Source of the DNA: Rhodocyclales bacterium
GTDB taxonomy: Bacteria > Pseudomonadota > Gammaproteobacteria > Burkholderiales > Rhodocyclaceae
NCBI GenBank assembly: GCA_016192435.1
Contig: JACPUD010000076.1
Span: forward strand, 1-40,198
Reading direction: 5' to 3'
Length of the DNA stretch: 40,198 bases
The position numbers were made by a program, and so were the translations under genes. Every line of letters starts with the position of its first letter. Position 1 is the stretch's first letter. A model generated the notes under the pieces. It ran no database searches. It was not told the DNA's origin and worked only from the letters and a program-made list of their open reading frames with translations. Positions 1 to 40,198 of this stretch are shown in pieces.

Positions 1-153
1 CTGGTGACCGGCGGCGCTTTCGCGCCGCTGAATCCCAAGCTGGCCGGCGTCATCGCCGCCGTGGCCGCCGCGCTGCTGTCGCGCAATCCGTGGCTGCCCT
101 TCATCGCCGGCATGGCGGTGCTGCTCGGGCTGCGCGCGCTGACGGGCGGCTGA
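1..153 (+). CDS. azlD: AzlD-type branched-chain amino acid exporter subunit, C-terminal end
   Basis: Frame 1 is open from the window edge to a TGA at 151-153 and gives the last 50 residues of a small hydrophobic protein. The visible part has a loop with NPKLAGV followed by two short hydrophobic segments and ends in LLGLRALTGG. This NP(K/R)L-A-helix-RNP-helix pattern is typical of the C-terminus of AzlD, the small inner-membrane partner of AzlC in branched-chain amino acid export. The start lies outside the window, and no azlC is visible. It converges on the dehydrogenase gene that follows, with a 16-base gap. Confidence 0.6.
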   Translation: MVTGGAFAPLNPKLAGVIAAVAAALLSRNPWLPFIAGMAVLLGLRALTGG

Positions 154-169
154 TCCGGCCGGGCCGGGT

Positions 170-1246
170 TCAAGAGTTGGCGCTGGCGACACGGCGCCCG
201 GCCGGGGCAAGCGCGCCTGCCGGCTGCATCCGGCGCCCCCAGAAAGCCGCGAGTTCGAGCATGCGATTGGCGAAGCCCCATTCGTTGTCGAACCAGATCA
301 GCAGATTCACCAATTGCGGCCCGCTCATGCGCGTCTGGCTGGCATCGATGATCGCCGAATGCGGGCTGTGGTTGAAGTCGACCGAGGCGTGCGCTTCCTC
401 GGTGTAGGCGATCTGCCCGGGAAAGCCCTGCTCGACCGCGCGGCGCAAGCTGGCGTTGATTTCGGCGACCGTGCCTGGGCGCGTCAGCGTCGCCACCAGG
501 TCGATGGCCGAGACGTTGGTCACCGGCACGCGGATCGACTTGGCCTCGACCCGGTCGGCCAGTTGCGGCAGCAGGCGCGCGACGCCGCGCGCCAGCCCGG
601 TGGCGACCGGGATGATCGACTGCATCGAGGAACGCGTGCGGCGCAGGTCGGCATGGTGATAGCCGTCGATCGGCGGCTGGTCGTTCATCACCGAGTGCAG
701 CGTGGTCATCATCGCGTGCTCGATGCCGCAGGCGGCGTCGAGCATCGCCAGCACGGGCACGATGGCATTGGTGGTGCAGGACGCGGCGGAGACGATGCGC
801 TCGCTTCCCGTCAGGGTTTCGTGGTTGCTGCCGAAGACGATGGTGCGATCGACGTCCTCGGCGCTGTGTCCCGGGTGCGAGAGCAGGATGCGCGGGCAGC
901 CGGCGTCGAGAAAGGCGTCGAGCTCGCGGCGGCTTGCGTACTGTCCGGAAGCCTCGACCAGGATGTCGAGCTCGAGCGCGCGCCAGTCCACCTCCTGCGG
1001 CGCGCGGGCGTGCGACACCTGGATGCACCAGTCGTCGATGCACAGCGTTTCGCCGCATACCTCGACCTTGCCGGGGAAGCGGCCATGGGTCGAATCGAAG
1101 CGCGTCAGGTAGGCCATGCTCTCGATGTCGGCCGGCTCGTTGATGGCCACCACGGATAACTGGTCGCGCAGGGCGGATTCCTGCAGCGCGCGCAGAAAGC
1201 AGCGGCCGATGCGGCCGTAGCCGTTGATTCCGATTCGCAGGGACAT
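170..1246 (-). CDS. epd: Erythrose-4-phosphate dehydrogenase / GAPDH-family protein
   Basis: A 358-residue GAPDH-family NAD-dependent dehydrogenase. The N-terminal Rossmann motif INGYGRIGR is at residues 7-15, the catalytic Cys157 lies in SAASCTTNAIVP, and the catalytic His184 in TLHSVM. Several stretches match Epd (D-erythrose-4-phosphate dehydrogenase, first step of the DXP-independent PLP route) better than GapA, from my memory of E. coli Epd: DLRRTR, SIIPVATGLARG, VDFNHSPHSAI and FDNEWGFANRML. The ATG at 1244-1246 opens directly with the Rossmann strand, so the start is secure. The last 20 or so residues (proline- and alanine-rich) extend beyond the family core. No other PLP or glycolysis gene is adjacent, so an ordinary GAPDH role cannot be excluded. 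Confidence 0.72.
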   Translation of the reverse strand: MSLRIGINGYGRIGRCFLRALQESALRDQLSVVAINEPADIESMAYLTRFDSTHGRFPGKVEVCGETLCIDDWCIQVSHARAPQEVDWRALELDILVEASGQYASRRELDAFLDAGCPRILLSHPGHSAEDVDRTIVFGSNHETLTGSERIVSAASCTTNAIVPVLAMLDAACGIEHAMMTTLHSVMNDQPPIDGYHHADLRRTRSSMQSIIPVATGLARGVARLLPQLADRVEAKSIRVPVTNVSAIDLVATLTRPGTVAEINASLRRAVEQGFPGQIAYTEEAHASVDFNHSPHSAIIDASQTRMSGPQLVNLLIWFDNEWGFANRMLELAAFWGRRMQPAGALAPAGRRVASANS

Positions 1247-1480
1247 GGCAGGGCGGGATGCATGAATGGGGCTGGGCCTGCATTCTAGACCGGCGGCCGG
1301 GTGCCGCCCAAACGCTCATGCCTCCAATGACGGCACCCCAGATGATGAAAATACGCAAAGGCGAATTGGTCGCCCGCCCCCCATCCCCCCTCACGGGGGG
1401 CTACTGATCCGCTCGCTGCGCTCGACAATCACCGGGCGCGCATATTTGGCTGCTTCACGTTAACGGCGCGCGCCGTCCCT
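1247..1480. other. Intergenic gap with two GC-rich palindromes
   Basis: A 234-base gap between epd and the end of xerC without a convincing gene. It holds a perfect 14-base palindrome (ACGGCGCGCGCCGT, 1463-1476) just after the xerC stop and a CCCCCC/GGGGGG hairpin near 1385-1402. Neither is followed by a T-run on the side downstream of xerC, so neither is a clear intrinsic terminator. They may be transcript 3'-end structures or intergenic repeats. Confidence 0.4.
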
Positions 1481-2386
1481 TCAGGCCTTCTTCGCGCGCG
1501 GATGGGCCGTGTCGTAGATCTTCGCCAGGTGCTGGAAGTCGAGATGGGTGTAGATCTGCGTCGCGGCGATGCTGGCGTGGCCGAGCATTTCCTGCACCGC
1601 GCGCAGGTCGCCCGAGCTTTGCAGCACATGCGAGGCGAAGGAATGGCGCAGCATGTGGGGATGGACATGGACGCCGACGCCCTGGCGTTGCGCCCACTGC
1701 GCGAGGCGGCTTTGCACCTGGCGCGGCGTCAGCCGGGTACCGTGGCGGCCGGTGAACAGGGCCGGCTGATGGTCCGGCGCGAATTGCGGGCGCAGCGCCA
1801 GCCACGCCCGCAAGGCGGCCAGCGCCTGGTCGCCGACCGGCACCTTGCGCGTCTTCTCGCGCTTGCCGGTGACGGTGACTTCGCCGGCAGCCAGATCGAG
1901 GCCGCCGGGCCAGTCGAGGCTCACCAGTTCGGACAGGCGCAGGCCCGAGGAATACAGCAGCTCGAACATCGCGGCGTCGCGCAGTTGCAGCGGATCCGGG
2001 GTCGGACTGGTCGTGGTTTTCTTGGTCGGGACGTCGAGCAGGGCCGCCATCTGGTCGATGCCCAGCGCCTTGGGCAGGCTGCGCGGGCGTTTCGGCGCGC
2101 GCAGGCCGGTCGCGGGATTCAGTGCGATGGCGCCGCGCCGCGCCAGCCAGCTGTAGTAGCTGCGCCAGGCCGACAGGGTGCGCGCGATGGAGCGCGGCGC
2201 GAGTTCGCGGGCATGCAATTGCATCAGGCCGCGCCTGAGCTGCGGCGTTTGCAGCGCGGCGGGTGCGAGTTCGCCGGCCAGGACCGTCAGGCGCTCCAGG
2301 TCGCGCCGATAGGCGGCGATGGTATGTGGGCTGGCGCGGCGTTGCAGGGCCAGTTCGGCGAGAAACTGCTCGACCGAACCGTCCAT
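1481..2386 (-). CDS. xerC: Tyrosine recombinase XerC
   Basis: A 301-residue site-specific recombinase that, with XerD, resolves chromosome dimers at dif. An N-terminal SAM-like core-binding domain (about residues 1-90) precedes the catalytic domain. All catalytic residues are visible: Arg150 (SSGLRLSEL), Lys175 (TGKREKTR), His244 and Arg247 (HPHMLRHSF), His270 (LGHASI) and nucleophile Tyr279 (IYTHLDF). The length is normal. It lies 4 bases downstream of a DUF484 gene and then dapF, the conserved dapF-DUF484-xerC arrangement. That separates it from a phage or integron integrase and favours XerC over XerD. A short insert with a run of threonines (about 121-130) is unusual but sits in a loop. 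Confidence 0.93.
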   Translation of the reverse strand: MDGSVEQFLAELALQRRASPHTIAAYRRDLERLTVLAGELAPAALQTPQLRRGLMQLHARELAPRSIARTLSAWRSYYSWLARRGAIALNPATGLRAPKRPRSLPKALGIDQMAALLDVPTKKTTTSPTPDPLQLRDAAMFELLYSSGLRLSELVSLDWPGGLDLAAGEVTVTGKREKTRKVPVGDQALAALRAWLALRPQFAPDHQPALFTGRHGTRLTPRQVQSRLAQWAQRQGVGVHVHPHMLRHSFASHVLQSSGDLRAVQEMLGHASIAATQIYTHLDFQHLAKIYDTAHPRAKKA

Positions 2387-2390
2387 ATCC

Positions 2391-3041
2391 TCAGGCGGCG
2401 GTTCTAAGCAGGGCCGCCGCGGCCATGGCGCCGATGCGTTCCAGGTAGAGCGTGCCGAGTTCCGGATAAAAGCGGTCCGCTTCGTCGCTGGCCATCACCA
2501 GCAGGCCGAAGCAGTTGCCGGCGGCGTCGCGCAGCGGCAACTGGGTCATCGAGCGCAGATTCGCCGCAGCCTCGCCGAACCAGGCCAGCGCTTGCTGTTC
2601 CTTGGTCGTGCCGCAGTAGGGTTGCTGCAGGCGCGCGGCGAAGTCCTTGACGCCTTCCGCCACGGCGGCGAATTCATGGCCGTCGCCGGAACCGATGCCC
2701 CACAGGCGCAGCGTCACGTGCGGTACGGCGAAGGCGCCGCCCAGATGCGAATACAGCGCGCGCACCACGCCGGCCAGGTCGCCGGCGGCGATCAGGGCCA
2801 CGGCCAGGCCATGCACCTTGCCGGAAATGACGTCGTTCTCTTCGCCGAAGCTGATCAGCTCGACCAGTTTCGATTCGAGGGTGCGCACCTTGTCGCGCAG
2901 GTTGAACAGCTGCTTCTCGGTGATCGAGATGGCGCGCCCGCTGTGCGGATCGGGCAGCGTGACCAAGGTCAGCAGATCGGCGTACTGGTCGAAGAATTCC
3001 GGGTGATCGTGGAGGTAGCGGGCGACGTCTTCCGATTTCAT
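2391..3041 (-). CDS. DUF484 family (GAF-like) protein
   Basis: A 216-residue protein matching DUF484: an N-terminal helical part (VARYLHDHPEFFDQYADLL), a coiled-coil-like segment (about 40-65) and a GAF-like domain ending in LYLERIGAMAAAALLR. The family is found between dapF and xerC in many proteobacteria and its biochemical role is not settled. Here the ATG lies one base downstream of the dapF stop and the gene ends 4 bases before the xerC ATG, so the three genes are almost certainly cotranscribed and translationally coupled. It is predicted cytoplasmic, with no signal peptide or membrane span. Confidence 0.85.
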   Translation of the reverse strand: MKSEDVARYLHDHPEFFDQYADLLTLVTLPDPHSGRAISITEKQLFNLRDKVRTLESKLVELISFGEENDVISGKVHGLAVALIAAGDLAGVVRALYSHLGGAFAVPHVTLRLWGIGSGDGHEFAAVAEGVKDFAARLQQPYCGTTKEQQALAWFGEAAANLRSMTQLPLRDAAGNCFGLLVMASDEADRFYPELGTLYLERIGAMAAAALLRTAA

Positions 3042-3042
3042 A

Positions 3043-3906
3043 TCAGCTTTCAGTGAGGTTGTTCGGGATTTCGATTTCTGCGCTGAATACGGTGGTCGCC
3101 GGGCCGGTCATGAGCACCGGATGGGCGCCGTCGCCGGCACTGCCGGCCCAGGCGATCGACAGTTCGCCGCCGCGCGTCGCGACGCGCACCGGCGTATCCA
3201 GCAGGCCGCGGCGGATGCCGGCCACCACGGCGGCGCAGGCGCCGGTGCCGCAGGCCAGCGTTTCTCCGGCGCCGCGTTCATAGACGCGCAGGCGGATCGC
3301 ATGGCGGTCGACCACTTCCATGAATCCGGCATTGACCCGGCGCGGAAAGCGCGGGTGCGACTCGATCAGCGGGCCCTGCACGGCGACCGGCGCGGCATCG
3401 ACGTCGGCCACCACCTGCACCGCATGCGGGTTGCCCATCGAGACCACGCTGATGTCGATCCACGCCGCGTCGACGAATAGCGGCTGAGTAGCGGCGTCAC
3501 TGTCGCTGTCGAAGGGAATCTCGGCCGGCAGGAAGCGCGGCACGCCCATATCGACGGTGACCTGGCCGTCGGCTTCGAGGCGCGGCGTGATCAGGCCGGA
3601 CTGGGTTTCGACGCGGATCTCGCGCGCGCTGGTCAGTCCCTGCTCATGCACGAAGCGCACGAAGCAGCGCGCGCCATTACCGCACTGCTCGACCTCGCCG
3701 CCGTCGGCGTTGAAGATGCGGTAGCGGAAATCGACGCCGGGCGTGGTGGCGCGCTCGACCACCAGGATCTGGTCGCAGCCGATGCCGAAGTGCCGGTCGG
3801 CGAGCCAGCGCGCCTGCGCCGGCGTCGGCACGAAGTCCTGGTTGATGGCGTCGAGCACGACGAAATCGTTGCCGAGGCCGTGCATTTTGGTGAAGCGGAT
3901 TCTCAT
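3043..3906 (-). CDS. dapF: Diaminopimelate epimerase
   Basis: A 287-residue PLP-independent epimerase converting LL- to meso-diaminopimelate for lysine and peptidoglycan synthesis. Both catalytic cysteines are present: Cys75 in EQCGNGARC and Cys219 in ACGTGACA. The N-terminus [11 protein letters not shown] and the MGNPHAV motif are diagnostic. The ATG at 3904-3906 begins two residues before the first strand, which fits the family start. It heads the dapF-DUF484-xerC operon and follows a lipid A acyltransferase on the same strand, 48 bases away, an order common in betaproteobacteria. Confidence 0.96.
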
Positions 3907-3954
3907 GGGGCAAGCATACGCCGTGTCGCCAGCGCCAACTTTCTGAAATTGGGG

Positions 3955-4821
3955 TCAATAAAGCCCTTGTTCCCCCGGCGGCCGCGTCTTGAAGCGTTTG
4001 TGCAGCCAGTAGTACTGTTCCGGCGAGCGCAGCACTTCGGTTTCGATGAAGGCATTCAGCCGCCGCGCGTCCGCAAGCTCGCTCGCGCCGGGAAAGTCCG
4101 CCCAGGCTTCGCCGACCGTGGCGACGTAGCCGCCATGCTCCATGCGCGTCACCAGCGGGATCACGGTCGCCCCGGTGAGCCGGGCCAGGCGGGACAGGCC
4201 GGTGATGGTGGCCGTCGGCACGCCGAAGAAGGGTACGAAGACCGACTCCTTGGGGCCGTAATCCATATCCGGCGAGTAGTGGAAAACGCGGCCGGCCTTC
4301 ACCGCCTTGAGCGCGCGGCGCGTGCCTTCCTGGCGCGACACCATCTCGAAGTTGCCGAAGCGGCAGCGGCCCTTGTTCATCGCCGCCTCGAAGACGCGGT
4401 TCTTCTGGTGGGTGTAAATCGCCACCAGCCCTCGCTCCAGTTCCAGCGCGAGGCGCATGCCGCCGGCGTCGATGCCGACGAAATGCGGCACCAGCAGGAT
4501 CACCGGGCGGCCCTTGTAGTCAGCCAGTTTCTCGGCGCCTGCGAGCCGCACCAGGCGCCGCATGCGCGCGGGCGAGGCCCACCACCAGAGCCCGAGTTCG
4601 AGGAAGCTGCGGCCGAAGGCCATGAAATGCCGTCGCGCCAGCGCCGACTTTTCGGCCGGCGATAGCTGCGGAAAGCACAGGCCCAGGTTGGTCAGGGTGA
4701 CCTGCCGCCGTTCGCGCACCAGCACGTAGAGCGCCAGTCCGAGCAGGCGGCCAAAGACCGCCAGCACGGGCAGGGGCAGCCAGTGCAGCAGCCACATGAG
4801 GGTGAGGATCAGTCGCGTCAC
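3955..4821 (-). CDS. Lipid A biosynthesis late acyltransferase (LpxL/HtrB family), copy 1
   Basis: An inner-membrane acyltransferase transferring a secondary acyl chain to Kdo2-lipid IVA. A hydrophobic N-terminal anchor (LILTLMWLLHWLPLPVLAVF) is followed by the catalytic HX4D motif (H-F-V-G-I-D, His113/Asp118 from the start chosen). Later come the NKGRCRFGN and FHYSPDMDYG segments and the C-terminal PEQYYWLHKRFKTRP signature. The open frame reaches a TTG at 4857, but family members usually start at MTRL, which here is a GTG at 4819-4821. I chose that start, giving 288 residues, although no strong ribosome-binding site precedes it. A paralogue lies at 27882-28742. Such genes usually sit side by side between dapF and metK, so the intervening island looks inserted. 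Confidence 0.85.
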   Translation of the reverse strand: MTRLILTLMWLLHWLPLPVLAVFGRLLGLALYVLVRERRQVTLTNLGLCFPQLSPAEKSALARRHFMAFGRSFLELGLWWWASPARMRRLVRLAGAEKLADYKGRPVILLVPHFVGIDAGGMRLALELERGLVAIYTHQKNRVFEAAMNKGRCRFGNFEMVSRQEGTRRALKAVKAGRVFHYSPDMDYGPKESVFVPFFGVPTATITGLSRLARLTGATVIPLVTRMEHGGYVATVGEAWADFPGASELADARRLNAFIETEVLRSPEQYYWLHKRFKTRPPGEQGLY

Positions 4822-4978
4822 TGCAGGCCGGCCGGGACTGGCCGGGCAAATGGGCAACGGGCGTCATGTGCAGACATCGGAACTTCCATTCGGCGGCAAA
4901 AGCGCGATTATCCCGCGAGTCTGCTGCGCGACGATTGGAAGATCGCAGTTTCGGGCGTTCAGCCCTGGCGGCGCACGG

Positions 4979-5833
4979 TCAGTATTTTGCCGGGCAGAGG
5001 ATGCGCTGCATGGCGTTGGCCGCCGTGCGCAACTCCGCAACGCTGTTCAGCAGTTCATCCAGCGAGCGGCGTGCGGTCGGCGCGTGACAGGCAACCGCCG
5101 CCACCAGCTTGCCGTCCTCGCCGCTCACCGGCACTGCCACGGCGACCATGCCGAGGACGAATTCCTCGTTGTCGATGCCCACCCCGCGGCGGGCGATTCG
5201 ATCCAGTTCCGCGTCGAGTTCCCGGCGATCGGTGATGGTGCGCGGCGAATGCCGCGTCAGCGGCATCTGGTCGAGGATGCTGCGCCTTTCCAGCAGCGGC
5301 ATCGACGCGAGAAACAGCTTGCCGCTGGCCGTGCAATGCATCGGCACCCAGATGCCGGGCTGCAGATGCATGCGCAGCGGCGCGGTCGTGTCGATGCGCT
5401 CCACGTAGAGCACGCGTCCGGCATCCGGTACGGTCAGGTTGCAGGTTTCGCCGAGTTCCCGCACCAGGTTCCTGAGAACCGCCCGACAATCGCGCCGGAT
5501 GTTGGAGCCGCGCAGCATGCGCAGGGCGAGGGTGCTCGAACGGGTTCCCGGCACATAGCCGCGTTCGGCCGGCATGTGCAGCAGATAACCCTGGGCTTCC
5601 ATCGCCCGCAACAGGCGCATCAGGGTGCTTTTCGGCACCCGCATCACGGCGGCCAGTTGCGCCAGGGTCAGCGGCTGCGAGGCTTCGCTGAGATGCTCGA
5701 GGACGGTCAGCGGCCGCAGGCGCCGGATGTCCTCGCTCGTTTCCTCGTCCCCGCCCTCCTGCGCCAGATCCGCGCCGGACTCGACCCATGCCGCCGTGTG
5801 ATATTGACCCGCCAGGGTCTTGCTTCGCTTGAT
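4979..5833 (-). CDS. IclR-family regulator with apparent ATC start
   Basis: An IclR-family regulator: an N-terminal winged helix-turn-helix (LTVLEHLSEASQPLTLAQLAAVMRV region) and a C-terminal effector-binding domain with GETCNL, HCTASGKLFLA and NEEF motifs. The first GTG/ATG codons (5642-5647) lie inside the recognition region of the HTH, so they cannot be the true start. The same frame is open upstream to a TAG at 5900-5902 and contains no ATG, GTG or TTG. The best signal is a perfect GAGGAGG (5840-5846) six bases before an ATC codon (5831-5833). Used as a start, it gives 284 residues, normal for the family. The alternatives are a CTG start or a mutated ATG that lowers or abolishes expression. 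It ends the minus-strand TRAP/GMC series and probably controls it or itself. Confidence 0.75.
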   Translation of the reverse strand: MKRSKTLAGQYHTAAWVESGADLAQEGGDEETSEDIRRLRPLTVLEHLSEASQPLTLAQLAAVMRVPKSTLMRLLRAMEAQGYLLHMPAERGYVPGTRSSTLALRMLRGSNIRRDCRAVLRNLVRELGETCNLTVPDAGRVLYVERIDTTAPLRMHLQPGIWVPMHCTASGKLFLASMPLLERRSILDQMPLTRHSPRTITDRRELDAELDRIARRGVGIDNEEFVLGMVAVAVPVSGEDGKLVAAVACHAPTARRSLDELLNSVAELRTAANAMQRILCPAKY

Positions 5834-5902
5834 GTTCCGCCTCCTCGGTGGATTTTTCCTTGTCGCCCGGTCTTCGCCGGTGATGGCTCGCGCCGAACTC
5901 TA

Positions 5903-5927
5903 TTTCAGCATACCGTTAATGCTAAAA
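5903..5927. promoter_or_regulatory. Interrupted palindrome upstream of the first IclR gene, candidate operator
   Basis: AGCAT (5907-5911) and ATGCT (5919-5923) form a perfect inverted repeat around a 7-base spacer, extended by TTT/AAA at the outer edges with one mismatch. It lies 60-70 bases upstream of the regulator's ribosome-binding site, where an autoregulatory IclR operator would be expected. Binding is inferred only from symmetry and position. Confidence 0.4.
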
Positions 5928-5929
5928 AT

Positions 5930-6078
5930 CTGAGTTCAGTCCGCAGATGACGCAGATGACGCAGATAAAGCAGTGGCCGGTGCCCATGGCGCACCCGACA
6001 GATGGTACGACCCGACCAAGTAACGCCCTGATCCATCTGCGTTAGTCGGCGAAATCTGCGGATCAATTGCTTTTTGCA
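5930..6078. repeat. Dispersed intergenic repeat type 1, copy 1
   Basis: About 148 bases that recur at 20749-20896 in the same orientation. The ends are inverted: one end carries CCGCAGATGACGCAGAT, the other ATCTGCG...GAAATCTGCGG, so the element can fold into a long hairpin. Shared blocks include GAGTTCA or CAGTTCA before the first arm, a central GGTACG-CCCGACCAA block, and GATCCATCTGCG before the second arm, followed by an AATTGCTTTT-like end. The middle is less conserved. No coding potential is evident. It sits between the CBS-BON gene and the IclR gene. Confidence 0.8.
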
Positions 6079-6113
6079 GGTTTGTCTTGCGCACGGATTT
6101 CGGCCCGGCGTGG

Positions 6114-6782
6114 TCAGCCTCTGCGCACCAGGTGGTTTTCCAGCCGCAGCACGCCGACCGTGGCTTCCGCCGCGGCGCGCGCCGCTTCGATCTGCAACTC
6201 CGAGTCGACCACGCCCCAAAGTTCCACCGCGCCATCGGTGACCGTGACATTGATCAGGTGCATCGGCAGGTCGGCCTCGCTCAGCGCCTTCAGCAACAGG
6301 CTGCGCAGGGCCGAGTCCTCGACGCGAACCCCGCTGGGCTTTTGCCACGTCGCCACGCCGCGCAGCAGGTTGGCGCGGCTGACGATGCCGACCAGTTTGC
6401 CGTGCTCCAGCACCGGCACGCGCTTGATGTGATATTTCTCGAGCATGGCGGCGATGTCGGTGAGCGGGGTATCCGGCGCGACGGTAATCACGTCGCGGGA
6501 CATTACGTCGCGCGCGCGCCGGCCGAATTCCCGCAAGTATTGCTGCGACGCCTCCCCGGGCGTCGCAAGCAGGCGCAGCCACCAGGACGGCCGGCGGCGC
6601 GTTTCCGCCTCGGCGCGGTGGATGAGGTCTCCTTCGCTGACGATGCCGATCAGATTGCCGTCCGCGGCGATTACGGGAACCGCGCTGATATGGGCGTCAA
6701 GCAGGATTTGCGCGATCTCGCCGACATCCGTATCGGGTGTCACGGTGAGGACCGCCGTGGTCATGACGTCTTTGGCTAGCAT
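6114..6782 (-). CDS. CBS-CBS-BON domain protein
   Basis: A 222-residue cytoplasmic protein with two CBS domains (about residues 1-60, starting KDVMTTAVLTVTPDTDV, and about 90-150, starting ARDVMSRDVITVAPDTPL) and a C-terminal BON domain (about 150-218, INVTVTDGAVELWGVVDS). CBS pairs bind adenylates or similar nucleotides; BON domains are usually lipid- or partner-binding. Such stand-alone proteins are common near transporters and in stress regulons, but their targets are mostly unknown. It lies 84 bases downstream of dctM on the same strand. A CCGCGC/GCGCGG hairpin at 6841-6865 lies between them without a T-run, so cotranscription is possible. The island carries a second, broken CBS gene at 26050-26576. 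Confidence 0.85.
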   Translation of the reverse strand: MLAKDVMTTAVLTVTPDTDVGEIAQILLDAHISAVPVIAADGNLIGIVSEGDLIHRAEAETRRRPSWWLRLLATPGEASQQYLREFGRRARDVMSRDVITVAPDTPLTDIAAMLEKYHIKRVPVLEHGKLVGIVSRANLLRGVATWQKPSGVRVEDSALRSLLLKALSEADLPMHLINVTVTDGAVELWGVVDSELQIEAARAAAEATVGVLRLENHLVRRG

Positions 6783-6866
6783 GTTTGATCCTCTCCGGTT
6801 TTCGATGGTAGAGCGCCGGCGGCTTGCTTCGGCTGCATTGCCGCGCGAAGTTTCGCATGGCGCGGT

Positions 6867-8177
6867 TCAATTGACGCCGGCCAGCCAGGTCGCCAGTTTC
6901 GGGAACGCCATCACCAGCCCGACGCCGATGAGTTGCAGGACCATGAACTGCGACATCCCGGCATAGATGTCCTTGAGTTCCCATTGCGGCACCACGCCCT
7001 TGAGGAAATAGGCCGACAGCGCCACCGGCGGCGACAGCCAGGCGGTCTGCAGCGTCATCGCGACCAGAGTGCAGAACCAGATCAGGTCGATGTTCAGCGC
7101 CTGGACGATGGGTAGCACGATGGGCACCACGATGAGCACGATCGGCACCCATTCCAGCGGCCAGCCGAGGATGAAAATCAGTCCCAGGATCACGATCAGC
7201 ATCAGCGTCGGCGGCAGCGCCAGGCTGGTCAGCAGGCCGGCCAGGTACTCGGCGCTGCCCAGGCGGGAGAACACCGCGCCGAACAGATTCGATGCGGTGA
7301 CCAGCATCAGGATCATGCTCGATACCTCGAGCGTCTGGAACGCCGAGCGGCGTATCTTGGCCAGCGTCATGCGCCGCGAGAGCAGCGTCAGGATGAACAC
7401 GGCGGCGCATCCCACCGCGCCGGCATCGGTCGGCGTCGCGATGCCCATCAGGATCACGCCCAGCGTGGCGATGATGACGACGATCACCGGCACCACGCCG
7501 ATCACCAGATCCTTCACTACCGCCATCATCGAGCTCGCACGCATTTCCGGCGGCAGCGCAGGGCCCAGCGCCGGATTGAGCCAGCAGCGCACCAGGCACC
7601 ACATGGTGAAGATGGTGGACAGCAGCAGGCCCGGAATTACCGCGGCGGCGAACAGGTCTGTGGCCGGCACGCCGACCACGGGGCCCATGACGATCAGCAT
7701 CACCGAGGGCGGAATCAGGATGCCCAGCGTGCCGCCGGCGGCGATCGCTCCCGCGCTCATCTTGGTGTCGTAGCCGCTCTTGATCATCGCCGGCCCGGCC
7801 ATGACGCCGAGCAGGGTCACCGAGGAGCCGACGATGCCTGTGGCTGCGGCGAAAATCGTCGCCGTGATCAGCACCGCCAGGTACAGCGAACCGCGCAGTC
7901 CGGCCAGCAACTGCTGGATGCCGGTGAACATGCGTTCCATCAGGCCCGATTGTTCTAGCAGGAAGCCCATGAACAGGAAGAAGGGGATCGAGGCCAGCAC
8001 GGTGTCCTTCATCACCGAGAAGGTCTGCAGTACCGCGAGATCGAACACCATCGAGCCGTAGGCGATGAAGCCGGTGCCGAGCGCCACGGCACCCAGTGTG
8101 AAGGCGATCGGGAAGCCGATGAAAATGATGCCAAACAGGGCCGCCAGGGCAAGCAGCCCGAAGATTTCGTTGCTCAT
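6867..8177 (-). CDS. dctM: TRAP transporter large membrane subunit (DctM type)
   Basis: A 436-residue hydrophobic protein with about 12 membrane segments, the large permease of a TRAP transporter that drives sodium-coupled uptake of organic anions. Family marks are the N-terminal GFPIAFTLGAVALG, SIPFFLFMGFLL, AGGTLGILIPPSVMLIVMG and ATPTDAGAVG segments. The frame is open far upstream, but the ATG at 8175-8177 overlaps the dctQ stop by ATGA and starts with the first helix, so it is the true start. With dctQ, dctP and the GMC dehydrogenase it forms one transport-plus-oxidation module. The substrate is inferred to be a C2 sulfonate such as isethionate. Confidence 0.92.
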   Translation of the reverse strand: MSNEIFGLLALAALFGIIFIGFPIAFTLGAVALGTGFIAYGSMVFDLAVLQTFSVMKDTVLASIPFFLFMGFLLEQSGLMERMFTGIQQLLAGLRGSLYLAVLITATIFAAATGIVGSSVTLLGVMAGPAMIKSGYDTKMSAGAIAAGGTLGILIPPSVMLIVMGPVVGVPATDLFAAAVIPGLLLSTIFTMWCLVRCWLNPALGPALPPEMRASSMMAVVKDLVIGVVPVIVVIIATLGVILMGIATPTDAGAVGCAAVFILTLLSRRMTLAKIRRSAFQTLEVSSMILMLVTASNLFGAVFSRLGSAEYLAGLLTSLALPPTLMLIVILGLIFILGWPLEWVPIVLIVVPIVLPIVQALNIDLIWFCTLVAMTLQTAWLSPPVALSAYFLKGVVPQWELKDIYAGMSQFMVLQLIGVGLVMAFPKLATWLAGVN

Positions 8178-8740
8178 GTCGCCTCCCGACCGAGGCCGAT
8201 CTGTCCGGCACCTTCCGGCCAGCGCCCGCTGATCGCGGCATCGAGGCTTTTGCAGAATTCGGCAACGCCCTGGATCGCCAGCAGCAATCCGGTCAAGGGC
8301 ATCGCCGCCTTGAAGGGCCAGGTGACCGGCATCCAGGGACTGCTGACGAAGCGCTCGCCGGTCATGAAGGCCTTGGCAAAATATCCCCAGCCGAACCAGA
8401 GGAAAATCGCGGCGAAGGGCATGAACATGACCAGATAGCAGATGGCATCGACGATGCCCTGGGTGCGCGGCGACCAGCCGCCGTAGAGCGAATCGGTGCG
8501 GATGTGCCCCTTGCGCTGCAGCGTATAGGCCGAGCCGAGCATGAAGAAGGCGCCATAGAGCATGAAGGTCATGTCGTAGGCCCACAGCGTCGGTGAATCG
8601 AATACGTAGCGCGCCACGACTTCGTAGACCAGCGACAGCACCATGGGGATGATCAGCCAGGCGGTCAGCTTGCCCGCCCATATGGCGATCGGATCGAGCG
8701 CGTGCGCGATGCGCAGCAGTTTTGAGGGATGTCCGGTCAT
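8174..8740 (-). CDS. dctQ: TRAP transporter small membrane subunit (DctQ type)
   Basis: A 188-residue protein with four predicted membrane helices (LIIPMVLSLVYEVVARYVF, MTFMLYGAFFMLGSAYTL, AICYLVMFMPFAAIFLWFGW and AAMPLTGLLLAIQGVAEF). It carries the DctQ signature of an aromatic/arginine-rich first helix end (RYVFDSPTLWAYD) and a KGHIRTD loop. It pairs with DctM in the inner membrane. Its stop overlaps the dctM start by four bases, so the two are translationally coupled; dctP starts 79 bases upstream of its ATG. The order dctP-dctQ-dctM is canonical. Confidence 0.9.
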   Translation of the reverse strand: MTGHPSKLLRIAHALDPIAIWAGKLTAWLIIPMVLSLVYEVVARYVFDSPTLWAYDMTFMLYGAFFMLGSAYTLQRKGHIRTDSLYGGWSPRTQGIVDAICYLVMFMPFAAIFLWFGWGYFAKAFMTGERFVSSPWMPVTWPFKAAMPLTGLLLAIQGVAEFCKSLDAAISGRWPEGAGQIGLGREAT

Positions 8741-8819
8741 GAGTCCTGTATCCGAGCGTATTCCAGCAGGTTGAATGCGGTGCCCGGCTCGCGCCGTGCA
8801 CCGCTGCGCTTGGCGGCGA

Positions 8820-9932
8820 CTATTTGTGGGCTACCGCCTCGGCGCCGAGACCGTAATACAGGCCGTTGATCTTGGTCCAGTAAGGCACCACGACCTTGGC
8901 ATAGGCGCGCTGCGATTCCAGCACCTCCTTGAACAGCGGATTGCGCGCCGCCTCGCGGTCGTACACGATGTTGGTGGCCTTGAGGAAGGCGGCAAAGAAC
9001 TCCTTCGGCGTGTCATGCACGATGACCTTGTGATCCTTCTGCAGCTTCTCCAGGGCCTTCGCGTTGCGATCGACGTTGAAGGCATAGGTTTCGGTGATGG
9101 TCGCCATCACGGCGCCCTCGATGACCGCCTTCAGGTCCGCCGGCAGCTTGTTCCAGACCGTCTTGTTGATCAGTATCTCGCCGATGTCCGAGGACTGATG
9201 CAGACCCTGCAGGTAGTAGTGCTTGAACACGTTATGGAAGCCGAGGATCATGTCGTCCGCCGGACCGATCCATTCGGCTGCGTCGATTACGCCGCGCTGT
9301 GCGGCCGGAACGATCTCGCCGCCCGGCATGGCCACTGCGTTGATGCCCATTTCCTTGAAAACCTCACCCGTCAATCCGGGAGGCGAGCGGTATTTCATTT
9401 TCTTCATGTCGGCGATCGAGTTGATCGGCGTCTTGAACCAGCCGAACGGGTCGGGACCCATCGGCTGCATCATGAAGGGCTTGATGTTCATCTTCAGGCC
9501 CGACTCATACAGCTTTTCGTAGAGCGCATTGCCGCCGCCCTGCGAGAGCCAGGCCATGTGCGAGATCTGGTCCATGCCGGTGCCGGAGCCTGCCGCCGGG
9601 TTCGAGAACAGGGCTGCCGCGCTGTTCTTGCCCGACCAGTAGTGCGTCCAGGCGAAACCGCCATCGACCACACCCTTGTCTACCGCGTCGAGAATTTCGA
9701 AAGCATTGACCACCGCGCCGTCGGGCAGGATTTCCATCTTGATGCGGCCGTTGGACATCTTGTCCACGCGGTCGCCGAAGCGCTTCATCAGGTCGTAGTA
9801 GATGCTCGCGGTCGGAACCGCGGTCTGGATTTTCATCCGCGTCACTTGCTGGGCCTGCGCCATGCCGCCGGCGGCGACCAGCATAGCCGCGACAGTCCCC
9901 ATCAATAATTTCCGCATCAAAGTCGCCATCAT
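8820..9932 (-). CDS. dctP: TRAP transporter periplasmic solute-binding protein (DctP type)
   Basis: A 370-residue binding protein with a cleavable Sec signal (LLMGTVAAMLVAAGGMAQA, cleavage near residue 27). The body has DctP-family features: FGDRVDKMSNGRIKMEILPDGAVV, the WFKTPINSIADMKKMKYRSP region containing the conserved arginine that pairs with a carboxylate or sulfonate, and AAQRGVIDAAEWIGPADD. Two adjacent ATGs follow a good AGGAGGCA ribosome-binding site. It belongs to the branch whose members bind varied organic anions, so the ligand cannot be read from sequence. Its position beside a GMC dehydrogenase in an xsc/sau island suggests isethionate or a related C2 sulfonate. Confidence 0.9.
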   Translation of the reverse strand: MMATLMRKLLMGTVAAMLVAAGGMAQAQQVTRMKIQTAVPTASIYYDLMKRFGDRVDKMSNGRIKMEILPDGAVVNAFEILDAVDKGVVDGGFAWTHYWSGKNSAAALFSNPAAGSGTGMDQISHMAWLSQGGGNALYEKLYESGLKMNIKPFMMQPMGPDPFGWFKTPINSIADMKKMKYRSPPGLTGEVFKEMGINAVAMPGGEIVPAAQRGVIDAAEWIGPADDMILGFHNVFKHYYLQGLHQSSDIGEILINKTVWNKLPADLKAVIEGAVMATITETYAFNVDRNAKALEKLQKDHKVIVHDTPKEFFAAFLKATNIVYDREAARNPLFKEVLESQRAYAKVVVPYWTKINGLYYGLGAEAVAHK

Positions 9933-10017
9933 TGCCTCCTCCGTTGTTGGATAAACCGGACCTCAGACCCGTCGGGCCATAAGGACTCCACCATTGCCTC
10001 ATGGGCAATTTCTAAAT

Positions 10018-11619
10018 TCATTGTTTGCCGGCATCCTGGCGAATCATGTCGGCGGCCTTCTCGGCAATCATTATTGTTGGCGCGTTGGTGTTGCCCGAGA
10101 CGATCTCCGGCATGATCGACGCATCGACCACGCGCAATCCGGAAATGCCGCGCACCCTGAGCCTCGCATCGACCACCGCCAGGGCGTCATCGCCCATCTT
10201 GCAGGTGCCGACCGGGTGATAGATGGTCTGGCTGTAGCGTCTTGCGGCATCCAGCAATTCCTCGTCCGCCTGGAACCCGGCACCCGGTACAAATTCGGAA
10301 ACAATGTGCGGCGCCAGCGCAGGCGCCTGCGCAATGCGGCGGGCCATCCTGATGCCGCCTATAACAACCGGATAATCGCGTTCGTCCGACAGGTAATTCG
10401 GATGGATCGCCGGGTAGTCCAGCGCATCGGCCGACTTGATTGCGATGCGTCCGCGGCTGAAGGGGCGCAACTGACAGACCGACGCCGTAAAGGCGGAAAA
10501 GCGATGCGCCCCTTCACCCGGCTTGTCCGCGCTCAGGGGCTGCATGTGGAACTGGATGTCCGGCCGCGCCACATCGGGGCCGGAGCGGGTGAAGATCGCG
10601 ACCTGGCTCGCTGCCAGCGTCAGCGGGCCGGTCCGTGACAGCATGTACTGCATGCCGATCCACAGTTTGTTCAGCGGACTGTTGACCTCATCGTTCAGCG
10701 TGCGCTCGCGGGTCTTGAACACCAGCCTGACCTGAAGGTGATCCTGAAGGTTTTCTCCGACGCCGGGCAAATCGAGCACCATCGGCACGGCCAGCCGCTG
10801 CAGCAGTCCGGCGGGGCCGATGCCAGAGCACTGCAGGATCTGCGGCGAACCGATGGCGCCGGCCGCAAGGATGATTTCCGCCAGGGCCGTCGCCCGCCGC
10901 CGTTCTCCGCCCTGGATGAACTCGACCCCGACGGCACGCCGGCCCTCGAACAGCACGCGAGTGGTCTGGGCGCGGGTTTCAAGCCGCAGGTTCGGACGTT
11001 TGCGCGCGGGTTTCAGGAAGCCTTTTGCCGTGCTCCAGCGCAGCCCTTTGTGTGCCGTCTGCTGGAAATAGCTGACGCCTTCCTGTTCCGCCCCGTTCGG
11101 GTCGTCGTTGAAGGGAATGCCGATTTCCTGGGCAGCCTTGACGAAGTGGTCGGCAATCGGGCGATTCAGGCGCAGGTCCGAAACCTTCTGCGGCCCGCCG
11201 ACGCCGTGATAGTCGTTGGCCCCGCGCTGCTGGTCTTCCGACTTCCGGAAATAGGGCAGCACATCGTCGTAGCGCCAACCCGGGTTGCCCAGATCCGCCC
11301 AGTGATCGTAGTCCGCCCGTTGGCCGCGGATGTACAACAGACCGTTGAGGGAACTCGATCCGCCCAGCACCTTGCCGCGTGGCCACTGCAACTGGCGATT
11401 GGCGATGCCCGGGTCCGGTTCGGTCAGATAGCACCAGTCCAGCTTGGGGTCATGCATGGTCTTGAAGTAACCGACCGGGATGTGAATCCAGGGATTCCAG
11501 TCTTCGCCGCCGGCTTCGAGCAGCAAGACGCTATTTTGGGGATCCTCGGACAGCCGGCTGGCCAGGACGCATCCGGCCGATCCGGCACCGACTACGATGT
11601 AGTCGAAAACGTAAGACAT
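10018..11619 (-). CDS. GMC-family FAD oxidoreductase, candidate isethionate dehydrogenase
   Basis: A 533-residue glucose-methanol-choline flavoprotein. The FAD-binding GxGxxG is at residues 11-16 (GAGSAG), followed by the LLLEAGG acidic end and the GMC signature [18 protein letters not shown]. The active-site pair is His468 ([10 protein letters not shown]) and Asn512 ([16 protein letters not shown]). The family oxidises alcohols to aldehydes. Isethionate (2-hydroxyethanesulfonate) oxidation to sulfoacetaldehyde would feed Xsc directly, and isethionate dehydrogenase IseJ of Cupriavidus is, as I recall, of this general type. The longer frame starts at 11652, but the ATG at 11617-11619 follows GGGGGAAG and begins with the flavin-binding strand. 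A palindrome shared with the xsc promoter region lies 58 bases upstream. A choline or other alcohol dehydrogenase is the alternative. Confidence 0.85.
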
Positions 11620-11676
11620 TTGCCGCTTCCCCCTGCCCAGTAGCGGCTTCAAGGAGCCACTTCATCGATATGAATA

Positions 11677-11693
11677 TGAAACGATATGTTTCA
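11677..11693. promoter_or_regulatory. Perfect 17-bp palindrome, candidate IclR operator of the GMC/TRAP operon
   Basis: TGAAAC-gatat-GTTTCA is a perfect inverted repeat, 58 bases upstream of the GMC start. Its right side runs into a 15-base stretch (11684-11698) identical to 22844-22858 in the iclR-xsc intergenic region, where it forms part of a similar palindrome. On the minus strand it overlaps a TTGAAA (-35-like) sequence, so it could block or position RNA polymerase. The surrounding gap (11620-11859, 240 bases) is AT-rich compared with its neighbours and holds no gene. Confidence 0.6.
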
Positions 11694-11859
11694 ATATTGC
11701 AGGTGCGAACTATTCCCAATATCCATCCCCGATGGCAAGACAATTCGATGGGAAAGGCGACTAATGAAACGAAATCCGGATCGGCGGCGTCAAAATGTGT
11801 AAATGGGGCTGATTTCGACGGGCGTGTCGACTGCAGCAGTAGATCGAACAATTGTCTGG

Positions 11860-13368
11860 CTATGACTGCAGGGCAGCCTTGCGTTGCCGGTACTTCTTGA
11901 TCAGGCCCGGCAGGGCCGCCCAGGCGATGAACGCGACGGACATGCCGAGGATGGAGGCGCTGATCGGCCGCTGTATGAAAATTAGCATGTTGTCGTCGTA
12001 GTTGGCCAGCGAGGTCAGGAAGTAGCGTTCGGCCAATGGGCCGAGAATTACGCCCAGGATCAGCGGCGCGGCGGGAAAGTTGTAGCGCTTCATCAGGTAG
12101 CCGATCACGCCGAAGACCATGCAGACATAGACGTCGAAGATGTTGTTGCGCACGCCGTAGGCGCCGAGCACGCTGAGCACGACGATGAAGCCGCTGAGGA
12201 TCGCCGGCGGCACCTTCATGAAATGCGAAAATCCGCGCGCGATCACCACCCCGGCGGCGATCATGAAGATATTGGCGAGCAGCATGGAGGCGAAGATCGC
12301 ATAGACCAGGTCGGTCTGGGTGCTGAATAGCATGGGTCCCGGCGTCACTCCCTTGAGCACCAGGGCCGCCATCATGATCGCCGTCGCCGCGCTGCCCGGG
12401 ATGCCCAGCGTCAGCAGCGGGATCATCGCGGCACCCGTGGTGGCGTTTTTCGCCGCTTCGGGTGCGGTCAGTCCATCCGGCACGCCGGTACCGAACTCGG
12501 CGCCGCGCGGCGACGCCTGCTTCTCGATGCCATAGGCGATGACCGCGCCGACCGTGGCGCCGGCGCCCGGAATCATGCCGATCACGCTGCCGATCGCCGT
12601 GCCGCGCATGACCGACCAGCGCAGCGCCCACATTTCCGAAAACTTTGGGCGCTCGAAGCGTATCTTGCCCATGACCTTGGTCGCCGCCTCGGACTTGGCC
12701 AGCATTTCCACCACTTCGCCGAGAGCGAACAGGCCGATCATGACGACGACAAAATTGATGCCGCTCTGCGCATTGGTCGCGCCGAAAGTCAGGCGCGGAA
12801 CGCCGTACAGCGGATCGACGCCGACCGTGCCGATCGCCAGGCCGATGAAAAGCGACAGGAAGCTGACCCATGGCGCCGATTTCGCGACCGCGATAATGCT
12901 GACCAGCCCAAGGAAGGTCGCCGCAAAGAATTCCGGCTGGTCGAACTGCAGGGCGAATTTGGCGAACGGTGGCGCGCCAAAGGTCAGCAGCAGAGCGCTG
13001 ACGATGCCGCCCGTGGCCGATGCGGCGATGGCGATGGTCAGCGCCCGCCCCGACTTGCCCTGCTTGGTCATCGGATAGCCATCCCAGCAGGCCGGTAGCG
13101 AGGCCGGTGTGCCGGGTATGTTGATCAGGATCGCCGAGATCGATCCGCCGAACACCCCGCCGGCATAGATGCCGCCAAGGAAGGACATCGAGTCGAGCGG
13201 CGACATCATGTAGGTGAAGGGCAGTGCCATGGCCATGGCATTGACGAAGGAGATGCCGGGCAACGCGCCGGCGACCACACCGATTGCCAGTCCGATCACG
13301 ATCATCATGAAGTGGCCGGGTTGCAGCACCGTGGCCAACCCGGTGGCCAGCAGAGAAAATGCATCCAT
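11860..13368 (-). CDS. tctA: Tripartite tricarboxylate transporter large permease (TctA)
   Basis: A 502-residue polytopic inner-membrane protein of the TTT family. Typical segments are IGLAIGVVAGALPGISFVNAMA near the N-terminus, GGIYAGGVFGGSISAILINIPGTPASLPA and its repeat IGMIPGAGATVGAVIAYG...EAAKNATTGAAMIPLLTLGIPGSAATA. The ATG at 13366-13368 begins at the first helix; the longer open frame upstream overlaps tctB and lacks family character. It lies 11 bases downstream of tctB. The system is energised by ion gradients and takes up carboxylates or other anions delivered by TctC. In this island sulfoacetate is the most economical substrate. Confidence 0.92.
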   Translation of the reverse strand: MDAFSLLATGLATVLQPGHFMMIVIGLAIGVVAGALPGISFVNAMAMALPFTYMMSPLDSMSFLGGIYAGGVFGGSISAILINIPGTPASLPACWDGYPMTKQGKSGRALTIAIAASATGGIVSALLLTFGAPPFAKFALQFDQPEFFAATFLGLVSIIAVAKSAPWVSFLSLFIGLAIGTVGVDPLYGVPRLTFGATNAQSGINFVVVMIGLFALGEVVEMLAKSEAATKVMGKIRFERPKFSEMWALRWSVMRGTAIGSVIGMIPGAGATVGAVIAYGIEKQASPRGAEFGTGVPDGLTAPEAAKNATTGAAMIPLLTLGIPGSAATAIMMAALVLKGVTPGPMLFSTQTDLVYAIFASMLLANIFMIAAGVVIARGFSHFMKVPPAILSGFIVVLSVLGAYGVRNNIFDVYVCMVFGVIGYLMKRYNFPAAPLILGVILGPLAERYFLTSLANYDDNMLIFIQRPISASILGMSVAFIAWAALPGLIKKYRQRKAALQS

Positions 13369-13379
13369 CGCGAAGATCC

Positions 13380-13955
13380 TTAGTAAATGCCGAGCAGTCG
13401 AAACAGCGCGATGGTGAGTTCGCCAAATGCACCTTGACCGCGATCCAGCGGCATCAATGCCAGCTTGACGAAAACGTAGAGCAGGACCACGGTGCCGATC
13501 AGCGTTACTGAAATCAGTTGCAGGGGTTTGCGGATGCCGCCGACCAGGAACCACAGCAGCAGGAACACCACCGTCGCCGCAGTGAAGCCTACCCAGGGGA
13601 TCACGAAGGCATAGGCCATCGCCAGCGAGAGCCCGAAGACGATCGGAAGCAGTGGAGCATCATCGTTTTCCTGCTCGAAGCCGACGTCGCCAAATTCGAG
13701 CGCCTCCTCCGCCGCGCTCGGCGGCGGCGGCAGGACATTGAATGCCTTCCAGCCTTGCTCGATGGCCCAGCCGAGAGCGCATATGCCGACGCCTGCTAGC
13801 ATCAGTTTCGGCCAGGTCAGCGGTGTTGCCAGGCCACGCGCCATGCCCTGGACCATTTGCGGGTTGTCGACGATGATGTGGCCCAGGATCAGGGCGATCA
13901 ACGCCACCAGCTCGGCGAAGACGGCATGGATCATAGGTTGGCGGTTGTAGATCAT
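13380..13955 (-). CDS. tctB: Tripartite tricarboxylate transporter small permease (TctB)
   Basis: A 191-residue protein with four or five predicted helices (FAELVALIALILGHIIV, PKLMLAGVGICALGWAI, LLPIVFGLSLAMAYAFVIPWVGFTAATVVFLLLWFLVG and LISVTLIGTVVLLYVFV), a soluble acidic loop around residues 75-105 and the short basic end usual for TctB. It is the poorly conserved partner of TctA. It is assigned mostly from topology and from its place between tctC and tctA, 37 bases from the former and 11 from the latter. Confidence 0.87.
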   Translation of the reverse strand: MIYNRQPMIHAVFAELVALIALILGHIIVDNPQMVQGMARGLATPLTWPKLMLAGVGICALGWAIEQGWKAFNVLPPPPSAAEEALEFGDVGFEQENDDAPLLPIVFGLSLAMAYAFVIPWVGFTAATVVFLLLWFLVGGIRKPLQLISVTLIGTVVLLYVFVKLALMPLDRGQGAFGELTIALFRLLGIY

Positions 13956-13992
13956 CCTGATTTCCTGATGGGCAGAGTGGGCGGAGTGCTGC

Positions 13993-14961
13993 TTACTTCT
14001 TCATGCTTTTCAGGTAGTTCTGCGTGGTGACGTAGAACGCCTTGACGTAGGCGCCGCCTTCGGCCGGGGTGTATCTCTTGGTGACGCAGGTATAGGTCTC
14101 CGCGCAGAACTTCTTCCATTCGGCGCTATCCATGACCGTATTCACCGCCGCCGCCAGGGCATCGACGCGATCCTTGGGCGTCTTGGCCGGGACCGCGATG
14201 GTGCGGAAGTTGGGCAGGTCGCTGATGTTGAAACCCAGTTCCTTCGAGCTCGGCACATCGGGGAAGGAGGCATGGCGTTCGTCGTCGAAGACCACCAGCG
14301 GCCGCAACTGCTTGCCGGTGATGAACTGGGCGACATCGCCGGGTTCCTCATAGATGGCATCGGTGTGCTTGCCCAGCGGCGAGGAATAGCGCTCGGCCGG
14401 CTTGGCGAAAGGCACGTTGGTCATCTTGTAGCCCTGGGAGGTGAAGTACATCAGGGTGATGTCGTCCTGGGTACCATAGCCGGAGGTGGCCACCTTCAAC
14501 GCGCCGGGATTGGCCTTGGCGTGATTGAGCAGATCCTTGAAGGTCTTGAGCGGGCTGTCCATCGGCACGAACAGCATCGACGGCGAGTTCTGCGTGACGG
14601 CGACGACCGAGAAATCGTCGGGTTTGGCGGTGCCCAGTCCCGCGGCCCAGGAAGACACGCTCAGCGCAATCATGGTGGCGACCGTGTAGCCGTCGGCCGG
14701 GTTGGTCGTCAGCTTGGTGAGACCGGCGTTGCCCGAGGCACCCGCAATGTTGGATACGGGGAGCGGCACCTTGAGCACCGGTTCGAGCAACTGCGACATC
14801 TTGCGGCCCATGGCATCGGCGCCGCCGCCGGGTCCGAAGGTAACGATGATTTCGATCGGCCGCGAAGGAAACTTCTCCTGGGCCTGAACCGCACCGAAAA
14901 GGCTGCCTGCGATCGCGGCGCCAACGAGGGTGTTTTTCGCAATGCTGGAAATGCTCTTCAT
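13993..14961 (-). CDS. tctC: TTT periplasmic solute-binding protein (TctC/Bug family)
   Basis: A 322-residue periplasmic binding protein with a Sec signal (TLVGAAIAGSLFGAVQA, cleavage near residue 28). Bug-family marks follow: FPSRPIEIIVTFGPGGGADAMGR, NIAGASGNAGLTKL, ADGYTVATM and the C-terminal FRTIAVPAKTPKDRVDAL region. It delivers ligand to TctAB. The genes sauT and sauS are upstream in the same operon, so sulfoacetate is the likely ligand. The ligand-contacting residues of sulfoacetate binders are not known to me, so this rests on context. Confidence 0.9.
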   Translation of the reverse strand: MKSISSIAKNTLVGAAIAGSLFGAVQAQEKFPSRPIEIIVTFGPGGGADAMGRKMSQLLEPVLKVPLPVSNIAGASGNAGLTKLTTNPADGYTVATMIALSVSSWAAGLGTAKPDDFSVVAVTQNSPSMLFVPMDSPLKTFKDLLNHAKANPGALKVATSGYGTQDDITLMYFTSQGYKMTNVPFAKPAERYSSPLGKHTDAIYEEPGDVAQFITGKQLRPLVVFDDERHASFPDVPSSKELGFNISDLPNFRTIAVPAKTPKDRVDALAAAVNTVMDSAEWKKFCAETYTCVTKRYTPAEGGAYVKAFYVTTQNYLKSMKK

Positions 14962-15034
14962 GCTGGTCTTCCTCCTGTATATGGTCTGCCTGCGACCTGA
15001 TTATGTTGAGCGCCTGCGGCGCTTTGCTGCTTGG

Positions 15035-16576
15035 TTATGTTAACGGCATGGTCTGCGGCGTTGCCTGGCCGACGAGATCGAGCAACTTCAGCCGCTGTAC
15101 CTTGCCCGATGGTCCCTTCGGCAATTCCTGCACAAAGCGAAATTGCCGCGGTGTCTTGTAATTGCCCAGCACTGCCTCGCAATAGCTGCGCAACTCCGCC
15201 TCGGAGCAGGTCTGGTCAGGTTTGAGCACCACGCAGGCCATGATTTCCTGACCGTAGTTGTCGTCGGGAATGCCGACCGCGGCGGCTTCGAGCAGGGCCG
15301 GATGCTTGAGCAGGGCTTCGTCGATTTCGCGCGGCGCGATGTTTTCGCCGCCCTTGATGATCAGTTCCTTGAGGCGGCCGGTGACGAAGACAAAGCCATC
15401 CTCGTCGAGATAGCCGAGATCGCCGGTATGCAGCCAGCCGTCCGCGGTGATGTTCTTCGCGGTTTCCTCGGGATTCTTGTAATAGCACTGCATGACATTG
15501 TCGCCGCGGATCATGATTTCCCCGGGCTGGCAAGGCGGCAGCGTCTTGCCCGTGGCATCGATGATCTTCGCCGCATTGCCGTAGGCCTGGCCCGGGCTGC
15601 CGATTTTGCGCCGCGCCGGGTCGAGCGGGTTGGTGAAGCAGGGTGCCGCGGTTTCGGTCAGGCCCATGGTCTCGATGATGCCGATGCCGAACTTGTCCTC
15701 GAAGGCCCGGTGGTGGCTGGGCGCCAGCGGCGCCGAGGCCGAGCGGCAGAAGCGCACCGCGGAAGTGTCGAGGCCCTTTTCTTTCGGCGTCGCGCCGTTG
15801 AGCAGGTAGGCGATGATGGTCGGCACCACATTGACCCAGGTGCAGCGCTGCGCGGCGACAGTCTCCCAGAAGGTCGAGGCGCTGAAGCGCTGCGGCAGCA
15901 CCAGGCTGCCGCCATGCACCAGCGGCGCGGTGGCCGTGACGATCTGCGCGTTGATGTGATACAGCGGCAGCACGGCCATGACGCGATCCGTCGCGGTCAG
16001 TTGATGCGCGCGGGACACATATTCGCCGCCGGCAATCACCGCGCGGTGGGTCAGCACGACGCCTTTCGGCTTGCCCGTGGTGCCCGAGGTGTACATCAGC
16101 AATGCCGCGGAATCCTCGGAGAGCGGCGGCAGGCCAGCCTCGGCGTCGCTACCCTCGATGAATTCCTCGACATCCGGATGGCAGACCACCACTTCGATCG
16201 GGCGCGATACGGCGGCCAGAGCTTCGTTCAGGCGACCGAGCTGGTCGGGCGAGACGAAGACCAGGCGGGCGTCGCAATGCTCGAGCACGTAGGCCAGCTG
16301 GCTGGCCTGGGCCAGGAGGTTGATCGGGGTGACGCAGAACCCGCCGTACATGATGCCGATAAACAGGCGGCAGGTTTGATATCCGTTCGGCATTAGCAGC
16401 GCGACCTTGTCGCCGGGCTCGATGCCGCGCGCCAGCAGGCTGTGCGCGAGGCGGCGCGAGGCGCGCTGGAGCATGCCGAAACTCATGCTGCGCGCGCTTT
16501 CGGGAGCGATCAGGTAGGTTGCCTCGGGCCTCTCGGCCGCCTGGTGGTCCACATGGTCGCGGATGGTTCTTTGCAT
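15035..16576 (-). CDS. sauT: AMP-forming acyl-CoA ligase, probable sulfoacetate-CoA ligase
   Basis: A 513-residue ANL-superfamily ligase. The phosphate-binding loop YTSGTTGKPKG is at residues 162-172, the A5-like motif is MGLTETAA, and the hinge/A8 region is GWLHTGDLGYLDEDGFVFVTGR with LKELIIKGGENIAPREID. The catalytic lysine lies in PSGKVQRLKL near the end. It would activate sulfoacetate with ATP and CoA to sulfoacetyl-CoA. The specificity is inferred from the gene 37 bases upstream, an acylating sulfoacetaldehyde dehydrogenase, and from xsc in the same island; Cupriavidus necator H16 has the same sauS-sauT pairing. I took the ATG at 16574-16576; the frame is open further upstream but lacks family sequence. 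Another carboxylate ligase specificity is possible. Confidence 0.75.
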   Translation of the reverse strand: MQRTIRDHVDHQAAERPEATYLIAPESARSMSFGMLQRASRRLAHSLLARGIEPGDKVALLMPNGYQTCRLFIGIMYGGFCVTPINLLAQASQLAYVLEHCDARLVFVSPDQLGRLNEALAAVSRPIEVVVCHPDVEEFIEGSDAEAGLPPLSEDSAALLMYTSGTTGKPKGVVLTHRAVIAGGEYVSRAHQLTATDRVMAVLPLYHINAQIVTATAPLVHGGSLVLPQRFSASTFWETVAAQRCTWVNVVPTIIAYLLNGATPKEKGLDTSAVRFCRSASAPLAPSHHRAFEDKFGIGIIETMGLTETAAPCFTNPLDPARRKIGSPGQAYGNAAKIIDATGKTLPPCQPGEIMIRGDNVMQCYYKNPEETAKNITADGWLHTGDLGYLDEDGFVFVTGRLKELIIKGGENIAPREIDEALLKHPALLEAAAVGIPDDNYGQEIMACVVLKPDQTCSEAELRSYCEAVLGNYKTPRQFRFVQELPKGPSGKVQRLKLLDLVGQATPQTMPLT

Positions 16577-16613
16577 GGTGGCAGAGGCTCTGTCGGGATT
16601 GGGGAAAGTCTGC

Positions 16614-18044
16614 CTAGGCACCATGCCGCCGCAGGTAGTCGCCAAAGATTTCCTCGTCGCTCGGCATGCGCGGCGTGATCTTGCGGGCAATGCGGGTGGT
16701 GTTCATGTACTGCCGGTAAGTCATGTTGTCGGAGAAGTTGTTGCCGCCCCAGGTGCCGCAACCCATCGACAACGAAAACGGCAGACCGTTGTCGAAGGCG
16801 CCGCCGGTGGCGAAGCAATGCGCCTGGTTCACGATGACGCGGGCGACCGGCAGCTCCAGGCCGAGGCGCAGGATGTGCGCGTCGTCGCCGGAGTGGATGC
16901 CGACCGAGTGGCCGGCACCCTGGAAGGCATAGATGTCACCGACCAGGCGGCAGGCGTCGTCGAAGTCGCGCGCCCGATACACGGTCAGTACCGGCGACAG
17001 CTTTTCGCCGGAAAACGGATAGGCGGGGCCGGTGCCGGTTTCTTCGACCATCAGGAAGCGGGCGCGCTGAAATCGCTCATCGTGCAGGCCTGTCAGTTCG
17101 GCAACCTTGGCGGCCTTCTGCGCGGTGACCGCACTCGACAGCTTGCCCTGCGGCCACATTGCCCCCTGCAGCCGGGCTTTCTCTTCAGCGTTGAGCATGA
17201 CGCCGCCCACGGCCTGAAGTGCGGCGACCGCCTGCGCATATACCTGATCGAGGATGACGACGCTGTTCTCCGAGGAGCAGCTGGTCGCGTTGTCGAAAGT
17301 CTTCGAGGCGGCGATCGCGGCGGCGGCAGCATCGAGATCGGCACCGACATCGACGATCGCGGCGACATTGCCGGCGCCGACGCCGAAGGCCGGCGTGCCG
17401 CAGGTCGCGGCGGCGCGAATGTTGTTCTGCGATCCGGTGGCCACCACCAGGTCGGCCTGCGTCATCAGCGCCTGGGTGGCTTCCTTGGTGATCGGCGCCG
17501 GCAGGTACTGGACCAGGTCGAGCGGCAAGCCGAGCTTCGTCAGCTCGGCATGGATGTAGCCGACCAGCGCGGCGCAGGTGGACAACCCCTTGGGCGAAGG
17601 CGCGACGATTACCGCGTTGCGGCACTTGAGCGCGTTGATGATCTTGTTGGCCGGTGTCGCCCCGGGGTTGGTGGAGGGCGTGATGGCGACCACGACGCCG
17701 ACCGGGCGCGCGATTTCGATCAGGCCCTGTTCCGGGTATTCGGCGATCACGCCGACCGTCCTGACGCCCTTGAGGTCGCGTAGCAGGCCGAGGGTCTTGC
17801 GGTAGTTCTTCTGGATCTTGTCTTCGACGTTGCCCAGTCCGGTGTCGCGTACCGCCATTGCCGCCAGCGTGCGATTGCGTCCCGGCTCCATGATGGCCCA
17901 ACCGACGGCAAGCACCGCCTCATCGACCTGCTCCTGGCCGCACTGTTCGAATCGGCGCTGGGCGACGCGGGCGCGGGCGATCAACTCGGCGACGACATCT
18001 GCGCTTGCGGAAGCTGTTTCTTGCGTTGCCGGCTTGCTTGCCAC
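16614..18044 (-). CDS. sauS: Acylating sulfoacetaldehyde dehydrogenase
   Basis: A 476-residue CoA-acylating aldehyde dehydrogenase. The nucleotide-binding fold contains ITPSTNPGATPANKI, the helix IINALKCRNAVIVAPSPKG is typical of the acylating AdhE/EutE-like branch, and the nucleophile is Cys256 in NATSCSSENS. It would interconvert sulfoacetyl-CoA and sulfoacetaldehyde, supplying Xsc. The first codon is GTG (18042-18044) after GGAG at good spacing. It heads the minus-strand operon sauS-sauT-tctC-tctB-tctA and is divergent from an IclR gene with about 205 bases between, the usual layout of a regulated catabolic operon. Acetaldehyde or another aldehyde is possible, but the sauT and xsc context makes the sulfonate strongly preferred. 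Confidence 0.78.
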   Translation of the reverse strand: MASKPATQETASASADVVAELIARARVAQRRFEQCGQEQVDEAVLAVGWAIMEPGRNRTLAAMAVRDTGLGNVEDKIQKNYRKTLGLLRDLKGVRTVGVIAEYPEQGLIEIARPVGVVVAITPSTNPGATPANKIINALKCRNAVIVAPSPKGLSTCAALVGYIHAELTKLGLPLDLVQYLPAPITKEATQALMTQADLVVATGSQNNIRAAATCGTPAFGVGAGNVAAIVDVGADLDAAAAAIAASKTFDNATSCSSENSVVILDQVYAQAVAALQAVGGVMLNAEEKARLQGAMWPQGKLSSAVTAQKAAKVAELTGLHDERFQRARFLMVEETGTGPAYPFSGEKLSPVLTVYRARDFDDACRLVGDIYAFQGAGHSVGIHSGDDAHILRLGLELPVARVIVNQAHCFATGGAFDNGLPFSLSMGCGTWGGNNFSDNMTYRQYMNTTRIARKITPRMPSDEEIFGDYLRRHGA

Positions 18045-18249
18045 GATTGGTCTCCAGGTGATGGCGGACTACTGACCCGCTTCACAATTATCAGAAAATG
18101 AAAACTTTGATTCCGTTTTATCTACTGTAGGACAAGCATTCGATGGATGTCAACGAATTTCTTCAAAATTGGAACAATTCATTCCGTTAAACGTAGAATT
18201 TCTATTCCGTTGCTTGCGCTTCGTGTATGCTCCTCACAGTCCCAGGTCA
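18045..18249. promoter_or_regulatory. Divergent promoter region of sauS and its IclR gene, repeated half-sites
   Basis: An AT-rich control region. ATTCCG occurs three times (18110-18115, 18181-18186, 18204-18209). Two are parts of inverted repeats: GGAAC-aattc-ATTCC (18171-18185) and GAAT-ttct-ATTC (18196-18207). The GGAAY-N5-RTTCC form resembles the operator pattern near xsc (GGAAC-N5-GTACC) but is not identical, as expected for a paralogous IclR protein. No clear gene is present. Confidence 0.55.
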
Positions 18250-19032
18250 ATGCTCCCTATGAACGACAGCACAAAATCCTCTGCCGCTGCACTGCGTGCC
18301 TTCGCGATCATGGAACTCGTGGCCCGCGCGGACCGTCCGGTGCCGCTGGCCGAGATCGTCGAGCAGTCCGGCCTGCCCGGCCCCACGGCTTTTCGCATCC
18401 TGTCGCTGCTCGAAGGTGCCGGCTTGGTGCAGCGCGAGCCGACCGGCAAGACCTATGGCGTCGGTCGCCGTCTGGCGCGCTTCGGCGTCGACGTGATGAC
18501 CAACAATTCGGTGCGCGCAGAGCGCCGCGCGATCCTGCGCCGGGTGGTGGACGAAATCGGCGAGACCTGCAATCTGGCGATGTTCGGCGGCGACGCGATC
18601 ATCTACATCGACCGCATCGAGACCGACTGGCCGCTCAAGGCCGACCTCAAGCCCGGTTCGCGGGTGCCCTTGCATTGCACGTCGAGCGGCAAGCTGTTCC
18701 TCAGCCAGATGCCCAGGGCCAAGCGCCGGCGCATGCTGGAGTCGCTGGTCTACAAGCGCTACACGGACAACACCATCACCGATATCGATTTGCTGGAATC
18801 GCAGATCGAGCGCATTGCCGTCACCAAGGTCGGGACCAACAACGAAGAATTCCAGGCCGGGGTGATCGGGATCGCCGTGCCGGTCATGGATGCGAAAGGC
18901 CGCATGATCGCCAGCGTGGCCCTGCAGGCACCGGTCGCGCGGCTGTCGATCGGCCGCGCGCTGGAGTTCGTGCCCAGCCTGCAGCGCGCCGCAGCTGACA
19001 TGGCGAGCACCTTCGAACCCGCCGACCCCTGA
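18250..19032 (+). CDS. IclR-family regulator next to sauS
   Basis: A regulator of about 260 residues. The winged HTH is at about residues 12-75 (AFAIMELVARADRPVPLAEIVEQSGLPGPTAFRILSLLEGAGLVQR). The effector domain has DEIGETCNLAMFGG, HCTSSGKLFLSQM and NNEEFQAG motifs that match the two other IclR proteins of the island closely enough to suggest paralogy. I start at ATG 18250 (after CAGG); ATG 18259 is an equal alternative. It is divergent from sauS and most likely controls that operon and itself. The ligand is probably sulfoacetate or a CoA or aldehyde derivative, by inference from position. Confidence 0.88.
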   Translation: MLPMNDSTKSSAAALRAFAIMELVARADRPVPLAEIVEQSGLPGPTAFRILSLLEGAGLVQREPTGKTYGVGRRLARFGVDVMTNNSVRAERRAILRRVVDEIGETCNLAMFGGDAIIYIDRIETDWPLKADLKPGSRVPLHCTSSGKLFLSQMPRAKRRRMLESLVYKRYTDNTITDIDLLESQIERIAVTKVGTNNEEFQAGVIGIAVPVMDAKGRMIASVALQAPVARLSIGRALEFVPSLQRAAADMASTFEPADP

Positions 19033-19043
19033 CCCGGAACCTG

Positions 19044-20738
19044 CTAGCGCTTGCGCAGCAGGCCGGCGATGTCGAAGAACAGCTGGTTGTCGAGTCCCTG
19101 CGCAAAGTTGGCGCTGGCGACACGGCGATAAAACGGACTGAGGTCGAGTCCGACGCCGAGACCGAGTATCTCCACCTTGCCCTGGCGCTCGCGTCGCGCC
19201 ACGACTTCCTGCAGGTGATTGTCGAGGTAGAAGGCGTCGTTGGCCAGACCCGTGGCGCTGTCCATTGGGCAGCCGTCGGAAATCACCAGCAGAATGCGCC
19301 GTTCCGCCGTGCGCGCCAGCAGGCGGTTGCAGGCCCAGTCCACCGCCTCGCCGTCGATGCCCTCGCGGAACAGGTCGGCCTTGAGCAGCGCCGCGATGTC
19401 GGCACGCGAGCGCCGCCAGTTGCGCCCGGCATTCTTGAACACCAGATGGCAGACCTCGTTGAGCCGCCCCGGCTGCGGCGGACGGCCCGCGGCCTGCCAT
19501 TCCTTCCAGGCACGGCCGCCGTTCCAGGCGCCCGTGGTGAAGCCCAGCACTTCGCTGTCGACGCCGGCCATGTCCAATGCGCGCACCAGGATGTCGACCA
19601 GGGTCGCGAGGGTTTCGGCCAGGCCACTCATCGAGCCCGAGCAGTCGATCAGGATGCCGACCGCACAGGTGGCCCGCGGCCTCAGGTGCTCCTGGCGGAA
19701 CAGGCGGCGCTCGGCCGGTGAGCCGACCAGTTGCGCCAGGCGGCGGCCGTCGATGCGCCCGTCCTCTTCGTCGCAGCGCCAGCCGTCGCGTTCCGGCGTG
19801 GTCAGCATCGCGGCGAATACCCGCGCCAGACGCGCGAGGTTGATGCCCTGGTGCGCCACGCGCGCATCGAGGCGCTGGCGATACTCGTTCAGCAGGGCCG
19901 TGCGCACCAGGCTGGCGGCATTCACTTCGACATCGAAGCGCGTGGTGAACACGCGATAGCCTGATTCGCTTTCCTTGAACGTTTTGCTTTCCCCGGAATT
20001 CGCGGCGGGGAAGGTTTCGGCTTCGTCCCGGTCGAAATCCAGCAGCAGGGCGAAGCTGCGCTTTGCCGCGTCCCTCGCGGCGTCGCTTTCGCTGCGGCTG
20101 TCTTCGTCCTCGGCATGTACGCGCTCGCCGACGATGCGGGCGATGGCCAGCGCATGCAGGGCGAAGGCCGCCTGGTCATGCCGCGTGCGGCGCAGGCCGG
20201 CCAGCGGGGTGCCGATCACCGGCGCAATGCCCGCACGCGTGGTCTCGATCAAGTCCTCTTCCAGCACCGGCAATGCATGGAGGCGCGACCAGCAGATCTG
20301 CGTCACGGTGTAGAGCAGGATGCCCAGGCTGCTGTCGGTCAGGCCCGATTCGTGGAAGGCGCGCGACCAGGCCGCGAAGCGCTGCCGCAGGTTGCCGGCC
20401 ATGCCCGGCATGGCGTCCGGCACCAGGGTTTCGACGCGCAATTGCTCGAGCAGTTCGAAGATCAGCCGCTCCACCGGATCGGACGGGCAGTGGACCCGAT
20501 GCAGGTCGGCATCGCTGTGCAGCAGGCGCAGCGCAATGCCGTCGGCGCTGGCGCGGCAGGCGGCGAAGTCGTCAGCGGCGGCATTGGTGCGCAGGTGCGG
20601 CGCGTAAGTCGGCACCACGTGCGAACCGCGCTGCAGGCGCTGCCCGGCGTAATGCAGTTCGCCGTCGCCGGTCATGGCGCGTAGCGTGGCGGCGCAGAGT
20701 TCCTCGACCTGTTGCTGCTGGCGGACGACGCTGTTCAT
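19044..20738 (-). CDS. cobT: CobT-like VWA-domain protein
   Basis: A 564-residue protein of the cobaltochelatase CobT family. A helical N-terminal half (PVERLIFELLEQLRVETLVPDAMPG is characteristic) is followed by an acidic/charged middle (about 190-225) and a C-terminal von Willebrand A domain with an intact MIDAS (DCSGSMSG, about residue 363) and the later SDGCPMD motif. With CobS it forms the ATPase chaperone part of aerobic cobaltochelatase, but no cobN is in the window. Related MoxR/VWA pairs (NorQ-NorD, CbbQ-CbbO) activate metalloenzymes, so here it may act on an island enzyme. GAGG lies 8 bases before the ATG. It converges on the IclR gene with an 11-base gap. Confidence 0.85.
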   Translation of the reverse strand: MNSVVRQQQQVEELCAATLRAMTGDGELHYAGQRLQRGSHVVPTYAPHLRTNAAADDFAACRASADGIALRLLHSDADLHRVHCPSDPVERLIFELLEQLRVETLVPDAMPGMAGNLRQRFAAWSRAFHESGLTDSSLGILLYTVTQICWSRLHALPVLEEDLIETTRAGIAPVIGTPLAGLRRTRHDQAAFALHALAIARIVGERVHAEDEDSRSESDAARDAAKRSFALLLDFDRDEAETFPAANSGESKTFKESESGYRVFTTRFDVEVNAASLVRTALLNEYRQRLDARVAHQGINLARLARVFAAMLTTPERDGWRCDEEDGRIDGRRLAQLVGSPAERRLFRQEHLRPRATCAVGILIDCSGSMSGLAETLATLVDILVRALDMAGVDSEVLGFTTGAWNGGRAWKEWQAAGRPPQPGRLNEVCHLVFKNAGRNWRRSRADIAALLKADLFREGIDGEAVDWACNRLLARTAERRILLVISDGCPMDSATGLANDAFYLDNHLQEVVARRERQGKVEILGLGVGLDLSPFYRRVASANFAQGLDNQLFFDIAGLLRKR

Positions 20739-20748
20739 CCTTAAAACC

Positions 20749-20896
20749 TCAGTTCAATCCGCAGATGACGCAGATTACGCAGAGAGAATAGCCAAGCGGA
20801 CAGTGCCTGGGACTCACCCAGCGTTTGGTACGCCCGACCAAACAAGGCCCCGATCCATCTGCGCCAATCTGCGAAATCTGCGGACCAAATGCTTTT
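20749..20896. repeat. Dispersed intergenic repeat type 1, copy 2
   Basis: Second copy of the element at 5930-6078, same orientation: CAGTTCAATCCGCAGATGACG at the left end, GTACGCCCGACCAA in the middle, GATCCATCTGCG and GAAATCTGCGGACC at the right end, then a TGCTTTT-like tail. It fills nearly the whole gap between cobS and cobT, and its left edge abuts the ribosome-binding site of cobT. Its inverted arms would form a stable hairpin in the cobS-cobT mRNA. Confidence 0.8.
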
Positions 20897-20901
20897 CAAG
20901 C

Positions 20902-21882
20902 TCATCCTGAATGCGCCGAGTGCATCCAGGATTCGTCGAGTTCCGCTCCGAAGCAGCGCTGGTAATACTCGGCGACGATGGGGCGCTCGGCATCGTCGCA
21001 CTTGTTGAGGAATGAGAGGCGGAAGGCCAGCGCCGGGTCGCCGAAGATTTCGCAGTTCTCCGCCCAACTGATCACGGTGCGCGGCGACATCAGCGTGGAC
21101 AGGTCGCCGACGGCGAAGCCCTTGCGCGTCAGGTCGGCCACCGCGACCATCGAACTCACCAGTTGCCGGCCGCGTTCGTTGTCCTTGCCCGGCACGCGCG
21201 CCAGGACGATCGCGACCTCCTCGGCGTGCGGCAAGTAATTGAGTGTGGCGACGATGTTCCAGCGATCGATCTGGGCGTGGTTGAGCAACTGCGTGCCATG
21301 GTAGAGGCCGGAGAGGTTGCCGAGGCCAACCGTGTTCGAGGTGGCGAACAGGCGGAAGGCCGGGTGGGGCTTGATCACGCGGTTCTGGTCGAGCAGGGTG
21401 AACTTGCCATCGCGTTCGAGGATGCGCTGGATCACGAACATCACGTCGGGCCGCCCGGCGTCGTACTCGTCGAAGATCAGCGCAACCGGCCGCTGCAGCG
21501 CCCAGGGCACGATGCCTTCCTGGAAGGCGGTGACCTGCAGGCCGTCCTTGAGCACGATGGCATCCTTGCCGACCAGGTCGAGGCGGCTGATGTGGCCGTC
21601 GAGGTTGATGCGCACGCAGGGCCAGTTGAGCCGCGCCGCGACCTGCTCGATATGGGTCGATTTGCCGGTGCCGTGCATGCCCTGCAGCATCACGCGGCGA
21701 TCGTTGGCGAAGCCGGCGAGAATGGCCAGCGTCACCTCGGGGTTGAAGCGGTACACCGTGTCGATTTCCGGCACGTGGTCGTCGCGCTCGCTGAAGGCCG
21801 GCACCCTCAGGTCGACATCGATGCCGAAGGTCTCGCGTACCGAGACTTCGCGGTCGGGACCTGTCTGTGCCAGATCAGCCAT
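20902..21882 (-). CDS. cobS: CobS-like AAA+ ATPase
   Basis: A 326-residue MoxR-type AAA+ ATPase matching CobS. Walker [10 protein letters not shown] is at residues 68-76, the CobS signature [16 protein letters not shown] follows, Walker B is LIFDEYDAG at about 136-144, and a sensor region [18 protein letters not shown] is present. The length matches the family. The frame opens at a TTG (21888), but the ATG at 21880-21882 has GGGAGGG at ideal spacing. It precedes cobT on the same strand, separated only by a 147-base repeat, and follows an IclR gene. Without a cobN the partner that it remodels is unknown; see findings. Confidence 0.9.
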
Positions 21883-21888
21883 AGACAA

Positions 21889-21955
21889 CCCTCCCCCCGA
21901 TCCCCTCCCCAGGGAAGGGGGTGACTACGGTTCGCCGCTGCGCGGCTCCGGATGT
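21889..21955. repeat. Dispersed repeat type 2, copy upstream of cobS
   Basis: Three blocks, CCCTCCCCCC, AGGGGGTGAC and GGTTCGCCGCTGCGC, recur in inverse orientation at 33786-33850. Read on the minus strand it ends GGGGGGAGGG seven bases before the cobS ATG, so the repeat supplies the ribosome-binding site. It occupies most of the gap between this IclR gene and cobS. Confidence 0.7.
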
Positions 21956-21978
21956 TTGCCGGCGCACCTGCGGCGCGC

Positions 21979-22806
21979 TCATGTGCCGGAACGCAATGCG
22001 CCCGGCTGGGCCGCCGCATCGATCGCGGCAATTGCCGCAACGGCGCGGCGCAGCGGCGGCAGCAGTTCGCCGAGCCGGTCGTGCGACAGGCGCATCACCG
22101 GCGCCTGAATGGCGATGCCAGTATTGGAGCGGCCGCCGTCGGCGGCCGGCACCAGCATGGCAACACAGAACAGGCCGGGCAGGAATTCCTCGTCGTCGCA
22201 GGCGTAGCCATCCCCTTTGACGCGCCGGACTTCGGCTTCCAGCAGGGCCGGGTCGGTGATGGTGCGCGGCGTGTAACGTTCCAGCGGCACCTGTTCCAGC
22301 AGGCGCTTGCGCTGGCTTGCGCTCATCTGCGCCAGGAACAGCTTGCCGCTGGCCGAACAGTGGGCCGGCACGCGCGATCCCGGATGGAGGTAGAAACGCA
22401 GCGGTGCGACGGTTTCGACGCGGTCGAGGTAGAGCACTTCGCTGCCCGACAGCGCGGTGATGTTGCAGCTTTCGCCGACTTCCTCGACCAGCTTGCGCAG
22501 CACGGCATGGCGTGCGCCATGCACGGTGTTGTTGAGCAGCAGGTTCTCCGCCAGCCGGCGCAGGCGCAGGCCGGTGCTGTAGTGGCGGCCGTCGCTCTCG
22601 CGCTGCAGCATGCCGGCGGCTTCGAGCTGCTGCAGCATGCGATGCACGGTCGGCTTGGGCAGGCCGGTCTCGTCGACCAGGCCCTGCAGGTTGAAGAACT
22701 GGTCGCGGCCGGCGATGACTTCGAGCAGGGCGAACAGGCGCAGGGCCGGGGTGTCGCCGTCGATGCGCAGCGGTTCCGGCGGGGGAGTCGATATTTGTTG
22801 ATTCAT
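21979..22806 (-). CDS. IclR-family regulator next to xsc
   Basis: A 275-residue IclR protein. The HTH is at about residues 25-80 (ALLEVIAGRDQFFNLQGLVDETGLPKPTVHRMLQQLEAAGML). The effector domain has EVGESCNITALSG, HCSASGKLFLAQM and DDEEFLPG motifs. A longer frame begins at a TTG inside the operator region; the ATG at 22804-22806 is preferred. It is divergent from xsc, with two similar palindromes in the 155 bases between. The same pattern upstream of the GMC gene suggests it also controls the GMC/TRAP operon. The likely inducer is sulfoacetaldehyde or a parent sulfonate (inference). cobS and cobT lie downstream on the same strand and may be cotranscribed. Confidence 0.88.
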   Translation of the reverse strand: MNQQISTPPPEPLRIDGDTPALRLFALLEVIAGRDQFFNLQGLVDETGLPKPTVHRMLQQLEAAGMLQRESDGRHYSTGLRLRRLAENLLLNNTVHGARHAVLRKLVEEVGESCNITALSGSEVLYLDRVETVAPLRFYLHPGSRVPAHCSASGKLFLAQMSASQRKRLLEQVPLERYTPRTITDPALLEAEVRRVKGDGYACDDEEFLPGLFCVAMLVPAADGGRSNTGIAIQAPVMRLSHDRLGELLPPLRRAVAAIAAIDAAAQPGALRSGT

Positions 22807-22836
22807 GGTCGGCCCATCATATCGGATTTCATTTAT

Positions 22837-22853
22837 CGGTACAATATGTTTCA
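22837..22853. promoter_or_regulatory. Candidate IclR operator 1 upstream of xsc
   Basis: CGGTAC-aatat-GTTTCA follows the pattern GNNAC-N5-GTNNC. Together with the next bases it shares an identical 15-mer (22844-22858) with the operator upstream of the GMC gene. It ends 7 bases before the -35 box of the proposed xsc promoter, an activator-type position. Confidence 0.6.
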
Positions 22854-22860
22854 ATATTTG

Positions 22861-22889
22861 TTGACTTTCAACTTTTGCCGGCCTAAAGT
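22861..22889 (+). promoter_or_regulatory. Probable sigma-70 promoter of xsc
   Basis: TTGACT (22861-22866), a 17-base spacer, then TAAAGT (22884-22889). The -35 box is near consensus and the -10 box matches at four of six positions. Transcription would start near 22896, giving a leader of about 65 bases. The promoter is bracketed by the two palindromes at 22837-22853 and 22907-22927. Confidence 0.55.
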
Positions 22890-22906
22890 CGAGCTTAATT
22901 TTGAAT

Positions 22907-22927
22907 ATCGGAACCTTTGGTACCGAT
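22907..22927. promoter_or_regulatory. Candidate IclR operator 2 upstream of xsc
   Basis: The core CGGAAC-ctttg-GTACCG is flanked by AT on both sides, giving an 8+5+8 inverted repeat with one mismatched pair. It lies just downstream of the predicted xsc transcription start, a repressor-type position, and ends 35 bases before the xsc ATG. Confidence 0.6.
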
Positions 22928-22961
22928 TTATTAGTTTCCCATCACGGAGAACACGCAGACC

Positions 22962-24773
22962 ATGAGCAAGCCCGACCAGCGCACGGTGCCCGCAGGCCCG
23001 ACCCGCATGACCCCTTCCGAAGCCTTCGTCGAAACCATGGTCGCCAACGGCGTGACCGACATGTTCGGCATCATGGGTTCGGCCTTCATGGACGCCATGG
23101 ACATCTTCGCCCCGGCCGGCATCCGCCTGATCCCGGTGGTGCATGAGCAGGGCGCGGGCCACATGGCCGACGGCTATTCGCGCGTGTCCGGTCGCCACGG
23201 CGTCTGCATCGGCCAGAACGGCCCCGGCATCAGCAACTGCGTGACGGCGATCGCCGCCGCTTACTGGGCGCACAGCCCCGTCGTGATCGTGACGCCGGAG
23301 ACCGGCACCATGGGCATGGGCCTCGGCGGCTTCCAGGAAGCCAACCAGTTGCCGATGTTCGAGGAATTCACCAAGTACCAGGGCCATGTGAACAATCCCA
23401 AGCGCATGGCCGAATACACCGGCCGCTGTTTCGACCGCGCCATGAGCGAGATGGGTCCGACCCAGCTCAACATCCCGCGCGACTATTTCTACGGCGACAT
23501 CACCTGCGAGATTCCCCAGCCCTTCCGCCTCGATCGCGGACCCGGCGGAGAGCAAAGCCTCAATGAAGCGGCCGAACTGCTGGCGAACGCCAAATTTCCG
23601 GTCATCATTTCCGGTGGCGGCGTGGTCATGGCCGACGGCGTCGAGGAGTGCAAGGCGCTGGCCGAGCGCCTCGGCGCGCCGGTGGTCAATAGTTACCTGC
23701 ACAACGACTCCTTCCCCGCCAGCCATCCGCTGTGGTGCGGCCCGCTCGGCTACCAGGGTTCGAAGGCGGCGATGAAGCTGATGGCGCAGGCCGATGTGGT
23801 GGTCGCTCTGGGCTCGCGTCTCGGCCCCTTCGGCACCCTGCCGCAGCACGGCATGGACTACTGGCCGAGCAAGGCGAAGATCATCCAGATCGATGCTGAC
23901 CACAAGATGCTCGGCCTGGTCAAGAAAATTTCCGTCGGCATCTGCGGCGATGCCAAGGCCGCCGCCGTTGCGCTGACCCAGCGCCTGGCCAACCGCACGC
24001 TGGCCTGCGATGGAAGCCGCGCTGAGCGCGCGGCGACGATCAAGGCCGAGAAAGCGGCGTGGGAGAAGGAACTCGACGAATGGACCCACGAGCGCGATCC
24101 CTTCAGTCTCGACATGATAGCCGCGAACGGAAACGAGACAACGTTCAGCGGCGGCAGCTACCTGCATCCGCGCCAGGTGCTGCGCGAGCTCGAAAAGGCC
24201 ATGCCGCCCGACGTCATGGTGTCCACCGACATCGGCAACATCAACTCGGTGGCCAACAGCTACCTGCGCTTCGAGAAGCCGCGCAGCATGTTCGCCGCGA
24301 TGAGCTTCGGCAACTGCGGCTACGCCTTCCCCACCATCATCGGCGCCAAGGTGGCCGCTCCGCACCGTCCGGCGGTCTCCTATGCCGGCGACGGCGCCTG
24401 GGGCATGAGCCTGATGGAAACCATGACCTGCGTGCGCCACGACATCCCGGTCACCGCCGTGGTGTTCCACAACCGCCAGTGGGGCGCGGAGAAGAAGAAC
24501 CAGGTCGACTTCTACAACCGCCGCTTCGTCGCCGGCGAACTCGACAACCAGTCCTTCGCCGGCATCGCGCGGGCCATGGGCGCCGAGGGCATCACGGTGG
24601 ACAAGCTGGAAGACGTCGGCCCGGCGCTGAAGAAGGCTATCGACCTGCAGATGAACCAGGGCAAGACCTGCATCATCGAAATCATGTGTACCCGCGAACT
24701 CGGCGATCCCTTCCGCCGCGATGCGCTGTCGAAGCCGGTGCGCCACCTCGAAAAGTACAGGGACTACGTCTGA
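22962..24773 (+). CDS. xsc: Sulfoacetaldehyde acetyltransferase
   Basis: A 603-residue thiamine-diphosphate enzyme that cleaves sulfoacetaldehyde with phosphate to acetyl phosphate and sulfite, the desulfonating step shared by taurine, isethionate and sulfoacetate pathways. The N-terminal region (MTPSEAFVETMVANGVTDMFG, VVHEQGAGHMADGYSRVSGR, WAHSPVVIVTPETGTMGMGLGG) matches Xsc closely, including the HEQ glutamate that activates ThDP. The Mg/ThDP motif begins GDGAWGMS near residue 475 and ends with HNRQWGAEKKNQ. The length is typical. The ATG at 22962 follows CGGAGA. It is divergent from an IclR gene, and pta is next downstream after a terminator. This gene anchors the interpretation of the whole island. 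Confidence 0.96.
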   Translation: MSKPDQRTVPAGPTRMTPSEAFVETMVANGVTDMFGIMGSAFMDAMDIFAPAGIRLIPVVHEQGAGHMADGYSRVSGRHGVCIGQNGPGISNCVTAIAAAYWAHSPVVIVTPETGTMGMGLGGFQEANQLPMFEEFTKYQGHVNNPKRMAEYTGRCFDRAMSEMGPTQLNIPRDYFYGDITCEIPQPFRLDRGPGGEQSLNEAAELLANAKFPVIISGGGVVMADGVEECKALAERLGAPVVNSYLHNDSFPASHPLWCGPLGYQGSKAAMKLMAQADVVVALGSRLGPFGTLPQHGMDYWPSKAKIIQIDADHKMLGLVKKISVGICGDAKAAAVALTQRLANRTLACDGSRAERAATIKAEKAAWEKELDEWTHERDPFSLDMIAANGNETTFSGGSYLHPRQVLRELEKAMPPDVMVSTDIGNINSVANSYLRFEKPRSMFAAMSFGNCGYAFPTIIGAKVAAPHRPAVSYAGDGAWGMSLMETMTCVRHDIPVTAVVFHNRQWGAEKKNQVDFYNRRFVAGELDNQSFAGIARAMGAEGITVDKLEDVGPALKKAIDLQMNQGKTCIIEIMCTRELGDPFRRDALSKPVRHLEKYRDYV

Positions 24774-24886
24774 GGCGAGGCAATGCCGCAGGGATTGCCG
24801 CCTTGCCGCGGTGATCTCGCGGCGATGCCGGCAACGTCCATCGATGTTCTTCGCTCACCCTCTCTCTCCTCCGGGTTGAGCTTTTT

Positions 24887-24925
24887 CGGAACCATGCGGC
24901 CCCTATCGTGGTTCCGGTTTTTTTT
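24887..24925 (+). terminator. Intrinsic terminator between xsc and pta
   Basis: CGGAACCA (24887-24894) and TGGTTCCG (24909-24916) form a perfect 8-bp stem with a 14-base loop, followed by GTTTTTTTT (24917-24925). It lies 35 bases before the pta ATG, so pta is either read through at reduced level or has its own start. No strong promoter is evident in the 35 bases after it. Confidence 0.85.
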
Positions 24926-24959
24926 CACTCGTCACCACGCCACGTGAGGAAACAGACCG

Positions 24960-25973
24960 ATGAAAGCGCTCCACCGGATCATGGATCGAGCCCGCGAGGC
25001 GCCGGTTCGCATCGCCATGTCCGAAGCTCAAGATCCGCGCATTCTCGCGGCGGCGGTGCGCGCGACACGGGAAGGCATGGCCCGCATCATCATGGTGGGC
25101 GACCGCGCCGGCATCACGGAGACCGCCCGCACGGAGGGCTTGAAGCTCACCGGCATCGATTTCCACGATCCGGCGCACGCATCAAACCAGCGGGAACTGG
25201 CACAAGCCCTCTACGAACTGCGACGCCACAAGGGCTTGACCATGGCCCAGGCCGAGGCAAGCGCGCGGGATCCCCTGGTCTGCGCCAACCTGCTGGTTCG
25301 CCTGGGCTTGGCCGAAGGCACCGTCTCCGGAGCGGTACGCACCTCGGCCGACGTTGTCCGCACGGCGATCCAGGTAATCGGCGTCAATCCGGACATCGAG
25401 CTGGTCTCCAGCTTTTTTCTGATGATGCTGTGCGAACCCTTCCATTCGCTGAAGGGGGGGCTGATCTTTTCCGATTGCGGCCTGGTGGTCGATCCCGATG
25501 CCGAAGCGCTTTCCGAAATCGCCCTGGCGGCAGCCGATAGTGCGAGCAGCCTGCTGATGGAAGAGCCGCGGGTGGCGATGCTTTCGTTTTCCACCGATGG
25601 GAGCGCAAAACACGCCGCCGTGGATAAGGTGGTCGCCGCCACGAATCGCGTCAAGGCCCGGCGGCCCGGTCTGTGCATCGACGGCGACGTTCAGCTCGAC
25701 GCCGCGATCGTTGCCCACATCGCGAGTCGCAAACTGCCGGAATCGAGGGTCAAGGGTCGCGCCAACGTACTGATCTTCCCGAGCCTCGAAGCGGGAAACA
25801 TCGGCTACAAACTGGCGGAGCGCATCGGCGGCGCCGTCGCCATCGGACCCCTGCTGCAGGGGCTGGCCAAGCCGGCCAATGACCTTTCACGCGGTTGCAG
25901 CAGCGAGGACGTGTTCCATGTAATCGCGGTGACGGTCGTGCAGGCCGGCTCCCATGCGCCCCAACCCGGCTAG
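24960..25973 (+). CDS. pta: Phosphate acetyltransferase
   Basis: A 337-residue short-form phosphotransacetylase converting acetyl phosphate from Xsc into acetyl-CoA. Family marks are RIAMSEAQDPRILAAAV at the start, AGAVRTSADVVRTAIQVIG, SSFFLMM, GLIFSDCGLVVDPDA and the C-terminal ANVLIFPSLEAGNIGYKL. It lacks the DRTGG-type N-terminal domain of long Pta proteins. The ATG at 24960 follows GTGAGGA. Linkage to xsc is the classic arrangement for sulfonate dissimilation; the enzyme is cytoplasmic. Confidence 0.95.
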   Translation: MKALHRIMDRAREAPVRIAMSEAQDPRILAAAVRATREGMARIIMVGDRAGITETARTEGLKLTGIDFHDPAHASNQRELAQALYELRRHKGLTMAQAEASARDPLVCANLLVRLGLAEGTVSGAVRTSADVVRTAIQVIGVNPDIELVSSFFLMMLCEPFHSLKGGLIFSDCGLVVDPDAEALSEIALAAADSASSLLMEEPRVAMLSFSTDGSAKHAAVDKVVAATNRVKARRPGLCIDGDVQLDAAIVAHIASRKLPESRVKGRANVLIFPSLEAGNIGYKLAERIGGAVAIGPLLQGLAKPANDLSRGCSSEDVFHVIAVTVVQAGSHAPQPG

Positions 25974-26049
25974 GACGCTTGGCGGCCGTACCGCCTCAAC
26001 CCACAACACGTGAGTCCAACAGTAGATTCGCTCAATACAAGAAGGGAAA

Positions 26050-26576
26050 ATGATGTCAGCTGCCGTGTTGACCCTGAAATCTGTTGATTGCGCCAGCTTG
26101 CCCATTCCCGGAGCGGACCCTTGGTATGCATGCGAGGGCGATCAGGCAATGTCGGTGATGATCGATTTCCGCTCACGCCCCTCGGTGACGGTGTCGGAAG
26201 ACGAGACCATCGATGAGGCGCTCAAGCACCTGAAACACGCGGGTGTCAGATGCGCCTTCGTCATCGACGAGAAGAAACGGGCTGTTCTGGGGATGCTCAC
26301 CGCCCATGACATTCTGGGCGAGAAGCCGCAACAGTATGTCCATTTTGCGGGCGGCAGCCTGGGCGACGTGCGGGTGAGAGACATCATGCAAGACATTTCC
26401 GGTTGGCGTGTGGCAGACGTCAAGGATATCGAGCAATCGACCGCGGGGACGTGTTGAAGATATTTCATGCAACCGGGGTAACACACTTGCCGGTGATGGA
26501 GACGACAGAACGCAATGATCAACGTTTGCGAGGCCTGTTTTCTTTTGCCAAGATCAAACGCCTGCTGGTGAAATGA
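26050..26576 (+). pseudogene. CBS-domain protein gene interrupted by a frameshift
   Basis: An ATG-ATG at 26050 after GAAGGG starts a protein with one complete CBS domain (about residues 40-95, SRPSVTVSEDETIDEALKHL). A second CBS domain begins near residue 108 (VRVRDIMQDISGWRVADV), but the frame stops at 26455-26457. The second domain continues in the next frame from 26451: VLKIFHATGVTHLPVMETT...LRGLFSFAKIKRLLVK, ending at TGA 26574-26576. Restoring one base in the GGGG at 26445-26448 would give a normal protein of about 175 residues (SerThrAlaGlyAsp-ValLeuLys junction). It could be a genuine inactivation or a homopolymer sequencing error. It lies between pta and a hypothetical gene. Confidence 0.8.
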
Positions 26577-26673
26577 CCGGGCGCGCGAAGCAAATCGCCG
26601 AGACGAGCAAGACTCGCTTGGGCCTGCAGATCCACGATCACGAACCTATGGATTAAGCACAGGGAGCGGGTAA

Positions 26674-27033
26674 ATGAAACTCAAGGTGATCCAGTTGAAT
26701 TTCGGCTATGGAGGTGGCAGCGCGTCCGCCTGCATCTATGGACCGGAGCCGGCAGACGTGTTTGCCCGACGCCCGCAGTTGGCCATTCATATCAACTTCA
26801 GCTTGCACCGCGATCAACCGGATTTCGAGAGCGCCACCCAGGATCTGGTGACTCTGCCGATCGAGACTGCAACGCCCTTCCTGTGTGTCGGATTTCTCTC
26901 GGATCCACCGATGCATACGGACCGCGACCTGAACTGGCCGCATCCAAGCGAATATCGGCACAAGCTGACGCAGGCCATAGCAAAGATGGTAAGCGTGGCA
27001 ATTCAGACAAGCGATGCCGACTGTCATGGCTGA
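26674..27033 (+). CDS. Hypothetical protein
   Basis: A 119-residue reading frame starting at ATG 26674, with AGGGAG 9 bases upstream and no competing gene on the other strand that makes sense. I do not recognise the family. It starts MKLKVIQLNFGYGGGSASAC, has no signal peptide or membrane helix, and contains scattered cysteines and histidines. It sits between the broken CBS gene and the TauE-like exporter on the same strand. Codon use (GC-rich third positions less marked than neighbours) leaves some doubt that it is expressed. Confidence 0.5.
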   Translation: MKLKVIQLNFGYGGGSASACIYGPEPADVFARRPQLAIHINFSLHRDQPDFESATQDLVTLPIETATPFLCVGFLSDPPMHTDRDLNWPHPSEYRHKLTQAIAKMVSVAIQTSDADCHG

Positions 27034-27155
27034 ACCAGCTGTTCCGCTACCGTGATGCTGCCGACCAATCAAGAATGGATACCGGCACGGCAAGTCGGGC
27101 AACTCATCGCATCACCAGCCGCGTCGCCAATTCTGCAGTAAGGCATCGGACCGCC

Positions 27156-27887
27156 ATGGATTCAGTCATTGTTCAGGTGGTTCTGGTCGCGACGCTGGCC
27201 GGGTTCATCCAGGGCCTTTCGGGATTCGCCTTCGCCCTGGTCGCCACCTCGCTCCTTGCCTGGACCATCGAGCCGCAGGTGCTGGCGCCCACCGTCGTCC
27301 TCACCTCGCTGCTGGGGCAGATCACCTCGCTATCCAGCGTCGGGACCAAGCTTCGGGCCGGGCGCGCGACGCCCTTTCTGATCGGCGGGGTGCTTGGCGT
27401 CCCGGCCGGCGTGCTGCTGCTGCCGCTGCTCGACGCCAACGCTTTTCGCGCCAGCATCGGCATCGTCTTGATCGTCTATTGCAGCGTCATGCTGGGAATC
27501 AAGGAACTGCCCGTATTCCGCTGGGGCGGCGCACGCGCCGACGGCGGCGTCGGGCTGCTGGCCGGAATTCTGGGCGGTGCGACGGGAATTCCCGGCCCGC
27601 CGATCATCCTCTGGTGCGCCCTGCGCGGCTGGGACAAGGAAACCCAGCGCGCAACCTCGCAGTCTTTCTTCATCGGCGTCCAGCTCCTGATCCTCGGCTC
27701 TTACCTCGCCGCCGGGCTGTTCAACACGCGCAGCCTGCAACTGGTTCTGGTGGCCTCCCTGCCGATCATCCTTTCCGCGTGGCTTGGATCGCGAATCTTC
27801 AGGCGATTCACGAACCAGGGGTTTCAGAAACTCATTTTCAGCCTGTTGCTGATATCCGGAATTGCACTGGTGTGGAGCGGATTATGA
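27156..27887 (+). CDS. TauE/SafE-family anion exporter, probable sulfite exporter
   Basis: A 243-residue membrane protein with about eight helices in the two-fold TauE/SafE pattern: VVLVATLAGFIQGLSGFAFALVATSLLAW with GLSGFAFAL in the first repeat, and GLLAGILGGATGIPGPPIILWCAL in the second. The ATG at 27156 opens directly with the first helix; upstream sequence in the frame is not family-like. Members beside xsc are thought to export the sulfite released by Xsc, and no sulfite dehydrogenase gene is in the window. The last six bases overlap the convergent acyltransferase gene. Sulfoacetate export is a less likely alternative. Confidence 0.85.
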   Translation: MDSVIVQVVLVATLAGFIQGLSGFAFALVATSLLAWTIEPQVLAPTVVLTSLLGQITSLSSVGTKLRAGRATPFLIGGVLGVPAGVLLLPLLDANAFRASIGIVLIVYCSVMLGIKELPVFRWGGARADGGVGLLAGILGGATGIPGPPIILWCALRGWDKETQRATSQSFFIGVQLLILGSYLAAGLFNTRSLQLVLVASLPIILSAWLGSRIFRRFTNQGFQKLIFSLLLISGIALVWSGL

Positions 27888-28742
27888 GAGCGCATCGGCG
27901 CCGGGCGGCGGCTCGGCGCCGGCCGGCACCTTGTAGCGGTTGTAACCCCAGAGGTATTGCTCGGGGCACTGGCGGATCAGCGCTTCCAGTTCGCGGTTGA
28001 GCTGCGTCGCGCGCTGCGTCAGGTCGCCGGCCGGCGGCGCGGACAAAGGGAACAGTTTGAGGTGGAAGCCGGCGCCGTAATGCAGGCGTTCGCCATAGGC
28101 CAGCAGCACCGTGGCCCCGGTTTCCGCCAGGCGCGCGGCCAGCGTCATGGTGTAGGCGGGGCGGCCGAAGAAGGGCAGCCAGGCGCCCTCGCCCTTGCCC
28201 GGCACCTGATCGGGCAGCATGCCGACGGCTTCGCCGCTTTTCAGCGCCTTGAGCAGGCGGCGCACACCGGACAGGTCGGCGGGCGCCAGTTTGAGATTGG
28301 CGCCGCGCCCCTCCTCGATCAGCGGCGCCAGCCAGTCCTGCTTGGGCCGGCGGTAGAGCACGGTCATCGGTTTCCTCGCCGCGTAGTACTGCGCGGTGAT
28401 CTCGAAGCAGCCCAGGTGCGGCGTCAGGAACAGGATGCCGCGGCCTGCGCGCCAGGCGTCTTCGACCAGTTCCCAGCCGGACACCGTGACCACGCGCTCG
28501 ATGATTTCCGCCTGCGGTCGCAGCCATATCTTCGGCAATTCCAGCAGCGCCTTGCCGGCTTCGGCGATCGCCGCAGACTTCGCCTGAGTCAGGCCGGCCT
28601 GGGCGATATGCACCGAAAAATTGCGCCGGTAGGTAGCCGACAGCAGCCACGCCAGCCAGCCGGCGAGCGCGCCGAGGTTGTGCAGCAGCGGCAGCGGCAA
28701 ACGGGCCAGCGCCTTGAATACCACGGGGAACAGGGAGGGCAT
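27882..28742 (-). CDS. Lipid A biosynthesis late acyltransferase (LpxL/HtrB family), copy 2
   Basis: A 286-residue inner-membrane acyltransferase with a hydrophobic N-terminus, catalytic HX4E motif (His109-L-G-C-F-Glu114), the RRPKQDWLAPLIEEGRG and GMLPDQVPGKGEG segments, and C-terminal PEQYLWGYNRYK. It is clearly distinct from copy 1, which has HX4D, so the two probably add different secondary acyl chains to lipid A. I used ATG 28740-28742; a TTG at 28761-28763 would add 7 residues. It is convergent with the exporter gene (overlapping stops) and divergent from the gnnA-like gene. Confidence 0.88.
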   Translation of the reverse strand: MPSLFPVVFKALARLPLPLLHNLGALAGWLAWLLSATYRRNFSVHIAQAGLTQAKSAAIAEAGKALLELPKIWLRPQAEIIERVVTVSGWELVEDAWRAGRGILFLTPHLGCFEITAQYYAARKPMTVLYRRPKQDWLAPLIEEGRGANLKLAPADLSGVRRLLKALKSGEAVGMLPDQVPGKGEGAWLPFFGRPAYTMTLAARLAETGATVLLAYGERLHYGAGFHLKLFPLSAPPAGDLTQRATQLNRELEALIRQCPEQYLWGYNRYKVPAGAEPPPGADALS

Positions 28743-28822
28743 CGAAGAATGGGAAGGTGCCAAAGCAAGTAGAATTATCGCCTACTGTTTGCCCCGCGGA
28801 CCACTCGCCTGATTTCCCCGTC

Positions 28823-29797
28823 ATGTCCAAGCCACTTCGTGCTGCCGTAATCGGCGTCGGCTATCTCGGCCGCTTCCATGCCCAGAAATATGCCGCGCTC
28901 AGCGCCGCCGGAGAGGGCGTTGAGCTGGTCGGCGTGGTCGACGCCCATGCCGAGACCGCGCAGCGCGTGGCGCAGGAATTGGGCGTCGCGGCTTTCACCG
29001 ACTACCGCGCACTGCTCGGCACCGAGCCAAAGGTGGACCTGATCTCGGTCGCCAGCACCACCGAAACCCATCATGCCGTGGCGCGCGATTGCCTCGCCGC
29101 GGGCGTCCATGTGCTGGCGGAAAAGCCGATCACGGTCAGCGTGGCGCAGGCCGACGAACTGATCGCGCTGGCCGATGCGAAACACCTGGTACTGCAGGTC
29201 GGTCACCTGGAACGCTTCAATCCGGCCTGGCTCGCGGTGAAGGACAAGTTCACCCGGCCGGTGTTCATCGAGGCCCACCGCATGGCGCCGTTCAAGGCGC
29301 GCGGCATCGACGTCTCGGTGGTGCTCGACCTGATGATCCACGATCTCGACCTGATCCTGCCGCTGGTCAATAGCCCGGTGACCGACCTGCGCGCCTCGGG
29401 CGTCTCGGTGCTGACCGACGGCATCGACATCGCCAACGCGCGTATCGAATTCGCCAACGGCTGCGTCGCCAACCTGACCGCCAGCCGCACCTCGACCGCA
29501 TCCTTGCGCCGCCTGCGCGTGTTCCAGCACCACGAATACATTTCGGTCGATTTCGGCGACCGCCGCATCGGCATCAGCAAGCGACGCGAGGCGCTGGTCG
29601 AAGGCGAGGAGCCGATCGATACCGAAACCTTCCAGCAGCCCCCAGGCGACGCGCTGATGACCGAGATCAAGGCCTTCGTCGCCGCCGTGCGGAACGGCAC
29701 GCCGCCGGTGGTCAGCGGCCGCGAGGGCCGCGACGCGCTGGCCATCGCGCTGGAGATCGACCGCATGATTGCCGCGCGCCAGAATTCCATTGCCTGA
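28823..29797 (+). CDS. gnnA: Gfo/Idh/MocA oxidoreductase, probable UDP-GlcNAc 3-dehydrogenase GnnA
   Basis: A 324-residue NAD-dependent sugar dehydrogenase. The Rossmann motif GVGYLGRFHAQKY is at the N-terminus, the EKP motif is in VLAEKPITV, and the catalytic-type histidine is in DLMIHDLDLIL. The ATG at 28823 starts just before the Rossmann strand. It is followed within 5 bases by a DegT-type aminotransferase and then by lpxA, the gnnA-gnnB-lpxA order described for Acidithiobacillus ferrooxidans, where GnnA oxidises UDP-GlcNAc at C3. A WlbA/WbpB-like role in O-antigen diaminosugar synthesis is the main alternative, but an LpxA rather than a WlbB-type transferase follows. Confidence 0.75.
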   Translation: MSKPLRAAVIGVGYLGRFHAQKYAALSAAGEGVELVGVVDAHAETAQRVAQELGVAAFTDYRALLGTEPKVDLISVASTTETHHAVARDCLAAGVHVLAEKPITVSVAQADELIALADAKHLVLQVGHLERFNPAWLAVKDKFTRPVFIEAHRMAPFKARGIDVSVVLDLMIHDLDLILPLVNSPVTDLRASGVSVLTDGIDIANARIEFANGCVANLTASRTSTASLRRLRVFQHHEYISVDFGDRRIGISKRREALVEGEEPIDTETFQQPPGDALMTEIKAFVAAVRNGTPPVVSGREGRDALAIALEIDRMIAARQNSIA

Positions 29798-29802
29798 AGC
29801 CC

Positions 29803-30906
29803 ATGTCCATGAACAACATTCCGATGCTTGACCTCAAGGCCGAATACGCCTTGCTGAAGGACGAAATCGAACCCGCCGTGTGCGCGGCGCTGGCCGCCTG
29901 CCAGTACATCGGCGGTCCCAACGTCAAGGCCTTCGAGGCCGAGGCGGCCGCCTATGCCGGCGCCGGGCACGCGATCGCCTGCGCCTCGGGCACCGATGCG
30001 CTGCTGATCGCGCTGCGCGCCATCGGCCTGGGCCCCGGCGACGAGGTCATCACCACGCCCTTCACCTTCGTTGCCACGGCCTCGACCGTCGTCATGTGCG
30101 GCGCCAAACCGGTATTCGTCGATATCGATCCGCGCACGTTCAACCTCGACCTCGCCCAGGTCGAGGCCGCGATCACGCCCGCTACCCGTGCCATCGTGCC
30201 GGTGCATATCTTCGGCCAGCCGGTGCAGCTGGCACCGCTCAAGGCACTGTGCGCCAAGCACGGTCTCAAGCTGATCGAGGATGCCGCGCAGTCCTTCGGC
30301 GCCGATTACGCGGGGCGCAAGTCCGGTGCCTATGGCGACATCGGCTGCACTTCGTTTTACCCGTCGAAGAATCTCTCGGCCTTCGGCGACGGCGGCCTGA
30401 TGCTCACCGACGATGACCGGCTCGCGGCGGAAATGCGCGTGCTGGCCAGCCACGGCTCGCGCGTGCGCTACCACCACCATGTGCTGGGCTACAACTCGCG
30501 CCTGGACGAAATCCAGGCCGTGATCCTGCGCGTCAAGCTCAAGCGCCTCGACCATTTCAACGAGCGCCGTATCGCCATCGCCAACTCTTACAACGTGCAG
30601 CTTGCGGGCCTGGTCGAAACGCCGTTTGCCGACGGCCACGGGCGCCATGTCTATCACCAGTACACGATACTTTCGGATCAGCGCGACGCGATCCAGAAGG
30701 TGCTGACCGAATCCGGCATCGCCTGCGCCGTGTATTACCCGGTGCCGCTGCATCGGCAGGAAATGTTCGCCGCGACCCATGGCGACGTGAAGTTGCCGGT
30801 CACCGAACGCGTCGCGCAGCGTTGCCTTTCGCTGCCGATCTCGCCGATGCTGAAGGACGAGCAGATCCGGCACATCGTCGGCGCGATCCGCCAGGCGCTC
30901 GCATGA
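29803..30906 (+). CDS. gnnB: DegT/DnrJ/EryC1 aminotransferase, probable GnnB
   Basis: A 367-residue PLP-dependent sugar aminotransferase. Family marks: IGGPNVKAFE, CASGTDALLIALRA, TTPFTFVATA, IEDAAQSFGA and the PLP-binding Lys189 in SFYPSKNLSAFGDGG. It would transaminate the 3-keto product of GnnA to UDP-2-acetamido-3-amino-2,3-dideoxyglucose. It starts 5 bases after gnnA and its stop overlaps the lpxA start by ATGA (30903-30906), so the three genes are one translationally coupled operon. Function is inferred from family and order. Confidence 0.78.
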   Translation: MSMNNIPMLDLKAEYALLKDEIEPAVCAALAACQYIGGPNVKAFEAEAAAYAGAGHAIACASGTDALLIALRAIGLGPGDEVITTPFTFVATASTVVMCGAKPVFVDIDPRTFNLDLAQVEAAITPATRAIVPVHIFGQPVQLAPLKALCAKHGLKLIEDAAQSFGADYAGRKSGAYGDIGCTSFYPSKNLSAFGDGGLMLTDDDRLAAEMRVLASHGSRVRYHHHVLGYNSRLDEIQAVILRVKLKRLDHFNERRIAIANSYNVQLAGLVETPFADGHGRHVYHQYTILSDQRDAIQKVLTESGIACAVYYPVPLHRQEMFAATHGDVKLPVTERVAQRCLSLPISPMLKDEQIRHIVGAIRQALA

Positions 30907-31676
30907 CAATTCACGCCAGCGCCGTAATCGCTGCCGACGCGAAACTGGGTGCCGGCGTCCGCGTCGGCCCTTTCGCCGTGATCGAGGACGACGTGGTGCT
31001 CGGCGACGCCTGCGAAGTCGCCGCGCATGCCGTGGTCAAGCGCCACACGCGCATCGGCGCGCGTTCCCGCATCGCCGAGCACGCCGTGATCGGCGGCGAT
31101 CCGCAGGACTTCAAGTTCAAGGCGGACTGCGTTTCCTACACCGAGATCGGCGAGGACAACTGGCTGCGCGAGGGCGTCACGGTGCACCGCGGCTCGCGCG
31201 ACGGCAGTGTCACGCGCCTGGGCAACGGCTGCTTCCTGATGGCCTACAGCCATGTCGCCCACGACTGCGTGGTCGGCAACAACGTGGTCATGGCCAATAC
31301 CGCCGGCATCGCCGGCGAAGTCGTGGTACATGACCGCGCCTTCATTTCGGCGGCCGTCACCGTGCACCAGTTCTGCCGCATCGGCAGGAACGCGATGATC
31401 GGGCTGTCGGCCAAGGTGGTGCAGGACGCGCTGCCCTTTTGCATCACCGACGGCAATCCGGGCCGCGCCCGCGGCCTCAACCTGGTCGGCCTCAAGCGCA
31501 ACGGCTTCGGCAAGGAAGAGATAGCCGCGCTGAAGGAGGCCTACCGCCTGCTGTATGCGCGCGTGCCGCTGGAACAGGCGCTGGCCGAGATGCGCGGTAT
31601 GGGCAGCGCCGCCGTGAGCGAAGTCGCCGACTTCATCGCCGGCTCCAGGCGCGGCTTCGCCCACCCGACGCGCTAG
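30903..31676 (+). CDS. lpxA: UDP-N-acetylglucosamine (or 3-amino analogue) acyltransferase LpxA
   Basis: A 257-residue left-handed beta-helix acyltransferase catalysing the first step of lipid A synthesis. Hexapeptide repeats fill residues 2-180. Catalytic His120 and His117 lie in YSHVAHDC (E. coli His125 and His122), with Lys71 in QDFKF and His155 in VHQFC also conserved. The C-terminal helical part contains LVGLKRNGFGKEEI. Position 168, equivalent to the E. coli Gly173 that sets acyl-chain length, is leucine, suggesting a shorter 3-hydroxyacyl chain. Location after gnnA-gnnB rather than in an lpxD-fabZ-lpxA-lpxB operon suggests it uses the 3-amino sugar. The start ATG 30903 overlaps the gnnB stop. 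Confidence 0.88.
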   Translation: MTIHASAVIAADAKLGAGVRVGPFAVIEDDVVLGDACEVAAHAVVKRHTRIGARSRIAEHAVIGGDPQDFKFKADCVSYTEIGEDNWLREGVTVHRGSRDGSVTRLGNGCFLMAYSHVAHDCVVGNNVVMANTAGIAGEVVVHDRAFISAAVTVHQFCRIGRNAMIGLSAKVVQDALPFCITDGNPGRARGLNLVGLKRNGFGKEEIAALKEAYRLLYARVPLEQALAEMRGMGSAAVSEVADFIAGSRRGFAHPTR

Positions 31677-31752
31677 GCAGCGTCGGCAAGCAGCCGGGGC
31701 GTCGCGGTCGGGAATAGCCCACCGCAGCGCAAGGTCATCGAATTCGTCCGGA

Positions 31753-31782
31753 TTGACGCCCGCCACGGTCCGGACCTACAAT
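31753..31782 (+). promoter_or_regulatory. Probable sigma-70 promoter of metK
   Basis: TTGACG (31753-31758), an 18-base spacer and TACAAT (31777-31782), both boxes five of six to consensus. Transcription would begin near 31789-31791, giving a leader of about 153 bases before the metK ATG. Confidence 0.75.
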
Positions 31783-31789
31783 GCGCGCT

Positions 31790-31942
31790 GTTCCGCCGAG
31801 TTAAAAAGACAACTTGCGAGGCGGAGAAGACCCCCGGGGAAATGCGGCGGTCGGAAAACAAATATCGCTAAAGCGTCGCCTGCTCTCGCCCCATAGCTGG
31901 CCTCGCCAATTGTGGGGCGTTTTTGTTTCTGGAGCAGGACAC
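31790..31942 (+). ncRNA. Structured metK leader, candidate attenuator or riboswitch
   Basis: The leader can form: stem 1, UUCCGCC (31791-31797) with GGCGGAG (31820-31826, one G-U pair), enclosing a small AGUU/AACU stem; a GACC...GGUC hairpin (31829-31852); a CGC-UAAA-GCG hairpin (31867-31875); and an intrinsic terminator (31887-31924). GCGAGGC (31816-31822) is perfectly complementary to GCCUCGC (31900-31906) in the terminator loop. That pairing excludes stem 1 and would disrupt the terminator region, a typical antiterminator geometry. I do not recognise the fold as SAM-I, SAM-II or the SAH class, but could not run a covariance search. The expected ligand or signal is S-adenosylmethionine or methionine status. 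Confidence 0.55.
31887..31924 (+). terminator. Intrinsic terminator inside the metK leader
   Basis: CGCCCCA (31887-31893) and TGGGGCG (31913-31919) make a perfect 7-bp GC-rich stem, followed at once by TTTTT (31920-31924). It lies 18 bases before the metK start and just before its GGAG ribosome-binding site, so it can only act as an attenuator for metK. Confidence 0.8.
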
Positions 31943-33109
<1,167 letters not shown>

Positions 33110-33153
33110 GGCCGGTTCGCGCAGCGAACTTTGCCGGTACTTCGTCGCAGGCT

Positions 33154-33178
33154 AAGCTGCCGGCTTCATCGGCAGCTT
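33154..33178. repeat. Perfect 9-10 bp inverted repeat downstream of metK
   Basis: AAGCTGCCG (33154-33162) and CGGCAGCTT (33170-33178) flank a 7-base loop, extended by a T/A pair. No T-run follows, so it is not a standard terminator; it may be an mRNA 3'-end stabiliser or part of an intergenic repeat. Confidence 0.6.
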
Positions 33179-33213
33179 AAGGCCCGCAGGGCCGGCCGAA
33201 GACAAAGTGCGCC

Positions 33214-33247
33214 GCAGCGGCGCTTCGCGACGACGCCGGTCTCTAAG
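33214..33247 (+). repeat. Partial duplication of the metK 3' end
   Basis: These 34 bases match 33077-33110, the last codons of metK including its TAA, at 30 of 34 positions. A preceding GACAAA (33201-33206) also matches the bases before the metK copy (33071-33076), with an 8-base insertion between. It lies about 137 bases downstream of the original and upstream of the terminator, and looks like a relic of a tandem duplication or rearrangement. Confidence 0.6.
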
Positions 33248-33266
33248 TCCTCTTGTCGAGCATGGG

Positions 33267-33295
33267 AAATGGCCCGCGAGCGGGCCATTTTTTTT
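33267..33295 (+). terminator. Intrinsic terminator of metK
   Basis: AAATGGCCCG (33267-33276) and CGGGCCATTT (33281-33290) form a perfect 10-bp stem with a CGAG loop, with a run of eight T ending at 33295. Confidence 0.92.
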
Positions 33296-33356
33296 CTCCC
33301 TCGCAACCATCCGGTGCCGCGCGTGGTCAATAATCCGGAAGACTCTGGAGAACGAC

Positions 33357-33740
33357 ATGCATGATCTGGCAAAGAATGTTTTGGGCGGCGTCTTGCAGCC
33401 CTGCAGCACCGACCCGATGACCGGGTTTTTCCGCACCGGCGACTGTCAGGTGACCGAGGAAGACATCGGCAACCACGGCGTCTGCATCGTCGCCACGGCG
33501 GAGTTTCTGGCGTTCTCCAAGTCGCGCGGCAACGACTTGTCGACGCCGCATCCCGAATTCGATTTCCCCGGCGTCAAGCCGGGAGAGCGCTGGTGCCTGT
33601 GTTCGGCGCGCTGGCAGGAAGCCCTGGAGGCCGGCAAGGCGCCGCTGGTGGTGCTCGAAGCCACCTCGGCCGCAGCGCTCGAAGTCGTGCGCCTGGCCGA
33701 TCTCAAACGCTACGCGGCCAAGCTCGACCCGGCGAAATGA
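33357..33740 (+). CDS. DUF2237 family protein
   Basis: A 127-residue soluble protein matching the DUF2237 family: NVLGGVLQPCSTDPMTGFFRTGDC, GNHGVCIVATAEFLAFSKSRGNDLSTP and GVKPGERWCLCSARWQEAL are characteristic. Cysteines at three conserved places (PCS, GDC, WCLC) may bind a metal or be redox-active. The family's biochemical role is not known to me. ATG 33357 follows TGGAG; the open frame extends upstream through the metK terminator, which rules out the longer start. It probably has its own promoter after that terminator. The glutathione peroxidase gene lies 112 bases downstream on the same strand. Confidence 0.85.
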   Translation: MHDLAKNVLGGVLQPCSTDPMTGFFRTGDCQVTEEDIGNHGVCIVATAEFLAFSKSRGNDLSTPHPEFDFPGVKPGERWCLCSARWQEALEAGKAPLVVLEATSAAALEVVRLADLKRYAAKLDPAK

Positions 33741-33785
33741 GCGCCGCCCGCCGGGCCGCCCCAAGGGCGGCGCAGCCAATCTGCG

Positions 33786-33850
33786 GCGCTGCGCAGCGGC
33801 GAACCACCGTCACCCCCTGCCTTGGGCTGGGGGCTGGGGGGAGGGCAGTC
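33786..33850. repeat. Dispersed repeat type 2, copy upstream of the glutathione peroxidase gene
   Basis: The inverse-orientation partner of 21889-21955, sharing GCGCAGCGGCGAACC, GTCACCCCCT and GGGGGGAGGG. It lies in the gap after DUF2237, behind a GCCGCCC-caa-GGGCGGC hairpin (about 33757-33772). Its GGGGGGAGGG end lies 7 bases before the GTG start of the peroxidase gene and acts as its ribosome-binding site, just as the other copy does for cobS. Confidence 0.7.
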
Positions 33851-33852
33851 CA

Positions 33853-34332
<480 letters not shown>

Positions 34333-34347
34333 CCGGCGCCGGTATCC

Positions 34348-34545
34348 TCAGGCAGCCCGCGGCTGCCGGCGCCGCGACTTGGCGCCGGCGCTTTCCTCAT
34401 CCGTTGCCGCTTCGTCCTCGCTGTCGCCGAAGCGCACGATATGCACGCCGGCCGGCAGGTCGGTCTTGCGCCGCGAAAGCTCTTTCAGCCAGTTGTTTCC
34501 GGGTGGGGCGAGAACGTCCATAAGACTCATGGCGCGCTGGGTCAT
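34348..34545 (-). CDS. Small hypothetical protein
   Basis: A 65-residue frame with a good AGGAG ribosome-binding site six bases before its ATG (34543-34545). The sequence has an N-terminal helical part (RAMSLMDVLAPPGNNWLKELSRRK), a beta-like centre (AGVHIVRFGD) and an acidic then strongly basic tail (KSRRRQPRAA). I do not recognise it. Its ATG overlaps the TGA of an upstream open stretch (ATGA), which suggests coupling to the interrupted ORF described next. It converges on the peroxidase gene. Confidence 0.5.
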   Translation of the reverse strand: MTQRAMSLMDVLAPPGNNWLKELSRRKTDLPAGVHIVRFGDSEDEAATDEESAGAKSRRRQPRAA

Positions 34546-34748
34546 TTGCGGCTCCTGGGTTGCAGGGTTTCTATGGCTGGAGTTTCGATGTCCAGGGTCA
34601 CGTCCTCGTTAACGGGCGAAGGCCCCTGAACAAGGAGCCTTCGGGCGACTGGAAGGAGGAAAACCAGCCGCCGGGAAAACCGTCGGCGCTAGCGGTCGAG
34701 GTAGCGGCGGGAATCAGCGAGAAACTTCAGGATGGCATCTGACTTCAT
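34542..34748 (-). pseudogene. Possible small ORF interrupted by an in-frame TAG
   Basis: On the minus strand ATG 34746-34748, with GGAG seven bases upstream, starts MKSDAILKFLADSRRYLDR and then meets TAG (34689-34691). The same frame stays open for 48 more codons and ends in a TGA that overlaps the next ORF's ATG as ATGA. Either the first 19 codons are a leader peptide, or this is a 68-residue gene with a nonsense mutation. No family was recognised. The rest of the 34749-34905 gap is AT-rich with no gene seen. Confidence 0.3.
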
Positions 34749-34905
34749 GTTCGGCTCCGTTGGAATGTCTGTTATTGCTATGCAGCAGTAGATGGGGGCG
34801 GTGGCAATCGGTTCAACGCATATTTGCAACAACTTGTTTCAGACGCCGGCCGCTGAGGCTAGTTGATTGATTGTTATGACTATACTTAGCGCTTGGGGGT
34901 CGAAC

Positions 34906-35292
34906 TCAGTTCGTTGCGGCGTCCACGTAATACCAGCGTCCCGCCTCGCGCACGAAGCGGCTCTGCTCATGCAGGCGCTGGGCGCGCCCGCCGACGCGGC
35001 AGCGAGCGACGAACTCGACGGTCGCGGTGTCGTCTGCTTCGGTTCGCGCCTTGAGCTCCAGCCCCAGCCATTTCGGCTGTGGCCCGACCGCGAGATCCAG
35101 CGCCGCGGGACGCGTCGAGGCATGCCAGGTCGCCAGCAGGTAGTCCTCCAGCCCCAGCACATAGGCGCTGTAGCGCGAACGCATCAGCGATTCGGCGTCG
35201 GCGGCCGGGATGCCCGCGTGATGGCGGCCGCAGCAGGCGGCATAGGACAGCGGACGGCCGCAGGGGCAGGGCACGGGCGGTTGGGGTTTCAT
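34906..35292 (-). CDS. ychJ: YchJ family protein with SEC-C motif
   Basis: A 128-residue UPF0225/YchJ-like protein. An N-terminal SEC-C zinc-binding motif (CPCGRPLSYAACCGRHH, ligands at about Cys9, Cys11, Cys20, Cys21) is followed by the NTF2-like YchJ domain with AESLMRSRYSAYVLGLEDYLLATWH and W-Y-Y-V-D-A near the end. The ATG at 35290-35292 is preferred over an upstream TTG. The function of the family is not established; it is soluble. It is divergent from the sirtuin gene with about 32 bases between. Confidence 0.9.
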   Translation of the reverse strand: MKPQPPVPCPCGRPLSYAACCGRHHAGIPAADAESLMRSRYSAYVLGLEDYLLATWHASTRPAALDLAVGPQPKWLGLELKARTEADDTATVEFVARCRVGGRAQRLHEQSRFVREAGRWYYVDAATN

Positions 35293-35324
35293 GGGGTGGC
35301 ACAATGCAGGCGGAGAGATCGCCC

Positions 35325-36155
35325 ATGATAGCCACTCTGCACGCCAGCCTGATCGACCGCCTGCGCCGGGCGCAGCACCTGGCGGTGTTCACCGGCGCCG
35401 GCATGTCGGCGGAAAGCGGCATCCCGACCTTCCGCGACCGGCTCACCGGGCTTTGGGCGCACACCGATCCGGTCGAGGTTGCCACGCCGCAGGCCTTCCG
35501 CCGCGATCCGCAACGCGTCTGGGACTGGCATGTGCATCTGGCCTCCGCCGTCGCCGCGGCGCAGCCCAATGCCGGCCACCGGGCGCTCGCCGCGCTCGCC
35601 GGCAAGCTGCCGCGGCTCAGCGTCGTCACGCAGAACATCGACAGCCTGCACCAGGCGGCCGGCAGCCGCGACGTCATCGAATTGCACGGCAACCTTTTCC
35701 GCCTCAAGCCCTTCATCGATGAGGACGCCGCGTTCGAAGCGGCCGAGCCGCCGGTGATCTGCCGCGTCTGCGACGGCTACGCGGCGTGGCGCGACTGCGA
35801 CCCCTGGGCCAGCCGCGAGGATTTCGCCCGGTTGCGCCTGGCGGCCGGCCCGGTGCCCCGCTGCCCCTGCTGCGGCGCGCGCCTGCGGCCCGACGTAGTC
35901 TGGTTCAACGAAATGCTCGATCCGCAGGTGCTCGATGCCGCGATGAGCGCCGTCGATGCCTGCGACGCCATGCTCTGCATCGGCAGCTCGCTCGAAGTGG
36001 AGCCGGCCGCCAGCCTGCCTTGGCGCGCCCTGCGCCGCGGCGCCGCGGTGATCGAGGTCAATCCCCAGCCGACGGCCCTGACGCCGCATGTGACGGCCTT
36101 GCCCGGCACCGCGGCGCAGGTCTTGCCGCAACTGCTGGCGACGGTCTGGAACTAG
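35325..36155 (+). CDS. Sir2-family NAD-dependent protein deacylase
   Basis: A 276-residue sirtuin. NAD-binding GAGMSAESGIPTFRD is at residues 24-38, QNIDSLHQAAGS at 103-114, and the catalytic His121 in ELHGN. The zinc ligands are Cys146 and Cys149 (ICRVC) and Cys180 and Cys183 (RCPCC), with about 30 residues between the pairs, longer than in CobB. The class-III Tyr/Arg pair is not evident (the motif after GIPTFRD is RLTGLWA), so general deacetylase activity is expected. ATG 35325 follows GGAGAG; ATG 35304 would add 7 residues. Its stop overlaps the convergent small membrane-protein gene by 4 bases. Confidence 0.92.
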   Translation: MIATLHASLIDRLRRAQHLAVFTGAGMSAESGIPTFRDRLTGLWAHTDPVEVATPQAFRRDPQRVWDWHVHLASAVAAAQPNAGHRALAALAGKLPRLSVVTQNIDSLHQAAGSRDVIELHGNLFRLKPFIDEDAAFEAAEPPVICRVCDGYAAWRDCDPWASREDFARLRLAAGPVPRCPCCGARLRPDVVWFNEMLDPQVLDAAMSAVDACDAMLCIGSSLEVEPAASLPWRALRRGAAVIEVNPQPTALTPHVTALPGTAAQVLPQLLATVWN

Positions 36156-36391
36156 CTGTCCCGGCGCGGGCCCGGCTCGGGCGGCAGCGCGCATTTTTGG
36201 CAGTCGCGGCCGAAGGGCGAGATGTAGCGCCACCAGATCCAGACCAGCAGCGGCAGGGCGGCGATCAGCGCGATGTCGCTCCAGCCCGGCTGCGCCAGTT
36301 CGCCCTGCCACCAGGCCACGGCGGCGCGGATGGCTTCGATCAGCAGCACCATGTAGGCGAAGCCGGTAGCCAGCAGCACCAAGCGCTTCAT
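36152..36391 (-). CDS. Small two-helix membrane protein
   Basis: A 79-residue protein with two predicted membrane helices (LVLLATGFAYMVLLIEAIRAAVAW and SDIALIAALPLLVWIWWRY) and a C-terminal soluble tail carrying CQKC. Its ATG (36389-36391) overlaps the stop of dacB as ATGA, so it is translated with dacB. I do not recognise a named family; the topology resembles small conserved membrane proteins of betaproteobacteria. It converges with the sirtuin gene, overlapping by 4 bases. Confidence 0.7.
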   Translation of the reverse strand: MKRLVLLATGFAYMVLLIEAIRAAVAWWQGELAQPGWSDIALIAALPLLVWIWWRYISPFGRDCQKCALPPEPGPRRDS

Positions 36392-37806
36392 GCTCCGCTG
36401 CCTTCGTACACCCATTGCAGCAGGGCGTCCTGCGCCGCCTGGGCGCCCCCGGCGTTGGCGTGATTGACGAAGAAGACCACGATCCAGCGCCGCCCGGTCC
36501 GGTCCAGCACATAGCCGGCGAGGCTGCGCACGCCTTCCAGCGAACCGGTCTTGATGTGCGCCTGGCCGGCGACGCCGTTTTGCCTGAGGCGTTTTTTCAT
36601 CGTGCCGTCGGTCGCGGTGACCGGCAGCGAGGCCATCAGCTCGGGCATCACCGAGCTGCGCCAGGCCGCGGCGAGCACGCGGCCGAGGCCCTCGGCCGAA
36701 ATCCGCTCGTGGCGCGACAGTCCGGCGCCGTTTTCCAGCACCAGTTCGGGCAGGCCGAGGCCGCGCGCATCGAGCCAGGCCCGCAGCGCGGCCTCGGCAT
36801 CGGCGGCGCTGGCCGGGCGGCGCCCGGCCTCCATGCCCAGTGTCAGGAACAACTGGCGCGCCATGACGTTGTTGGAAAACTTGTTGATGTCGCGCACCAC
36901 CTCGCCAAGAGTTGCCGATGGCAGCACGCCGACCGCCCGCGCCTCGGCCGGCACCGGGCCCTCGCGCACGCCGCCGGCGAGGCTGCCGCCGAGTTCGGCC
37001 CACAACTGCTGAAACACGCCGAGCACGAAAGCCGGGTGTTCCTGCACGGCGATGCTCCAGCGCTGCTCGCCGCAAATAGTCGGATAGATGCCGGTCAGCA
37101 CCAGTCGCGTGTTCGGACCATGGCTGAAGACATCGGCGCGCAGGCGTTCGCGCCACTCGCCGCAGCCGTTGCCATTGCCCAGCACGAGCTTGTTGACCAG
37201 ATGGAGATTGGTCGGCATCGGCTCCATGGCTATCGTCAAGGTTCTCTGCGCCGGATCGGGAATCAGTTGCAGCCTGACCGACTTGAAGTTCAGCAGCAGG
37301 GCGTCGGGCGCGACGTTATAGGGCCGCAGCGGCTGCGCATCGAAGCGGCCAGGGTCGGTCGGATCGATGGCGAAGGCGCTGCGATCAAGCACCAGGTCGC
37401 CGCGAATCTCGCGGATGCCGCGCGCGCGAATCTGGCGCAACAGGCGCGCGAACTGGTCGTAGGTCAGTTTCGGGTCGCCGCCGCCCTTCAGGTGCAGGTC
37501 GCCGTCCAGCACATCGCCGTTCTGCATGCCGTTGGCAAAGGCTTCGGTTTTCCAGACATAGGCCGGCCCCAGCAGGTCGAGCGCGGCAAAGGTGGTGAGC
37601 AGCTTCATGGTCGACGCCGGGTTCAGGCTCGCACGGGCATTCAGCGCCAGACGCGGCCGGCCGGCGTCGACTTCCCTGACCCAGACCGCGCTTGCCGCCA
37701 CGGGTATGCCGGCGCTGCCGAGCGCCTGCGCCACGGTGGCGGGCAGGTCGCCGGCGGCGGCATGCAGCGTCCACCAACAAGCCAGGGAGAGCAATATCTT
37801 GAGCAT
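36388..37806 (-). CDS. dacB: D-alanyl-D-alanine carboxypeptidase/endopeptidase (PBP4, DacB)
   Basis: A 472-residue class C low-molecular-weight penicillin-binding protein that trims and cleaves peptidoglycan in the periplasm. The signal peptide is ILLSLACWWTLHAAAG (cleavage near 19). Catalytic motifs are SxxK at Ser65-Lys68 (ASTMK), SxN in NKFSNNVMARQ and KTG in IKTGSLEGVRSLAG. The large insert between SxxK and SxN is typical of PBP4. ATG 37804-37806. It is followed by the overlapping small membrane-protein gene and is divergent from the acyl-CoA synthetase gene. Confidence 0.94.
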   Translation of the reverse strand: MLKILLSLACWWTLHAAAGDLPATVAQALGSAGIPVAASAVWVREVDAGRPRLALNARASLNPASTMKLLTTFAALDLLGPAYVWKTEAFANGMQNGDVLDGDLHLKGGGDPKLTYDQFARLLRQIRARGIREIRGDLVLDRSAFAIDPTDPGRFDAQPLRPYNVAPDALLLNFKSVRLQLIPDPAQRTLTIAMEPMPTNLHLVNKLVLGNGNGCGEWRERLRADVFSHGPNTRLVLTGIYPTICGEQRWSIAVQEHPAFVLGVFQQLWAELGGSLAGGVREGPVPAEARAVGVLPSATLGEVVRDINKFSNNVMARQLFLTLGMEAGRRPASAADAEAALRAWLDARGLGLPELVLENGAGLSRHERISAEGLGRVLAAAWRSSVMPELMASLPVTATDGTMKKRLRQNGVAGQAHIKTGSLEGVRSLAGYVLDRTGRRWIVVFFVNHANAGGAQAAQDALLQWVYEGSGA

Positions 37807-37890
37807 GACTCTATCTTATCGCCCGGATACCGTCCCCGGCTGTCGCCGGGGACATATAGAATCGGTTGCCAAAACGCGGGGGAGACGAGC

Positions 37891-39867
37891 ATGGAAAATC
37901 CGGCCTGGCAGCCGTCGGCCGCCACCATAAGCGCCGCCAAGCTTACGGCCTTCACCGCCTGGCTGGCGGCAGAGCGCGGGATGCGTTTCGCCGACTACGA
38001 CGCGCTCTGGCGCTGGTCGGTGGAGGACCTCGAAGGCTTCTGGGGCGCGCTCTGGGATTATATTGCGATCCCCGCCGCAACGCCGCGCACGGCGGTCCTG
38101 ACCGATGCGCGGATGCCCGGTGCGCAATGGTTTCCCGGCGTCACCATGAACTACGTCGACCAGGTCTTGCGCCATGCCACGGTGTTGCGCCCGGCCATCG
38201 TCGCGCGCAACGAGGCCGGCGAGAACCGCGAGCTCTCCTGGGCCGAACTGCAGCGCCAGGTCGGCGCCCTGGCGGCGAGCCTGCGCGGCATGGGCGTGGC
38301 ACGCGGCGACCGCGTCGTCGCCTACCTGCCCAACATTCCCGAAACCGTCGTCGCCTTTCTCGCCGTGGCCAGCATCGGCGCGATCTGGTCGGCCTGCTCG
38401 CCCGACATGGGGCGCATCGCGGTGCTCGATCGCTTCCGCCAGATCGAGCCCAAGGTGCTGATCGCGGTCGATGGCTACCGCTACGGCGGCAAGGCCTACG
38501 ACCGGCGCGAGCTGATCCATGAACTGCTGGCCGCGCTGCCGAGCATAGACCACCTGGTGCTGCTGCCCAGCCTCGACGCCGCGGCCGATCCCGGCGAGTT
38601 CGCCAACCGCAGCTCCTGGGCGGCCGCGACCGCCGGCAATGCGCCGCTGACAATAGAGCACGTGCCCTTCGATCATCCGCTGTGGGTGGTGTATTCCTCG
38701 GGCACCACGGGCCTGCCGAAACCCATCGTGCATTCCCACGGCGGCATCGTCGTCGAGCACGTCAAGCTCGGCGCCTTCCATCTCGACCTCGGACCGGAAG
38801 ACCGCTTCCACTGGTTTTCCAGCAGCGGCTGGATCATGTGGAACTGCCAGATGACGGGCCTCTTGATGGGCAGCACCATCTGCATCTACGACGGCAATCC
38901 GGGCTGGCCGGACTGGAACGCGCTGTGGCGCTTCGTCGGCGAAACCGGCGTGACATTTTTCGGCGCCGGCGCGGCCTTCTTCCTCTCCTGCCTCAAGGCC
39001 CAGGTCGAACCGAACCAGGTCGCCGACCTGTCGCGCCTGCGCGCCGTCGGCTCCACCGGCTCGCCGCTGCCGCCCGAGGGCTACCAGTGGATCTACGACC
39101 ACGTACGGTCCGACCTCTGGCTCAACGCAATCTCAGGTGGCACCGATTTCGCCGGCTGCTTTGTCGGCGGCGTGCCGACGCTGCCGGTGTATCTGGGCGA
39201 GATGCAGTGCCGCTGCCTCGGCGCCAAGGTCGAAGCCTATGACGAAGCCGGCCGGCCGCTGATCGACGAGGTCGGCGAACTGGTCTGCAGCGCGCCGATG
39301 CCTTCGATGCCGCTGCGCTTCTGGAGCGATACGGAAGACCGCCGCTACCGCGAAAGCTACTTCGACATGTACCCCGGCATCTGGCGCCACGGCGACTGGC
39401 TGCGCATCACGCCGCGCGGCGGCGCGATCATCTACGGCCGTTCGGATGCGACCATCAACCGTCATGGCATCCGCATGGGCACCAGCGAGCTGTATCGCGC
39501 CGTCGAGGAACTGCCCGAGATACTCGACAGCCTGGTGGTCGATCTCGAATTCCTCGGCCGCGAATCCTACATGCCGCTGTTCGTCGTGCTGCGTCCCGGC
39601 CATGAGCTGACGCCGCAACTCGCCGCCACGCTGAAGGAGCGCATCAAGCAGGCGCTGTCGGCGCGCCATGTGCCCAACGAAATCTTCCACATCGCCGAGA
39701 TTCCGCGCACGCTGTCGGGCAAGAAGATGGAGCTGCCGGTGAAGAAACTGTTGCTCGGCCATGCCCTGGAAAAGATCGCCAATCCCGACGCCATGGCCAA
39801 TCCCGCCAGCCTGCAGTGGTTCGTCGATTTCGCCGCACGGCGGGCGGCCGCAGAAAACGCAGCATGA
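37891..39867 (+). CDS. Acetoacetyl-CoA synthetase
   Basis: A 658-residue AMP-forming ligase that activates acetoacetate for use as carbon source or for polyhydroxyalkanoate/isoprenoid pools. An N-terminal acetyl-CoA-synthetase-like cap (FTAWLAAERGMRFADYDALWRWSVED, WFPGVTMNYVDQVL) is followed by the P-loop YSSGTTGLPKPIVHSHGG near residue 270. The ISGGTDFAGCFVGG substrate region and RSDATINRHGIRMGTSELYRAVE come later, with the catalytic lysine in LSGKKMELPVKKL. Cap and length separate it from acetyl-CoA synthetase. The frame is open 492 codons further upstream, antisense to dacB, but ATG 37891 with GGGGGAGAC is the true start. It overlaps the next gene by ATGA. Confidence 0.92.
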   Translation: MENPAWQPSAATISAAKLTAFTAWLAAERGMRFADYDALWRWSVEDLEGFWGALWDYIAIPAATPRTAVLTDARMPGAQWFPGVTMNYVDQVLRHATVLRPAIVARNEAGENRELSWAELQRQVGALAASLRGMGVARGDRVVAYLPNIPETVVAFLAVASIGAIWSACSPDMGRIAVLDRFRQIEPKVLIAVDGYRYGGKAYDRRELIHELLAALPSIDHLVLLPSLDAAADPGEFANRSSWAAATAGNAPLTIEHVPFDHPLWVVYSSGTTGLPKPIVHSHGGIVVEHVKLGAFHLDLGPEDRFHWFSSSGWIMWNCQMTGLLMGSTICIYDGNPGWPDWNALWRFVGETGVTFFGAGAAFFLSCLKAQVEPNQVADLSRLRAVGSTGSPLPPEGYQWIYDHVRSDLWLNAISGGTDFAGCFVGGVPTLPVYLGEMQCRCLGAKVEAYDEAGRPLIDEVGELVCSAPMPSMPLRFWSDTEDRRYRESYFDMYPGIWRHGDWLRITPRGGAIIYGRSDATINRHGIRMGTSELYRAVEELPEILDSLVVDLEFLGRESYMPLFVVLRPGHELTPQLAATLKERIKQALSARHVPNEIFHIAEIPRTLSGKKMELPVKKLLLGHALEKIANPDAMANPASLQWFVDFAARRAAAENAA

Positions 39868-40198
39868 CTAAGCGCGTCGCGGTACCGCTGCCCAAGGCCT
39901 ATCTGCTGCTCAACCACGGGCCGACCGTGCTGGTCTCCAGCGCGCACGGCGGCAGGCGGAACGTGATGGCCGCGGCCTGGAACATGGCGCTCGATTTCGA
40001 TCCGCCCAAGGTCGCCGTGGTGATCGACAAGGCCACGCTGACGCGCGAGCTGGTCGAGGCCTCGGGCGAGTTCGTGCTCAACGTGCCCGCCAGGCAGCAG
40101 GCCGCGATGACGCTGGCGGTCGGCACGCAATCGGGGCGCGAGATCGACAAGTTTTCAAGAGTAGGCGTTGGCGCTGCGGCGGCCAGCGTCGTCGGCGC
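39864..40198 (+). CDS. Flavin reductase-like FMN-binding protein, N-terminal part
   Basis: Starts at ATG 39864, overlapping the synthetase stop as ATGA, and runs off the window. The 111 visible residues have the split-barrel flavin reductase pattern: P-x-G-P-T-VLVSSAHGGRRNVMAAAWNMALDFDPPKVAVVIDKATLTRELVEASGEFVLNVPA, with the conserved NVMAAAW and FVLNVPA segments. Such proteins bind FMN and often supply reduced flavin. Coupling to acetoacetyl-CoA synthetase is not explained by known pathways. Confidence 0.85.
   Translation, partial: MTKRVAVPLPKAYLLLNHGPTVLVSSAHGGRRNVMAAAWNMALDFDPPKVAVVIDKATLTRELVEASGEFVLNVPARQQAAMTLAVGTQSGREIDKFSRVGVGAAAASVVG

Follow-up and report, generated by a model that had tools for sequence, protein, structure and literature searches.

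The window analyzed here, a stretch of 40,198 nucleotides, carries a C2-sulfonate gene island of a Sulfuritalea-like bacterium and, in the middle of that island (19044-21888), two genes resembling cobS and cobT, and the question is what such a pair does there. By homology, the island comprises three modules: an ise-like one (IclR regulator, TRAP transporter, and GMC dehydrogenase), a second that pairs sauST with a TTT transporter, and a third made up of xsc, pta, and the TauE gene. Its features are as follows (coordinates; strand; description).

4979..5809; −; IclR1, IseR-like regulator (PF01614, PF09339), start codon uncertain
6114..6782; −; CBS-BON protein (PF00571, PF04972)
6867..8801; −; TRAP large permease (DctM) with a long N-terminal part (PF06808 at 220-636)
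8820..9932; −; TRAP substrate-binding protein DctP, IseK-like (PF03480)
10018..11652; −; GMC oxidoreductase, candidate isethionate dehydrogenase IseJ (PF00732, PF05199)
11860..14961; −; TTT transporter TctA/TctB/TctC (PF01970, PF07331, PF03401)
11860-13554; −; TctA, TTT component
13380-13955; −; TctB, TTT component
13993-14961; −; TctC, TTT component
15035..16690; −; SauT-type AMP-forming sulfoacetate-CoA ligase (candidate), adjoining SauS (PF00501, PF13193)
16614..18044; −; SauS, acylating sulfoacetaldehyde dehydrogenase (NF047625)
18169..19032; +; IclR2, divergent from sauS (PF01614, PF09339)
19044..20738; −; CobT-like VWA protein of the xsc-linked lineage (TIGR01651), MIDAS D365 S367 S369 / T401 T402 / D488
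20902..21888; −; CobS-like MoxR-type AAA+ ATPase (TIGR01650), Walker A and B conserved
21979..22854; −; IclR3, adjoining the CobS-like gene and divergent from xsc (PF01614, PF09339)
22909..22925; +; operator-like palindrome CGGAACCTTTGGTACCG, one mismatch to CGGAAC-N5-GTTCCG
22962..24773; +; Xsc, sulfoacetaldehyde acetyltransferase, clade I (TIGR03457), insert around residues 390-399
24960..25973; +; Pta, phosphate acetyltransferase (TIGR00651, 335 bits; cut-off 311)
26050..26457; +; CBS-domain protein (PF00571)
26883..27887; +; TauE/SafE-family exporter, candidate sulfite exporter (PF01925, 105 bits)

Every gene named in a preliminary description of the locus was found at its position, each with a Pfam or NCBIfam profile match; that description had omitted the CobT-like gene, the CobS-like gene, and the two CBS-domain proteins (6114-6782 and 26050-26457). 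Equivalog-level matches of Xsc (1074 bits; cut-off 676) and SauS (774 bits; cut-off 600), together with a gene order like that of iseR-M-L-K-J, give good support to its proposal that the modules converge on sulfoacetaldehyde and from there on sulfite and acetyl phosphate. Xsc is the desulfonating enzyme where several aerobic C2-sulfonate routes meet. In the island, isethionate would yield sulfoacetaldehyde via TRAP uptake and the GMC dehydrogenase, and sulfoacetate would do so via the TTT transporter, SauT, and SauS; Xsc is predicted to convert sulfoacetaldehyde and phosphate to sulfite and acetyl phosphate, the latter of which Pta would turn into acetyl-CoA. Sulfite would leave via TauE or be oxidized by Soe/Apr-type enzymes encoded elsewhere in the genome. 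The latter idea, already put forward with a suggested search for sorAB and soeABC, was borne out in part: aprA and a SoeABC-like operon are present in the same genome, whereas the SorA fold (PF00174) had no match, a weak absence because the genome is 83% complete. As for tpa, five class-III aminotransferases were found in the genome, none identified as Tpa, although an unassigned omega-type one (contig C34) could be.

The locus thus reads as a C2-sulfonate catabolic island, its substrates assigned by homology, and all three of its module types are known already. In the ise-like module, the IclR1 reading frame as listed (GTG at 5647) begins within the helix-turn-helix domain, which is recovered when the frame is read from 5809 (HTH_IclR, 36 bits; cut-off 22), and Pfam indicated no fused small permease in the N-terminal part of the TRAP large permease. 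The GMC oxidoreductase exceeds the cut-off of NF002550 (630 versus 605 bits) and falls short of that of the betA equivalog (536 versus 732). It is likened to IseJ of Ruegeria pomeroyi by gene order and family, not by the IseJ sequence. According to the available parts of PMC4334477 (isethionate cluster iseRMLKJ) and PMC6453916 (IseJ), the R. pomeroyi system has the same order of regulator, TRAP permease, binding protein, and dehydrogenase, the latter of the flavin (GMC) type; in the island, by contrast, the CBS-BON gene is interposed, and the module shares its location with the sau and xsc modules. The position of the CBS-BON gene next to the TRAP genes is maintained in relatives. The start of SauT is probably internal, near 16576; its matches are general AMP-binding ones, with no NCBIfam model over its cut-off among the 25 listed, and its identity as a sulfoacetate-specific ligase was assigned from its position beside SauS. 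SauS, SauT, and a TTT transporter in a single cluster have been published for sponge symbionts (PMC12625764, in the part available), albeit not, as here, adjoining ise-like and xsc modules and a CobS/CobT-like pair.

Neighborhood comparison found the genes of these modules together again in relatives, so their grouping is more than chance. The island is flanked on both sides by lipid-A-type acyltransferase genes; in one relative (L029), the homologues of these lie 1.3 kb apart with zero island genes between them, and in another (G027), the island occupies the same site. The three IclR genes are positioned as would fit the earlier suggestion of one regulator per module, but an operator-like palindrome was examined upstream of xsc only.

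The usual label of the central pair is that of the cobalt-inserting subunits of B12 synthesis, and annotation elsewhere reads "cobalt chelatase." A chance placement in the island of the CobS and CobT subunits of an ordinary aerobic cobaltochelatase agrees with the pair's domain make-up, with its Walker and MIDAS motifs, and with the nearest solved chains by sequence in the PDB, which are cobaltochelatase CobS and CobT. The CobS-like protein, 72% identical to one Sinorhizobium meliloti CobS, misses the cobaltochelatase cut-off only narrowly (547.4 versus 558.6 bits), and the third subunit, CobN, does occur in 8 of 27 host genomes searched. It was, however, absent from the remaining 19, of which 14 are 98-100% complete, and CobN (PF02514) had no match in the island's own genome (G000, 83% complete). 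The CobT-like protein, moreover, stays far under the equivalog cut-off (286 versus 759 bits), and all xsc-linked CobT sequences form a single clade (100/100) apart from the CobN-linked copy of genome G118 and 10 alphaproteobacterial CobT; the xsc-linked CobS sequences likewise form one group. With CobN missing, the CobT clade separate, and the linkage to xsc kept, a hitchhiking cobaltochelatase was rejected as very unlikely. For these counts, minimum lengths were 280 (CobS), 430 (CobT), and 540 (Xsc) amino acids, five short CobT rows were reread at full frame, and near copies were removed above 88% (CobT), 94% (CobS), and 96.5% (Xsc) identity.

Among 300 genomes of the order, Xsc was present in 13 of the 14 that bear CobS, on the same contig in 12 and within 3.1 kb in 10 (chance overlap ∼2e-12 under an independence of genomes that does not hold); within a 397-genome sample of the phylum, CobS and Xsc occurred in the identical nine genomes of the island's own class. 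At most four (order) and three (phylum) Xsc candidates were scored per genome. In the genus, CobS lies ∼1 kb from Xsc in 11 of 13 genomes, the other two being at contig ends, and each of the seven plasmid records in which CobT was matched at full length has xsc no more than 6 kb away. The pair tracks one Xsc clade: it accompanies 33 of 37 clade-I rows and 0 of 17 rows of other clades (six Xsc rows of undetermined pair status excluded). Its constant partner is Xsc, usually with IclR3 and often with Pta, whereas GMC, TRAP, and sau genes accompany it inconsistently. Among the papers listed by the literature searches (subscription papers mostly lay outside their reach), none was seen to connect CobS/CobT with xsc.

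Co-inheritance of a pair that merely traveled with one xsc lineage and has no role in the pathway would explain why clade-I loci without it (L160, L178, and L132) otherwise look normal. Counting against a role tied to Xsc, clade-I Xsc occurs without the pair in three Rhodococcus plasmid records (plasmids only searched) and in four genomes (G170, G010, G028, and G002, of which the last two are 80-82% complete), so the pair is not strictly required. The clade-I insert with E392 goes with the clade, not with the pair, and the clade-I rows lacking the pair differ at positions 50 and 306 only, which is uninformative. Against neutrality, the linkage spans Burkholderiales, Vibrionaceae, and other families and persists through changes of gene order (39 of 71 pairs divergent and 32 convergent, redundant loci included, 10 of the 71 being second views of the same places). 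In addition, the Walker A and B motifs are intact, the MIDAS residues of the DxSxS-T-D type (D365, S367, S369, T401/T402, and D488) are invariant across 41 rows, and an operator-like site lies in the upstream region common to IclR3-CobS-CobT and xsc-pta. We therefore consider neutral co-inheritance improbable. Of 63 clade-I xsc genes, 36 are preceded by such an operator-like palindrome, compared with ∼1% in shuffles (several loci being repeat views); across the whole window, the pattern with three mismatches gave 32 matches versus 28 by chance, so individual sites carry little meaning.

The families, linkage, clades, motifs, absence of CobN from most hosts searched, and operator-like site, all read from sequence, suggest that the pair is probably neither a hitchhiker nor a cobaltochelatase and that it probably helps to keep Xsc working. 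By analogy with CbbQO, the precedent of a Rubisco activase (PMC4660213, in the part available), we lean, if only slightly, toward a dedicated MoxR-AAA+/VWA remodeler (activase) of its Xsc clade. The CobS-like ring would consume ATP, the CobT-like VWA domain would dock on Xsc via its MIDAS metal, and the pair would remodel Xsc, restoring or keeping its activity; this contact, the remodeling, and the kind of damage or inhibition relieved are what we infer. Linkage of an activase-type pair to one client enzyme clade is what was observed for Xsc clade I. As far as the accessible parts of PMC4660213 and PMC13036017 go, CbbQO and NorQD likewise combine an AAA+ ATPase with a VWA/MIDAS partner encoded next to the client enzyme; here, in contrast, the AAA+/VWA lineage differs, the proposed client is a thiamin diphosphate (ThDP) enzyme, and the pair is known from sequence alone. 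If the pair is such a remodeler, Xsc has an inactivation problem, none being described in the literature searched, MoxR/VWA activases extend to a ThDP enzyme, and the label "cobaltochelatase CobS/CobT" is to be corrected in many beta- and gammaproteobacteria. An AlphaFold model of Xsc (pLDDT 49.9) was unusable and set aside.

NorQD-type pairs insert metal (PMC13036017, in the part available), and Pandoraea oxalativorans has a related CobS/CobT pair, of another lineage, adjoining urease genes. Both fit a maturation chaperone, for instance for metal insertion, that serves a protein of the sulfonate pathway other than Xsc. Such a client should be a constant partner, which the GMC, TRAP, and sau gene products are not; GMC was rejected as the client for this reason, and the chaperone reading is kept as a lesser possibility.

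A more specific, and rather doubtful, version of the Xsc-directed role is that sulfite in the active site destroys the bound ThDP, that the pair is a reactivase opening Xsc and ejecting the damaged cofactor, and that thiS-thiG, present in some clusters, rebuild the thiazole. If true, a ThDP enzyme would have an AAA+ machine, the pair, for its repair. Among clade-I loci, 4 of 75 have thiS/thiG, as does 1 of 26 CobS-only loci (small numbers, redundant loci, and partly post hoc), whereas clade-II (0 of 20), flanking (0 of 60), and other loci (0 of 39) have none; the count covers 220 of 254 loci (L001-L020 and L101-L114 left out), several of which are second views. The gene following the second xsc in L038 was considered as ThiO and rejected, NCBIfam and Pfam showing YeiH. 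In L121, a ThiO-like gene (205 versus 251 bits) and ThiS (29.8 versus 37.45) are below their cut-offs. In Aromatoleum, the genes form a single run, xsc-yeiH-thiS-thiG.

The gene block at 4979–27887, which the preliminary description had called an island for C2 sulfonates, was borne out by domain and profile matches to its modules. It contains in addition a part that the description did not mention, a pair encoding a CobT-like VWA protein and a CobS-like MoxR-type AAA+ ATPase:

within 4979–27887: ise-like module (IclR, CBS-BON, TRAP, GMC)
within 4979–27887: sau module (TTT, SauT, SauS, IclR)
within 4979–27887: CobT-like (19044–20738) and CobS-like (20902–21888) pair
within 4979–27887: xsc module (IclR, Xsc [sulfoacetaldehyde acetyltransferase], Pta, CBS, TauE)
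22909–22925: CGGAAC-N5-GTTCCG-like palindrome, one mismatch, between the third IclR gene and xsc

Because Xsc and SauS passed equivalog cut-offs, the order IclR, TRAP permease, binding protein, GMC corresponds to iseR-M-L-K-J as listed for Ruegeria pomeroyi (PMC4334477), and a cluster joining sauST to a TTT transporter has already been described (PMC12625764), the pathway parts are of known kinds, in one combination. IseJ is described as a membrane-bound flavin-dependent dehydrogenase (PMC6453916). The closest named relatives of the GMC gene were mostly Sulfuritalea MAGs (best 80 of 454), and a complete CobT-like gene was present in 40 of 80 GMC loci.

The pair travels with xsc. Among 300 genomes of the order (thresholds 1e-90 or better for CobS, 1e-180 for Xsc), CobS was found in 14 and Xsc in 37; 13 of the 14 CobS genomes had Xsc, on the same contig in 12 and within 3.1 kb in 10. 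The exceptions were G118, whose CobS lies ∼10 kb from a CobN, and G195, which has CobS without Xsc. CobS accompanied Xsc at least 81% identical to that of the window in 12 of 13 genomes, and Xsc at most 76% identical in G118 only (1 of 24). In the phylum sample (397 genomes), the nine CobS genomes of the window's own class were the same nine that had Xsc, on one contig each; in other classes, CobS was present in 154 genomes and Xsc in none at 1e-180, a threshold that leaves out the more distant alphaproteobacterial Xsc (∼46% identical). Within the genus, CobS occurred in 13 of 31 genomes, ∼1 kb from Xsc in 11 and at contig ends in two. Of 72,556 plasmid records, seven had a CobT match covering 80% or more of the protein, and each of these carried Xsc (86–90% identity) within 6 kb.

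The trees divide along the same line. Xsc-linked CobT forms one side of a branch with 100/100 support (41 rows vs 13), as does CobS in a quick tree (45 vs 14; SH-aLRT 99). For 30 of the 41 CobT rows Xsc lay within the fetched locus, for seven more (L023, L102–L105, L110, L112) other searches placed it on the same contig, and for four (L021, L044, L054, L168) contig or locus ends before Xsc could be seen. In the quick Xsc tree, the pair accompanied 33 of the 37 rows of clade I, which includes the window's Xsc, and none of 17 others, G118 among these having only its CobN-linked CobS. All 37 clade-I rows, and Rhodococcus as well, carry E392 in an insert near residues 390–399, where all 17 others have a gap. 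As the insert follows the clade and not presence of the pair, it counts as no more than a candidate for docking.

The closest solved chains by sequence are cobaltochelatase CobS and CobT. CobN (PF02514), however, was missing from 19 of 27 genomes with CobS of the xsc-linked lineage (for G013 and G025, assigned by CobS identity and place beside Xsc), 14 of the 19 being 98–100% complete. Of 10 alphaproteobacteria with CobS, seven had CobN and three did not, so a missing CobN alone is no proof against a chelatase; in most hosts the pair is nevertheless probably not one. Outside the xsc lineage of the CobT tree, a CobS/CobT-type pair directly follows ureG within the urease genes (ureABC, ureD, ureG) of Pandoraea oxalativorans pPO70-1 (L118, 5362–12820), possibly a second non-chelatase client. 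The pair of G195 (L130, 7208–10110) is likewise outside the lineage, and that genome (97% complete) gave no match for Xsc or CobN.

Walker and MIDAS motifs are intact in the pair, and the CobT-like model (pLDDT 67.6) best matched the NorD VWA and Midasin MIDAS domains in Foldseek, with modest TM-scores. For CbbQO, the proposal is that the VWA adaptor uses its MIDAS to bind an acidic residue on the Rubisco surface (PMC4660213), and NorQD drives metal insertion (PMC13036017); by analogy with both, the pair would remodel Xsc. Clade-I Xsc without the pair in four genomes (G170 and G010, 99% complete; G028 and G002, 80–82%) and three further plasmid records with such Xsc (86–90% identity) and no CobT match, all Rhodococcus, suggest that the pair is an aid to Xsc rather than a requirement, or has its role elsewhere.

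Thiamin is subject to a sulfite cleavage chemistry, and cofactor-ejecting reactivases offer a comparison. Since sulfites degrade thiamin (PMC8362232), self-damage of ThDP, the cofactor of Xsc, is a bold candidate for the trouble that the pair may relieve. One hint of this in the genomes is that thiS/thiG occur close to xsc in Aromatoleum, the genus of G229/G284, Rhodococcus DK17 and an Oxalobacteraceae MAG, four lineages in all, thiG having been spotted first in Rhodococcus and looked for elsewhere afterwards:

L038, 18676–20858: thiS/thiG near xsc or CobST
L121, 13344–15452: thiS/thiG and a ThiO-like gene near xsc or CobST
L122, 4390–6493: thiS/thiG and a ThiO-like gene near xsc or CobST
L192, 127–1123: thiS/thiG near xsc or CobST
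L054, 7643–7934: thiS/thiG near xsc or CobST

In the Oxalobacteraceae MAG, ThiS stands beside CobT with a 33-residue ThiG match, and none of the ORFs tried there gave a Pfam hit for ThiG. None of the 20 clade-II, 60 flanking or 39 other loci contained thiS/thiG.

The 71 CobS–Xsc pairs in loci, some of which show the same place twice, were divergent in 39 cases and convergent in 32. With up to two mismatches, CGGAAC-N5-GTTCCG was found upstream of xsc in 36 of 63 clade-I and two of 20 other loci, against ∼1% in shuffles of single bases; the pattern had itself been found on some of these loci, and the sites from Pandoraea are nearly copies of one another. Two xsc copies flank or lie near the pair in L038, L041, L045, L050, L061 and L194. 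A SnoaL/NTF2-like protein of ∼130 aa recurs near xsc (L038, 21028–21444; homologues, e.g., L073, 468–857), its gene being found in 29 of 75 clade-I vs one of 20 clade-II and four of 60 flanking loci, and absent from the window. In an actinobacterium, Rhodococcus DK17, pDK3 (L192, 1843–14893) carries an xsc of clade-I type (86%) with a succinate-CoA-ligase-like pair, a SauS-like dehydrogenase and transhydrogenase genes, which looks like transfer between phyla.

Oxidation of sulfite had been left to products encoded outside the window, with SorAB and SoeABC as the enzymes to look for. The SorA fold (PF00174) had no match in the window's own genome (3.5 Mb, 83% complete), while a SoeABC-like run was found: 11 kb from aprA (936 bits; cut-off 642), contig C62 encodes DmsC-like, Fe-S and molybdopterin subunits (ORFs of 325, 364 and 974 aa). 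Their NCBIfam matches are to related subunits, each below cut-off, and the run would fit SoeABC. Tpa was not identified in this genome, one omega-type class-III aminotransferase on C34 being the remaining candidate. In another genome (G017:C1, 217714–225826; L137, L189), a second xsc has a DmsC/SoeC-like gene ∼5 kb off.

The HTH of the first IclR (4979–5827) lies upstream of the listed GTG; as no ATG, GTG or TTG was seen between a strong RBS-like GAGGAGG and the HTH, the gene may use an unusual start codon or one that has been altered. Two lipid-A-type acyltransferase genes flank the island block. In the relative L029, 1.3 kb without any island gene separates the homologues of these two, and the ise module follows the second; in L028 the ise module adjoins the acyltransferase, in G007 the sau-CobST-xsc part adjoins dapF, and in G027 the island occupies the same place as in the window. 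The acyltransferase-flanked site thus looks like an insertion hot spot.
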